From a virus, in IMG/VR virus record IMGVR_UViG_3300020457_001257, positions 1 through 36,850 of that record: a stretch of DNA of 36,850 nucleotides; one strand, given 5' to 3'. Below the pieces are notes generated by a model that was given only the letters and a program-made list of their open reading frames with translations, was not told the DNA's origin and did not search any database. This document shows positions 1 through 36,850 of the stretch, piece after piece. How positions within the stretch are numbered: the first letter of the stretch is position 1; every line of letters begins with the position of its first letter. The position numbers were made by a program, and so were the translations under genes.

Positions 1-31
1 ATTTAAGAGAACGTATTAAGAATAGTTAAAT

Positions 32-352
32 TTAACTATATCTAAAATAGTTGTTATTAGTATTTCTGTAATAGATAGCAAAAGTATCAGCGCCATCCAT
101 ATGACAGAAAGATTGAGGTCTTTGATAATAACTTGTATTACCAGTTGTTAAGTTTTTCTTAACACCAGACTTTCCTCTATATCTATATCTAATCTTCTTG
201 GCGTCTTTACCTCTAGATACTAATTTGAAATATTTTAAATACTTAATCGGTATCCCAGCGGCTATACAAGACCCTTTGTACTTAAAAGGGTCAAGCATAT
301 ATTTTAACAACAAGGGATTAACGATTTTTCTAAAAACTTTATCTTTATTCAT
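32..352 (-). CDS. Unknown small basic protein
   Basis: I do not recognise this 106-residue protein. It is rich in Lys, Arg and Tyr, has no obvious signal peptide or membrane segment, and its C-terminal third is Tyr/Asn-rich. The start at 352 is supported by a purine-rich AGAGG ribosome-binding site about 5 bases upstream, located inside the last codons of the preceding gene, which stops at 354. It is the last of three closely spaced minus-strand genes (925 to 32) that look like one transcription unit. No function can be assigned from sequence. Confidence 0.6.
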   Translation of the reverse strand: MNKDKVFRKIVNPLLLKYMLDPFKYKGSCIAAGIPIKYLKYFKLVSRGKDAKKIRYRYRGKSGVKKNLTTGNTSYYQRPQSFCHMDGADTFAIYYRNTNNNYFRYS

Positions 353-353
353 A

Positions 354-740
354 TTAACCTCTTAATCTTGATTGACTATCCATATATAACGGACCAGTCC
401 AGTTGATGTAATAATTACCGTCAAGAACGTTTCCTCTAGCAGAGTTCTTAGCAGGCGCATTGTAACCAGCAGGTTTCAATATATCACCTTTTCTAAACTT
501 ACCATCATCTTCTTTAACGATGAAAGCAAATACTCCGTTTTCTTGTACGATTTTAATAAACTTCTTACCAGCTGAAACTCTAGTTAAAGTGTCCCATTTC
601 TCGTATTGATCTTTTGAATAACCAGTAAGTTCTTTTCTACCATAACTAGTTGACATTTGTTTATAGTCTTCTTTGGCACCAGCCATCATATTTTTAACTC
701 CTTCATCAAGAGTTTTTGCAGTAGCAACAACTTTAGTCAT
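354..740 (-). CDS. Unknown phage protein, 128 aa
   Basis: A 128-residue protein of unknown function. The reading frame is open further upstream, but the start at 740 (MTKVVATAKT) is chosen because an AGGAGG ribosome-binding site lies just before it and its ATG overlaps the stop of the upstream gene as TAATG, a classic coupled arrangement. The N-terminal half is helical and charged. The C-terminal half is richer in Gly, Tyr and aromatic residues (YINWTGPLYM near the end), suggesting a small beta domain. It is a middle gene of the 925-32 minus-strand unit. No family assignment. Confidence 0.7.
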   Translation of the reverse strand: MTKVVATAKTLDEGVKNMMAGAKEDYKQMSTSYGRKELTGYSKDQYEKWDTLTRVSAGKKFIKIVQENGVFAFIVKEDDGKFRKGDILKPAGYNAPAKNSARGNVLDGNYYINWTGPLYMDSQSRLRG

Positions 741-925
741 TATTTTCCCTCCTTGTATAGTTCTTGTGAATAAAGCGATAGTATAAACATTGCAATTCCT
801 AATAGACTTGCAACACCAGCGCCTAACCATTTGTCAGCTTCTACATGACCTACAGCGCTAATCATTGATAAAGTACCAACAACAGCACAAAATATTGTCA
901 TATATTCTGTTATCTTTTTTTTCAT
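740..925 (-). CDS. Small two-helix membrane protein (holin-like topology, unproven)
   Basis: A 61-residue protein starting MKKKITEYM. Two hydrophobic stretches, about residues 8-27 and 32-52, are separated by a short polar turn (GHVEADKW), and the C-terminus is charged (QELYKEGK). This is the size and topology of small phage holins and of many other phage inner-membrane peptides, but no endolysin gene is visible nearby, so the holin idea is only a possibility. The start at 925 is preferred over upstream in-frame starts because AAAGGA lies 7 bases before it. A sigma70-like promoter at 961-989 precedes it. Confidence 0.65.
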   Translation of the reverse strand: MKKKITEYMTIFCAVVGTLSMISAVGHVEADKWLGAGVASLLGIAMFILSLYSQELYKEGK

Positions 926-960
926 AGTGTATCCTTTGTTAATCATTGTTTTACTCGTCC

Positions 961-989
961 AATATACCATAAATACAACCAAAAAGCAA
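961..989 (-). promoter_or_regulatory. Sigma70-like promoter for the 925-32 unit
   Basis: On the minus strand TTGCTT (984-989) and TATATT (961-966) are separated by exactly 17 bases. The -10 box matches consensus at 5 of 6 positions and the -35 at 3 of 6. Transcription would begin near 954, leaving a leader of about 29 bases that contains the AAAGGA ribosome-binding site of the gene starting at 925. It shares its DNA with a plus-strand late-promoter motif (968-975). Confidence 0.5.
968..975 (+). promoter_or_regulatory. T4-type late promoter motif (CATAAATA)
   Basis: CATAAATA differs from the T4 late consensus TATAAATA at one position. It lies 21 bases before the lipoprotein gene at 997 and inside the divergent region between the minus-strand unit and the plus-strand structural genes. 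Confidence 0.45.
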
Positions 990-996
990 GAAAAAA

Positions 997-1188
997 ATGC
1001 TCAATTACCAAAAAAAAATTACGATATTACTAGTATGTTCTCTTTTTGTTCTAGCAAATTGTTCAAAAAGCGTGAAAAACTGTAGAATTTCGCCAGATTA
1101 CGAAAAAATTGGCGAATCGGCTAGTGAAAATTTAGAAAATTTAAGTGAAACTGAGCTAAAATCTGCTCAAATACAGTGTCAGTATTGA
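997..1188 (+). CDS. Small predicted lipoprotein
   Basis: A 63-residue protein with a signal peptide: basic N-terminus (MLNYQKK), a hydrophobic core (about residues 9-20) and a cysteine at 22 in the context LANC, which resembles a lipobox although Asn before the Cys is unusual. The mature part is short, polar and contains two further cysteines. Phages use such small lipoproteins as outer-membrane spanins or superinfection-exclusion factors; which applies here cannot be told. The ribosome-binding site is weak (AAGAAAA). A late-promoter motif precedes it, so late expression is likely. Confidence 0.6.
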   Translation: MLNYQKKITILLVCSLFVLANCSKSVKNCRISPDYEKIGESASENLENLSETELKSAQIQCQY

Positions 1189-1190
1189 CA

Positions 1191-1198
1191 TATAAATA
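1191..1198 (+). promoter_or_regulatory. T4-type late promoter TATAAATA
   Basis: Exact TATAAATA in the 15-base gap between genes, 5 bases before the ATG at 1204. With T4 geometry (motif at -13 to -6) transcription would start at the A of that ATG. Confidence 0.75.
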
Positions 1199-1203
1199 TA
1201 GTT

Positions 1204-1371
1204 ATGAAAAATTGCGAAAATTGTGGACATCCGGAACATGACGGCGTTTTAAAACGTTGGGAAAAAGATGAAAATGGCAGAAAATACGAAATTATTGTCT
1301 GTTATCAAAATCGCAGTGAAAAAAATAACGTGAATCTTGAATTTAATGAAGATTTATTTAATGGAGCATAA
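1204..1371 (+). CDS. Small cysteine-motif protein, 55 aa
   Basis: A 55-residue reading frame, MKNCENCGHPEH at the start and ending ...LFNGA. The N-terminal CxxC followed by HxxxH (residues 4-12) could bind a metal; one more Cys lies near residue 33. The rest is charged. It sits between the lipoprotein gene and the gene at 1377, starts exactly 5 bases after a perfect late promoter, and fills what would otherwise be a gap of 188 bases. There is no Shine-Dalgarno sequence, so translation would have to be leaderless. Function unknown. Confidence 0.6.
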   Translation: MKNCENCGHPEHDGVLKRWEKDENGRKYEIIVCYQNRSEKNNVNLEFNEDLFNGA

Positions 1372-1376
1372 AAATT

Positions 1377-1634
1377 ATGAGTAAAATGAGAATATTTAAG
1401 TTTTGGAATGAAGCAGGTGATGAAAAAGAGAAAGAATCGATGAGTTTGAAAAAGGCAGTAATGTCAGTTCAAGGAGATTTCAAGGATCAATTTATAGGAG
1501 TTGAATTTATCAGTAAAAAAGGCAAAAAAATTGAAACTACAGTAAAAATACCTATAGGTAGAAAAATAAGACAAAGTTTAATAGTTGAAAAACGAAGAGC
1601 AGCTGCAAAAGCAGCTAGAGAGGCGAGAAGATAG
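1377..1634 (+). CDS. Unknown basic protein, 85 aa
   Basis: An 85-residue protein with a strongly basic, Ala/Arg-rich C-terminal helix (about residues 70-85). A GGAG ribosome-binding site lies about 10 bases before the ATG at 1377; a second in-frame ATG at 1386 is possible. Its TAG stop shares a base with the GTG start of the PAAR gene, so the two are probably translationally coupled. I do not recognise the family. The position just before the spike-tip gene suggests a tail or baseplate assembly role, but this is inference. Confidence 0.7.
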   Translation: MSKMRIFKFWNEAGDEKEKESMSLKKAVMSVQGDFKDQFIGVEFISKKGKKIETTVKIPIGRKIRQSLIVEKRRAAAKAAREARR

Positions 1635-1933
1635 TGCCAGCAGTCAGTAGAAAAGGCGATAGTTTAAGTACAGGACATCTTTGCGTTGGAACAACAACGT
1701 TAGATACGCCTGGACAATCTACGGTTAGAGCAAATAGTATTCTAATTGCAAGAGTAGGTGATCCTACAGTAAGTCACCCTTTTCCACCGATACCTCCTTG
1801 TGCGCCACATGTAGCAAACGTTAATGTTGGTAGTTCAACGGTTTCAGTATGTGGTAGTCCAATTGCAAGAATTGGAGATAGTACAGATAGTGGAGCTATG
1901 ACTTCAGGAAGTGGTAATGTTTTTAGTGGTTAA
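1634..1933 (+). CDS. PAAR-repeat spike tip protein (T4 gp5.4-like)
   Basis: A 99-residue PAAR protein, close in length to T4 gp5.4 (97 residues). PAAR proteins form the sharp metal-bound cone on the central tail spike and touch the host envelope first during contraction. Visible signs are the repeated ARVGDPT / ARIGDST segments, the GHLCVGTTTL segment, the His-containing SHPFPPIPP stretch and glycine-rich ends. Translation starts at a GTG overlapping the previous stop. Being directly followed by gp25 and gp6 genes supports a baseplate role. Confidence 0.88.
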   Translation: MPAVSRKGDSLSTGHLCVGTTTLDTPGQSTVRANSILIARVGDPTVSHPFPPIPPCAPHVANVNVGSSTVSVCGSPIARIGDSTDSGAMTSGSGNVFSG

Positions 1934-1947
1934 TTACCAATTGGCAG

Positions 1948-1955
1948 TATAAATA
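1948..1955 (+). promoter_or_regulatory. T4-type late promoter TATAAATA
   Basis: Exact TATAAATA, 5 bases before the ATG of the gp25 gene at 1961. The geometry predicts a transcript that starts at the AUG itself. Confidence 0.75.
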
Positions 1956-1960
1956 TAAGC

Positions 1961-2386
1961 ATGCCAAACTTTGACAGTAGCAACACAAACGACAGTAAAA
2001 GAGCAAATAGAATCTATAAAGACTTGGATTTAAATTTTGGTCGTAATCCTGTTAATAATGATGTTAACAAATTGAGTGATGTAGAGGCCGTTAAAAGAAG
2101 TGTTAGAAATTTAATACAAACTTCTCACTTTGAGAGACCTTTTCATCCAGAGATTGGTAGTGATGTTAGAAGAATGTTATTTGAACCAATGACACCTCTT
2201 ACAGCACTTAACTTACAAAGAAAGGTTAACGAAGTTCTTGATAATTGGGAACCTAGAATTAAATTAGTACAAATTTTAGCTAGACCAGATATTGATAGAA
2301 ATAGTTATCACTTAACAATCATGTTTTACGTTATAGGTTCAATGGAGCCGGTAACAGTAGAAACATTTTTAGAAAGATTAAGATAA
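1961..2386 (+). CDS. 25: Baseplate wedge subunit gp25
   Basis: A 141-residue gp25-like protein (T4 gp25 is 132 residues). It helps hold the wedge core and the sheath-initiating part of the baseplate. The signature EPR motif is present at residues 97-99 (NWEPRIKL), preceded by the typical helix with SHFERPFHPEIGS around 55-68 and followed by the beta strands of the lysozyme-like gp25 fold. The next gene, gp6, starts one base after its stop, as in many T4-like phages. No Shine-Dalgarno sequence is seen before the start, consistent with a leaderless late mRNA. Confidence 0.92.
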   Translation: MPNFDSSNTNDSKRANRIYKDLDLNFGRNPVNNDVNKLSDVEAVKRSVRNLIQTSHFERPFHPEIGSDVRRMLFEPMTPLTALNLQRKVNEVLDNWEPRIKLVQILARPDIDRNSYHLTIMFYVIGSMEPVTVETFLERLR

Positions 2387-2387
2387 A

Positions 2388-4229
2388 ATGGCAAGTAATA
2401 AACTCGTAGTATCAGATTTTGACTTTGACAATATCAAAGCAAACTTAAAAACATTTTTACAAAATCAACCAGAATTTTCAGACTACAATTTTGAAGGATC
2501 AGGCTTTTCCGTTCTTTTAGATACATTAGCATACAATACACATTATCTTGGTTTCAATGCCAACATGTTTGTAAATGAATCTTATTTAGATTCTGCTGAT
2601 ATAAGAAAAAATGTAGTCGCATTAGCTAAAGCAATTGGTTATACACCATCAAGTGTTAAAGCGCCAATGGCTGAAGTAGATATTTTAATTAACAACGCAA
2701 GTGGTTCAAGTGTGTTAATGAATAAAGGTACAACGTTTACAACTACAGTAGATGGAACAGGATATAACTTTCTTACTAACGAAGATATTACAATTACACC
2801 AGCAAGTGGTGTTTACAAGTTTTCAGGAGTTAATTTATACGAAGGTACTTTAGTCACTTTCAAATATACAGTTGATAGTGCAGACGTTGACCAAAAGTTT
2901 TTAATAAAAAACATAAACGCTGACACATCTACATTAAAAGTCACTGTACAAAACTCTGTATCAGATTCAACATTAAATACATACACATTAGCTACAGGTT
3001 TAAGAGATTTAGATAATACATCTAAAGTTTATTTCTTACAAGAAACAGATAATGGTAAATTTGAAGTTTACTTTGGCGATGGTGTTATTGGTAACAAATT
3101 AGAAGATGGCAATATAGTTATATTAGAATATATTGTCACAAACAAAGATGAGGCTAACGGTGCTTCTTCTTTTGAGTTAGGGTCAAACATTGGTGGTTTT
3201 TCTAATGTGACTATAACAACAAAATCAGACGCTCAAGGTGGTTCAGAGGCAGAAACAAAAGAGTCTATTAGATTTAATGCGCCTTTACAATATACATCAC
3301 AAGATAGAGCAGTCACAGCAACAGATTATGAATCAATTGTTAAGACTTTATATCCTAATGCATTATCAGTTAGTGCTTGGGGTGGGGAAGATGATGAAAC
3401 GCCGGTTTATGGTGTAGTAAAAGTTTCTATTAAAGCTGCTAGTGGTTCAACATTAACAGAGGCAACAAAAGCTTCTATCGTAAAAGGATTAATACCTTAC
3501 AACGTTGCTTCAGTGCGACCACAAATTGTTGATCCTGAAACAACAAGTGTTTTACTAACATCAAACGTTAAGTACGATAAAAAAGGTACAAGTAAAACAG
3601 GAGATACTTTAAAAACAGATATAATCACTGCTATAACAAATTACAACGCAACTACTTTACAAAAATTTGATGGCGTATTCAGATTTTCTAAATTAACAGG
3701 TTTAATTGATGATGTTGATACAAGTATTTTATCAAACATAACTACTATCAATATGAGAAAGAGTTTTACACCAACTATTGCTTCATCTACGAAGTATGAC
3801 ATATATTTTAGAAATGCTGTTTACAATCCACATTCAGGACACGTATCAGTTCTATCATCTACAGGATTTAAAGTATCAGGTAGTAATGAAGAAATGTTTT
3901 TAGATGATGACAGCGATGGTAATGTTAGAAGATACTATCTAGTAAGTGGTGTTAAAACTTATGCTAACAACACACAAGGTACTATCAACTATGCAACAGG
4001 ACAAGTCACATTAAACTCTTTAAACGTTGCGTCTATTTCTAATATAAGAGGTAGCGCTTCAAATGATATAGAGATTACAGTACAACCTAGTTCAAACGAT
4101 ATTGTACCTGTTAGAAATCAAATTGTGGAAATAGATGTTTCCAATTCAAGCATAACTGTAGAGGAAGACACTTTTGTTGGCGGCTCGTCTGAAGCTGGCG
4201 TAGGTTATACTACAACAACAAGTCGTTAA
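2388..4229 (+). CDS. 6: Baseplate wedge protein gp6 (baseplate J-like)
   Basis: A 613-residue protein similar in size to T4 gp6 (660 residues), which forms the ring that links the baseplate wedges. The N-terminal segment FDFDNIKANLKTFL followed by YNTHYLGFNANMFVNESYL and AIGYTPSSVKAP is the typical start of gp6/BaseplateJ proteins. The middle part carries the Gly/Thr-rich beta region and an ATDYESIVKTLYP segment typical of the family near residue 310. It is separated from gp25 by one base and from the next gene by six, so this is one structural operon. Confidence 0.9.
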   Translation: MASNKLVVSDFDFDNIKANLKTFLQNQPEFSDYNFEGSGFSVLLDTLAYNTHYLGFNANMFVNESYLDSADIRKNVVALAKAIGYTPSSVKAPMAEVDILINNASGSSVLMNKGTTFTTTVDGTGYNFLTNEDITITPASGVYKFSGVNLYEGTLVTFKYTVDSADVDQKFLIKNINADTSTLKVTVQNSVSDSTLNTYTLATGLRDLDNTSKVYFLQETDNGKFEVYFGDGVIGNKLEDGNIVILEYIVTNKDEANGASSFELGSNIGGFSNVTITTKSDAQGGSEAETKESIRFNAPLQYTSQDRAVTATDYESIVKTLYPNALSVSAWGGEDDETPVYGVVKVSIKAASGSTLTEATKASIVKGLIPYNVASVRPQIVDPETTSVLLTSNVKYDKKGTSKTGDTLKTDIITAITNYNATTLQKFDGVFRFSKLTGLIDDVDTSILSNITTINMRKSFTPTIASSTKYDIYFRNAVYNPHSGHVSVLSSTGFKVSGSNEEMFLDDDSDGNVRRYYLVSGVKTYANNTQGTINYATGQVTLNSLNVASISNIRGSASNDIEITVQPSSNDIVPVRNQIVEIDVSNSSITVEEDTFVGGSSEAGVGYTTTTSR

Positions 4230-4235
4230 TAAACG

Positions 4236-6839
4236 ATGGCTAATTTTGACAATAAAATATCAAATCTAGTAAACACTCAACTACCGGATTTTGTAGTTGA
4301 CGATCACCCGAAATTTGTAGAGTTCTTAAAAACATATTTTCAATTTATGGAAGCTGCCGAGTTATCGGTAACTTCTATTGAATCTACAGACGGTATAACT
4401 TTAGAAAATCAAACAGGTGTTGCAAACAATTTAGTATTAGATGGTGGTTCACTTGGTGCTGAACATACACAATTAGATTTAGGCGATAAAATAATTTTAG
4501 AAGATAGTTCCTTTGGTAAATTTACTTATCAAGAAACGGTTACAGGTGCAACATCAAAAGCAACTGCTACTATATTAGCTGAAGATTTAGATAACAATAA
4601 ATTATTCATATCAGCACAAGATAAATTTATAATTGGCGAAACAATTACTGGTGGTACTTCAGGTGCTCAAGCAGTAGTTAATAGTTATAGACCAAATCCA
4701 GTTCAAACAATTCAACAGTTAACAAACTTTAGAGATCCAGATAAAGTTATTTCTGATTTCTTAAATAACTTTAGAGACGAGTTTTTTAAAACTATACCAG
4801 AAAATTTAACTTCAGGAATAGATAAAAGAAATCTAATTAAAAATATTAAATCATTATATAAACTAAAAGGTACTCAAAAAGGTCACGAATTATTTTTTAG
4901 AATATTATTCAACGACCAATCAGAAACATTTTATCCAAGAACGCAAATGATGAAAGTATCAGATGGTACTTGGAATACACAAACAGTTATTAGAGTATTA
5001 AGTTCACAAGGAGAAACTTTAAGTTTAGTAGGTAGACAAATTAAAGGTAGAACATCTTTAGCAACGGCAATAGTAGAGAACGTTGAAAAATTTTATGTTG
5101 GTGCAAGCGAAGTATCTGAAATAACTTTAAACAAAGATACTATTGTTGGTACTTTTGCAGTAGATGAAATAATTGAAGGAACAGAATCAGATCAATCTGA
5201 TTATTATATTCTAGCAACTATTACAGGTATACCAGGAGTAAAAACAATTACTAACGATGGTGGTCTTTACACTACCGAAGATTTAATAAAAATTACAGGT
5301 GGTGGTGAACAAGCTGCTATGCAAATTAGTGATGTTGGTTCAGGTAAGATAACAGATATATTTGTAGACGTTGGTGGATCAGGTTATGAAATCGGAGATA
5401 CATTAACTTTTACAAACACAGGCACAGAGGGGAATAATGCCGCTGGTGTTGTCACTGTTGTTAATGGTGCAGTAGCACATGAAGACGGAGATCATATAGT
5501 TTTAGAAGACGAAACATCTGCTGGTGATCATTTAACAGGAGACAAAATTGTTTTTGAATCAGATACAGGTACAGGAGATATTACAGACATATACTTAACA
5601 AATGTTGGTGACGGATATAAATCTTTACCAACTGTTGCAGTATCAAGTTCAACAGGTTCAGGTGCAAGTGTATTAGCATATGGTCCTGAAATAGGAAAAG
5701 TTTTAGGTATTTCAACATCAAATTTAGGTATTGATTATCATAAAGCACCTACACCTCCAACATTATCTTTTGTTAATTGTTTCTTTGTAATGGGTGTCAC
5801 AGGATCATTTACAAGTGGCGAAACGGTAACTGGTGCTACTTCAGGTGCAACAGGTTTAGTTTCAAATTGGGATTCAACAACAAAAGTTTTAAAATTAAAA
5901 GAAACTTCAGGTACTTTTCAAGTAGATGAAACAGTATCATCAAGTGGTGGTAGTGCAAGTATTAAAAAATTAGATGTCACTACGGCAACTGTAGCTGTTC
6001 AAGCAGTTGTAGATACAGATGGTAGATTTATTAATGAAAAAGGTCATGTAGGTGAAACTACAATGAAAGTACAAGATAGTTTATACTATCAAGATTTTTC
6101 TTATGTATTAAAAGTAGGTAACTCAATTAATTTATGGAGAGACGCATTTAAAAAAACAATGCATACTTCAGGTTTCTATTTTACAGGTCAAGTTGATTTA
6201 AGAAGTAGAATTAACATGAGAGTTAAAGTTGCTGAGGCAGTTAACACTGGTGTAATCGGCGAACCATTAATTGCAATGATGAAACTAATATTTTCTACAG
6301 TATTTGGTAGAAGATTAGGAACAGTTGATGATGGTACAAGTTTAAGAAATAATGCAGAGGTAGCTTCTACTGAAACAGCACATCCATATTTTACATCTAC
6401 TACAAGAGACGTGACGTTAACAAGAGCGCCTATTAATATTACAGTTAATACAAGAATTAGAAGACAAGTAGGAACAGGTACTACAATTAATCAAGGATTT
6501 GCTTATTGTGGACCTAGTTTCAAATCAATTAATAAATTTGCAAATACCTCATATGGTGTCACTGGTAATAGAGTAGGTGGTACTAACGGAACATCGGGTG
6601 TCACTTTTGATAGACTAAATGAATTAAAGGTCACTGGTACTAGAACAAGTTTAGATGGTACAACGGCGCTACTAAATATGATAAGTGGAACCAACGCAAA
6701 TGAAGACGATTATGGTTTCATGTTAAAGACAAATTTCGCTTTTCCAACGGATATCACATTCCCAGGAGAAGAATCGTTTAGTGGTAACTCCATAACTTTT
6801 GACCAAGACAATAAGAAATTTGACCAAACAAACGTATAA
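4236..6839 (+). CDS. Baseplate/tail structural protein at the gp7 position
   Basis: An 867-residue virion protein occupying the place of T4 gene 7 (after 6, before 8). The N-terminus (DDHPKFVEFLKTYFQFME, about residues 22-39) and the following charged helical region (about 160-240, FRDEFFKTIPENL, LYKLKGTQKGHELFFRILF) form a conserved-looking core of a wedge protein. Inserted in it are three Gly/Thr modules of the type GETITGGTSGA (near residues 100, 134 and 530) and two GSGY/GDGY beta modules (near 380 and 456). Homology to T4 gp7 is not evident by eye, so gp7 is a positional guess. A surface or fibre-holding role for the repeats is inferred. Confidence 0.7.
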   Translation: MANFDNKISNLVNTQLPDFVVDDHPKFVEFLKTYFQFMEAAELSVTSIESTDGITLENQTGVANNLVLDGGSLGAEHTQLDLGDKIILEDSSFGKFTYQETVTGATSKATATILAEDLDNNKLFISAQDKFIIGETITGGTSGAQAVVNSYRPNPVQTIQQLTNFRDPDKVISDFLNNFRDEFFKTIPENLTSGIDKRNLIKNIKSLYKLKGTQKGHELFFRILFNDQSETFYPRTQMMKVSDGTWNTQTVIRVLSSQGETLSLVGRQIKGRTSLATAIVENVEKFYVGASEVSEITLNKDTIVGTFAVDEIIEGTESDQSDYYILATITGIPGVKTITNDGGLYTTEDLIKITGGGEQAAMQISDVGSGKITDIFVDVGGSGYEIGDTLTFTNTGTEGNNAAGVVTVVNGAVAHEDGDHIVLEDETSAGDHLTGDKIVFESDTGTGDITDIYLTNVGDGYKSLPTVAVSSSTGSGASVLAYGPEIGKVLGISTSNLGIDYHKAPTPPTLSFVNCFFVMGVTGSFTSGETVTGATSGATGLVSNWDSTTKVLKLKETSGTFQVDETVSSSGGSASIKKLDVTTATVAVQAVVDTDGRFINEKGHVGETTMKVQDSLYYQDFSYVLKVGNSINLWRDAFKKTMHTSGFYFTGQVDLRSRINMRVKVAEAVNTGVIGEPLIAMMKLIFSTVFGRRLGTVDDGTSLRNNAEVASTETAHPYFTSTTRDVTLTRAPINITVNTRIRRQVGTGTTINQGFAYCGPSFKSINKFANTSYGVTGNRVGGTNGTSGVTFDRLNELKVTGTRTSLDGTTALLNMISGTNANEDDYGFMLKTNFAFPTDITFPGEESFSGNSITFDQDNKKFDQTNV

Positions 6840-6855
6840 ATATAGGATATAAATA
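6835..6855 (+). promoter_or_regulatory. Tandem T4-type late promoters (two TATAAATA copies)
   Basis: Two exact TATAAATA copies at 6835-6842 and 6848-6855, 13 bases apart start to start. The first overlaps the stop codon of the preceding gene. The second ends 9 bases before the ATG of the fibre gene at 6865. A double late promoter would fit a protein needed in many copies. Confidence 0.75.
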
Positions 6856-6864
6856 TAAAGAATT

Positions 6865-7803
6865 ATGGCAAAACAAACAATAGCAATCGGGTCAACAGCC
6901 AATGACGGTACAGGTTCTACTATCAGAGCTGGTGGCGATTTAATCAACGATAACTTTAACGAAATTTATACTGCTTTCGGAGATGGTACAAATTTAAACG
7001 CTGGTGTTATTACTGGTAAACAAGAGGGTGCTAATTTTGCAAACTCTATAATGATTGGTCACTCAACGACAGGTACTTTATCTGCCGCTGAGGAAAACGT
7101 TGCATTAGGTAAAACATCATTAAGAGCAATAACTTCAGGTGATGATAATACTGCCGTGGGTTTTGCAGCTTTACAAAGTGTGACTACAACAAGTAAATCT
7201 GTTGCAGTAGGACACTCAGCGGCTAAAACATCTTCAGGAGAAAAAACTGTAGCTGTTGGTGCAAATGCTGGTATTGGTCTAACAACAGGAAATCATAACA
7301 CTTTTGTAGGTTATAATGCAGGTCAAACTGTAGAAACTGGTTCAGGAAATGTCATTATAGGAAACGCTGCTGGTAATACAGCAAACGAAACTAGAACAAT
7401 GATAATTGCAGGATCAGATGGTTCTACTTTGACGACTTGGTTGGAAGGAGATTCAACTGGTGAGGTTGTAGTATTTGGTAATCCAACAAAAAATTTAGGT
7501 ATTGCTACAAAACAATATGTAGACAGTGAAATTACAAGTGCTGTAGCCGCTGAAAACGAAATATCAGAAATGAACGATGTCACTTTGACAAGTATCGCAA
7601 GTGGTGATATTTTACAGTGGAACGGTAGTGCTTTTGTCAATTTTGCTTTAGGTACAATAGGTACTATGGCTGCTCAAAATGCCAATGCAGTTAATATTTC
7701 TGGTGGTTCTATCACTATGGGATCGCTATCAAATGCGTCAACTGTATTGATTAAAGACAGTTCAGGAAGTACATTAAAAACAATTATTGGAACAACATCA
7801 TAG
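6865..7803 (+). CDS. Trimeric fibre protein with YadA-like head repeats
   Basis: A 312-residue fibre. The N-terminus (IAIGSTANDGTGSTIRAGG followed by INDNFNEIYTAFGDG) is the usual virion-anchoring start of many phage fibres. Residues about 75-175 contain repeated NVALG, NTAVG, SVAVG, TVAVG, NTFVG, NVIIG units spaced roughly 14-16 residues apart, the left-handed beta-roll signature of YadA-type trimeric adhesin heads. A short helical part follows (about 210-230). The last 20 or so residues (STVLIKDSSGSTLKTIIG) resemble the C-terminus of the protein at 15593. Likely a receptor-binding or decoration fibre of the baseplate. Confidence 0.75.
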   Translation: MAKQTIAIGSTANDGTGSTIRAGGDLINDNFNEIYTAFGDGTNLNAGVITGKQEGANFANSIMIGHSTTGTLSAAEENVALGKTSLRAITSGDDNTAVGFAALQSVTTTSKSVAVGHSAAKTSSGEKTVAVGANAGIGLTTGNHNTFVGYNAGQTVETGSGNVIIGNAAGNTANETRTMIIAGSDGSTLTTWLEGDSTGEVVVFGNPTKNLGIATKQYVDSEITSAVAAENEISEMNDVTLTSIASGDILQWNGSAFVNFALGTIGTMAAQNANAVNISGGSITMGSLSNASTVLIKDSSGSTLKTIIGTTS

Positions 7804-7811
7804 GGAAGTAT

Positions 7812-7819
7812 TATAAATA
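7812..7819 (+). promoter_or_regulatory. T4-type late promoter TATAAATA
   Basis: Exact TATAAATA in the 28-base gap before the gp8 gene, 12 bases before its ATG at 7832. Confidence 0.75.
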
Positions 7820-7831
7820 GGAATAACAATT

Positions 7832-9301
7832 ATGCCAGCGATAATAACAACAAAATTTAGAATAAACAATAGTGAGCAGTTTCACGAATCTTTTACTGAA
7901 GCGTCTCCAAACGTTTATTACATCGGTCTTGCAAGACCACAAGCTTTCGCTACACCTACAAGAGGTGATGGTCGTACAGATTACGAAGGAACAGACTCAA
8001 ATCCAATAACTCCAGGTGATACAGTTATTGCAGAGTTTAATACCTTTGATGACCTTTTAGCAGCTAAAAAAATTACAAGTTCAGATATATCTTTTTGTAT
8101 ACCAAGAAGAAACTGGACAACAGGAACAACTTACGATATTTACAGACACGACTATGGCGAATATGTGACTGGTAGTACTTCTACTAGAAATACTGCTAAT
8201 AGTGGTGCAACAACTTTACATGACGCTAATTTTTATGTTTTAACTACAGACAGAAACGTATACAAATGTATTGACAATGATGGTAATACAGCAAGTACAA
8301 ATGAGCCAAGTGGCACAGGTACTAGTGTTATAACAACTGCTGATGGTTACAAATGGAAATATATGTACACAATGTCAGCGTCTCAACAATCAAATTTCTT
8401 ATCAACTGATTTTATGGGAGTTTCAACTAACTCAACAGTTAGTTCAGCTGCTGTAGATGGATCAATTGATTGTATTAAAATTAAATCAGCAGGCTCAGGT
8501 GGTGCTGATGGTACTCACGCAGTCACTATTAAAGGTGACGGTTCAAGTGCAGCTGCTAACGTAGTAGTTTCAGGTGGAACAATTACATCGGTAACTATGA
8601 CTAACGTTGGATCAGGTTATACTTTTGGTACAGTTTCAAATGCAGAAATAGTAGCCGCTGGTGCAACTAGTTTAACTGGTGCAGAGTTAGATGTAATAAT
8701 CTCTCCAAAAGGTGGCCACGGTTTTAATGCAATAGAAGAATTAGGTGGTTTCTTTGTAATGTTAAATGTAAATTTAGAAGGAACAGAATCAGCAAACTCT
8801 GGAGATTTCCATGCTGGTAATGACTTCAGAAAAATTGCTTTATTAAGAGATCCAAAATCAGGTGGTTCAGCTGCTTCAGCTTCAACTTTAAGAGGAACAA
8901 AAGCAGTAAGAATTAACTCAACACCAACTCCAGGTACTTTTGTAGTAGATGAGGAATTAAATCAAGCAACAACAGGTGCTGTAGGAAAAGTTGTAGAATG
9001 GGATTCAACAAACAGAATTTTATATTATATTCAAACAAGACACAATGACGCCGGCGTTGACGCTAATGGTAATTTGACAGCATTTTCTAGTACACATGTA
9101 ATAACTGGTCAAACATCTTCAGCAACAGGTACACCGGAGACAAGTGTATCAGCAACAATCAACAATGTTGTATTTTCAAGTGGTTATTCTACTCCGGAAA
9201 TAGATCATGACTCTGGCGATGTATTGTACATAGAAAACAGAGCACCTATTCAAAGAGCAACAGATCAAACAGAAAATATAAAATTGGTCATTGAGTTTTA
9301 A
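7832..9301 (+). CDS. 8: Baseplate wedge protein gp8, enlarged
   Basis: Similar to T4 gp8: TTKFRINNSEQFHESF at the N-terminus, IPRRNW near residue 90 (T4 has IPRRDW), a VYKCIDN segment, and DGYKWKYMYTMS near 170 (T4 has DGYVWEYLFEIP). At 489 residues it is about 155 longer than T4 gp8. The extra length is explained by a GSGY beta module (around 225-285) and a TGAVGKVVEWDSTNRIL module (around 380-400) that are also found in the neighbouring structural proteins. gp8 dimers stabilise the wedge and contact gp7 and gp10. It lies 11 bases before the next large gene. Confidence 0.85.
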   Translation: MPAIITTKFRINNSEQFHESFTEASPNVYYIGLARPQAFATPTRGDGRTDYEGTDSNPITPGDTVIAEFNTFDDLLAAKKITSSDISFCIPRRNWTTGTTYDIYRHDYGEYVTGSTSTRNTANSGATTLHDANFYVLTTDRNVYKCIDNDGNTASTNEPSGTGTSVITTADGYKWKYMYTMSASQQSNFLSTDFMGVSTNSTVSSAAVDGSIDCIKIKSAGSGGADGTHAVTIKGDGSSAAANVVVSGGTITSVTMTNVGSGYTFGTVSNAEIVAAGATSLTGAELDVIISPKGGHGFNAIEELGGFFVMLNVNLEGTESANSGDFHAGNDFRKIALLRDPKSGGSAASASTLRGTKAVRINSTPTPGTFVVDEELNQATTGAVGKVVEWDSTNRILYYIQTRHNDAGVDANGNLTAFSSTHVITGQTSSATGTPETSVSATINNVVFSSGYSTPEIDHDSGDVLYIENRAPIQRATDQTENIKLVIEF

Positions 9302-9312
9302 GAAAGGAAACT

Positions 9313-12300
9313 ATGCCAAGTCCAACAGACTTTAACCTTTCGCCTTACTACGATGACTTTAACGAGTCAAAAAAGTTCCATAGAGTTCTTTTTAGACCGT
9401 CTTTTGCAGTTCAAGGTAGAGAGTTAACACAATCACAATCTATTTTACAAAATCAGATTGAAAGATTATCAGATCACGTCTTTGAACAAGGCGCTATGGT
9501 TATCCCTGGCGATATTTCTTACGATCTTCAATATCACGCAGTTAAGATTTCATCATTTACAGATTCAGCGGCCGTTGGAGTTACCTTAAACGATTTCATA
9601 GGTTTAACTTTAACAGGTGCAACTTCAGGAGTAAAAGCAAGAGTAGTTAACGTATCAGCAACAGATGGTACTGACCCTAATACATTATTCGTAAAATATT
9701 TAAACTCTGGTACAAACAATACTACAACTGCTTTTTCAACAGAAACAATTTCAGTAGCAACTACTTTACAATCAACATCAACAACTGTTTCAGCAGTAGT
9801 ATCTGGTACAGCAACAGGTAGTGCAGCTTCAGTTAAAGAAGGTGTTTATTACATTAATGGTTTCCATGTGATGGTTGCTAATCAAGATTTAATATTAGAC
9901 AAATACACAAACACGCCATCATATAGAGTAGGTTTATTAGTATCAGAAAGTTTTGTCACACAAAACGATGACCTTTCTTTAAACGATAATGCTCAAGGCG
10001 TTTCAAACACAAATGCTCCAGGTGCTCATAGATTTAAAATAGATTTAACATTAACTAAAAAATCTTTAGCTGCTACAGACGATTCAAACTTTGTAGAGTT
10101 ATTGAGATTAAAAAATGGTATTATACAAAACCAAGTTAGAACAACTGAATATGCTATATTAGAAGATACATTAGCAAGACGTACTTTTGATGAATCAGGA
10201 GATTATGCAGTAAGAGATTTTGATTTAGATTTAAGAGAACATTTAATTTCAGGTACTAACAGAGGTATATACACTTCAGGAGAAGGTGGTTTAGAAAGTA
10301 AAATTGCAGCTGGTTTAGCACCAGGTAAAGCATACGTTAAAGGTTATGAAATAGAAACAATTGGTACATCTTTCGCAGACGTAAATAAAGCAAGAGATTT
10401 TGATACACAAAACAATTCAAACACAAGATTTGATGTTGGTAACTATGTAAATGTAAATAACGTTTATGGTTCTCCAGATATTGGATTTGTATCAGGCGAT
10501 GTAGCAGCTTTTAAAGAATTAAGTTTTTACAGAGAGGCAACATCTTCAAGAGGAACAGAGAACGCAGGATCAGCTTCTAATATAAAACAAATTGGTCGTG
10601 GTAAGTCTAGAGGTTTTGAACACTCTACAGGTACGGCAGTTTCTAATATATTTGCAAGTTCATCATTAAATAGTGCAGTATTCAAACATTATCTTTTTGA
10701 TATTGTTATGTTCACTCACTTAAACTGTCCTAAAAATCAAGCATTTACAAACGGAGAAGAAATTACAGGAAGTACTTCAGGTGCTAAAGGTACATATGAA
10801 AGTATTTCTACTGAACAATCTCATACAATTACAGGTGCAACAGCAGCTAATCCTGTAGTAATAACATCATCAAACACTTTACAAGAGGGTCAACAAGTGA
10901 CAATCAACAGTGTTGGTGGTATGACAGAATTAAATGGTAATACATATACAGTAAAAAATCCAACTGCTTCTAATTTTGAATTAGATGTAAACGGTTCTGC
11001 TTTCACAGCATATACAAGTGGTGGTACAGCAGATCATTCTGTTGTTGTTTTATCTAATGTATCAGGAACATTTACGCCAGGAGAAACAATCACTGGTGGT
11101 ATTTCAACAAACACTGCTACTATTCAAGCAAACGCTAGAGGTTTTAACGGTGCTACAACATATGACGTATCATCTGTAAAACAAGTAGGTATGACTGGTA
11201 CTCCAACGTTTACAGCAGATACAGTTTTGACAGGTTCAACATTAACAGGTACAATGTCAATAGCAAACAGTGGTACTACTATTACTGGTTTCGGTACAAA
11301 ATTTAATACAGAATTAAGAATTGGTGACTCAATCACATTTACAACAGACGCAGGTAGTTCAATAACTAGAATTGTTGAAGGAATAATTTCCGATACTTCT
11401 ATGGAAGTTTCTGTTGCTGTTGGTGGTTCAGACGTATCAACAAAATCAAGTGTATCTAGAAATAGAACAACATTAAACGATACTGATAAAAACGTTTCAT
11501 TATTTAAATTACCATATGAAACAGTTAAAACATTAAAAACAACTTCTAACTCTGGTGCTAGTGATACTAACTTTAAAATTAGAAGACACTTCACACAAAC
11601 GTTAGGTTCAAATGGTGACGCAACAATTTCAGCAGGTACAAACGAAACTTTTGTATCTTATGATGATAAAGATTATTCAGTTTCAATTATGTCAACTGGT
11701 TCAGGTGGTACTGGTGCAACAGGAGATTTCTTATCTTTATCTGGTAATAACCACGAAGGAGATTCAATCTTTACATTAAGTGGTTCGCCATCTGGTAAAT
11801 CTTTAGTATTAGACTTTGGTTCTAATTATGCAGGTCACAAAATAAAAATTTTAGCAACTGTTAGTAGATCAGTTGTAGAAGAAAAAACAAAAACATTGGT
11901 TACAGGTGAAACAAGAAACCACACTAGTTTAGCAGATATTAAAAAACAAGGTGGTATGAGATTAAGTAAAGCAGATATTTACAGATTAAACTCTGTTAAA
12001 ATGGCGACTGCCTTTGGTACATATTCATCTTCAGGCGAAGTAGATATTACTGACAGATTTGATTTAGACAATGGTCAAAGAGATAATTTCTATGACATTG
12101 GTAGAGTTATCTTGAAAAAAGGTGCTGTTGATCCAACTGGTTCAGTTCAAATTAATTTTGATTACTTCTCTCATGGTTCGGGAGATGTTTTCACTGTAGA
12201 TAGTTATTCAGGTGCAGTAGACTATAAAGATATACCTTCTCACACTTCGGATACTACAGGAGAAACTTACGAATTAAGAGATTGTTTAGACTTTAGACCA

Positions 12301-15300
12301 AGAGTAGACGATAACAGTACAATCAATCTAGGAGAAACAGATAGATATTATAATGGTGCAGGTGCGTCAACAGTAGATGTAGTTAGATTTGGCGATGATA
12401 TAACTTCAGATTTAGAATATTACTTACCAAGAATAGATAAAATATTTGTAGATAAAGATGGTAAATTTAAAATATCAGAGGGTGCTAGTGCGTTAGTACC
12501 ACAATCTCCAAAAAATTTAGATGGTGCAATGCATTTGTACACACTAGATATTCCAGCATACACACTGGATACAGACGACATCACTATAACTAAAGTTGAC
12601 AATAAACGATATACAATGAGAGACATTGGTCGTTTAGAAAATAGAATTGAGAATATTGAATATTATACTCAGCTTTCATTATTAGAAATGCAAGCTCAAA
12701 ATTTACAAGTACAAGACGCAGAAGGATTTGACAGATTTAAGAATGGATTTATAGTAGACAATTTCACAGGACATAGTATAGGTGATGTAAGAAATTTAGA
12801 CTACAAGGCTTCAATGGATATGGCAAGAGGTGAATTAAGACCTATGTTTAATGAGGATGCCGTACAATTGATTGAAAGTGATAATGACGGAACAGCAATT
12901 ACTTCGTCTGATAGAACAGACGCTAAGTATGCGAAAACAGGAGACCTGATCACTTTGCCTTATAGTGAGACAACGCTAATTGATCAACCTTTCGCAAGCA
13001 AATTTGTTAACGTAAACCCATTTGACATTTTTAGTTGGACTGGTAGTATTGCGTTAACACCTCCGTCAGACGAATGGAAAGAAACAGAAAGAGCACCTGA
13101 ATTAGTTGTAAATAGAACAGGTGGTTTTGATACGTTAGTACAAAATTTAGGAAATCCTAATTTAACACAAGTTGAAATAGGTACTGTATGGAACGAATGG
13201 CAAGAGTTTTGGTCAGGAACACCAACAGAGGTAGGTAGAAGAAATTTAGGAACAGGTAGACAAGGTAGACGAGTATTCAGACGAGAAGAAATAACATCTA
13301 CAGGTCAATTAAGTGCAACAAGAACAGGTGTAAGAACAAGAATAGTTCCACAAGTTGTAAGAAACTCAATTGGCGACAGAGTTGTATCAGTTGGTATAGT
13401 TCCATTTATAAGAAGTAGAACATTAACTTTCAATGCAACAAGATTAAAACCTGAAACAAGAGTTTATCCTTTCTTTGATAATATAGACATATCAAGTTAT
13501 GTCACACCAAACGGTGGTTCTCTAGGTGGTAACCTAGTGACAGACGTTAACGGTGCAGTATCAGGAACGTTTGCTATACCTGATCCAAAAGACAATAGTA
13601 ATCCAAGATGGAGAACAGGTCAAAGAGTATTCAGATTAACAAGTTCATCAGCAAATACTTTAAGTTCAGCAGTAGAAACTTCAGCAGAGGCAGACTATCT
13701 TGCTAAAGGGGCTTTAGAAACAGTACAAGAAACTATTATTTCTACAAGAGAGCCATTAACTGTTAGAGAAAGTACTGTTGAAACAGTTTCAAGAGGAACA
13801 CAAACAAGAACAAGAGTAACCGAAACAACAATAGGTTGGACTGACCCATTAGCACAAACATTTATGATAGATGACGCTGGTGGCGTATTCTTAACTTCTA
13901 TGGACTTATACTTTAGTTCTAAAGATGATAATATTCCGGTAACAGTACAAATAAGAGAAGTTGTAAATGGTTATCCAGGAAAAAGAATAGTTCCTTTCTC
14001 TGAAAAAACTTTAAATCCAAGTGCAGTGTCAACAAGTACAGACGCAACAACGGCTACAACATTTACTTTTGATAGTCCAGTTTACTTACAAGAAAATACA
14101 GAATATTGTTTTGTTGTTATGTCAAACTGTAATAACTATAACTGTTATGTTGGTAGATTAGGAGAAAGAGTAATAGGTTCTGATAGAACAATCTCACAAC
14201 AACCTTATGCTGGTGTTATGTTTAAATCACAAAACGGTTCTACTTGGACAGCTGAACAAAACGAAGATATTAAATTTAAAATCAAAAGAGCAGAGTTTGA
14301 AAATGTGACAGGTACAGTGACGTTATGTAATGACGCTTTACCTACAAGAACATTAAAAACAAATGCATTAAGAACAACAGATACGTCTGGTGTAATTAGA
14401 GTTTCGCATCCTAACCACGGTATGCATGGTACATCAAACAATGTCACAATTGCTGGAGTTCCATCAGGTACTTACAATGGTATTGCTCATAGTGATATTA
14501 ATGGAACATACACAAGTATTTCTAACGTGACTTTAGACTCTTATGATATTACAACAAGTGGTACGGCAAATGCAACAGGCGATGTTGGTGGTTCAGTTAT
14601 TACTTCTACACAAAATAGATTATACGATGTAATGAATTTAAATTTACAAACAGCTATTGTACCAGGAACAAATATTACTTACAATATGAGACCAACAACT
14701 GGTAAATCAGTTCACGGTTCAGAAACAGAATTTAGTTTAACAGCTGCTACAGCACCTGTAGCTACAATTGCAAATGATAATATTTACTTCAATAGTCCTC
14801 AAATGGTTGCAAGTGCAATTAACGAGACAAACGAAATGTCAGGAAGTAAATCATTATTTGTAAATCTAGTTATGTCAACTACAAATACTAAACTTTCTCC
14901 AGTATTAGATATGCAAAGAGTTAGTGCGTATGTAGTTCAAAACAGATTAAACAGTGCAACAAGTGGTAATACACCTAATTACGTATCAGATATAGAAAGC
15001 ACAGGAACATCATCAAGTGGTGTTTACGTCACTAGACCAGTGGTACTAGAAAACTTATCAACTGCTCTAGATGTAAGATTAACTCAAAACGTTAGATCAA
15101 CATCAAACGTAAGAGTATATTTCAGATTATCAGGTTCGGAAGAATCAAGAAATATAAACGACATAGGTTGGACAGCTTTCAATACAGCAGGCGAAGAAGA
15201 CACTACAGTGACGCCAGCTCAAGATGACGAAACATTTAGAGAATACAAATATAGTGCAAGTGGTTTAAATGAGTTTAATACTTTCCAATTAAAAATTGTT

Positions 15301-15369
15301 ATGAAAGGTACAAACTCTGCTTATCCACCAATTATAAAAGATATGAGAGGTATTGCATTAGCAGTATAA
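9313..15369 (+). CDS. Giant DUF4815 virion protein (baseplate/fibre), 2018 aa
   Basis: The N-terminus (YYDDFNESKKFHRVLFRP, then AVQGRELTQSQSILQNQIER) is the hallmark of DUF4815 proteins, large structural proteins of marine T4-like phages. Inside are several GxTSGA-type modules (near residues 100, 480 and 590), a segment near 510-575 (GGMTELNGNTYTVKNPTASN) of the type often labelled E1-FCCH-like in phage proteins, and a related HPNHGMHG module near 1695-1770. A helical stretch near 1095-1140 contains RLENRIENIEYYTQLSLLEM. AAAGGA precedes the start. It is by far the largest gene of the window and probably builds the outer baseplate or a fibre connector; the exact position in the virion is inferred. 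Confidence 0.85.
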   Translation: MPSPTDFNLSPYYDDFNESKKFHRVLFRPSFAVQGRELTQSQSILQNQIERLSDHVFEQGAMVIPGDISYDLQYHAVKISSFTDSAAVGVTLNDFIGLTLTGATSGVKARVVNVSATDGTDPNTLFVKYLNSGTNNTTTAFSTETISVATTLQSTSTTVSAVVSGTATGSAASVKEGVYYINGFHVMVANQDLILDKYTNTPSYRVGLLVSESFVTQNDDLSLNDNAQGVSNTNAPGAHRFKIDLTLTKKSLAATDDSNFVELLRLKNGIIQNQVRTTEYAILEDTLARRTFDESGDYAVRDFDLDLREHLISGTNRGIYTSGEGGLESKIAAGLAPGKAYVKGYEIETIGTSFADVNKARDFDTQNNSNTRFDVGNYVNVNNVYGSPDIGFVSGDVAAFKELSFYREATSSRGTENAGSASNIKQIGRGKSRGFEHSTGTAVSNIFASSSLNSAVFKHYLFDIVMFTHLNCPKNQAFTNGEEITGSTSGAKGTYESISTEQSHTITGATAANPVVITSSNTLQEGQQVTINSVGGMTELNGNTYTVKNPTASNFELDVNGSAFTAYTSGGTADHSVVVLSNVSGTFTPGETITGGISTNTATIQANARGFNGATTYDVSSVKQVGMTGTPTFTADTVLTGSTLTGTMSIANSGTTITGFGTKFNTELRIGDSITFTTDAGSSITRIVEGIISDTSMEVSVAVGGSDVSTKSSVSRNRTTLNDTDKNVSLFKLPYETVKTLKTTSNSGASDTNFKIRRHFTQTLGSNGDATISAGTNETFVSYDDKDYSVSIMSTGSGGTGATGDFLSLSGNNHEGDSIFTLSGSPSGKSLVLDFGSNYAGHKIKILATVSRSVVEEKTKTLVTGETRNHTSLADIKKQGGMRLSKADIYRLNSVKMATAFGTYSSSGEVDITDRFDLDNGQRDNFYDIGRVILKKGAVDPTGSVQINFDYFSHGSGDVFTVDSYSGAVDYKDIPSHTSDTTGETYELRDCLDFRPRVDDNSTINLGETDRYYNGAGASTVDVVRFGDDITSDLEYYLPRIDKIFVDKDGKFKISEGASALVPQSPKNLDGAMHLYTLDIPAYTLDTDDITITKVDNKRYTMRDIGRLENRIENIEYYTQLSLLEMQAQNLQVQDAEGFDRFKNGFIVDNFTGHSIGDVRNLDYKASMDMARGELRPMFNEDAVQLIESDNDGTAITSSDRTDAKYAKTGDLITLPYSETTLIDQPFASKFVNVNPFDIFSWTGSIALTPPSDEWKETERAPELVVNRTGGFDTLVQNLGNPNLTQVEIGTVWNEWQEFWSGTPTEVGRRNLGTGRQGRRVFRREEITSTGQLSATRTGVRTRIVPQVVRNSIGDRVVSVGIVPFIRSRTLTFNATRLKPETRVYPFFDNIDISSYVTPNGGSLGGNLVTDVNGAVSGTFAIPDPKDNSNPRWRTGQRVFRLTSSSANTLSSAVETSAEADYLAKGALETVQETIISTREPLTVRESTVETVSRGTQTRTRVTETTIGWTDPLAQTFMIDDAGGVFLTSMDLYFSSKDDNIPVTVQIREVVNGYPGKRIVPFSEKTLNPSAVSTSTDATTATTFTFDSPVYLQENTEYCFVVMSNCNNYNCYVGRLGERVIGSDRTISQQPYAGVMFKSQNGSTWTAEQNEDIKFKIKRAEFENVTGTVTLCNDALPTRTLKTNALRTTDTSGVIRVSHPNHGMHGTSNNVTIAGVPSGTYNGIAHSDINGTYTSISNVTLDSYDITTSGTANATGDVGGSVITSTQNRLYDVMNLNLQTAIVPGTNITYNMRPTTGKSVHGSETEFSLTAATAPVATIANDNIYFNSPQMVASAINETNEMSGSKSLFVNLVMSTTNTKLSPVLDMQRVSAYVVQNRLNSATSGNTPNYVSDIESTGTSSSGVYVTRPVVLENLSTALDVRLTQNVRSTSNVRVYFRLSGSEESRNINDIGWTAFNTAGEEDTTVTPAQDDETFREYKYSASGLNEFNTFQLKIVMKGTNSAYPPIIKDMRGIALAV

Positions 15370-15373
15370 GAAT

Positions 15374-15589
15374 ATGGCTAGAACGTTAAGAGTTGAAGGA
15401 TTTGAAAGTTTAGTAAGAGACGTTAATACAAAAGCAATTATTAATACTAACAGATCAGAGTATAATAACTATATGAAAAGAGTTAAAGCTAGAGAAAACA
15501 ATACTGATACAATAAGAGCTCTTTGTAAAGAGATAAATACTTTAAAAAAAGAATTATTTGAAATTAAAAAACACATGAAGAAGGACTAA
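15374..15589 (+). CDS. Small coiled-coil protein, 71 aa
   Basis: A 71-residue charged protein. Its C-terminal half (ALCKEINTLKKELFEIKKH) has heptad-like spacing of hydrophobic residues and is likely a short coiled coil. It starts 4 bases after the giant virion gene and ends 3 bases before the next gene, so it belongs to the structural operon. It may be a fibre-assembly chaperone or a minor structural component; no family is recognised. Confidence 0.7.
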   Translation: MARTLRVEGFESLVRDVNTKAIINTNRSEYNNYMKRVKARENNTDTIRALCKEINTLKKELFEIKKHMKKD

Positions 15590-15592
15590 ACA

Positions 15593-16129
15593 ATGGCAGT
15601 AAAAAATATAGCAGGAACAGATACACTAGAAACATTTAGAACGAAGTTTAACGACTTAGCGGCTAATGATTTCGGTGATCCAGCTTTATTATCACCGGCA
15701 GGTATATCAGCAACGTCTGTTGTTGGTGCAGTAGTAGAATTGTCTTCTCAAATAGGTACAGGACAAGGTCACTACATAAGAGACGCAAGTTCAACAGTTC
15801 AGTTGATTGCTCCAGGTAATACTGTATCTTTTTTAGGTACAAGTAATCAAATTACTGCTACAGTTTCAAGTCCAGATACAGTGACACTTGCTTTTCCAAC
15901 AAACGTGACAGTGACTAACTTAACAGTTAGTGGTACGTTAAATGGACAAACAATTACTTTCCCAAGTGCAAGTGGAGAAATTATTACAACAGGTTCTATT
16001 GATCTTGTTGCAGAGAGTATGATGGCCGATGACGCAGTTGGTTCAAATCAATTAAAATCTTTGTCAACATTATTAATTAAAAATAGTTCTGGTGCTACTT
16101 TAAAAACAGTACACGGCGCCGGCGCTTAA
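15593..16129 (+). CDS. Short fibre-like virion protein
   Basis: A 178-residue Ser/Thr/Gly-rich protein with an N-terminal helical part (LETFRTKFNDLAAND) and a middle region of beta-rich repeats (VTVTNLTVSGTLNGQTI) common in phage fibre proteins. The C-terminus (STLLIKNSSGATLKTVHG) matches the end of the YadA-like fibre encoded at 6865, which suggests both use the same tip, attachment or trimerisation element. AAGGA 8 bases before the ATG supports the start. A 6-bp hairpin follows the gene. Confidence 0.7.
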   Translation: MAVKNIAGTDTLETFRTKFNDLAANDFGDPALLSPAGISATSVVGAVVELSSQIGTGQGHYIRDASSTVQLIAPGNTVSFLGTSNQITATVSSPDTVTLAFPTNVTVTNLTVSGTLNGQTITFPSASGEIITTGSIDLVAESMMADDAVGSNQLKSLSTLLIKNSSGATLKTVHGAGA

Positions 16130-16135
16130 TAACTA

Positions 16136-16151
16136 GTCACTTAACAGTGAC
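16136..16151 (+). terminator. Small hairpin after the fibre gene
   Basis: GTCACT and AGTGAC can pair with a 4-base loop (TAAC). It is not followed by a T run, so it is not a standard intrinsic terminator. It overlaps the first base of the late promoter at 16151, so it might instead be a protein-binding or mRNA-end element. Confidence 0.3.
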
Positions 16152-16158
16152 ATAAATA
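16151..16158 (+). promoter_or_regulatory. T4-type late promoter motif (CATAAATA)
   Basis: One mismatch to TATAAATA, exactly 5 bases before the ATG of the epimerase-like gene at 16164, the same spacing as at 1191, 1948 and 35914. Confidence 0.6.
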
Positions 16159-16163
16159 ACATT

Positions 16164-16895
16164 ATGAATATATTATTAACAGGTAGTGACGGATTTATCG
16201 GCAAACACCTACAAAAATTTTTAGAAAAAAACAATCACAAAGTTATACCAATTGACTTACTATCAGGTAATGATTTAGTAAGTTGCGACCTCAAATACAA
16301 TGTGGATATGGTTATACATCTTGCTGGCCTTTCGGGAGTTAGAGACAGTTTAGATAGACCAACAGAATACTGGACACATAACGTAATAGCAGGTCAAAGA
16401 TTATTTGAATATTTCCCAAATACAAGAATACTATATGCAAGTTCATCAACGGCTGTAGAGCCTTGGAGAAACCCTTACGCTATGAGTAAGTTTTCTTTAG
16501 AACGTTTAGCACCAGAGAACGCTGTTGGCATGAGATTTACAACAGTATACGGACCAGGTGCAAGAGAGCATATGTTAATACCAAGAATATTAAGAAACGA
16601 TGTACCATTTGTACATACTAATCATACAAGAGATTTTATACATGTAGATGATATTATAAGTGCAATAGACACTTTAATGAAAAGTGATTACAAAGGAGTA
16701 TTAGATGTTGGTTGTGGAAAATCCTATAATCTGTTAGAATTATTAGAACATAACGGTATACAATGTGAGAAACGGATAGGGAACGAATCTGAACGTACAG
16801 ATAACAGAGCAAACAACGAAGATTTAATTAAATTAAACTGGTCGCCTAAAAACGATCTATATAAGTATATAAAGGAAAACAGAAATGTCCAATGA
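16164..16895 (+). CDS. NAD-dependent epimerase/dehydratase (extended SDR)
   Basis: A 243-residue extended short-chain dehydrogenase/reductase of the kind that changes nucleotide sugars. The NAD-binding GxxGxxG is GSDGFIG at residues 7-13. The catalytic set is visible as SSS at 93-95 and YxxxK at 105-109. RFTTVYGPG (near 125) and RDFIHVDD (near 155) are typical of sugar epimerases such as UDP-glucose 4-epimerase-type enzymes. It is shorter than most (about 300-340), mainly at the C-terminal substrate-binding part. It overlaps the next gene by 11 bases. It may feed sugars to the glycosyltransferases of the adjacent minus-strand island. Confidence 0.82.
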   Translation: MNILLTGSDGFIGKHLQKFLEKNNHKVIPIDLLSGNDLVSCDLKYNVDMVIHLAGLSGVRDSLDRPTEYWTHNVIAGQRLFEYFPNTRILYASSSTAVEPWRNPYAMSKFSLERLAPENAVGMRFTTVYGPGAREHMLIPRILRNDVPFVHTNHTRDFIHVDDIISAIDTLMKSDYKGVLDVGCGKSYNLLELLEHNGIQCEKRIGNESERTDNRANNEDLIKLNWSPKNDLYKYIKENRNVQ

Positions 16896-17406
16896 AATAA
16901 GAATGTTTGATCACAAACAGGTAGGTTTTGGCGAAGAATTATTAAAAGATCACTTCGTTGAAGCTAGATTTACAAACAGTGATAGAACGTGGATAGAAGT
17001 AATCACTAATGAAAAGGGAGATTCTTTAACATCTACACATATTGAGTATGATGAAAACCAACCATATTATCAAGCGTTAATGACGGTTACTAACATTGAT
17101 AAGATACATGAATGGACTTACAATCATAACGAAAGACAAAGAAAAGAATTTGAAGCATTTGCTTTACAAGTTGCAAAAGACGAGGGCTTAGTTCAAACAG
17201 ATCAACAAAATCCTACAAAGGTTTTAGATTTACTTTTCAATGAGGAAGAAGCAACCGAAGATGAAATGTTTGCTTTAAAAATTGCTGTATTTGAAATACC
17301 TAAAATAAAAGATTCAAAAAATCTAGACGCTAAAAAAGCATTAAGAAAATCTAAATCTAGATTGGAATTAATTAAAGGTGCTATTGATCTTTATAGTGCG
17401 GAATAA
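16885..17406 (+). CDS. Unknown phage protein, 173 aa
   Basis: A 173-residue acidic, mostly helical protein. No motif points to a function. The N-terminus (FVEARFTNSDRTWIEVITNE) suggests a small beta domain, followed by two charged helical parts (about 60-100 and 105-165). AAGGA lies 8 bases upstream of the ATG, inside the end of the epimerase-like gene. Its 3' end overlaps the convergent gene at 17381 by 26 bases, marking the border between the late plus-strand block and the minus-strand island. Confidence 0.7.
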   Translation: MSNEIRMFDHKQVGFGEELLKDHFVEARFTNSDRTWIEVITNEKGDSLTSTHIEYDENQPYYQALMTVTNIDKIHEWTYNHNERQRKEFEAFALQVAKDEGLVQTDQQNPTKVLDLLFNEEEATEDEMFALKIAVFEIPKIKDSKNLDAKKALRKSKSRLELIKGAIDLYSAE

Positions 17407-17968
17407 TATAGTCTGACCACCAACCTTGCCAACCTGGCTCTAATAGGTGATTCATTTGCCCTAGAGTACAGATACTAAACTCTTTTGGTGGCATTTTATA
17501 TAAATGATTTTTGATTGAAGGACAAACTTTGTCATAACAGTTATAATCTATTTCTCTATAGTAAAACTCATCACTACCTTTGTCGTATTTTTCTAAATAC
17601 ACATCTTCGTCTTCTTTAAACTTATCCCATATATGAGATACGTCTCCTTCCCAAGAAACGATAGTTGAGTTTAATGGTGTATGAGCTTCTTCTCTCCACC
17701 ATAAGTCATTTAATAATGTAAAATCTTTTCTGAATAAATCTGGTAACTCTTTCCATATAATAACATCTAAATCAAAATATAAGTTTCTACCATCACGAAA
17801 TTTATCGTACATCTGAAACTTATTGTACCAATTACCGTAAATATCATTTTCAATAACTTCAAAACTATCATATGATATACCAGAGTGAAAGTCTATCATA
17901 TATTTTAAGTTATCAACATGCCATTGAGTAAACTTATTACCAAATCTACAAGCTATTATTCTCCGCAT
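17381..17968 (-). CDS. Putative GT-A-type glycosyltransferase
   Basis: A 195-residue protein with the layout of small nucleotide-sugar transferases: an N-terminal beta start (MRRIIACRFG), then a hydrophobic strand ending in the metal-binding DxD at 66-68 (YFDLDVII), and a later NSTIVSWEG segment that would contact the acceptor. It is shorter than typical GT8-type enzymes. It is the last gene of the 14.7 kb island, overlaps the gene before it by 13 bases and overlaps the convergent plus-strand gene by 26 bases. The substrate cannot be told. Confidence 0.6.
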   Translation of the reverse strand: MRRIIACRFGNKFTQWHVDNLKYMIDFHSGISYDSFEVIENDIYGNWYNKFQMYDKFRDGRNLYFDLDVIIWKELPDLFRKDFTLLNDLWWREEAHTPLNSTIVSWEGDVSHIWDKFKEDEDVYLEKYDKGSDEFYYREIDYNCYDKVCPSIKNHLYKMPPKEFSICTLGQMNHLLEPGWQGWWSDYIIPHYKDQ

Positions 17969-18570
17969 TTTAACTCACCATTATCCATATATTTAATTTC
18001 TTTTATATCTGATATAATATCTATCATAGCCCATTGACCAGATTTTTTAATCTTTTGATATAACAAAGCAAAAGATTTCATATATTTTTCAGGACCAACA
18101 CCAGCAATTTCATAATCGCCACACATTGATAATACTATTTGTACATTATGACCTTGTTCAGCCCACCTTAAAGCAGAGTAGTCTAAAGTTTTCCAAACAC
18201 AACCTGATAAGTTTTGTCCTGCTAAAATTACGTTTTTAATTTCCCAACCTGCTTTCTTGGCTTCTTTTTTTATCCAAGCAATAGAGTTTAATGGATTATC
18301 TTTGTCGTAGTCTGCCCATTTATCAGGTAGTTCTAACCAACAATATCTATCTTTGACTTCATCTTTTAGTTCCATCATTCTAGTATGGGTACCACTTTCT
18401 TGAAAGTCTTCCGATAATATAACCATATCTTTTATAGGGTGTTCAAATATTAACTCTTTTAATTTACTGAAACGCAAATCATTTAACTCCTTTTCTCCTA
18501 GGAGTTGATTGCCTTCAAAATCAATTAAGATAACACCTGTTGCAGGCTTAAGTCGGTGTGGATGATACAT
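17956..18570 (-). CDS. Possible isochorismatase-like cysteine hydrolase
   Basis: A 204-residue alpha/beta protein. The segment NVILAGQNLSGCVWKTLDYS (about 113-132) followed by ALRWAEQGHNVQIVLSMC looks like the nucleophile region of isochorismatase-like hydrolases, with Cys124 as candidate nucleophile. Asp17 in VILIDFEG would be the catalytic Asp and Lys84 (LPDKW) a possible catalytic Lys. The match is weak and the family is diverse, so the activity is open. Its ATG overlaps the stop of the QueC-like gene (TAATG), suggesting the two act together. Confidence 0.45.
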   Translation of the reverse strand: MYHPHRLKPATGVILIDFEGNQLLGEKELNDLRFSKLKELIFEHPIKDMVILSEDFQESGTHTRMMELKDEVKDRYCWLELPDKWADYDKDNPLNSIAWIKKEAKKAGWEIKNVILAGQNLSGCVWKTLDYSALRWAEQGHNVQIVLSMCGDYEIAGVGPEKYMKSFALLYQKIKKSGQWAMIDIISDIKEIKYMDNGELKCGE

Positions 18571-19337
18571 TAATCCTCAAATGCCCAATCCTTCTCATTA
18601 CACCAAAAACATTCACCACATGTTTCTTCGGTTGTTGACCAAGCACATGATTTAGTTAATGGATATAAAGTCTCCATTAAATTGTGTTCTTTAAAAACAC
18701 CTGCCACAAATTTTTTATCTACTCTTAAATACGGTGCATAAGTGTGACCACCATCAGGCCAATTTTCTGTTAATTGTTTCTCGCCATTTCCTGGATCACG
18801 TTTTCTTTCTGCTACTTCATAAAATCCTCTTTCTTTTTGTACTTCTACTGGAGGATTAGTAGTCATAGCCGATATTGCAGGCGTACTATGTGTATTAGAC
18901 ATTTCTGATCTAGCGGCTCTGTTTTGCATAGCTTTGGAACAACCGTTTAATGTTCCCCAAGTTCTTACCATTTCTCCTGTCTTTTCATTCTTGATAAAAC
19001 CTCTTTTAGGATCGTTAAACATTTTCTTTGCTTTTTCCTGCCATACAGGATCAGATGTTTTAACTTCATAAACTTTTAAGTCTTGAACACTGTTAGGAAA
19101 AGTGTCTTGTAAAAATTTATGTACGTTTTTTGCTTTTTCTGTATCTATTCTACCGTCTTCATCACTCATATGAAAAGGGTAAATTTTCATTTCGGGTAGA
19201 TACTTACCGATTAAGTAAACTAATGAAGATGAATCGCAACCACCTGATAAAGACACCACTGCTTTTTCTGGTAGGCCTTCAGGAAAATTTTGTTCATCAA
19301 ATAAGTCAACTGTTTGATTACCATATGTAAACTTCAT
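18570..19337 (-). CDS. QueC-like PP-loop ATPase, copy 1
   Basis: A 255-residue PP-loop ATPase. The ATP-pyrophosphatase signature SLSGGCDSS is at 29-37. The C-terminus has Cys231, Cys240, Cys243 and Cys246 (CGECFWC, then EKDWAF), the zinc site arrangement of QueC, which turns a 7-deazaguanine carboxylate into the nitrile preQ0 using ATP and ammonia. The central AMTTNPPVE segment differs from QueC, and no other queuosine genes are visible, so the substrate may be another carboxylate. TAAAGGAG precedes the start at 19337. It follows a radical SAM gene at a distance of 10 bases and has a paralogue at 25680. Confidence 0.75.
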   Translation of the reverse strand: MKFTYGNQTVDLFDEQNFPEGLPEKAVVSLSGGCDSSSLVYLIGKYLPEMKIYPFHMSDEDGRIDTEKAKNVHKFLQDTFPNSVQDLKVYEVKTSDPVWQEKAKKMFNDPKRGFIKNEKTGEMVRTWGTLNGCSKAMQNRAARSEMSNTHSTPAISAMTTNPPVEVQKERGFYEVAERKRDPGNGEKQLTENWPDGGHTYAPYLRVDKKFVAGVFKEHNLMETLYPLTKSCAWSTTEETCGECFWCNEKDWAFED

Positions 19338-19347
19338 TTTTTCTCCT

Positions 19348-20634
19348 TTAATAGTTTGTTTCTCTCTTAGCTTTTAAATAATGTTCTTCTAACTCCGGAT
19401 GTAGAGCAAACAAATCGTGTCCTTCTCTTTTACTAAAACCATTTTTATCTAAATCTTGACAATAGTCAATAGTTTTAATAAATTCTTCTACATCTTGTTC
19501 TTTGTTTAATGACTCAAGAATATTAGGATAATCCTTATATAGTGGTTTAAGTTTTTCCTTAATTTCTTTAGGCAAATTCTTTACTTGTAATATTCTCGGG
19601 TGTTCAATGATATAAAATGTATGTGCTATACCCATATCTTTTAACATCGCAATTAATTTATGATTTTCTAATACAGATAAGAAAGATATTACAGAGTGAA
19701 CATTAACTCTTGCATTTTTTCTTGATCTCATTAATTTCATATTTTCTACAAGTTGATTCCAATCAGATTTCTTTCTGATATAATCATTATATTTACCATA
19801 ACTGTCTATAGATATTTTCATAACAAACTCTTTGAAGTGAGGAAAATAATCTCTAAAGTTATAACCGTCCATATCAAATACAGATAAATTTGTTTTGTAT
19901 ATTAGGTCTATACCTTTTGAGTAACCTGTTGCTACTAATTTGTCTAATAGTTTATAATGATTTACCATAACTAAAGGTTCGCCACCAATTAGTTTGATTG
20001 ATCTAGTATACTTTGCTACAGAGGCAATATCATCCAAATACTTTTCATCATCATGTTTCATAGTATTCATTCTTTCGCCATCTTTAGGATCCAAATCTGG
20101 ATCGTATACTTTTTTTAATTTTTTTAGTGAGATAGTTCTAGTGTTAGCACTTCTTGGTGTACACATATAACAATCTAGATTACAAGCATTACCAAACATT
20201 TTCATTTTGATGTCTAGTATTCTTTCGTCAAAATCTTTTATATCTCCTTCGTCTATAAATTTCTGAACAGCCCTTAATAACTCTGGAACCTTACTATCAA
20301 ATGTACCTTTTAATATTTGTTCACTATATTTCATTCTATCTGAACGACCATACTTTTGTTCTTGTTTCCAACAACCTGTACAATGGTGTCTAAAAAATTT
20401 AGGATCCCAATCCTCTTTTAACATTTCTTTTCTTAATCTGTTTTGATATTCGGAAGTATACCATTCTTTAATAGATGTATCTTCCATATTGTGGCCAGTT
20501 CTTGCTAGTGCGTCATAACAAGGCGCAAATCTACCACTTAAACTAGAAAATATGTGTGTGAAAGGTAGAGGACAGAACCATAATTTTTTATCCTTTAACT
20601 TTTGTTCAAATTCTTTTTTCTGTTCTTCATTCAT
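19348..20634 (-). CDS. Radical SAM protein with N-terminal Cys-rich domain
   Basis: A 428-residue radical SAM enzyme. The [4Fe-4S]-binding CxxxCxxC is CNLDCYMC at 151-158, followed by the SAM-contacting IKLIGGEPL near 214-222. An extra set of cysteines precedes it (Cys21, Cys39, Cys85, Cys88: PLPFTHIFSSLSGRFAPC, HHCTGCW), resembling half of a SPASM/twitch domain placed before the barrel. The start at 20634 lies 6 bases after a GATAAATA late-type motif, with no Shine-Dalgarno sequence. The next gene downstream is the QueC-like ATPase, a pairing repeated in reverse order at 24832-26414. Substrate unknown. Confidence 0.85.
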   Translation of the reverse strand: MNEEQKKEFEQKLKDKKLWFCPLPFTHIFSSLSGRFAPCYDALARTGHNMEDTSIKEWYTSEYQNRLRKEMLKEDWDPKFFRHHCTGCWKQEQKYGRSDRMKYSEQILKGTFDSKVPELLRAVQKFIDEGDIKDFDERILDIKMKMFGNACNLDCYMCTPRSANTRTISLKKLKKVYDPDLDPKDGERMNTMKHDDEKYLDDIASVAKYTRSIKLIGGEPLVMVNHYKLLDKLVATGYSKGIDLIYKTNLSVFDMDGYNFRDYFPHFKEFVMKISIDSYGKYNDYIRKKSDWNQLVENMKLMRSRKNARVNVHSVISFLSVLENHKLIAMLKDMGIAHTFYIIEHPRILQVKNLPKEIKEKLKPLYKDYPNILESLNKEQDVEEFIKTIDYCQDLDKNGFSKREGHDLFALHPELEEHYLKAKRETNY

Positions 20635-20635
20635 G

Positions 20636-21415
20636 CTAACTATTTATCCATATCTTATAAAGCGGACTATCAGGTAGATTGTGTATAGCACGATTCGGAC
20701 CTGTGTAGTGGACAACCTTTAATTTCTCATTAGGTTCATCTAACAACATAAAGTCTGTATTAAATTTTTTTGCATACATCTTATTCAGATTTATCATATC
20801 TTTGGCATTTTCTGTATACTTACCTAACCATTCTTGTGGTGTATTAGTAAGTTTACTTTTCTTTTCAAAGATTTTCCAATCAACATAGTTTTGTTCGCCA
20901 TAATATTTAAAGTGTACCTTACCTATATTGTAATAGTGTAATTGCCAATATTCAGGATTAAGTGCAAAGTCGTCCCATATATGCTTGAATTGTCCAGATT
21001 TAAATTTATAAAATCCACCATTTAAAGGTAATATATTATTATCTTTTAATCTGTTAGTGTGTAATCTTTCATTCCAAAATACACCATACGATACTAACTC
21101 ATCATCGCCAACAGGATGACCTATAAGTTCATCTACATTACCTACTATAACTTGATCTATATCCATTATGATAATCTCATCGCCTGGATTTTGACCACCA
21201 AATAAAGGACTAAAGTATTTTAGTTTGTGCCAGTGTTTTACGACATTACTATGATGATTATATGGTAATACTATATCGGCCTTTACGTTAGGGTCGTCAC
21301 TTAAACAAATAGATTGAAAAGGTATTGTACTATTTCTTTTCAGTCCATCATAGAAGTTGGCAACATAGTCTGGTGTATACATGCCTTTGAAATACACCGT
21401 ACATATTTTAAGCAT
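20636..21415 (-). CDS. GT-A-type glycosyltransferase
   Basis: A 259-residue protein with an N-terminal KICTVYFKGMYTPDYVANF start, a SICLSDDP strand and a DxD motif at 85-87 (IIIMDIDQVI), then LPLNGGFYKFKSG, where an acceptor-binding loop is expected, and a C-terminal VVHYTGPNRAIH that fits the metal-binding His of GT8-like enzymes. It overlaps the preceding glycosyltransferase gene by 8 bases. Sugar donor and acceptor are unknown; the position among sugar genes suggests decoration of a glycan or virion component. Confidence 0.7.
   Translation of the reverse strand: MLKICTVYFKGMYTPDYVANFYDGLKRNSTIPFQSICLSDDPNVKADIVLPYNHHSNVVKHWHKLKYFSPLFGGQNPGDEIIIMDIDQVIVGNVDELIGHPVGDDELVSYGVFWNERLHTNRLKDNNILPLNGGFYKFKSGQFKHIWDDFALNPEYWQLHYYNIGKVHFKYYGEQNYVDWKIFEKKSKLTNTPQEWLGKYTENAKDMINLNKMYAKKFNTDFMLLDEPNEKLKVVHYTGPNRAIHNLPDSPLYKIWINS
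20641..20648 (-). promoter_or_regulatory. Late-promoter-like motif GATAAATA inside the island
   Basis: Minus-strand GATAAATA ends 6 bases before the ATG of the radical SAM gene at 20634. One mismatch to TATAAATA. It lies in the end of the upstream glycosyltransferase gene. Confidence 0.45.
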
Positions 21416-22292
21416 TTATATTTCTCCAGATAATATCAAACTTTTTATTAATAGCGTGTATAAGTTTAGCTGTTTTAGGAATAAATCCTTGTGTATCAAA
21501 GAAATAATGCCAATCATCTTGCAACCAATGTACTGGTACATTATTTTCTTTTAGTTTAACAGCAAATATTGTTTCGTTGTCATAACCAAAGTATTTTGCT
21601 ATTTTCATAGGAAAGAAATCATCTTGTCCTATTAAACTTGTCATAAGGTCTAAAGTTTGTTTAAAATCTGTAAAATAATCTAATTTTTTTAAGTGTTCTC
21701 TATTGATACCTACTATACCTGTATTGATAACATCATTTTTAGGACTTAAACCTTTTTCTATTAACATTGCCTGAGCGTTATAAAATTTTGAGTTTGGACT
21801 TCTTATTGTTTGTGTTCTTTCGCCTATCTTATGAATAGGGCTTACTCTTTCGTTATTGTTCTTAACGGCCACACCTTTTGATAAGTCAAATACTTCAAAA
21901 AAGTTTTCTGTTGTGTTAGGTACAACATCAAAGTCTAGATATAACACCTCGTCATAGTCTTTAGCAAATTCATATAGTAAATGTATCTTAAAAAAGTTAA
22001 CTATGTTATAACTTGTAATTTCTGGATAAAACTTTCTCATCCATTTGTAATAATCAACATAACTAGTATTTAAACCAGCACACTTTGTATCATTTTCTAC
22101 CATAGTAAAATCTACACCTATTTTTTTGGCATATTCTACTTTACAATCTACTAACTGTTGGTAGTTCTTTTCAAATTCGTTTTTAGTATTATAGTTTGTA
22201 AACTCGGCATCCTTTTTCTTGATATGCTCGTCAAACGTATCTAATTCTTCTTTTGGAATATTAATGTATAAACTAAATATTTTTCTTTTCAC
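21408..22292 (-). CDS. GT-A-type glycosyltransferase
   Basis: A 294-residue protein. After a charged N-terminal part, residues 95-127 (NFFKIHLLYEFAKDYDEVLY then LDFDVVPNTTENFF) contain the DxD at 120-122 typical of metal-dependent GT-A enzymes, and VINTGIVGINREH (near 188) fits the following conserved loop. It overlaps the methyltransferase gene upstream by 20 bases and the next glycosyltransferase downstream by 8, so the three are surely co-transcribed. Donor and acceptor are unknown. Confidence 0.72.
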   Translation of the reverse strand: MKRKIFSLYINIPKEELDTFDEHIKKKDAEFTNYNTKNEFEKNYQQLVDCKVEYAKKIGVDFTMVENDTKCAGLNTSYVDYYKWMRKFYPEITSYNIVNFFKIHLLYEFAKDYDEVLYLDFDVVPNTTENFFEVFDLSKGVAVKNNNERVSPIHKIGERTQTIRSPNSKFYNAQAMLIEKGLSPKNDVINTGIVGINREHLKKLDYFTDFKQTLDLMTSLIGQDDFFPMKIAKYFGYDNETIFAVKLKENNVPVHWLQDDWHYFFDTQGFIPKTAKLIHAINKKFDIIWRNINA

Positions 22293-22944
22293 GTTTCGCC
22301 TCTTCCCATGACATAATTGGATCAGGAGTACCTTCCATTTTTCCTACTATTATAAATCTTGTACCTCTGTAATCTGTAACCTTTTCCTCTGATAATACAG
22401 TTGCATTACTAGGTAATTGCTTTTTAAAATCTTCTATTGTCTCTACACAATTAATATGGCCTTCAATATCATACATGTTGTTAGATGTAAAAGCAAAGTG
22501 TGTTGGCGATGTTCTTCCCCACCAAGGATTTTTCATTATTGGTGCTGGTCCCCATTCTTTCATGGGTTTCATATGTTCGCAAGAAGTATTAATAAACAAA
22601 TCAACACCGTCATATTGATCTCTATATTTTTCAAATACATCACCTGTAATCCAATCTATATTCCAATCTTTAAATATTCTATACTTTGATCTACTAATTA
22701 CTTGTGCGTCTGTATCAACACAAACTATTTGTTTTACTTTGTGATAAAATGCCGGTATTAAAATACTACCATACCAACTACCAAATATAACTACTTTTGA
22801 ATCTTTATTTAAGAAATCTAATTTATTTACAGCGTCAACAAGTTTTAGTTTAGTGTTGAATTGATTAGGACTTAACGAATCTAATAGGTCGTCATTCTCC
22901 CTAATTTCTGCCATTAAATTTCTTAATATTTCTAAATCAATCAT
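22273..22944 (-). CDS. SAM-dependent methyltransferase-like protein
   Basis: A 223-residue class I methyltransferase-like protein. Motif I is VVIFGSWYGS at 51-60, followed by the acidic end of strand 2 (VCVDTDAQ, near 74) and ITGDVF (near 98), the usual SAM-binding order. The VDLFINTSCEHM segment matches motif IV. The glycine motif is not perfect, so a nucleotide- or SAM-binding role without methylation is possible. It overlaps the carbamoyltransferase gene by 8 bases. The target is unknown. Confidence 0.65.
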   Translation of the reverse strand: MIDLEILRNLMAEIRENDDLLDSLSPNQFNTKLKLVDAVNKLDFLNKDSKVVIFGSWYGSILIPAFYHKVKQIVCVDTDAQVISRSKYRIFKDWNIDWITGDVFEKYRDQYDGVDLFINTSCEHMKPMKEWGPAPIMKNPWWGRTSPTHFAFTSNNMYDIEGHINCVETIEDFKKQLPSNATVLSEEKVTDYRGTRFIIVGKMEGTPDPIMSWEEAKREKKNI

Positions 22945-24463
22945 TTTTTCTATATATGTAATCGTTAATAACTAATATATCCAATGCAGTTCTTTTAAAA
23001 GTTCTCATTGCATTTTCTGGTGTTTCTACTATAGGCTCTTGACAGTTAAAACTTGTATTAAGTACCATAGGTACGCCAGTGATAACACCAAACTCTCTTA
23101 TTAGTTCATAAAATTTATTATTATCTTCTTTGTTTACTGTTTGTATTCTTGCAGTACCATCAACGTGAGTAATACCTGGTACTACTTTCTTTTTATCTTC
23201 TTTAACAGGACAAATTCTTGACATATAAGGACTAGGCAAAGTTGTATCAAAATATTCCTTATAATGTTCTTCTAAAACTGCTGGTGCAAAAGGTCTAAAG
23301 TCTTCTCTCATTTTTATTGTACTGTTAATAATATCTTTTATATCTGGATTTCTAGGATCGGCTAATATACTTCTATTACCTAATGCTCTATTACCACTTT
23401 CTGATTTACCTTGAAACCAACCTACTATCATACCATCGGCAATTGCTTGTGCAATCTCTTTGTATGAAGTTAATTTTTCTCCACCTTTATGGTCATATGA
23501 TAAGCCAGCATATACGTTAGACTTATGTACTTTATTGTTTATTGTATATTCAGCATGTTGATAAGTACCAATAGCTTGGCCTTCGTCACCAATTGCAGGT
23601 GGAACAAATACATTATCCCATTTTTTGGTAAACATTTCATTACAGTAACCGTTATATGCAACACCACCAGCTAGACATAAGTTATCGGAAGTTTTTAAAG
23701 GATATACATGTTCCTTAATTCTTTCCATAGTTATTTCTTGTAGTGTATATGCCAAGTCATCTATACCATGTTTTGCAATTTGTATTTGTTTCCATTCTGG
23801 ATATTTTCTTTCTAAAATAGGTCCTTCTAAAATTTGTGTAAGTACATTGTAATAATAATCACTATGTTTACCATAACCAACTTTACCCATAAGTTTACTT
23901 GCACCTAATGTTCCAAATCCTGTTAAGTTAGACATGTGGTTCCATAACCAACCGATAGGAAGTTTTGCTGATAAATCTGTTGCGTTGCCGTCTCTGTCAA
24001 AGAATAAACATCTATATCTTGAGCCAATACCATCTATCGCAAGTATATCACTTTGTTTGTAGCCGGAGTTTAAAAATGCATATGTAGCATGTGATTGATG
24101 ATGGTCAATATAATAAATGTCATCTTTATAATATCTTTGCCATAATGTTTTAACTTCATAATCTAAAATTTCATCATGACCTTTAAATATTGTATTAAAT
24201 AATTCTTCTTTAGATTTTCTGATACCACCATAGGTATAAGTCCATGCAAAGACAGTATCAGGTTCTTTCTTAACATAATCATTTACAAATTCATCATTTA
24301 AAGTATAATCACCAGGATTTAATATATCTGATTGGTGGTTATAAGCTTCTGCTTTATATGGCAAGTTATGTTTGAATCTGGTGTGTCTTTCTCTCTGATT
24401 ATGATAAACACCGTCATAGGTGTTGTGGTCATGTAAGTTTATAGCAACAGCGTTAATTTTCAC
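22937..24463 (-). CDS. NodU/CmcH-type O-carbamoyltransferase
   Basis: A 508-residue carbamoyltransferase. The N-terminal Kae1-like metal site is seen as HHQSHATYAF (121-130), followed by ILAIDGIGSR and LAGGVAYNGYCN. The C-terminal YrdC-like half has GNRALGNRSILADPRNP and VLNTSFNCQEPIVETP, both typical of the family. Such enzymes move a carbamoyl group from carbamoyl phosphate through a carbamoyl-adenylate to a hydroxyl of a sugar or natural product. Translation begins at a GTG 7 bases after AAGGAG. The acceptor could be a sugar made in this island or a modified base; the sequence does not decide. Confidence 0.9.
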   Translation of the reverse strand: MKINAVAINLHDHNTYDGVYHNQRERHTRFKHNLPYKAEAYNHQSDILNPGDYTLNDEFVNDYVKKEPDTVFAWTYTYGGIRKSKEELFNTIFKGHDEILDYEVKTLWQRYYKDDIYYIDHHQSHATYAFLNSGYKQSDILAIDGIGSRYRCLFFDRDGNATDLSAKLPIGWLWNHMSNLTGFGTLGASKLMGKVGYGKHSDYYYNVLTQILEGPILERKYPEWKQIQIAKHGIDDLAYTLQEITMERIKEHVYPLKTSDNLCLAGGVAYNGYCNEMFTKKWDNVFVPPAIGDEGQAIGTYQHAEYTINNKVHKSNVYAGLSYDHKGGEKLTSYKEIAQAIADGMIVGWFQGKSESGNRALGNRSILADPRNPDIKDIINSTIKMREDFRPFAPAVLEEHYKEYFDTTLPSPYMSRICPVKEDKKKVVPGITHVDGTARIQTVNKEDNNKFYELIREFGVITGVPMVLNTSFNCQEPIVETPENAMRTFKRTALDILVINDYIYRKND

Positions 24464-24480
24464 TTCTTTTCTCCTTCAGT

Positions 24481-24488
24481 TATTTATT
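24481..24488 (-). promoter_or_regulatory. Late-promoter-like motif AATAAATA
   Basis: Minus-strand AATAAATA, overlapping the stop codon of the DUF59 gene and followed after about 6 bases by the AAGGAG ribosome-binding site of the carbamoyltransferase. One mismatch to the late consensus. Confidence 0.35.
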
Positions 24489-24828
24489 ATAGTCCTAATA
24501 AACCTCTTATCTCTGGATCAATCATGTCTCTTGTCCATTGAGGCGTCATCGTGACTCTTACATTGCATTTTAGTCCTGGAATACTTTCAATATTCATCTT
24601 TACATTATTTACTATTTGGTCTGCCGCCGGACAAAAGGCAGACGTTAAACTCATTAAAACAAAAACATGTCTTGCTTCTGTCACTTTAACATCATAGATT
24701 AAACCAAGTGTGTATATATCTGTAGAGATTTCAGGATCGTAAACTTGTTTTAACTGTTCCTTAATCTTTTCAATATATTCTAACCTAGTCTCTTGATGAT
24801 CTTGTATATCGCTTAAATCTTCTTTCAT
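24487..24828 (-). CDS. DUF59/MIP18-family Fe-S assembly protein (SufT-like)
   Basis: A 113-residue protein of the DUF59 (MIP18/PaaD/SufT) family: a helical N-terminus, VYDPEISTDIYTLGLIYDV (29-47) with the signature DPE and GLIYDV, and a conserved cysteine at 66 in SAFCPAAD, then MTPQWTRDMI. Family members help load [4Fe-4S] clusters into apo-proteins. Here it lies 3 bases downstream of a radical SAM gene in an island with several such enzymes, so a role in their maturation is a natural inference. It is small for a fusion-free member and looks complete. Confidence 0.85.
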   Translation of the reverse strand: MKEDLSDIQDHQETRLEYIEKIKEQLKQVYDPEISTDIYTLGLIYDVKVTEARHVFVLMSLTSAFCPAADQIVNNVKMNIESIPGLKCNVRVTMTPQWTRDMIDPEIRGLLGL

Positions 24829-24831
24829 AAT

Positions 24832-25671
24832 TTATACATTTAATATATTACTATATTTTTCTATAGGAAAATGTCCTTTCGGTTGTACATATTCTTTGCA
24901 AGTCACACAATACTTTTCGTATTTAAATAATTGAAAATTCATCATCTTATCAATATTTTCTTTTGTCATAGGAAAAGACCTAGACAATTCAATGTTGTTT
25001 GCAAATTTTTTACTACAGTGTACTATATGCCTTTTTTCAAAGTCAATAACAGGCACCATAGGAAAAGCGGCACACATTTTACGGTCTATTTCAGCCGCTT
25101 GTTCGTGTACTGCTGTCACATCACCCTTTGTTGGTGTTCTACCATTGAACGCCTTAAACATGGTGTTTTTGTGATCTAATTTCTTTTGAAATTCTGGATA
25201 GTTCTCTACGTACTTAAAGTAGTTAGGTGTTTTAAGTACTACATTATAATTGTTCATTTCGTTTGGTCCGAAATAATCAAAGTTACCTAGTTTTTTAATT
25301 TCTTTAGGATAAAAATCTAATGTTAAGTGTTCTACATATAAGATTTCTGGATCCTCTAGTATTTCAGGATATCTTTTTCTTACGAAAGAGTTAGATAATA
25401 CTGAACATATAAAATTAGGATATTCTTTTATCATTGCTATCACTTCACGTAGATTTTTAATTAAACCTGGTTCACCACCTAGTAAACATATTCTGACTTT
25501 ATATTTACTTAATGCGTTTAATGTTTCTCTTAAAAAATCTAAATCTACTGTTAAGTTTCTCATTTCTAAAGTATAACTTGTGCAGTAGTGACAGTCTTTA
25601 TTACAAGACATTGATAAAAAGAAGTCTATCGCTAAATAATTTTTTTGTACGTATGTTAAATCAAACTTCAT
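24832..25671 (-). CDS. Radical SAM protein
   Basis: A 279-residue radical SAM enzyme. The cluster-binding motif CNKDCHYC is at 23-30, and RICLLGGEPG (near 67) gives the SAM-contacting GGEP. Later cysteines (HCSKKF, then YCVTCKEY near the C-terminus) may hold a second cluster. A start at 25689 would add six residues. I prefer 25671 because the AATAAATA motif at 25677-25684 lies exactly 5 bases before it, the same geometry as other late genes here, and it would overlap the longer start. It lies downstream of QueC-like copy 2 and 3 bases before the DUF59 gene. Substrate unknown. Confidence 0.82.
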   Translation of the reverse strand: MKFDLTYVQKNYLAIDFFLSMSCNKDCHYCTSYTLEMRNLTVDLDFLRETLNALSKYKVRICLLGGEPGLIKNLREVIAMIKEYPNFICSVLSNSFVRKRYPEILEDPEILYVEHLTLDFYPKEIKKLGNFDYFGPNEMNNYNVVLKTPNYFKYVENYPEFQKKLDHKNTMFKAFNGRTPTKGDVTAVHEQAAEIDRKMCAAFPMVPVIDFEKRHIVHCSKKFANNIELSRSFPMTKENIDKMMNFQLFKYEKYCVTCKEYVQPKGHFPIEKYSNILNV

Positions 25672-25676
25672 GCTAC

Positions 25677-25684
25677 TATTTATT
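25677..25684 (-). promoter_or_regulatory. Late-promoter-like motif AATAAATA
   Basis: Minus-strand AATAAATA, 5 bases before the ATG at 25671. It overlaps the stop codon of the QueC-like gene. One mismatch to TATAAATA, but with the exact spacing seen at the strong late promoters. Confidence 0.5.
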
Positions 25685-26414
25685 CCCATTTTAAATCAAA
25701 TGCCCAGGCTTTCTCAAAACACCAAAAGCACTCGTGACATTCTTGCGAATAGTTATCAGTCATTTCCTCATCGCCTACACATGAACGTGTAAGTGGAAAT
25801 AAACTATCCATTAAATCATTTTCTTTAAAAACAGCTGCGACAAACTTTTTGTCCACATTGGCAAATGGGAGATAGGATCTCCGGGGGCCCCTGGTGTTTC
25901 TCTGTTTGTCATTCTGGTTTCTCCTGGTTTCCGCCATATGAAACATTATAGGGTGTTTTTTCATATCTTCTATTGGTGGATTTCTAGTCATACCGTTTAT
26001 CATATATGCGTTAGGATATCTGTTTCTTAATTCGTCTCTTACTGTTGATAACTGTAAAGACTTTGATACTTGTTGTGCTGTCATTGTAGAAAAACTTGGA
26101 TCGTTTTTGATAGCTTCTTCAGCGGCTGGATATAACGCTTCGTTTCTATCATCATAATTTCTTTTTATTAAATCTTGTATATTCTGACTAGGAAATTTAT
26201 CTTGCATAAACTTTACAATCTTTTCGGCTGCCTGTATGTCATATGGATTATATACGTCTTGACAACTGTAAGATATAACTTCTACGTTAGGAAAGTGTTT
26301 GCATATCAAAAACATTACAGCGGCTGAGTCTGTACCACCTGATAATGATATTACGACTTGTTCTACTGGAAATTTAAAAAAATCAATTGTCTTGTCATTA
26401 TAAGTTATTTGCAT
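25680..26414 (-). CDS. QueC-like PP-loop ATPase, copy 2
   Basis: A 244-residue paralogue of the ATPase at 18570. PP-loop SLSGGTDS at 23-30. Central GMTRNPPIE matches AMTTNPPVE of copy 1. C-terminal zinc-type cysteines Cys212, Cys226, Cys229 and Cys232 (CHECFWC) are followed by EKAWAF. Both copies share VDKKFVA.VFKE and an LFPLTRSC-type segment. An unusual GC-rich patch near 25880-25930 encodes an Arg/Asn/Gln-rich loop absent from copy 1. The start overlaps the stop of the nitroreductase-like gene (TAATG) with a weak AGAG site. It probably activates a carboxylate as an adenylate; the substrate is unknown. Confidence 0.75.
   Translation of the reverse strand: MQITYNDKTIDFFKFPVEQVVISLSGGTDSAAVMFLICKHFPNVEVISYSCQDVYNPYDIQAAEKIVKFMQDKFPSQNIQDLIKRNYDDRNEALYPAAEEAIKNDPSFSTMTAQQVSKSLQLSTVRDELRNRYPNAYMINGMTRNPPIEDMKKHPIMFHMAETRRNQNDKQRNTRGPRRSYLPFANVDKKFVAAVFKENDLMDSLFPLTRSCVGDEEMTDNYSQECHECFWCFEKAWAFDLKWE
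25876..25932 (-). repeat. GC-rich patch with short AGAAACCAG-like repeats
   Basis: Within QueC-like copy 2, an imperfect short repeat (GAAACCAGG, AGAAACCAG, GAGAAACACCAGG on the minus strand) runs into the palindrome GGGGCCCC near 25884-25891. This is the most GC-rich spot I notice in very AT-rich DNA. It encodes a loop rich in Arg, Asn and Gln that the paralogue lacks. Confidence 0.5.
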
Positions 26415-27220
26415 TATTTCTCTTTTAGTTTATCCTCAAAAAAATCTCCATCTTTTTCTCCAGGTATATGTAAATCTAACCATTTCTTTTTAGTCAAATC
26501 TTCTGGTTCAGGATCATTATCTTCGTTTGTCACAACCCAATTAACAACCTTTTCATAATCTGGTTTAGGGTCTAAATGTGTTTGTTTAGTTCTTTCCATA
26601 AACTGCCATCTAAAATATTTACCAACACCTGTTGACATTATAATATGTGGCTCTTGATCTACATATGGTATATGTTTCCAATATTTTTTAAACTGTTTAG
26701 GAAAACAAGAAGTAAAAGATACATCTAAACCTTTTTCACAAAGTAAACCTGTTAATGTAGCACAGAATAATCCACACTCAAATGAAATTAATGTGTTTAT
26801 TACTTCTAACTTTTCCTCAAATTCTTGTTCCGGATGATGACTATCTTCATCAATGGCCATTTTATTAAATTCGTTTGATTCACTAACTCTAGATGTAAAT
26901 ATAAAAACATATGGTGCTGTTATTATATGTTGATAGTTTCTATTTACTGTATGTTTAGAATGGTCTAGATAACCGTCAGCCATTGCGTCATCTTCAACTT
27001 TATGGTGGTTTTTAATTGCTTGTTTCCATATTCTTTCTTTTTCTGCCTGATCTCCTGGACCGATAACGTTTACTCTGTAAGGCATATATTGTTGTTTAGA
27101 AGGAGTTAATTGCCATGCCTTCTTTAAACACTCGTTTACTGTTTCTTTAGATGGTATATTTTTATCATCATATACCCAAACGTGTTTTCGTTTTTTAAAT
27201 ATGTCGTATACTTTATCCAT
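26414..27220 (-). CDS. Nitroreductase-fold protein, copy A
   Basis: A 268-residue protein with the layout of FMN-dependent nitroreductases: FKKRKHVWVYDD near residue 8 (the family RRSxRxF start), LKKAWQLTPSKQQYMPYRV at 32-50 (the PSxxNxQPW-like segment), and a GLFCATLTGLLCEKGLDVSF helix and turn near 150-170 where the family has the second FMN-contacting helix. A C-terminal stretch of acidic residues follows. It is a close tandem paralogue of the gene at 27213, overlapping it by 8 bases. The two could form a heterodimer, since this family works as dimers. Substrate unknown. Confidence 0.68.
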   Translation of the reverse strand: MDKVYDIFKKRKHVWVYDDKNIPSKETVNECLKKAWQLTPSKQQYMPYRVNVIGPGDQAEKERIWKQAIKNHHKVEDDAMADGYLDHSKHTVNRNYQHIITAPYVFIFTSRVSESNEFNKMAIDEDSHHPEQEFEEKLEVINTLISFECGLFCATLTGLLCEKGLDVSFTSCFPKQFKKYWKHIPYVDQEPHIIMSTGVGKYFRWQFMERTKQTHLDPKPDYEKVVNWVVTNEDNDPEPEDLTKKKWLDLHIPGEKDGDFFEDKLKEK

Positions 27221-28046
27221 TTACATTCTCATATGGTGATTCACCTTTGCCGTCTATTGCTAATTGTACTCGTCTTTTTAATTCAGTTCTATTTTTGTCT
27301 GTAGTACCTGGTGAATCTTTAACCCAATTTATTATATCTTCAAATTCTGCTTTTTTATCCATATCCCAATTACTTCTTCCGTTTTCTATATCAGGACCGT
27401 TTTCTTGCATCCATTGTTTTTTATAATACTTGCCATAACCTATAGAACATGTTAATAGTGGTATAGTGTTAACAAAAGGTACATCATGCCACTTATCTAC
27501 ATTTTTTGGAAAACAAGTTGTATATGTTATATCAATACCTTGTTCTACTAATATACCTGTTAGTGAAGCTGCAAATAATCCAACTTCTATACTTGTTGCT
27601 TGTGCCAATGTTTCGTGTTGGTCTGAAAACTCTGGTTCACTAAAGTGACCGTCTTCAGCAATACATTTTTTATTCCAGTCATTTGTTTTTTCTGGATCAA
27701 CAGTTCTAGATGTAAATACTATTACATATGGAGCGTCTGATAAATGTTGATATGTTCTATTGACTTTAAATTTTGTTTCTTTTAATTGTTTCTTTTCATG
27801 GGCTCTTATTTCTACATCATGGTGGTTAATCATTGCTTTGTCCCATACTTTTAGTTTTTCATCGTCAAATTCTTTTCCTGGTCCTAATATGTTTACTGAA
27901 TATGGGTAATAATTTTGTTTTGATGGTGTACAATGCCAGGCATGCCATAATGCGTCTGTAATTGTTTCTTTATTTGGTATCTTATCTTTATGATATTCTA
28001 TTACGTGTTTTCTTTTTTTAAATATTTCGTATGTTTGAGTACTCAT
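27213..28046 (-). CDS. Nitroreductase-fold protein, copy B
   Basis: A 277-residue paralogue of the neighbouring gene. Shared features are the FKKRKHVIEYHKDKIP start, HAWHCTPSKQNYYPYSV (about 36-51), NILGPGKEF, VNRTYQHLSDAPYVIVFTSR, and GLFAASLTGILVEQGIDITY followed by a TCFPK segment. These mark the FMN-binding nitroreductase fold, used by reductases, dehydrogenases and oxidases. Compared with copy A, the C-terminal part is longer and differs. It overlaps the SGNH gene by ATGA. Duplication followed by divergence is clear; which residues remain catalytic cannot be decided by eye. Confidence 0.68.
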   Translation of the reverse strand: MSTQTYEIFKKRKHVIEYHKDKIPNKETITDALWHAWHCTPSKQNYYPYSVNILGPGKEFDDEKLKVWDKAMINHHDVEIRAHEKKQLKETKFKVNRTYQHLSDAPYVIVFTSRTVDPEKTNDWNKKCIAEDGHFSEPEFSDQHETLAQATSIEVGLFAASLTGILVEQGIDITYTTCFPKNVDKWHDVPFVNTIPLLTCSIGYGKYYKKQWMQENGPDIENGRSNWDMDKKAEFEDIINWVKDSPGTTDKNRTELKRRVQLAIDGKGESPYENVNG

Positions 28047-28822
28047 GTTATCTCCTTCCTTAAAAAGTCTGCTATTGCCTGGTGTCCTTTTGCGTTAGGG
28101 TGGTCATCAAATTTACTTACAACTAAACCATTTTGTATTTGTTTTTCTACTGTATTGCCTAATACCTTTTGATGTATATTAAATCCTTTATTGTGAGATT
28201 CTTGTAAACCAGGCCAACCTATAAAATTATTTATTTTATCCTTATAGTATTCAAATCGGCCGTAAATTCTTTGTGTGTCACTTTCTATATTGCCTTTGTA
28301 TATCATATAACCATCAACATCTAATTGATCCTCTGTAGGTTTTAAACCTTTAACATATCCTTCAAATAAATCACCCATTTGAAAATGCCAATAAGGCAAT
28401 TTGTATCTTTCACATATTCTTTGAAAACTTATTTGATATCTTAACGTTTGAGTTACCCAATATAATATATCTCCATCATGTTGTACTCTACGTGATCTCC
28501 ATGTTTGCCATTGACCTTTTTCATAATTTACTCTAGGACCTTTTACAATACCTGATTGCCAATCTTGTCTCATTGCTTGAGTCCAACCTGCTATGACCAT
28601 ACCTATATCTTCTTTATTGGTTATATCTTCTATTTGATCTAATATTGTGCTATAGATAAATTTATTACCTTGACCACCTTTTGCAACACAAATTAATTCC
28701 ATACCTAGATAGTCTGCTAAAATTTCAGGCCATTTTGGCCATGAAAAGTCCCATGTAGGGTGACAGATTGATTCAAAACTTAAATCTGTACAACTATCTC
28801 CACTAACTATTAATTTTTTCAT
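28043..28822 (-). CDS. SGNH/GDSL-type hydrolase
   Basis: A 259-residue protein of the SGNH hydrolase superfamily. Block I is IVSGDSCTDL with the nucleophile Ser10, the glycine block is KGGQGN near 48-53, and the C-terminal block is FDDHPNAKGHQAIADF (238-253), giving the catalytic Asp and His. Members remove or transfer acyl groups, commonly acetyl, on sugars. It shares the ATGA overlap with the nitroreductase gene downstream and a 20-base overlap with the unknown gene upstream. Acting on the product of the island, such as a deacetylation step, is possible but unproven. Confidence 0.75.
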   Translation of the reverse strand: MKKLIVSGDSCTDLSFESICHPTWDFSWPKWPEILADYLGMELICVAKGGQGNKFIYSTILDQIEDITNKEDIGMVIAGWTQAMRQDWQSGIVKGPRVNYEKGQWQTWRSRRVQHDGDILYWVTQTLRYQISFQRICERYKLPYWHFQMGDLFEGYVKGLKPTEDQLDVDGYMIYKGNIESDTQRIYGRFEYYKDKINNFIGWPGLQESHNKGFNIHQKVLGNTVEKQIQNGLVVSKFDDHPNAKGHQAIADFLRKEIT

Positions 28823-29111
28823 AAAATAATTTGTTAAATGCTATTTTTAATTTTTGTTTTGGTTCTTCTTTAAAGTTTAAAGGTCCGTAATCATATTCAG
28901 GCATTAAGTAAGTTTTCTCTACAATATACTCATACACCGGTTCATGTTCTTTATCAATTAATGTTTCGTCAAAGATGTCACTAGTACCTAATGCTCTTTT
29001 CATCATCTGACAAGTCTTAATAAGATTTTGATCTGCTATAGGAACAGGATTGCCTTTACTGTCTATATAACTAACTTGATCTAATTTTTCGTTTGCTATT
29101 ATTTCAATCAT
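28803..29111 (-). CDS. Unknown protein, 102 aa
   Basis: A 102-residue acidic protein with no recognised domain. The start overlaps the aminotransferase stop as ATGA and the end overlaps the SGNH gene by 20 bases, so it is a genuine member of the operon. It has an N-terminal beta-like part (MIEIIANEKLDQVSYIDSKG) and a helical C-terminus. A role as a small partner of a neighbour is possible. No membrane segment or signal peptide. Confidence 0.6.
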   Translation of the reverse strand: MIEIIANEKLDQVSYIDSKGNPVPIADQNLIKTCQMMKRALGTSDIFDETLIDKEHEPVYEYIVEKTYLMPEYDYGPLNFKEEPKQKLKIAFNKLFYEKINS

Positions 29112-30178
29112 AGATTATTTAATATACCATTACAAGTATCTTTTATCTCCTCATCTGTTAACCATGGATGTATAGGTAAAGTTAATATAGTTTTACTGAC
29201 ATATTTGGCATTTTTACAATTGTCACTTCTATGTTCTATATTTTTATACATAGGTCTTTCTGAAATAGGTTTTTCATAATGAACACCAGCACCTATCTTA
29301 CCTTTTATTCTATCTCTTGCCTCACCAGATTCAACTGGATCGCCTTCATCAAATCTTATAATATATTTGTGATACGTATGATTAAGACCATTGGTTGGTT
29401 TATGTACATACACATAGCCGTCTAATAGTTCATCATATTTTTTTGCTATGGCTTGTTTCGCCTCAATATACTGATTTAATTTCTTTAGTCTGTAATCAAT
29501 AAACTTTGCATTAAAGAATAACATTTTAGAATTGTATCCTAGTATCTCGTGGTTACCATGTTTTCTTAATTTGATACACATATCAGCGTGATCTTTGTTG
29601 TCTGTTAATACCACGCCACCTCCGGCGATTCCACCTATCGTTTTATTAGCATTGAAACTTATTGTACTAAATTCTCCTAGTGTACCTGCTTTAATGCCAT
29701 TAAGACTAGAGCCTATGGCTTGAGCTGCGTCTTCTACAAAAGCAATGTTTTTCTCTTTACAAAATTTTAATATCTCTGTCACATCTGACATACTACCAAA
29801 TAAATGTGGATAGACAATTGCTTTTACTTTGTCTGAATACATACGTTTGATACTGTCAAGTGTTATATGGAAAGTATATGGGTCTATATCACAAAATACT
29901 GGTTTTGCACCTACCATAGATATACAAGACGCTGTTGATATCCATGAGAAGTTGGTCGTTAGTACTTCATCACCTTGTTTTATACCTAAACACTTTAAAG
30001 AAAACATTAAAGCGTCTGTACCGTTTTGACATGCAACGGCATATTTTCTAGGTACTATATTTTTGATTGTTTTTTCCAGAAACTCTATGTTTTGTTCCTG
30101 GTTTTCTTTCATACATTCATCAAAGAGTTTTAGATAGTTCTCTTTGTCAACTTCATATTCATATTTCCATGCGTCCAT
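29108..30178 (-). CDS. DegT/DnrJ/EryC1-type PLP aminotransferase
   Basis: A 356-residue aminotransferase of the sugar-aminotransferase family. The PLP-binding lysine is Lys179 in SFNANKTIGG, with the preceding VEDAAQAIG (148-156) giving the Asp that contacts the PLP ring, and NGTDALMFSLK (52-62) giving the phosphate-binding segment. Such enzymes convert keto sugars on nucleotides to amino sugars. Together with the epimerase at 16164 it suggests that the phage makes a modified amino sugar. Its start shares a base with the stop of the SPASM-like gene (TAATG). Length and motifs look complete. Confidence 0.88.
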   Translation of the reverse strand: MDAWKYEYEVDKENYLKLFDECMKENQEQNIEFLEKTIKNIVPRKYAVACQNGTDALMFSLKCLGIKQGDEVLTTNFSWISTASCISMVGAKPVFCDIDPYTFHITLDSIKRMYSDKVKAIVYPHLFGSMSDVTEILKFCKEKNIAFVEDAAQAIGSSLNGIKAGTLGEFSTISFNANKTIGGIAGGGVVLTDNKDHADMCIKLRKHGNHEILGYNSKMLFFNAKFIDYRLKKLNQYIEAKQAIAKKYDELLDGYVYVHKPTNGLNHTYHKYIIRFDEGDPVESGEARDRIKGKIGAGVHYEKPISERPMYKNIEHRSDNCKNAKYVSKTILTLPIHPWLTDEEIKDTCNGILNNL

Positions 30179-30552
30179 TATTTTACATCCTTTGCTACTT
30201 CTTTACCTTTTTCATAATAAGTTTCAACTTTTATATTATCTTCTTTGCCTCTTGCTTTACAATGAAACAAACAAGTTTGATTAATCCTATTTAGGTTGTC
30301 TCCTACGTCTCTAGCCTGGACTAGGTCATCTTCAAATTCTTTCCATTCCTTTGTATCAAGTATCTCATCTATACTATTATAATCTTCTAACTTACTAACT
30401 TTATAAAGTGGTTTATACAATTCAGCCTTTGTTGTTTTAGGGTGGTCACACCAACAACAAGGTATTAAATGACCTCTATTATCTATTGCCAATGGCATAG
30501 GTTGAAAATCTTTATTATCTGGATCAGGTAAACATTTAGGTTTTAGTTTCAT
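30178..30552 (-). CDS. Stand-alone SPASM-like Fe-S domain protein
   Basis: A 124-residue protein with a cysteine pattern typical of the extra cluster domain of radical SAM enzymes: Cys7, then RGHLIPCCWC (Cys32, Cys33, Cys35), a SIDEILDTKEWKEF helix like those found between cysteines of SPASM domains, and Cys94 and Cys98 (QTCLFHC). It has no CxxxCxxC radical SAM motif of its own. It overlaps the radical SAM gene just upstream by ATGA, so it looks like the C-terminal part of one enzyme encoded as a separate chain. Whether the split is natural or due to an old frameshift is open. Confidence 0.6.
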   Translation of the reverse strand: MKLKPKCLPDPDNKDFQPMPLAIDNRGHLIPCCWCDHPKTTKAELYKPLYKVSKLEDYNSIDEILDTKEWKEFEDDLVQARDVGDNLNRINQTCLFHCKARGKEDNIKVETYYEKGKEVAKDVK

Positions 30553-31184
30553 CTTTCAGTACCTTTGTATACAGCCGCTTTTGATTTTAACGAGTTAGTT
30601 GGTTTAAAAGGATCGTCATCACTTAACCACCTTGATGATTCTATTTGTATAAAACTTAATCCTTCATCTTCGGCCATTTTCTTTGCAGTCTCTATATCAT
30701 TTTCATTATATTTAAATCTTATATATTGCCATACAGGTGTACTTAATAAATGTTTCTTGGCCTCTTTCATTATTTCAAACATTTTCTCCCCATCTTGGTT
30801 TTTCCTGTACTTGTGGCTATCTTTCGGTAAACCGTCACAAGCAAAAATCCAAACTGCTTTAGGATTTGCCTTAAATGATTTTACATACCACGACATTGGT
30901 TTAGCCGTAGCCGCATTATGAACAAACACCTCTGGTACATCTTTTAGTTCTTTCATTATCTCATTAAATTTAGGGTGATGTACAGGATCAGATAATTGAC
31001 CACAAAATCCTATATCTACAAAATGTTTTGCAATCATTTTTATTTCTTTCATAGTTAAATCACGGCCATGTGGTACTAAACCATAATTAGTAAATGATGT
31101 TTGCCTTTGACAATTAGGACATTCAAGTGGACACCTGTGTGTCACATCTAGATTTAATCTACGTCTTTGTTTAAAGTATGTCAT
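30549..31184 (-). CDS. Radical SAM protein, short core only
   Basis: A 211-residue radical SAM protein. CPLECPNC at 18-25 is the cluster motif (LDVTHRCPLECPNCQRQ). The rest is a shortened barrel: LTMKEIKMIAKHF, FCGQLSDPVHHPKF, where the GGEP segment is replaced by CGQLSDP, and FIQIESSRW. It lacks a C-terminal auxiliary-cluster domain, which is encoded by the overlapping next gene (30178). Similar short proteins are found among phage radical SAM genes, but the substrate is unknown. It starts 14 bases inside the end of the gene at 31171. Confidence 0.78.
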   Translation of the reverse strand: MTYFKQRRRLNLDVTHRCPLECPNCQRQTSFTNYGLVPHGRDLTMKEIKMIAKHFVDIGFCGQLSDPVHHPKFNEIMKELKDVPEVFVHNAATAKPMSWYVKSFKANPKAVWIFACDGLPKDSHKYRKNQDGEKMFEIMKEAKKHLLSTPVWQYIRFKYNENDIETAKKMAEDEGLSFIQIESSRWLSDDDPFKPTNSLKSKAAVYKGTER

Positions 31185-32040
31185 TCATTGCCTTTATAAT
31201 AACTTCTATATTTGGTTTATTAACAGGATCAGTAAGACAGTATGCCGGTCTTTTATAGTAAACTGGTCCTGCGTCTTTAATATTTTTATCTCTTGCATAT
31301 ATGAAATTCATTCCAAAGAAACGACACTCTTGCATTAATCTTGGTGCCGGATCAAATGTGTGTTTAGTATAAACGTAAGTATCAAACATACCTAATAAAT
31401 TCTTTACAGGTACAAATACATGATTTAAATTATGATCTATGTACTTATCTTTGTATGCCAAGATACCATGATTTTGGTATTTGTGAATATGTTTTTTTAG
31501 TTCAGTATAATAACTTTCGTTTGTACCTAAAAATAGATATTTAAACTTAACGTCTCTGATTATAGGTTTATATACACTGTAATTAATAATCTTTTCAAAT
31601 TGTCTACCAACACCATTGGCATAAACTTCATGGTCGCATAAGTCAATTACTTTTTCTGGTTTAAAAAATTCTAGTGCTAAAGGATATTCTTTTGGGTGGT
31701 TTTCTGAATATACTGATATAAGAGGTTTCTTAAATAACAAACGTAAAGTCAATTGTGTATCTTTATCATAATCTTTAATACTCTTGTATGCCAGAGTTAT
31801 CATACTTCTACCCATAATTAAATTTACATCAGCTTCTTCATAATCAAAATACACATGTTTGAAATGTATATACTTTTCTGTTAAAGCCTCTATGTAAGTT
31901 TCTTTTTTAAACTTGTAGTGTGGTATGATTATAAGATTAGCATTGATACCTAAATCATTTAAATATTGTACTTGCTCAAAGCTATAATGCATTAAGCCAT
32001 CACCTGGTTTAGAAGTCACTATTACGTTTAATCTGGTCAT
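31171..32040 (-). CDS. Putative GT-B-type glycosyltransferase
   Basis: The first gene of the island, 289 residues. It resembles GT4-type glycosyltransferases: an N-terminal Rossmann-like start (LNVIVTSKPGDGLMHYSFEQ), a VKFKYLFLGTNESYY strand typical of the second domain and a near-C-terminal PRLMQECRFFGMNFIYA segment where the nucleotide-sugar site of GT-B enzymes lies. The usual ExxxxxE pattern is not perfect, so the assignment is moderate. The start at 32040 lies directly after a sigma70-like promoter, so its mRNA may be nearly leaderless. It overlaps the radical SAM gene by 14 bases. Confidence 0.5.
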   Translation of the reverse strand: MTRLNVIVTSKPGDGLMHYSFEQVQYLNDLGINANLIIIPHYKFKKETYIEALTEKYIHFKHVYFDYEEADVNLIMGRSMITLAYKSIKDYDKDTQLTLRLLFKKPLISVYSENHPKEYPLALEFFKPEKVIDLCDHEVYANGVGRQFEKIINYSVYKPIIRDVKFKYLFLGTNESYYTELKKHIHKYQNHGILAYKDKYIDHNLNHVFVPVKNLLGMFDTYVYTKHTFDPAPRLMQECRFFGMNFIYARDKNIKDAGPVYYKRPAYCLTDPVNKPNIEVIIKAMNDIL

Positions 32041-32045
32041 ATATT

Positions 32046-32074
32046 ATAATAACATTTTTATCCTATTTTGTCAA
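32046..32074 (-). promoter_or_regulatory. Sigma70-like promoter of the accessory island
   Basis: Minus-strand TTGACA (32069-32074, perfect consensus) and TATTAT (32046-32051) with a 17-base spacer; an overlapping TATAAT lies at 32043-32048. Transcription would begin within a base or two of the ATG at 32040. This is a strong host-type promoter and likely drives all 19 genes down to 17381. Confidence 0.7.
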
Positions 32075-32096
32075 TGTTATGCATATTTATCCGTCT

Positions 32097-32104
32097 TATA
32101 AATA
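32097..32104 (+). promoter_or_regulatory. T4-type late promoter TATAAATA
   Basis: Exact TATAAATA, 24 bases before the ATG of the small gene at 32129, with TGGAGG as ribosome-binding site in the short leader. It is divergent to the sigma70-like promoter at 32046-32074. Confidence 0.7.
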
Positions 32105-32128
32105 GCTATATACAGAATGGAGGCCAAA

Positions 32129-32287
32129 ATGACTATAAAAGAAAAACATAAAGAGTTAAAAAAACAAGTTAACGAGGCTGAAATACGAAGACGGATTAGA
32201 AGAGGTCCGAAAAGTTGGTCAGATTTAAGAAGACTGAAGAAATTAAAACTGGCTATGAAAGATAAATTATTAAAAAGTAAAAAATGA
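32129..32287 (+). CDS. Small basic helical protein, 52 aa (DUF465/YdcH-like)
   Basis: A 52-residue protein beginning MTIKEKHKELKKQVNEAEIR and ending in LKSKK. It is almost entirely charged and helical, with a basic middle (RRRIRRGPKSW). Its helix-turn-helix layout recalls the small DUF465/YdcH proteins, a tentative comparison. TGGAGG lies 7 bases before the ATG, and a late promoter precedes it. Its TGA stop overlaps the ATG of the hydroxylase gene (ATGA), supporting a real gene. The basic charge may mean nucleic acid binding. Confidence 0.65.
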   Translation: MTIKEKHKELKKQVNEAEIRRRIRRGPKSWSDLRRLKKLKLAMKDKLLKSKK

Positions 32288-32745
32288 TAAAATTTCAATA
32301 CGATCTAGAGCGAATCAAAAAAGAGTTATCAACACTTCCTGAATATAAGAAACAGTTGTACTTACAAGGGTATTCAAAAGATATGAATCCCGAAGAAGGA
32401 GCTGGCGAAGGATATGCCATAGATAACGTAGAACAAACATACACGATACCTCTTTTTGATATACCATATATTAATGAGATTATGGAAGAACATAATCTAA
32501 CTAGAACGAGATTGATGAGAATGAAACCAAAATCCTGTTATCTATGGCATAACGATTTAACAAAAAGATTACATATACCAATTGAAACACATGAACATTG
32601 TTTTTTGATATTAGATAATGACCGATTTCATATACCAGCCACAGGCGAAGCGTATGTGATAGATACTACAAAAAAACATACGGCATTAAATTGTTCAACA
32701 ATAAACAGAGTTCACATTGTTGGAGGATTGCCGAGTGACTACTAG
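32284..32745 (+). CDS. Asp/Asn beta-hydroxylase-like 2OG-Fe(II) oxygenase
   Basis: A 153-residue protein with the cupin-type motifs of the aspartyl/asparaginyl beta-hydroxylase family: HxD at His89-Asp91 (CYLWHNDLTKRLHIPI), a distal His132 (KHTALN) and Arg142 (NRVHIV) to hold 2-oxoglutarate. The family hydroxylates Asp, Asn or Pro/Arg side chains in proteins or free amino acids. It is short, but includes all iron ligands. It overlaps the small gene upstream by ATGA and the radical SAM gene downstream by 11 bases, so all three are one late unit. The target is unknown. Confidence 0.75.
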   Translation: MIKFQYDLERIKKELSTLPEYKKQLYLQGYSKDMNPEEGAGEGYAIDNVEQTYTIPLFDIPYINEIMEEHNLTRTRLMRMKPKSCYLWHNDLTKRLHIPIETHEHCFLILDNDRFHIPATGEAYVIDTTKKHTALNCSTINRVHIVGGLPSDY

Positions 32746-34087
32746 ATTTCCTACAGCAGACGAAAGATGGCCTAGAGCAGGTGAAGTAATACCTGGAGAA
32801 ACTTTATATGACGCCGTTATTACATCTTTACCAGGTATGGACAAAAGTAAACCGGCACCTGGTCCTTCTTTTCTAAAAGGTTATCTGGAACCATTAGGTT
32901 TTAAAATCAAAGTCGTTGACGGTCATATGTACGACACGTTAGATAATATAGAAAAAGAAATATCAAAATACAATTTTAGATGGTTAGGTATATCAGTATT
33001 TTCTTTTATGCAAAAAGAAGATGGTTTAAATCTAGGTAAAAGATTTGAAAATGTATTTTATGGTGGTTCGGGTGTTGATATTAAATGGCCAACTCCATAT
33101 TACATAGTAGGAGAAGGAGAATATGCTTTACGTGAGTTCTTAAATGGTAATTTTGATTATCCAGGTATTAACGGAAAACAACCAGTACAGATAGAGAACA
33201 TAGAAGACTTACCACCACCAGATTATTCAGACGTAATACAACATCAAAAATATAGAAAGTTCGTAATATCAGGATCAAGAGGTTGCGTTAGAAACTGTAC
33301 CTTTTGTGATGTTGCAAGTATATGGCCTAAATTTAGATGGAAGACAGGTAAGAAAATCGCCGATGAAATGCACCAAGTATCTGAACAAACAGGTACAAAG
33401 AAAATACACTTTTCAGATTCATTAATTAACGGCTCTATGAAACATTTTAGAGATTTGTGTAGAGAGTTATCTAACAGACCTAAAAAAATTAAATGGGAGG
33501 CACAGTTTATTGTAAGAGATCAAAAGACTTTCTCACAAGAAGACTTTGACAACTTGTCAAACTCTGGTTGCAATGGACTAGAAATGGGTATAGAAGCAGG
33601 TAACGAGGAAGTTAGAGACCATATGAGAAAGAAATTTAGTAATGATGATATAAAATATTTTGTGGAAAATCTCGGAAAGCGGAATATAACTATGAAGTTC
33701 TTACTGATTGTCGGTTATCCCACGGAAACGGAAAAAATGTTTGAAGATACTCTACAATTATTGAGAGACTATGCCAAGTATTCACATTTAATTAGTATAT
33801 CGCACCACGTGATGATGACTTTTAAAAATACTCCATTAGATTTTGACCATAGAGAGTTATTTGATAGTGAGTTTGGATTTAAATGGAAAAATGAAAACTC
33901 TGATTTTGATATACGATTTGAAAGATTTATAAAAGTATATGAATTAGGAGTTAAACTAGGTTACCAATTTCAAGCACACTGTTTAGAAAAAATAGAAAGA
34001 TACAAATCCGATAAACTTAATGAAGATAGAAAGTCTATAGGATTTGCCCACCCTAAAGATAAAAATAAACTACACGTACAATCTTAA
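32735..34087 (+). CDS. Radical SAM protein with B12-binding-type N-terminal domain
   Basis: A 450-residue protein. The start is taken as GTG at 32735, 8 bases after GGAGG; an in-frame TTG at 32717 is less likely. Residues about 20-140 form a Rossmann-like domain ending in YYIVGEGEYALREFLNG (GEGE at 126-129), as in cobalamin-binding radical SAM enzymes. It lacks the DxHxxG motif of proteins that bind B12 through His, as do many of this class. The radical SAM motif is CVRNCTFC (184-191), followed by GLEMGIEAGNEEVRDHM and FLLIVGYPTE. The class includes C-methylases and other B12-dependent enzymes. The next gene is a B12 receptor. Confidence 0.85.
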   Translation: MTTRFPTADERWPRAGEVIPGETLYDAVITSLPGMDKSKPAPGPSFLKGYLEPLGFKIKVVDGHMYDTLDNIEKEISKYNFRWLGISVFSFMQKEDGLNLGKRFENVFYGGSGVDIKWPTPYYIVGEGEYALREFLNGNFDYPGINGKQPVQIENIEDLPPPDYSDVIQHQKYRKFVISGSRGCVRNCTFCDVASIWPKFRWKTGKKIADEMHQVSEQTGTKKIHFSDSLINGSMKHFRDLCRELSNRPKKIKWEAQFIVRDQKTFSQEDFDNLSNSGCNGLEMGIEAGNEEVRDHMRKKFSNDDIKYFVENLGKRNITMKFLLIVGYPTETEKMFEDTLQLLRDYAKYSHLISISHHVMMTFKNTPLDFDHRELFDSEFGFKWKNENSDFDIRFERFIKVYELGVKLGYQFQAHCLEKIERYKSDKLNEDRKSIGFAHPKDKNKLHVQS

Positions 34088-35691
34088 AAAGATTTATTAA
34101 ATCCTAAAGTAAATTTTCTTCCTTCTTGACTAAACCCATGAGGTGATTCATAATTTTCATCAAATAGATTTAACAAACTAATACCAAAGTCTATACCATG
34201 CCAATTATATCCAAGATTTAAATCTAACAAATGTGTTTCTGGCATTGATATGGTTGACCAATTAGAATTGTGTACATCTAAATGTTTGCCTTTATATTTG
34301 TAATTAGTAGTTAAAGAAAAGTTATTTTCTAAATCTTTTGTATGCATAAATCCAAGAGACCAATTAGGTCTTCTTAATTGTACTACATCACCTTTTTTAC
34401 TATTTAAATGACTAATAAAAAATTTAGAGTTTTCTTGATTATAACTAAACTCTATACCGTCAGTATTTAAATCGCCAATATCATTTTTAAATATAGTTGT
34501 TGCAAAATTATTTTTAGTTAATGTTAACTCTTGTGATTCTCCATATTCAATAGCAGTCCATGTTGTTTTATCTTTATAACTTGTTGATGTACTACCACTT
34601 ATACTTAAACCATCTTCTATCTCTTTAAAGAAACCTAATTTATATGTTTCGTGTTCCTCATCAAACCTATGATGATATGAAAATATATTATGTGAAAAAT
34701 TAAAGAAGTATCCTAAATTATGATGTTGACCTGTTAATGATTCATTATGTTTGTAATCAAAACCAAATCCATATTTTTGTTTTTGATGTGTGCCTCTTAT
34801 AGTATAGTTTTCACTTTCATAATGAGCATTATCATAATCTCTATCATATTCGTGTGTATGAAAAGTTAAACTGTTATTTAAATAATCAACACCTGTTTGT
34901 AAGGCAAAGAAAGTATTATCTGCCCATTTGCCGTCTTGTATAGAAACATTATGACCATCTATATCAGTGAAAGTGTTTCTTGCAAACCAAGATGTTCGCC
35001 AATGTACAAGATCGTACCATTTACTTACATTAACACCTATTGTTTTATTATTTGTTCCATCTTTTTCGTCAGCACCTGATAAAGCAGAAACGTTTTGTGA
35101 TTTATGCTCACCTGCTGAAACAGATATATCAAAGTCATTTAATCTAGTATAATAATTACCACTAATAGTTTTATCATTACCATTACCTGATAAACTTAAT
35201 CTTTTATCATAATCTACTGTTGTTCTAAAATTAATTGCACCACCAACAGCGTCTGCTCCCCAATGAGCACCTTGTGACCCTTTGTATACATCTATTTGTA
35301 CAACATTGAACATAAAGTCTTGACCAACATCATGGGCACCTGTAGGTGTAGAGTAATCATTGATTGGTATTCCATTTAATAATACTAATGTGTGATTAGA
35401 GTTTGTGCCTCTTAAAAATAAAGATGATTGTTGACCTGTCGGACCTGATTGAGTTATGTCTAAGCCTTGAACATAGTTTAATACTTTAGGTAAATCAATT
35501 AGATTATACTTTTCAATTTCAGATTTTTTAATTGTATGAGTAGGTGTTATCTTGTCACCTAATGCGTTTGAATTGTTTATATTTGGATATATTGTAATAC
35601 AAGGAATATCATCATTCCAATTACAATCACTATCCTTGGAATAGGCAACATTAGCCCACACCAAGATTAACATAAGAATTAATCTTATCAT
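34084..35691 (-). CDS. btuB: BtuB: TonB-dependent vitamin B12 outer-membrane receptor
   Basis: A 535-residue BtuB homologue. A signal peptide (about residues 1-18, cut after AYS) precedes the plug. QGLDITQSGPTGQQSSLFLR then GTNSNHTLVLLNGIPIND match E. coli BtuB closely, as do WGADAVGGAINF and the C-terminal LLNLFDENYESPHGFSQEGR, ending in the terminal Phe needed for barrel assembly. It is about 80 residues shorter than E. coli BtuB, with loops in the last third trimmed. A typical TonB box is not obvious near residues 28-45. AAGGAG lies 5 bases before the ATG. Expression is controlled by the cobalamin riboswitch at 35711. The stop shares TTAA with the convergent radical SAM gene. Confidence 0.93.
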   Translation of the reverse strand: MIRLILMLILVWANVAYSKDSDCNWNDDIPCITIYPNINNSNALGDKITPTHTIKKSEIEKYNLIDLPKVLNYVQGLDITQSGPTGQQSSLFLRGTNSNHTLVLLNGIPINDYSTPTGAHDVGQDFMFNVVQIDVYKGSQGAHWGADAVGGAINFRTTVDYDKRLSLSGNGNDKTISGNYYTRLNDFDISVSAGEHKSQNVSALSGADEKDGTNNKTIGVNVSKWYDLVHWRTSWFARNTFTDIDGHNVSIQDGKWADNTFFALQTGVDYLNNSLTFHTHEYDRDYDNAHYESENYTIRGTHQKQKYGFGFDYKHNESLTGQHHNLGYFFNFSHNIFSYHHRFDEEHETYKLGFFKEIEDGLSISGSTSTSYKDKTTWTAIEYGESQELTLTKNNFATTIFKNDIGDLNTDGIEFSYNQENSKFFISHLNSKKGDVVQLRRPNWSLGFMHTKDLENNFSLTTNYKYKGKHLDVHNSNWSTISMPETHLLDLNLGYNWHGIDFGISLLNLFDENYESPHGFSQEGRKFTLGFNKSF

Positions 35692-35696
35692 TGAGT

Positions 35697-35702
35697 CTCC
35701 TT
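35697..35702 (-). promoter_or_regulatory. Ribosome-binding site of btuB under riboswitch control
   Basis: AAGGAG, 5 bases before the ATG and only 8 bases after the closing stem of the riboswitch. The close spacing suggests that ligand binding controls access of ribosomes rather than termination. Confidence 0.6.
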
Positions 35703-35710
35703 GCTCGTTT

Positions 35711-35795
35711 ACTGCCTAGGTGGCATTCGGAGTATAACCGTATCAAGTAATCTGAACGAATTGCACGTCACTTTCCCACTACGCTTTTAGGCAGT
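35711..35795 (-). ncRNA. Cobalamin riboswitch (compact AdoCbl-variant-like)
   Basis: Read on the minus strand, an 85-base element closed by ACTGCCTA (35788-35795) pairing with TAGGCAGT (35711-35718). Inside, in the order of cobalamin riboswitches, are GTGGGAA (35773-35779), the hairpin GACG-TGCAATT-CGTT (35756-35770), the ACGGTTA core, and CCGAATGCCACC (35719-35730), the counterpart of the CCGAAGACCTGCC end of the E. coli btuB switch. It lacks the peripheral arm of full-size members, like the small variants found in marine DNA. It directly precedes btuB. Confidence 0.82.
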
Positions 35796-35803
35796 TATGT
35801 TAT

Positions 35804-35868
35804 GGCCGGAGTCTACACTATGGGTGGAAATACTCCTAGCCGGCCACTAGGTTTCCTACGTGTAGACT
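35804..35868 (-). ncRNA. Structured pseudoknot RNA element in the btuB leader
   Basis: On the minus strand AGTCTACAC (35860-35868) pairs with GTGTAGACT (35810-35818). Inside, GGAAA can pair with TTTCC and CCTAG with CTAGG, leaving a 7-base loop TGGCCGG. The loop GGCCGG is complementary to CCGGCC (35804-35809), which directly follows the outer stem, giving a pseudoknot. The element begins one base after the predicted transcription start and precedes the riboswitch. I do not recognise the class; it could be a second sensor, a ribozyme or a protective 5' structure. Confidence 0.6.
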
Positions 35869-35875
35869 ATATTAT

Positions 35876-35904
35876 ATAGTATCACATTTAATCCAAAATG
35901 GCAA
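35876..35904 (-). promoter_or_regulatory. Sigma70-like promoter of btuB
   Basis: Minus-strand TTGCCA (35899-35904) and TACTAT (35876-35881) with a 17-base spacer; a TATAAT follows at 35871-35876. Initiation is expected near 35869, which is where the structured leader begins. This is a host-type promoter, so early expression is likely. Confidence 0.65.
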
Positions 35905-35913
35905 CTTTCCGAA

Positions 35914-35921
35914 TATAAATA
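35914..35921 (+). promoter_or_regulatory. T4-type late promoter TATAAATA
   Basis: Exact TATAAATA, 5 bases before the ATG at 35927, and back to back with the sigma70-like promoter of btuB. Confidence 0.75.
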
Positions 35922-35926
35922 AGTAT

Positions 35927-36277
35927 ATGGCTGGTATAGCAAACTTAACAATAGATCAAGGATCCAATTTTACTTATGACCTAGAAGTCACTAATGCTGA
36001 CGGAACGGCATTTGACCTTACTGGATTTACAATGGTTGGTAAAATGGCTCAAGGATATGCAACAACTTATCCTAGAGTAGTATTTACTTGTACTTGTACA
36101 GCAAGTATGGCTCTTGAAGGAGTGGTAACTATTAGTTTAACTGCTGACCAAACAAAAGCATTAAAAGCCGGTCGTTGGATGTTTGATGTTGTTGCAACTC
36201 ACACTGATAGTACGGTTACTCGTTTATTAGAGGGTATTGCTATTGTCACACCGTCTGTAGTAAAAGCTTTTACTTAA
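35927..36277 (+). CDS. Small virion-like beta-sandwich protein
   Basis: A 116-residue protein rich in Thr, Val and Ala. The layout (ANLTIDQGSNFTYDLEVTNA, DLTGFTMVGKMAQGY, VTISLTADQTKALKAGRWMF, DVVATHTDSTVTRLLEGIA) is that of small beta-sandwich proteins found in phage tails and baseplates. I do not recognise a specific family. A perfect late promoter lies 5 bases before the start, and no Shine-Dalgarno sequence is visible, so it would be translated from a leaderless late mRNA. Its stop overlaps that of the convergent gene. Two Cys residues close together (TCTC) are unusual here. Confidence 0.72.
   Translation: MAGIANLTIDQGSNFTYDLEVTNADGTAFDLTGFTMVGKMAQGYATTYPRVVFTCTCTASMALEGVVTISLTADQTKALKAGRWMFDVVATHTDSTVTRLLEGIAIVTPSVVKAFT
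36259..36274. repeat. 16-bp perfect palindrome at a convergent gene end
   Basis: AGTAAAAGCTTTTACT is a perfect inverted repeat at the end of the plus-strand gene, directly before the shared stop region with the minus-strand gene. It could act as a weak two-way terminator hairpin, but it lacks a GC-rich stem. Confidence 0.35.
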
Positions 36278-36849
36278 ACGTTATATTCAAATATCGCTTT
36301 ATTCTCACCTTTTTTAACAAGTCTAAATCTCGCTTTAGACATAAAGTTTTCTAAAGTAGCCCATTTCAAACCTGAAATATCATCAAATATCCATACAGTT
36401 TGATCTGCTTTTCTTTGATTAAAGAATACGGCCTCTTTTAAAACACTTTTAGTATCATGTGGACCGTCAAAGGCAACAAGTTCATATTTAGATATTAAAA
36501 TTTTATTTTCTTCATAGATAGGATAACCATCGGCAAATCTATTAAAAAACTCTGAATCTTCAAAGTTAACTAAATGAAACTCTGGATAATCTTCAGCAAA
36601 GTTTATTAATGTTGTCTTTCTCATTAAGTTATCATAGTTAAACTTTCTTGCTAATACAGAATCAGAAGCTGCATAATCAATATTGCCATAAGGGTCAATA
36701 CCTAAATGTACTAATCTTGTTTGTGGATGATAATTTCTATATGCGTCTATAATAGTTTTACTTCCTAATCCTAATCTAACTCCAAGTTCTACACTACAAC
36801 CAATAGGTTTTTTTAACATCTGTACTGCCTCTGCCAAAATATCATACTC
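36274..36849 (-). CDS. Methyltransferase-like protein, 5' end cut by the window
   Basis: The frame is open to the right edge (upstream codons EYDI precede an in-frame TTG), so the gene most likely begins outside the window; about 191 residues are visible. GCSVELGVRLGLGSKTIIDA fits the SAM-binding motif I (E-G-GxGS) of class I methyltransferases, LVHLGIDPYG fits the acidic end of strand 2, and ELVAFDGPHD (near 118) fits the D-G-H motif of the methyltransferase-24 type, commonly O-methyltransferases of sugars or small molecules. It converges on the small virion-like gene, sharing TTAA for both stops. Confidence 0.65.
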   Translation of the reverse strand, partial: EYDILAEAVQMLKKPIGCSVELGVRLGLGSKTIIDAYRNYHPQTRLVHLGIDPYGNIDYAASDSVLARKFNYDNLMRKTTLINFAEDYPEFHLVNFEDSEFFNRFADGYPIYEENKILISKYELVAFDGPHDTKSVLKEAVFFNQRKADQTVWIFDDISGLKWATLENFMSKARFRLVKKGENKAIFEYNV

Positions 36850-36850
36850 A

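Follow-up and report, generated by a model that had tools for sequence, protein, structure and literature searches.

The window, positions 1 to 36,850 of the IMG/VR virus record IMGVR_UViG_3300020457_001257, is a pelagimyophage fragment of 36,850 nucleotides whose minus strand carries an island at 17381-32040. The island contains exactly 19 complete open reading frames, A to S, each of at least 100 aa (Table 1). Nearly all encode enzymes, and they are oriented against the T4-type virion genes. Fourteen of the 18 gene junctions overlap and the remaining four are gaps of 3, 23, 1 and 10 nt, in agreement with the original prediction of 19 tightly overlapping minus-strand genes. The strand switches at both island ends: S meets the plus-strand gene v15 (16885-17406) tail to tail with overlapping 3' ends, and the plus-strand genes at 32129 and 32284 run divergently from A. 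The composition skew also reverses across this interval. The island is one operon. The expected enzyme motifs are intact in its proteins, and of the 15 genes shared with a near relative (L002), 14 have dN/dS values of 0.04-0.27; the exception, F, evolves fast (0.45-0.48). The intact motifs and these low ratios place the island far beyond chance.

Table 1. Genes and promoter elements of the minus-strand island, with the basis of each assignment.
Feature	Position	Strand	Assignment	Basis
GATAAATA	32084..32091	-	late-promoter-like	one mismatch vs T4-type late promoter TATAAATA
Promoter	32046..32074	-	sigma-70-type promoter of island	TTGACA-N17-TATTAT, TG before -10 box; ends 5 nt before ATG of A
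A	31171..32040	-	GT-B-fold glycosyltransferase-like (predicted); core, first gene	AF2 and Foldseek; invariant DPAPR..E motif
B	30549..31184	-	radical SAM domain (CxxxCxxC) of split enzyme; core	PF04055 E 1.1e-4, below cutoff; motif CPLECPNC; joined to C in relatives
C	30178..30552	-	SPASM/twitch-like auxiliary-cluster half of the enzyme of B; core	C7, Gx4C (27-32), C33, C35, C94, C98
D	29108..30178	-	DegT/DnrJ/EryC1 PLP aminotransferase; core	PF01041 E 8e-80
E	28803..29111	-	small domain partner of D; core	D-E single ORF in relatives
F	28043..28822	-	SGNH-type hydrolase/acyltransferase; core	Ser10 in GDS, G50, D239, H241 invariant
G	27213..28046	-	nitroreductase-like flavoprotein; accessory	PF00881 E 1.4e-4, just below cutoff; family profile to 3gbh E 8e-5
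H	26414..27220	-	paralogue of G; accessory	41% identity to G
I	25680..26414	-	QueC-like PP-loop ATPase; accessory	PF06508 E 2e-6; SLSGGTDS; C-terminal Cys4 motif C212..CHECFWC
J	24832..25689	-	radical SAM enzyme with C-terminal Cys residues; core	PF04055 E 9.5e-8
K	24487..24828	-	DUF59/SUF-associated Fe-S assembly protein; accessory	PF01883 E 8.6e-15; TIGR02945 below cutoff
L	22937..24463	-	NodU-type O-carbamoyltransferase; core	PF16861 E 1e-68, PF02543 E 2e-19
M	22273..22944	-	SAM-methyltransferase-fold protein; core	family profile to MJ0882 E 4e-5, also RsmA
N	21408..22292	-	GT8 glycosyltransferase; core	PF01501 E 7e-6; DxD
O	20636..21415	-	GT8-like glycosyltransferase; core	phrog_1962 glycosyltransferase E 3e-11; invariant DID motif
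P	19348..20634	-	N-twitch radical SAM protein; accessory	NF033640 297 bits, above cutoff 170
Q	18570..19337	-	second QueC-like PP-loop protein; accessory	PF06508 E 3e-6; SLSGGCDS; Cys4 motif
R	17956..18570	-	isochorismatase-like cysteine hydrolase (predicted); accessory	AF2 pLDDT 84.6; invariant GxNxxGC
S	17381..17968	-	glycosyltransferase-like with DxD; core, last gene	phrog_1962 E 7e-5; invariant DLD

Profiles and motifs bear out the enzyme classes originally assigned from the letters: radical SAM (B, J, P), QueC-like (I, Q), nitroreductase-like (G, H), carbamoyltransferase (L), aminotransferase (D), glycosyltransferases (N, O, S), SGNH (F), DUF59 (K) and methyltransferase-like (M). In some relatives B and C form a single ORF of 308-433 aa (e.g. 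L039:10821-11828), which shows them to be one radical-SAM/SPASM enzyme, split. D and E are likewise fused in phage Mosig (419 aa) and other phages, and E is a domain of the aminotransferase D, whose top NCBIfam families are LegC/PseC, below cutoff. When the J profile was compared with solved structures, few matches were returned, among them a weak one to BtrN (E 0.04-0.06), the radical SAM dehydrogenase of aminocyclitol synthesis. L carries both the Carbam_trans_N and Carbam_trans_C domains together with the HHxxHA and SFN motifs, and aligns to the O-carbamoyltransferases GdmN, NovN and TobZ, best with the first two.

Two proteins were assigned from predicted structures. A has no Pfam match, and neither A nor O gained a convincing relative in profile searches of the PDB. 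The AF2 model of A (pLDDT 82) gave PimA, LanGT2 and other GT-B enzymes as best Foldseek matches (E 1.5e-4, TM about 0.42-0.45), a moderate fold match (TM about 0.45) that suggests a GT-B glycosyltransferase-like protein. For R, Foldseek matched YcaC, nicotinamidase and N-carbamoylsarcosine amidase (E 2e-5 to 9e-5); fold, again a moderate match (TM about 0.45), and catalytic Cys point to an isochorismatase-type hydrolase. Both QueC-like proteins, I and Q, score far below the TIGR00364 (QueC) cutoff. I is missing in L002 and, used alone as query, has no match in IMG/VR or among deposited phages.

The island was compared with its counterparts in related marine phages, a set of 34 non-redundant islands that includes the isolate Pelagibacter phage Mosig. 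Next to the same virion genes, these islands repeat the core order A-(B,C)-F-D(E)-J-L-M-N-O-S, so the gene-neighbourhood comparison proposed for finding a conserved core does recover one, and the earlier view that the genes are kept as a unit holds for this syntenic core. Most islands preserve the synteny of the minus-strand operon, the differences being accessory genes: G/H, I/Q, K (present in 7 of 34), P and R come and go. The set as a whole numbers about ten to nineteen enzymes. The core is under purifying selection, with divergence correlated across genes. On the virion side, v11 is 66% identical to Mosig VrlC, and the island starts after v12-v15; four of the 34 islands are co-directional with v14/v15. 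A distant clade (L092-L117) retains A, B, C, D, J, L and M and is mostly without N, O and S, which shows the GT8-like enzymes to be dispensable for the core.

An origin of the block in host genomes was considered and rejected, since the matches of A and J there are mis-binned phage contigs. J is found in none of 396 other Pelagibacteraceae genomes, the single match in 397 being such a contig, and by sequence looks phage-specific; A matches only three genome contigs, all of them phage contigs mis-binned in MAGs. Homologous but distant carbamoyltransferases occur in 232 of 397 SAR11 host genomes, and three of five inspected (35-38% identity) adjoin glycosyltransferase genes.

At a score of 12 or more, the sigma-70-type element upstream of A recurs in 19 of the 33 A-first loci, against 0.15% for shuffles, and the exact late-promoter sequence TATAAATA is present in 9 of 33 relatives. 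In Mosig and its close kin, a T4-type late promoter lies 5 nt before the first island gene. The sigma-70 promoter had been taken as a sign of early, host-directed action; this idea is weakened by the late-type promoter of the Mosig type and by the few islands co-directional with the virion operon.

The position corresponds to the published pelagimyophage host recognition cluster (HRC), an identity missed in the original prediction. The location, GT8 glycosyltransferases and radical SAM cassettes of this cluster have been published, and a GT8-type modification of the host O-chain was earlier proposed for it (Zaragoza-Solas et al. 2020, PMC7029224). Like the HRC, the island belongs to a T4-like SAR11 phage, adjoins VrlC among the structural genes and holds GT8-type glycosyltransferases and radical SAM genes. 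However, the HRC was described as a nonsyntenic hypervariable island (PMC7029224), whereas the minus-strand operon is syntenic with fixed neighbours, and a conserved core operon, split or fused enzymes, an accessory set and promoters are resolved here. No published description of the conserved core, parts list or promoters was found.

The island of Mosig (EXVC030M, MT647606) is another close system, with A, B, C, F, fused D+E, J, L, M, N, O and S at the same site. It differs in lacking I, K, P, Q and R, in a short nitroreductase at the island start and another annotated nitroreductase before S, and in its late-type promoter. Cyanomyophages share phage-borne sugar gene clusters and carbamoyltransferases of the same (Nol-like) family, found in more than 100 cyanophage records, but the best of these are about 33% identical and no match for J or A was found at E 1e-5. 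Aminoglycoside-type tailoring (BtrN, a DegT aminotransferase and TobZ) offers a parallel in the oxidation, transamination and O-carbamoylation of an amino sugar, although the similarity of J is weak and aminoglycoside scaffold genes were not seen. No described pathway with this gene set was found, as the original prediction had supposed.

Four glycosyltransferase-like proteins, an O-carbamoyltransferase of the GdmN/NovN/TobZ type and an aminotransferase of the DegT sugar-aminotransferase class together argue for sugar chemistry, and glycan tailoring is very probably the function of the island. The full proposal, a phage-specific operon for the synthesis and decoration of a carbamoylated amino-sugar glycan whose most likely site is the host envelope, has an even chance of being right; for the envelope as target, taken by itself, the balance is about equal. 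We infer a reaction order, substrate, acceptor and purpose as follows. The radical-SAM/SPASM enzymes (B+C and J, with P as an add-on) would oxidise or rearrange a sugar, on which D+E would place an amino group. L and the methyltransferase-like M would decorate it, and F may add or remove an acyl group. A, N, O and S would assemble the glycan onto an acceptor, G/H, I/Q and R could vary the decoration, and K may aid Fe-S supply for the radical SAM enzymes. The acceptor would most likely be a host envelope polysaccharide, with a changed surface of the infected cell acting against co-infecting phages. Several points count against this reading: the island contains no recognised acceptor, flippase, polymerase or membrane protein, the fold matches of A and R are moderate, and the distant clade mostly lacks N, O and S.

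The same chemistry could instead act on tail fibres, VrlC or further surface proteins of the virion, so that adsorption changes or the particle is hidden. The island's place in the host recognition cluster, with VrlC and tail genes as neighbours, fits such a role, as do the four co-directional islands and the late promoter directly before the first gene in Mosig and close kin. The late-type promoter or co-directionality in some phages suits virion decoration and counts against an envelope target. On the other hand, the conserved promoter in the window and in most A-first loci is of sigma-70 type, and most phages transcribe the island separately from their virion genes; virion decoration is considered rather unlikely, and the cell surface is favoured. 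It is improbable that the product is a soluble, glycosylated small molecule resembling an aminoglycoside or nucleoside and directed at the host or competitors. The combination of radical SAM, DegT, carbamoyltransferase, SGNH and glycosyltransferase genes does resemble aminoglycoside-type clusters, and GdmN and NovN are the best alignments of L; yet no transporter or resistance gene was recognised in the island, and the GT8-like enzymes of most islands fit a polymer acceptor. Peptides are frequent substrates of SPASM/twitch radical SAM enzymes, and a RiPP-like modification of a peptide or protein rather than a sugar would use the same enzymes; no precursor peptide was seen and no RiPP family reached its cutoff, which leaves this the least probable reading.

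Hypermodification of phage DNA, with 7-deazaguanine or a carbamoylated or glycosylated hydroxymethylcytosine as examples of the product, is scarcely more credible, even though the island holds QueC-like genes and a phage 5hmC carbamoyltransferase of the superfamily of L is known (PMC8670742). The thymidylate synthase/dCMP-hydroxymethylase family that partners this enzyme was found in only one of ten island-bearing records, which may be incomplete, and is missing in Mosig and a 171-kb record; 5hmC-type modification is disfavoured by its absence from nine of the ten. DNA-type carbamoyltransferases co-occur with thymidylate synthase, while others adjoin glycosyltransferases (PMC8670742). A search for TET gave no match in island-bearing records, nor in the control genomes. 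Modification by 7-deazaguanine was rejected, as QueD and FolE are absent from all ten records, subject to the same possible incompleteness, and I and Q lie below the QueC cutoff. The earlier suggestion of a modified sugar for virion, cell surface or DNA is thus narrowed: it stands for the sugar, through the glycosyltransferases, L and D, and finds little support for DNA.

In its boldest form, the glycan reading extends to a phage-specific pathway that no known cell supplied as a block, in which two or three radical SAM/SPASM enzymes, one of them split, would make carbamoylated amino-sugar glycans of a new class and exchangeable accessory enzymes would diversify the product from phage to phage. 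This proposal is tentative. Few organisms on Earth are as abundant as the SAR11 bacteria, and when phages of so streamlined a host carry a large and conserved pathway with many Fe-S radical enzymes, it must repay its cost. If the host surface is remodelled, Mosig on HTCC1062, an isolate already available, would allow competition between SAR11 phages and superinfection exclusion to be tested directly, and the island would supply uncharacterised radical SAM enzymes with a probable action on sugars.

The 36,850-base record belongs to a T4-like phage, and its baseplate genes (gp25, gp6-like and PAAR) together with a 2018-aa protein sharing 66% identity with VrlC of Pelagibacter phage Mosig EXVC030M identify it as a pelagimyophage. 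All 19 minus-strand genes of the original prediction, lettered A to S in transcription order, are present at the proposed coordinates, and 14 of their 18 junctions overlap. Assignments were clear for D (DegT aminotransferase), L (NodU-type carbamoyltransferase), K (DUF59), P (N-twitch radical SAM) and J (radical SAM). Weaker but supported assignments were obtained for B (radical SAM), G/H (nitroreductase-like), I/Q (QueC-like PP-loop), N (GT8), O and S (glycosyltransferase-like), M (methyltransferase fold) and, from motifs, F (SGNH). Two assignments are new, both from moderate fold matches: a predicted GT-B-like fold for A and a predicted isochorismatase-like fold, with an invariant Cys, for R. 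B and C are halves of a single radical-SAM/SPASM enzyme, since single 308-433 aa ORFs of relatives match both, and E is a domain of D, because D-E is one protein in Mosig and other phages.

Features of the window and of related loci
Feature	Position	Strand	Remark
Island, genes A-S	17381-32040	-	19 genes
SGNH gene F	28043-28822	-	duplicated in several islands
GalE-like short-chain epimerase	16164-16895		island flank; could supply sugar nucleotides
Aspartyl/asparaginyl hydroxylase-like protein	32284-32745		other island flank
TonB-dependent receptor, phage-encoded	34084-35691	-	signal-peptide-like start
T4-type late promoter TATAAATA	1191, 1948, 6835, 6848, 7812, 32097, 35914	+	just 5' of plus-strand genes
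Short nitroreductase homologue	L002:5388-6014; L008:19989-20564		first island gene in these relatives; missing from that place in the window

The receptor comes closest to the BtuB family of vitamin B12 receptors (E 1.5e-29, below cutoff), and a divergent 601-aa homologue lies at the same place in loci L003-L007. The gene overlapping that of the receptor, v17, encodes a radical SAM protein that is itself related to B12-binding families.

IMG/VR profile scans with J and I/Q as queries retrieved 158 related loci, some sharing contigs. The order A-(B,C)-F-D(E)-J-L-M-N-O-S recurs in them beside v15, v14 and VrlC, bearing out the expectation that the genes are kept as a unit. Selection, which demanded A, L and S, gave 55 complete islands, 34 of them non-redundant; among these 34, D and J occur in 33, M and N in 32, O in 31, and B and F in 30, while K (7), R (9), I/Q (11), P (11) and G/H (21) are accessory, the J and I/Q counts being inflated by their use as queries. 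A more distant phage clade retains A, B, C, D, J, L and M and mostly lacks N, O and S. The island is thus a conserved core rather than a random one. Among the accessory genes, I/Q, P and R occur together (Fisher p 5e-5 for Q-P, 7e-5 for P-R and 0.03 for Q-R, values that ignore shared ancestry). Core-gene protein distance matrices are correlated (r 0.46-0.93), in part through shared phage ancestry, because the v15 matrix correlates with them too. Against L002, dN/dS is 0.04-0.27 in shared genes except F, which reaches about 0.45, evolves several-fold faster than its neighbours and retains 52% identity, versus about 90% for most of them.

An earlier study (PMC7029224) could not find middle and late promoters in pelagimyophages, although here the T4 late promoter consensus TATAAATA is the top-enriched octamer 5' of ORFs in the window (4 seen, 0.03 expected), Mosig (10 vs 0.19) and 12 island loci (14 vs 0.27). 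All seven window copies lie on the plus strand, and their total equals the shuffling expectation; placement, not copy number, is informative. Some end 5 nt before ATG, hinting at leaderless late transcripts. Upstream of A, the window carries TTGACA-N17-TATTAT with a TG preceding the -10 box, ending 5 nt before ATG, a position that would yield a nearly leaderless transcript. Such elements (score at least 12) occur in 19 of 33 non-redundant A-first loci (shuffles 0.15%) and in 0 of 15 loci with another gene ahead of A. Farther upstream, 9 of the 33 carry exact TATAAATA (shuffles 2%) where the window has GATAAATA. The window's island therefore probably has its own host-type promoter. In Mosig and close kin the island starts from TATAAATA, 5 nt ahead of the first gene, and 4 of 34 islands are co-directional with virion genes; timing thus differs among lineages and does not decide the target.

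A matched nothing in the genome-contig collection except three phage contigs that had been mis-binned into MAGs (L169, L170 and L171, labelled Planctomycetota, Pelagibacter and Rhodobiaceae). Of 397 Pelagibacteraceae genomes, one has J, and there too it lies on a mis-binned phage contig. Within these two collections, a subset of all bacteria, the island appears phage-specific. L-family carbamoyltransferases are common in hosts (232/397 genomes, E<=1e-20); five inspected share 34-38% identity with L, and three adjoin glycosyltransferase genes.

The original prediction envisaged a modified sugar for virion, cell surface or DNA. The sugar chemistry is supported: a sugar that is oxidised, transaminated, carbamoylated, methylated and transferred would suit these enzymes, L can be aligned with GdmN, NovN and TobZ, and BtrN is among J's weak matches to solved structures. 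DNA is an unlikely target, as the partner enzymes of DNA modification are lacking. In PMC7029224 the region appears as a nonsyntenic host recognition cluster that holds glycosyltransferases along with radical SAM cassettes, and O-chain modification is suggested as its role; searches of open-licence papers turned up no account of the conserved operon or of the enzymes it combines. Between the other two targets we would favour the envelope over the virion, given the published reasoning on GT8 in this region, the host carbamoyltransferases beside glycosyltransferase genes and the separate transcription. Hosts use this carbamoyltransferase class, probably in surface polysaccharide synthesis; as far as these genomes indicate, they would thus share the class with the phage and not the island's pathway.

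Follow-up and report, generated by a model that had tools for sequence, protein, structure and literature searches.

A cobalamin riboswitch, a BtuB-like receptor and a B12-type radical SAM enzyme at one locus of a marine phage genome

Closest described systems and layout of the locus

Vitamin B12 is scarce in the sea and most marine bacteria are unable to make it. The described systems that come closest to the locus reported here are of several kinds. A bacterial btuB with a cobalamin riboswitch is known from H5P1, the host of an OM43 phage, and the marine myophages Melnitz and Mosig carry a glutamine riboswitch (PMC9004378); no riboswitches were reported for the pelagimyophages (PMC7029224), and we found no phage-borne B12 riboswitch in the open-licence literature searched. 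On the enzyme side, the class 1 cobalamin-dependent radical SAM enzymes (OxsB, TsrM, TokK, CysS, and MgmA) have a Rossmann domain before the radical SAM barrel and a CxxxCxxC motif, and a phage-encoded protein of the B12 type is present in Streptomyces phage SF3 (NC_028952).

The DNA analyzed here (the window, 36,850 nucleotides) is from a marine phage that is kin of the SAR11-infecting phages. A baseplate protein places Pelagibacter phage Mosig (71.5%) as its nearest isolate, and neither a radical SAM nor a TonB receptor product is among the annotations of the Mosig region considered (L059). As in bacteria, a B12 riboswitch lies directly upstream of a BtuB-type receptor gene, but here on a phage genome, with an aptamer of the AdoCbl-II class, a short receptor of 535 residues and a phage enzyme adjoining it. 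The window resembles Melnitz and Mosig in having a riboswitch in a pelagimyophage-type genome, while differing in its ligand and target. The SF3 protein is 22% identical over 67% of the window's radical SAM protein, but the SF3 annotation lists neither a receptor nor a riboswitch within 6 kb. Searches of GenBank phages yielded only distant proteins for the enzyme (tblastn) and no match for the riboswitch (blastn). The features of the locus are as follows:

32097..32104, plus strand: apparent T4-type late promoter, TATAAATA, ahead of the small ORF-hydroxylase-radical SAM unit (motif sites)
32129..32287, plus strand: small ORF of 52 residues overlapping the hydroxylase start (read from sequence)
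32284..32745, plus strand: Asp/Asn beta-hydroxylase-like protein, 153 residues (PF05118, 9.6e-8)
32735..34087, plus strand: radical SAM enzyme, 450 residues (ORF, PF04055, NCBIfam, AF2 model, PDB matches)
Radical SAM residues about 23-136: N-terminal cobalamin-binding-like Rossmann domain (AF2 model)
34084..35691, minus strand: BtuB-like TonB-dependent receptor, 535 residues, with plug and (by eye) signal peptide (PF07715, TIGR01779, PDB BtuB)
35693..35706, minus strand: putative expression platform, GAGCAAGGAGACTC, with the Shine-Dalgarno AAGGAG and CAAG (sequence)
35713..35793, minus strand: AdoCbl-II cobalamin riboswitch aptamer in the btuB leader (RF01689)
35876..35904, minus strand: sigma-70-like btuB promoter, TTGCCA-17-TACTAT with TG (sequence and relatives)

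The radical SAM and btuB genes are open frames that converge as the first-pass annotation had described, and their stops overlap within TTAA at 34084-34087 (TAA at 34085-34087 for the enzyme, 34086-34084 on the minus strand for btuB). The pair is not a chance one, because the two products match Pfam Radical_SAM (PF04055) at 1.4e-20 and the plug domain (PF07715) at 2.7e-18, respectively.

The receptor and its riboswitch

The best NCBIfam model for the receptor is TIGR01779 (1.5e-29), at a score of 103 bits that is below the equivalog cut-off of 599.7, the barrel being short and divergent, and its best PDB match is BtuB (2e-24). With an AdoCbl-II riboswitch in front of the gene, these matches make the role in B12 import that had been assigned to it from sequence well supported. 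The aptamer matches RF01689 over the full model (1-81) with 71.7 bits relative to a gathering threshold of 36.5, and ends 21 nt ahead of btuB; an Rfam scan identified no second riboswitch in the leader. Aptamers of this class also precede 24 of 27 related btuB genes on viral contigs. The riboswitch is the best B12 evidence at the locus and was overlooked in the first reading of the sequence.

Between aptamer and gene, the CAAG of the platform is complementary to the aptamer loop CUUG, which would produce a kissing loop. The GAGCAAGGAGACTC platform is identical in two further phages (L063 and L069) and near-identical in a third (L082), and in L020/L026 both sides of the loop have changed together, to CCAGG/CCTGG, a compensatory L5/L13 change. 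The sequence and covariation are consistent with a putative ligand-dependent switch in which bound B12 would cause the L5/L13 kissing loop to cover the btuB Shine-Dalgarno. In an infected cell short of B12, the Shine-Dalgarno would be left free, and the phage's own outer-membrane B12 receptor would be produced from a host-like sigma-70 promoter, which has the form TTGCCA-17-TATACT in relatives.

Some phages use BtuB as their receptor and phages can mask host receptors, and it is this general knowledge that speaks for the idea that the receptor imports no nutrient and serves the phage as a surface decoy or in superinfection exclusion. We consider such a role highly improbable, as control by a B12 riboswitch, the pairing with DUF6580 described below and an adjoining B12-type enzyme make no sense for a decoy.

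The radical SAM enzyme and its N-terminal domain

The radical SAM gene starts at a GTG (32735) preceded by GGAGG at 32722-32726, with a TTG at 32717 as the mechanical alternative. The GEGE and CVRNCTFC segments to which the first-pass annotation had drawn attention are both present, at residues 126-129 and 184-191, respectively, and in 18 aligned family members the three cysteines are invariant and GEGE is nearly conserved. The domain does lack DxHxxG, as had been stated; it contains DGHMYD, but this follows strand 2, the wrong site for an axial histidine, and is consequently not counted. The best NCBIfam matches are mostly B12-radical SAM families (PhpK, 104 bits; TIGR04072, 91 bits), every one of them below cut-off. 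An assignment as a methylthiotransferase was rejected: an enzyme of the MiaB/RimO type (TIGR00089, 55 bits relative to a cut-off of 251) needs three cysteines in its N-terminal domain for the second cluster, and the window protein has no cysteine before residue 184. The AprD4-type dehydratase model NF033070 scores 50.4 bits against an equivalog cut-off of 500.

The first-pass annotation had raised the possibility that the enzyme uses cobalamin. The AF2 model (pLDDT 82.9) has full-length structural matches in the PDB to B12-radical SAM enzymes, namely MgmA (Z 28.0), OxsB (26.4), TsrM (24.6), and CysS (23.5), with alignment to MgmA, OxsB and TsrM from residue 12-26 onward, although AprD4 (6fd2, Z 27.9) ties with MgmA and shares domain order and size with the window protein. 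To our knowledge AprD4, a diol dehydratase acting on aminoglycosides, uses no cobalamin. Five parallel Rossmann strands are modeled (24-31, 58-61, 80-87, 107-110, and 123-124, the fifth of only two residues), mostly at pLDDT 81-96. The protein shares with the class 1 enzymes, besides their domain order and cysteine motif, a GG after strand 4 and GEGE after strand 5. Unlike them it has no helix 4 between GG and GEGE (14 residues, compared with 20-21 in CysS and TokK), a short second-strand region and no match to PF02310 (B12-binding) in a Pfam search, and it is shorter than TokK and CysS. Relatives do reach PF02310, in L123 (32.9 bits) and in L069 (33.1 bits, with its neighbors in frame), and a profile of the N-terminal domain of the wide family finds CysS and TokK, with TM0182 and 1y80 below significance.

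The lower-axial column holds Met, Leu or Glu, differing in this from the class 1 enzymes; across the wide family it carries Met, Leu, Glu, Gln, Asn, Tyr or Trp, of which Trp is in register with Trp76 of TokK. The residue below the cobalt varies among B12-radical SAM enzymes (PMC13331322, PMC11796369), so that the alignment of window Met92 with Trp76 is a test of little power.

Cofactor use is not proven, given the trimmed N-terminal domain and an AprD4 match on a par with that to MgmA. Both observations, with the missing PF02310 match, would be expected if the enzyme had a cobalamin-domain fold without cobalamin use and the receptor were an independent cassette in the same variable slot. We regard this explanation as rather unlikely, in part since the AprD4 model NF033070 matches so weakly (50 bits, compared with 104 for PhpK and 91 for TIGR04072) and in part owing to the distribution of the genes among phages.

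Linkage among phages and a proposed B12 module

The pairing of enzyme and receptor is one-sided. The first-pass annotation had held that regular absence of one gene beside the other would count against its reading, and such absence is partly observed, for contigs with the enzyme. Among 43 contigs with a window-type radical SAM gene, a B12 receptor adjoins it in 32 (viral or MAG contigs, the pair convergent), 20 with the window-type receptor and 12 with a divergent type, and is lacking from 11, one of them 64 kb long; relatives of the enzyme occur without a receptor in contigs of up to 300 kb. The converse case, a receptor with no enzyme, is limited to two contigs, both incomplete (16 and 62 kb). 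The divergent receptor comes with DUF6580 wherever this was searched, so the slot beside the enzyme holds either receptor 1 with the riboswitch or receptor 2 (26% identical) with DUF6580. Contigs with the enzyme alone are as expected of a non-user, as are btuB genes with the riboswitch in other contexts (L014 and L020/L026), but the swap of one receptor type for the other in the same slot argues against one.

A riboswitch scan blind to the enzyme led to L063, L069, and L082, in which receptor and a related radical SAM gene lie within 0.5-1.9 kb; in L069 riboswitch, receptor, thyX and radical SAM gene are on one strand with overlapping ends, an apparent operon. This linkage, also seen in L026, likewise argues against a non-user. 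The proximity in five contigs has a Fisher P of 0.0007, or 0.013 when pooled to three lineages. Phage islands gather metabolic genes, which limits the weight of such proximity. That the same combination is seen again in unrelated phages suggests that B12 import during infection serves, in some phages, to supply an enzyme of their own. Taken with the modeled fold and the relatives that reach PF02310, it leaves B12 use by the window enzyme supported, at the level of sequence and model, although not proven.

Imported B12 might instead serve other ends, such as host enzymes (e.g., methionine synthase) or phage B12 proteins beyond the contig, with the radical SAM enzyme a mere neighbor, B12-binding or not. 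Consistent with this, L063, L069, and L082 encode additional PF02310 proteins of 630-650 residues, possible B12 users; btuB in L014 and L023 is near class I RNR genes with no radical SAM gene in the contig; and the btuB and radical SAM units of the window are separate transcripts with differing promoter types. We nevertheless judge it unlikely: a search of the 43 window-clade contigs turned up no other protein with PF02310, the RNRs are below the NrdJ cut-off, and it is the radical SAM gene that recurs as the close neighbor. The possibility that a class II RNR uses the B12 was rejected, the matches in long contigs being far below that cut-off.

The enzyme has a constant partner in the hydroxylase, whose ORF overlaps the 5' end of the radical SAM gene and which is directly upstream of window-type genes wherever that flank is present. 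Late promoter motif sites number seven on the plus strand of the window and none on the minus strand, and of 23 sequences checked, 18 have the motif ahead of the hydroxylase gene; the radical SAM gene is apparently a late gene. DUF6580 occurs in a receptor-CobU-CobT operon in a genome that is titled Flavobacteriaceae and belongs to the class of G045, and 0 of 20 DUF6580 loci of that class have a riboswitch. Because of the neighboring cobinamide kinase, CobT and receptor genes, DUF6580 is, as judged by gene context, a protein of B12-salvage operons.

The gene identities, the riboswitch, the fold match and the recurrent linkage are established, and it is probable that riboswitch, receptor and B12-type enzyme represent a phage-borne module for B12 import and use. 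B12 would enter through the receptor, aided by host TonB and by transport across the inner membrane, a step that the phage DUF6580 membrane protein may take on in sister phages. The radical SAM enzyme and its hydroxylase-like partner would be made from the apparent late promoter, and the imported cobalamin may be held base-off in the trimmed Rossmann domain for a radical reaction. C-methylation is the likeliest form of this reaction, and its target would probably be a surface glycan or a protein of the virion. More tentatively, several marine phage lineages may possess a self-regulated cobalamin economy that runs from riboswitch to receptor (in some with DUF6580) to a late cobalamin-dependent radical SAM enzyme modifying virion parts. 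If so, a phage that senses and imports B12 would turn the vitamin into a currency of infection, with phage fitness linked to how much of it is available, the unassigned B12-type radical SAM genes of phages would gain a testable function, and DUF6580 would be a candidate B12 transport protein.

The radical SAM-receptor pair and its riboswitch

The window is a 36.9-kb piece of a T4-like marine myophage genome; its gp6-like baseplate protein has 71.5% identity to Pelagibacter phage Mosig and 55% identity to the Melnitz and HTVC008M counterparts. The pair of radical SAM (rSAM) and receptor genes noticed in the first-pass annotation is real, with positions exact to the base by ORF reading:

32284-32745 (+), Asp/Asn-hydroxylase-like gene, 3' end overlapped by the rSAM gene
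32735-34087 (+), rSAM gene, GTG start at 32735 with GGAGG ahead
35691-34084 (-), receptor gene (btuB), on the strand opposite to rSAM
35866-35812 (-), hairpin of ~55 nt, GTCTACAC...GTGTAGAC, between the btuB promoter and the riboswitch

A sugar/surface island of the window, which also encodes a carbamoyltransferase and a DegT aminotransferase, contains:

18570-19337, QueC-like gene
19348-20634 (-), further radical SAM gene
24832-25689 (-), further radical SAM gene
25680-26414, QueC-like gene
30549-31184 (-), further radical SAM gene

Three independent sequence signs identify the receptor as a B12 receptor: TIGR01779 is its top NCBIfam model (score far under the equivalog cut-off), BtuB is its top PDB sequence match, and an AdoCbl-II riboswitch scoring 71.7 bits against a cut-off of 36.5 has its 3' end 21 nt ahead of the btuB start codon. 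Within the platform 3' of the aptamer, GAGCAAGGAGACTC, lie an AAGGAG ribosome-binding site and a CAAG complementary to the CUUG of the aptamer loop; in comparison contigs L020 and L026 the loop is CCAGG and the downstream element CCTGG, a compensatory change. A sigma-70-like promoter lies ahead of the riboswitch (TTGCCA-17-TATACT in relatives). This reading of the leader, pairing and promoter included, was made by eye with no statistical test. As there is no space for a terminator before the ATG, we infer translational control, in which bound B12 would cover the ribosome-binding site and turn the receptor off. The hairpin was absent from the other aligned btuB leaders and had no Rfam match above gathering.

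The riboswitch was present in 24 of the 43 contigs fetched with the rSAM and receptor proteins, all among the 27 btuB contigs; the same scan found none ahead of btuB in G016, G017, and G023, the first two having only ~61 bp of sequence ahead of the gene. The papers searched yielded no B12 riboswitch in a phage; glutamine riboswitches are described in such phages (PMC9004378), and no riboswitches were found in pelagimyophages (PMC7029224).

A DNA pattern for the riboswitch, blind to rSAM, provided an independent search and led to three unrelated contigs, L063 (48 kb), L069 (172 kb), and L082 (115 kb). In each, a TonB receptor follows the riboswitch, and a gene related to the window rSAM (33-37% identity) lies at 1.9, 0.6, and 0.5 kb, respectively. 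In L026 rSAM is 1 kb upstream and in L020 it is 13 kb off. For these five distances the combined P was 0.0007 (random placement within each contig), or 0.013 with the distances grouped into three lineages, each represented by its less favourable value, a test that leaves clustering of metabolic genes in islands out of account. The L069 rSAM is probably under the riboswitch, because riboswitch, receptor, thyX, and rSAM follow one another on a single strand with overlapping gene ends. L063, L069, and L082 all encode additional, longer PF02310 proteins. Their aptamers and platforms are near-identical to the window's, whereas identity between the receptors is just 26-41%, a pattern that would fit movement of the riboswitch between phages independently of its downstream gene.

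Cobalamin and the rSAM fold

Pfam matched the radical SAM core alone. The top NCBIfam matches were mostly B12-rSAM families (PhpK, 104 bits; TIGR04072, 91 bits), all far under cut-off, and the protein therefore belongs to none of them. The AlphaFold2 model was good (pLDDT 82.9, family alignment of 18 rows), and its top VIA-align 2 matches, all aligning from the N-terminal domain onward, were MgmA (Z score 28.0), AprD4 (27.9), OxsB (26.4), TsrM (24.6), and CysS (23.5). To our knowledge AprD4 works without cobalamin, and since it ranks with MgmA the fold by itself is not decisive. MgmA and OxsB have been shown with cobalamin (PMC11796369, PMC13331322).

Within the N-terminal domain P33, S87 (nearly), GGxG 110-113, and GEGE 126-129 (nearly) are conserved down to relatives of 29% identity, some of which match PF02310 (L123, 32.9 bits; L069, 33.1 bits with neighbours in the frame). 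A domain profile search returned CysS (E=0.0006) and TokK (E=0.001), with TM0182 at just 0.16 and cobalamin-binding protein 1y80 at just 0.84. Class 1 enzymes place a residue from the loop after strand 3 under the cobalt (OxsB Asn186, TsrM Arg69, TokK Trp76; PMC13331322), and this column in the rSAM family is Met, Leu, Glu, Gln, Asn, Tyr, or Trp. From GG to GEGE the window type has 14 residues, against 20-21 in CysS and TokK (counted on the alignment), and lacks the intervening helix. Helices 1 and 5, which in methionine synthase flank the nucleotide tail, are retained in the model.

The idea of a B12 module is better supported than from the pair alone, owing to the riboswitch ahead of btuB, but cofactor use is inferred: we consider it somewhat probable that the window rSAM uses cobalamin.

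In several phages a small protein (~160-195 aa), possibly a substrate or partner, lies 3' of longer-type rSAM genes; two tested had no Pfam match:

L026:6794-7351 (+)
L069:7345-7929 (+)
L063:3158-3643 (-)
L132:2557-3066 (+)
L127:3791-4300 (+)

Receptor neighbours across related contigs

Among 43 window-type contigs (rSAM at least 53% identical, downstream side visible), 20 had receptor type 1, 12 had type 2 (~26% identical to type 1, TIGR01779 again top match), and 11 had none. Two different receptors, each with its own B12 sign, fill the same slot by rSAM. The proposed co-occurrence held in 32 of the 43, but not in the other 11. Contigs of 300, 262, 137, and 72 kb carry rSAM relatives with neither receptor nor AdoCbl-II, as does one of 64 kb with a window-type rSAM, which fits an enzyme able to live on host B12 and also a chance partnership. 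Two incomplete contigs, G014 (16 kb) and G023 (62 kb), had a receptor but no rSAM. RNRs in long contigs scored under the cut-off for the B12-dependent class.

A DUF6580 (PF20221) membrane protein adjoins the receptor in all three type-2 contigs checked and in MAG-binned L125. It was found beside phage B12-type receptors in the contigs of L037, L040, and L051, and at:

L063:1692-2135 (-)
L082:3576-4022 (-)
L125:5975-6406 (-)

L125 (PACV01000025, titled Flavobacteriaceae MAG NAT163) is an 8.5-kb contig with hydroxylase, rSAM (70%), receptor type 2, DUF6580, and phage genes, likely a mis-binned fragment of a phage of the window's group. In L163 (class of G045; MAG titled Flavobacteriaceae) receptor, DUF6580, cobinamide kinase, and CobT are consecutive, a row that links DUF6580 to B12 salvage and, by its place between receptor and kinase/CobT, marks it as a candidate for B12 transport. 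A search of 20 such loci of this class turned up no riboswitch.

Proposed timing of import and enzyme

The plus strand of the window carries seven copies of the T4 late promoter TATAAATA and the minus strand none (chance expectation from base composition, ~6 per strand). Six of the seven sites lie 13-31 nt ahead of a plus-strand gene, and one, kept in 18 of 23 sequences checked, precedes the small ORF-hydroxylase-rSAM unit. The btuB promoter is sigma-70-like, not of T4 late type. Given these two promoters, B12 import would come first and rSAM late, together with the virion genes. Late timing and the hydroxylase partner are the sole ground on which we propose that the rSAM substrate may be the virion or a glycan.

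Follow-up and report, generated by a model that had tools for sequence, protein, structure and literature searches.

A predicted stable hairpin at the start of a marine phage B12-transporter message, so far found in one phage lineage

The message for a B12 transporter (btuB) of a phage, marine to judge by its relatives, is predicted to begin with a stable hairpin that has so far been found in one phage lineage only. The window, i.e. the whole stretch of 36,850 nucleotides analysed here, is a virus record (IMG/VR IMGVR_UViG_3300020457_001257), and the hairpin lies at 35804–35868, ahead of a cobalamin riboswitch. It is a real element, an orphan and lineage-specific structured RNA as judged by sequence and computation. 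The reading that we tentatively prefer, as plausible rather than probable, is that a 77-nt insertion gave the btuB mRNA a passive 5'-terminal hairpin that protects the message while leaving the riboswitch free to fold. Few studies have dealt with B12 riboswitches carried by phages. In the present case, a structured 5' module was added to a phage riboswitch leader, and the P1 helix of the riboswitch appears to have been altered so as to prevent joint misfolding; if confirmed, this would be a natural and testable case of modular RNA leader assembly and insulation. The features concerned, in window coordinates, are the following:

35876–35904, minus strand: predicted btuB promoter, by consensus match only (-35-like TTGCCA 35904–35899, 17-nt spacer, extended -10 TACTAT 35881–35876)
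35868–35870, minus strand: predicted +1 (A35870 or A35868) from promoter spacing, 0–2 nt ahead of the outer stem
35793–35869, minus strand: 77-nt lineage-specific insertion in place of 3 nt of relative L013 (blastn breakpoints 35870/35792)
35860–35868, minus strand: outer stem, 5' arm AGUCUACAC (sequence and predicted fold)
35852–35856, minus strand: middle stem, 5' arm GGAAA, partner UUUCC 35826–35830 (predicted fold)
35847–35851, minus strand: apical stem, 5' arm CCUAG, partner CUAGG 35835–35839 (predicted fold)
35840–35845, minus strand: apical loop GGCCGG, candidate pseudoknot strand (sequence)
35835–35839, minus strand: apical stem, 3' arm CUAGG (predicted fold)
35826–35830, minus strand: middle stem, 3' arm UUUCC (predicted fold)
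35810–35818, minus strand: outer stem, 3' arm GUGUAGACU (sequence and predicted fold)
35804–35809, minus strand: tail CCGGCC, candidate pseudoknot partner, abutting the outer stem (sequence)
35713–35793, minus strand: aptamer of an AdoCbl-II (class-II, env8-like) cobalamin riboswitch (full-length match to Rfam RF01689, 71.7 bits)
35788–35795, minus strand: riboswitch P1, 5' arm ACUGCCUA (relatives AUGGCCUA), partner UAGGCAGU (leader comparison, folding)
35711–35718, minus strand: riboswitch P1, 3' arm UAGGCAGU (relatives UAGGCCAU; L013 group UAGGUCAU) (leader comparison, folding)
35693–35706, minus strand: expression-platform hairpin GAGCAAGGAGACUC, whose loop carries the ribosome-binding site (env8 P13) (sequence; role from PMC10907184)
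34084–35691, minus strand: btuB-like gene for a TonB-dependent receptor of 535 aa, coordinates including the stop codon (Plug domain PF07715 by Pfam, E 2.7e-18)

Read from 35868 to 35804 on the minus strand, the element consists of AGUCUACAC, GUA, GGAAA, CCUAG, U, GGCCGG, CUAGG, AGUA, UUUCC, ACCCAUA, GUGUAGACU and CCGGCC. A first-pass annotation had described a nested hairpin with stems of 9, 5 and 5 bp, whose apical GGCCGG is complementary to the CCGGCC 3' of the outer stem; both the stems and the 6-nt complementarity are exact at these positions. It had also made the predicted start of btuB transcription the beginning of the element, and promoter spacing indeed puts the presumed +1 at about 35868–35870, at the element's first base. 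The MFE is -22.8 kcal/mol; the z-score is -2.5 for the minus strand and -0.8 for the plus strand, so that the fold favours a btuB-sense transcript. That such GC-rich pairing is not due to chance was confirmed by shuffling. None of the 223 dinucleotide shuffles of the whole window contained a stem of at least 7 bp whose 6-nt partner, no more than 2 nt away, was all G/C; a stem of at least 9 bp with a partner containing at least 5 G/C was likewise absent (0/223). When the 65-mer alone was shuffled 20,000 times, just 2 shuffles reached even a relaxed form of the architecture.

Related leaders were gathered by searches with BtuB, the riboswitch core and the neighbouring 116-aa protein. Four of them (L013, L018, L019 and L022) carry the same btuB promoter, followed by a few bases and then by riboswitch P1, without the element, and the other env8-type leaders examined lack it likewise. 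Some relatives have another leader or no riboswitch ahead of btuB, and others have different genes there. The first-pass annotation had looked to homologous leaders for conserved pairing; the element is missing from them altogether and is thus a lineage-specific insertion, not a conserved leader domain. Identical copies occur only in the window, in two IMG/VR contigs (L001/L036 and L002/L037) and in a phage contig within a MAG bin (L055). The flanks of these copies are 99.1–99.9 % identical, and since they differ by just 0.1–0.9 % the unchanged 65 nt are uninformative on selection; nor is there any covariation to score, because all copies are the same. The occurrence in several separate assemblies speaks against an assembly artefact. 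L055 is contig NZZP01000034.1 of the Gammaproteobacteria MAG NAT245, and its positions 1–1104 match the window's leader region at 99.7 % over 1.1 kb; as phage sequence inside a bacterial bin, this is a possible but weak hint at the host.

The element had been called unrecognised, which agrees with Rfam: searched to E = 10, positions 35804–35868 gave nothing except a 14-nt MS2-operator fragment (E 5.3), and at gathering and permissive thresholds the riboswitch was the sole significant match. The hope of finding homologues with compensatory base changes was disappointed, as no diverged homologue emerged from the phage, viral and bacterial sequences searched. Exact searches with the apical core yielded only identical copies or chance-level matches; an Acidimicrobiia contig (L056) with the 17-nt apical core was rejected, the rest of the element being entirely missing from it. 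When the middle stem was kept and the apex left free, none of 65 other matches combined a 5-bp apical stem with a long outer stem, and an outer-arm search gave, among the matches listed, no other contig with an all-G/C loop-tail match and only weak model matches. A covariance model of the element, run against the relatives, whole viral records and 274 genomes of the MAG's class, likewise returned identical copies or chance-level matches only, the four best genome matches being discarded as they lie inside open frames and have no exact GGCCGG/CCGGCC pair. INPHARED and PLSDB contain no match to the element, no second copy was found in the window or in the relatives' records, and a literature search retrieved nothing on a pseudoknot upstream of a phage cobalamin riboswitch.

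The neighbouring riboswitch is a full member of its class, scoring 71.7 bits against the AdoCbl-II covariance model (gathering threshold 36.5) over model positions 1–81 of 81. In riboswitches of the env8 kind, the ribosome-binding site sits in the P13 loop and is concealed through kissing with L5 once B12 is bound (PMC10907184). The likeness of the leader to this class (RF01689) resides in the neighbour at 35713–35793 with its RBS-bearing P13 hairpin, whereas the element falls outside the aptamer and is missing from the related riboswitch leaders examined. The earlier statement that it directly precedes the riboswitch stands if a spacer of about 8–10 nt is allowed for (match 35713–35793; P1 helix from 35795). 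Among more distant phage btuB homologues, L020 and L026 show by eye a different and larger cobalamin riboswitch some 50–250 bases ahead of btuB, and the phage btuB genes of L016 and L017 show none by eye. The type of riboswitch thus seems to have been exchanged or lost among related phage btuB genes.

Within the riboswitch, near relatives have P1 as AUGGCCUA/UAGGCCAU (the L013 group with UAGGUCAU) and the lineage with the element has it as ACUGCCUA/UAGGCAGU, so that two pairs are altered on both sides, with pairing kept. The leader was folded with all 16 Watson-Crick combinations at these two pairs, in a calculation that omits pseudoknots. The relatives' P1 reached a computed probability of 0.98 without the element but of only 0.265 (~0.27) with it, the lowest of the 16 variants, compared with 0.77–0.98 for the remaining 15 in the presence of the element. 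The predicted collapse arises because the CGGCCA of the element's tail pairs with UGGCC. Of all the findings, this computed result argues most strongly that the element and the riboswitch are parts of one transcript and that their fold is of consequence. However, P1 changed in one evolutionary event only, and this could be a coincidence, have another cause or stem from the same recombination or insertion. In the 181-nt leader, element and riboswitch are predicted to be separate folding modules. When the btuB coding start is added, the 5' arm of the outer stem re-pairs with btuB codons in the predicted fold, which would open the stem; this re-pairing is probably fortuitous, because the coding segment is also present in L013, which lacks the element.

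How might such a module act? The insertion would have supplied the btuB mRNA with a self-contained 5'-terminal hairpin, which a pseudoknot between loop and tail may close. A 9-bp stem located 0–2 nt from the 5' triphosphate would shield this end from pyrophosphohydrolase and from 5'-end-dependent ribonucleases, and a longer-lived btuB message could result. The downstream riboswitch would fold as before and control translation, its P1 having been altered in step to avoid pairing with the GGCC of the element's tail. With the element, pairing at the 5' end begins at about nt 1–4 in the predicted ensemble, whereas two element-free relatives that were folded have mostly unpaired 5' ends of about 6 nt (L013) and 15 nt (L022). 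RppH action and 5'-dependent decay by RNase E are impeded by 5'-terminal secondary structure and need an accessible single-stranded 5' end (reviewed in PMC3997798); a 5' stem should therefore prolong the life of the mRNA. The first-pass annotation had offered three roles, a second ligand sensor, a self-cleaving ribozyme and a stabilising 5' cap structure, and it is the last that fits best, the fit being one of position and structure. Protective stem-loops of the ompA-leader kind resemble the element in having a stem 0–2 nt from the (here predicted) 5' end and a structure that impedes RppH and RNase E (PMC3997798). They differ in that the element has three stacked stems and possibly a pseudoknot, belongs to a phage mRNA and sits before a riboswitch. 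Indeed, three stems, an exact loop-tail complement and one-sided bulges exceed what a plain protective hairpin needs, which counts against the protective reading. It also presupposes decay of the RppH/RNase E type, and the decay enzymes of the phage's host may differ.

The loop-tail pseudoknot itself is a possible feature. Opening of loop and tail is computed to cost 2.8 kcal/mol and the 6-bp loop-tail helix to contribute -11.6. Pseudoknot initiation usually carries a penalty of about 7–10 kcal/mol, so that the expected gain is marginal. Moreover, since no linker separates stem and tail, the CCAUA bulge would have to let the 12-bp upper arm double back against the 9-bp outer stem. In the exonuclease-resistant xrRNAs of plant viruses and flaviviruses, the loop of a hairpin base-pairs with nucleotides 3' of the basal stem. 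A comparable candidate pairing between loop and 3' sequence is present in the element, which has no sequence or Rfam match to xrRNAs. According to a passage in PMC8826918 citing the work, the xrRNA of red clover necrotic mosaic virus halts bacterial RNase J1 in vitro. Unlike xrRNAs, the element is at the very 5' end of its message and has no RNA ahead of it that could be trimmed. Should the pseudoknot also stop 5' nucleases, an xrRNA-like device would exist in a phage. That a new pseudoknotted regulatory domain, either sensor or exonuclease-blocking, stands here in tandem with a B12 riboswitch whose P1 re-evolved to stay orthogonal seems improbable to us.

The main rival of the protective reading is that the insertion is near-neutral, mere hairpin debris or a small mobile palindrome tolerated as the riboswitch still folds. 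Its restriction to a single lineage, with relatives lacking it and all copies coming from closely related genomes (flanks 99.1–99.9 % identical), is what one would expect of such an insertion. Nevertheless we consider it unlikely, as the inner stems and the all-G/C loop-tail match are intact, the P1 change runs in the direction that restores folding, and neither a target-site duplication nor other copies were seen. The element could instead be a binding site for a phage or host regulator over the start site, acting as an RNA hairpin or as a DNA operator with a 9-bp inverted repeat. A perfect inverted repeat, AGTCTACAC/GTGTAGACT, does run from the predicted +1, and GTCTACAC..GTGTAGAC pairs occur in other viral contigs too, among the matches listed. 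These contigs lack the all-G/C loop-tail match and their model matches are weak, a second copy is absent from the window and the relatives' records, and inner stems are superfluous for a DNA operator; we regard a protein site as decidedly unlikely, though ahead of the pseudoknotted regulatory domain. Two unrelated viral contigs, L250 (about 3800–3870) and L179 (about 2239–2313), contain clustered GTGTAGAC/GTCTACAC repeats resembling the outer arms, without a G/C loop-tail match.

A tandem second aptamer, in which a compact pseudoknotted RNA senses another ligand and provides two-input control together with the cobalamin riboswitch, ranks below both of these. The compact nested stem with its possible loop-tail pseudoknot, some 10 nt upstream of the riboswitch, and an architecture beyond chance in shuffles would suit it. 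However, riboswitch classes are normally widespread, many leaders sharing the same pairing and a conserved pocket, and recurrence would be expected; in the phage, viral and bacterial sequences searched, no other gene is preceded by a homologue of the element, which is missing from relatives and has no Rfam match to E = 10. Since no homologue exists elsewhere in these sequences, there is no sign of a conserved ligand pocket. Nor does the element have an expression platform of its own: no terminator was found, and the RBS lies downstream in the riboswitch's own platform. The suggested second sensor has thus received no positive evidence, such as relatives with conserved loops or covariation, and the same is true of the self-cleaving ribozyme, HDV-like or of another pseudoknotted type, that would trim the leader. 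A nested pseudoknot has the same succession of strands (outer stem, loop, outer stem, tail), and an HDV-like helix order is seen on the reverse strand. Yet no ribozyme core was recognised, and no HDV or other ribozyme family matched to E = 10 on either strand. The L3 and J4/2 (catalytic C) segments of HDV have no proper counterpart on the plus strand, where a single C is left for J4/2 and L3 is unmatched; moreover, no plus-strand transcript is indicated, the element lying upstream of a late-type promoter (TATAAATA, 35914–35921). A ribozyme is hence highly improbable. Barely credible is a degenerate tandem copy of the riboswitch. The two share short words (GGCCATA, ACTCCG..GCCA, CGTAG..GAAA), but their alignment is not clearly above shuffles, 56 of 1000 of which reach its score in the most favourable setting, and there is no second AdoCbl-II match to E = 10; this candidate was rejected.

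The T4-type late-promoter octamer TATAAATA occurs in the window on the plus strand only, in 7 copies, a count not above chance. Four of the seven (1948–1955, 6848–6855, 7812–7819 and 35914–35921, all plus strand) lie 5–12 bases ahead of plus-strand start codons, whereas the minus-strand btuB has a sigma-70-like promoter instead. Elsewhere in the window, the minus strand carries at 17381–32040 a long block of probable small-molecule or surface-biosynthesis genes that adjoins the structural genes. Pfam identifies a carbamoyltransferase and an Fe-S assembly protein in this block, and other products look radical-SAM-like or aminotransferase-like by eye.
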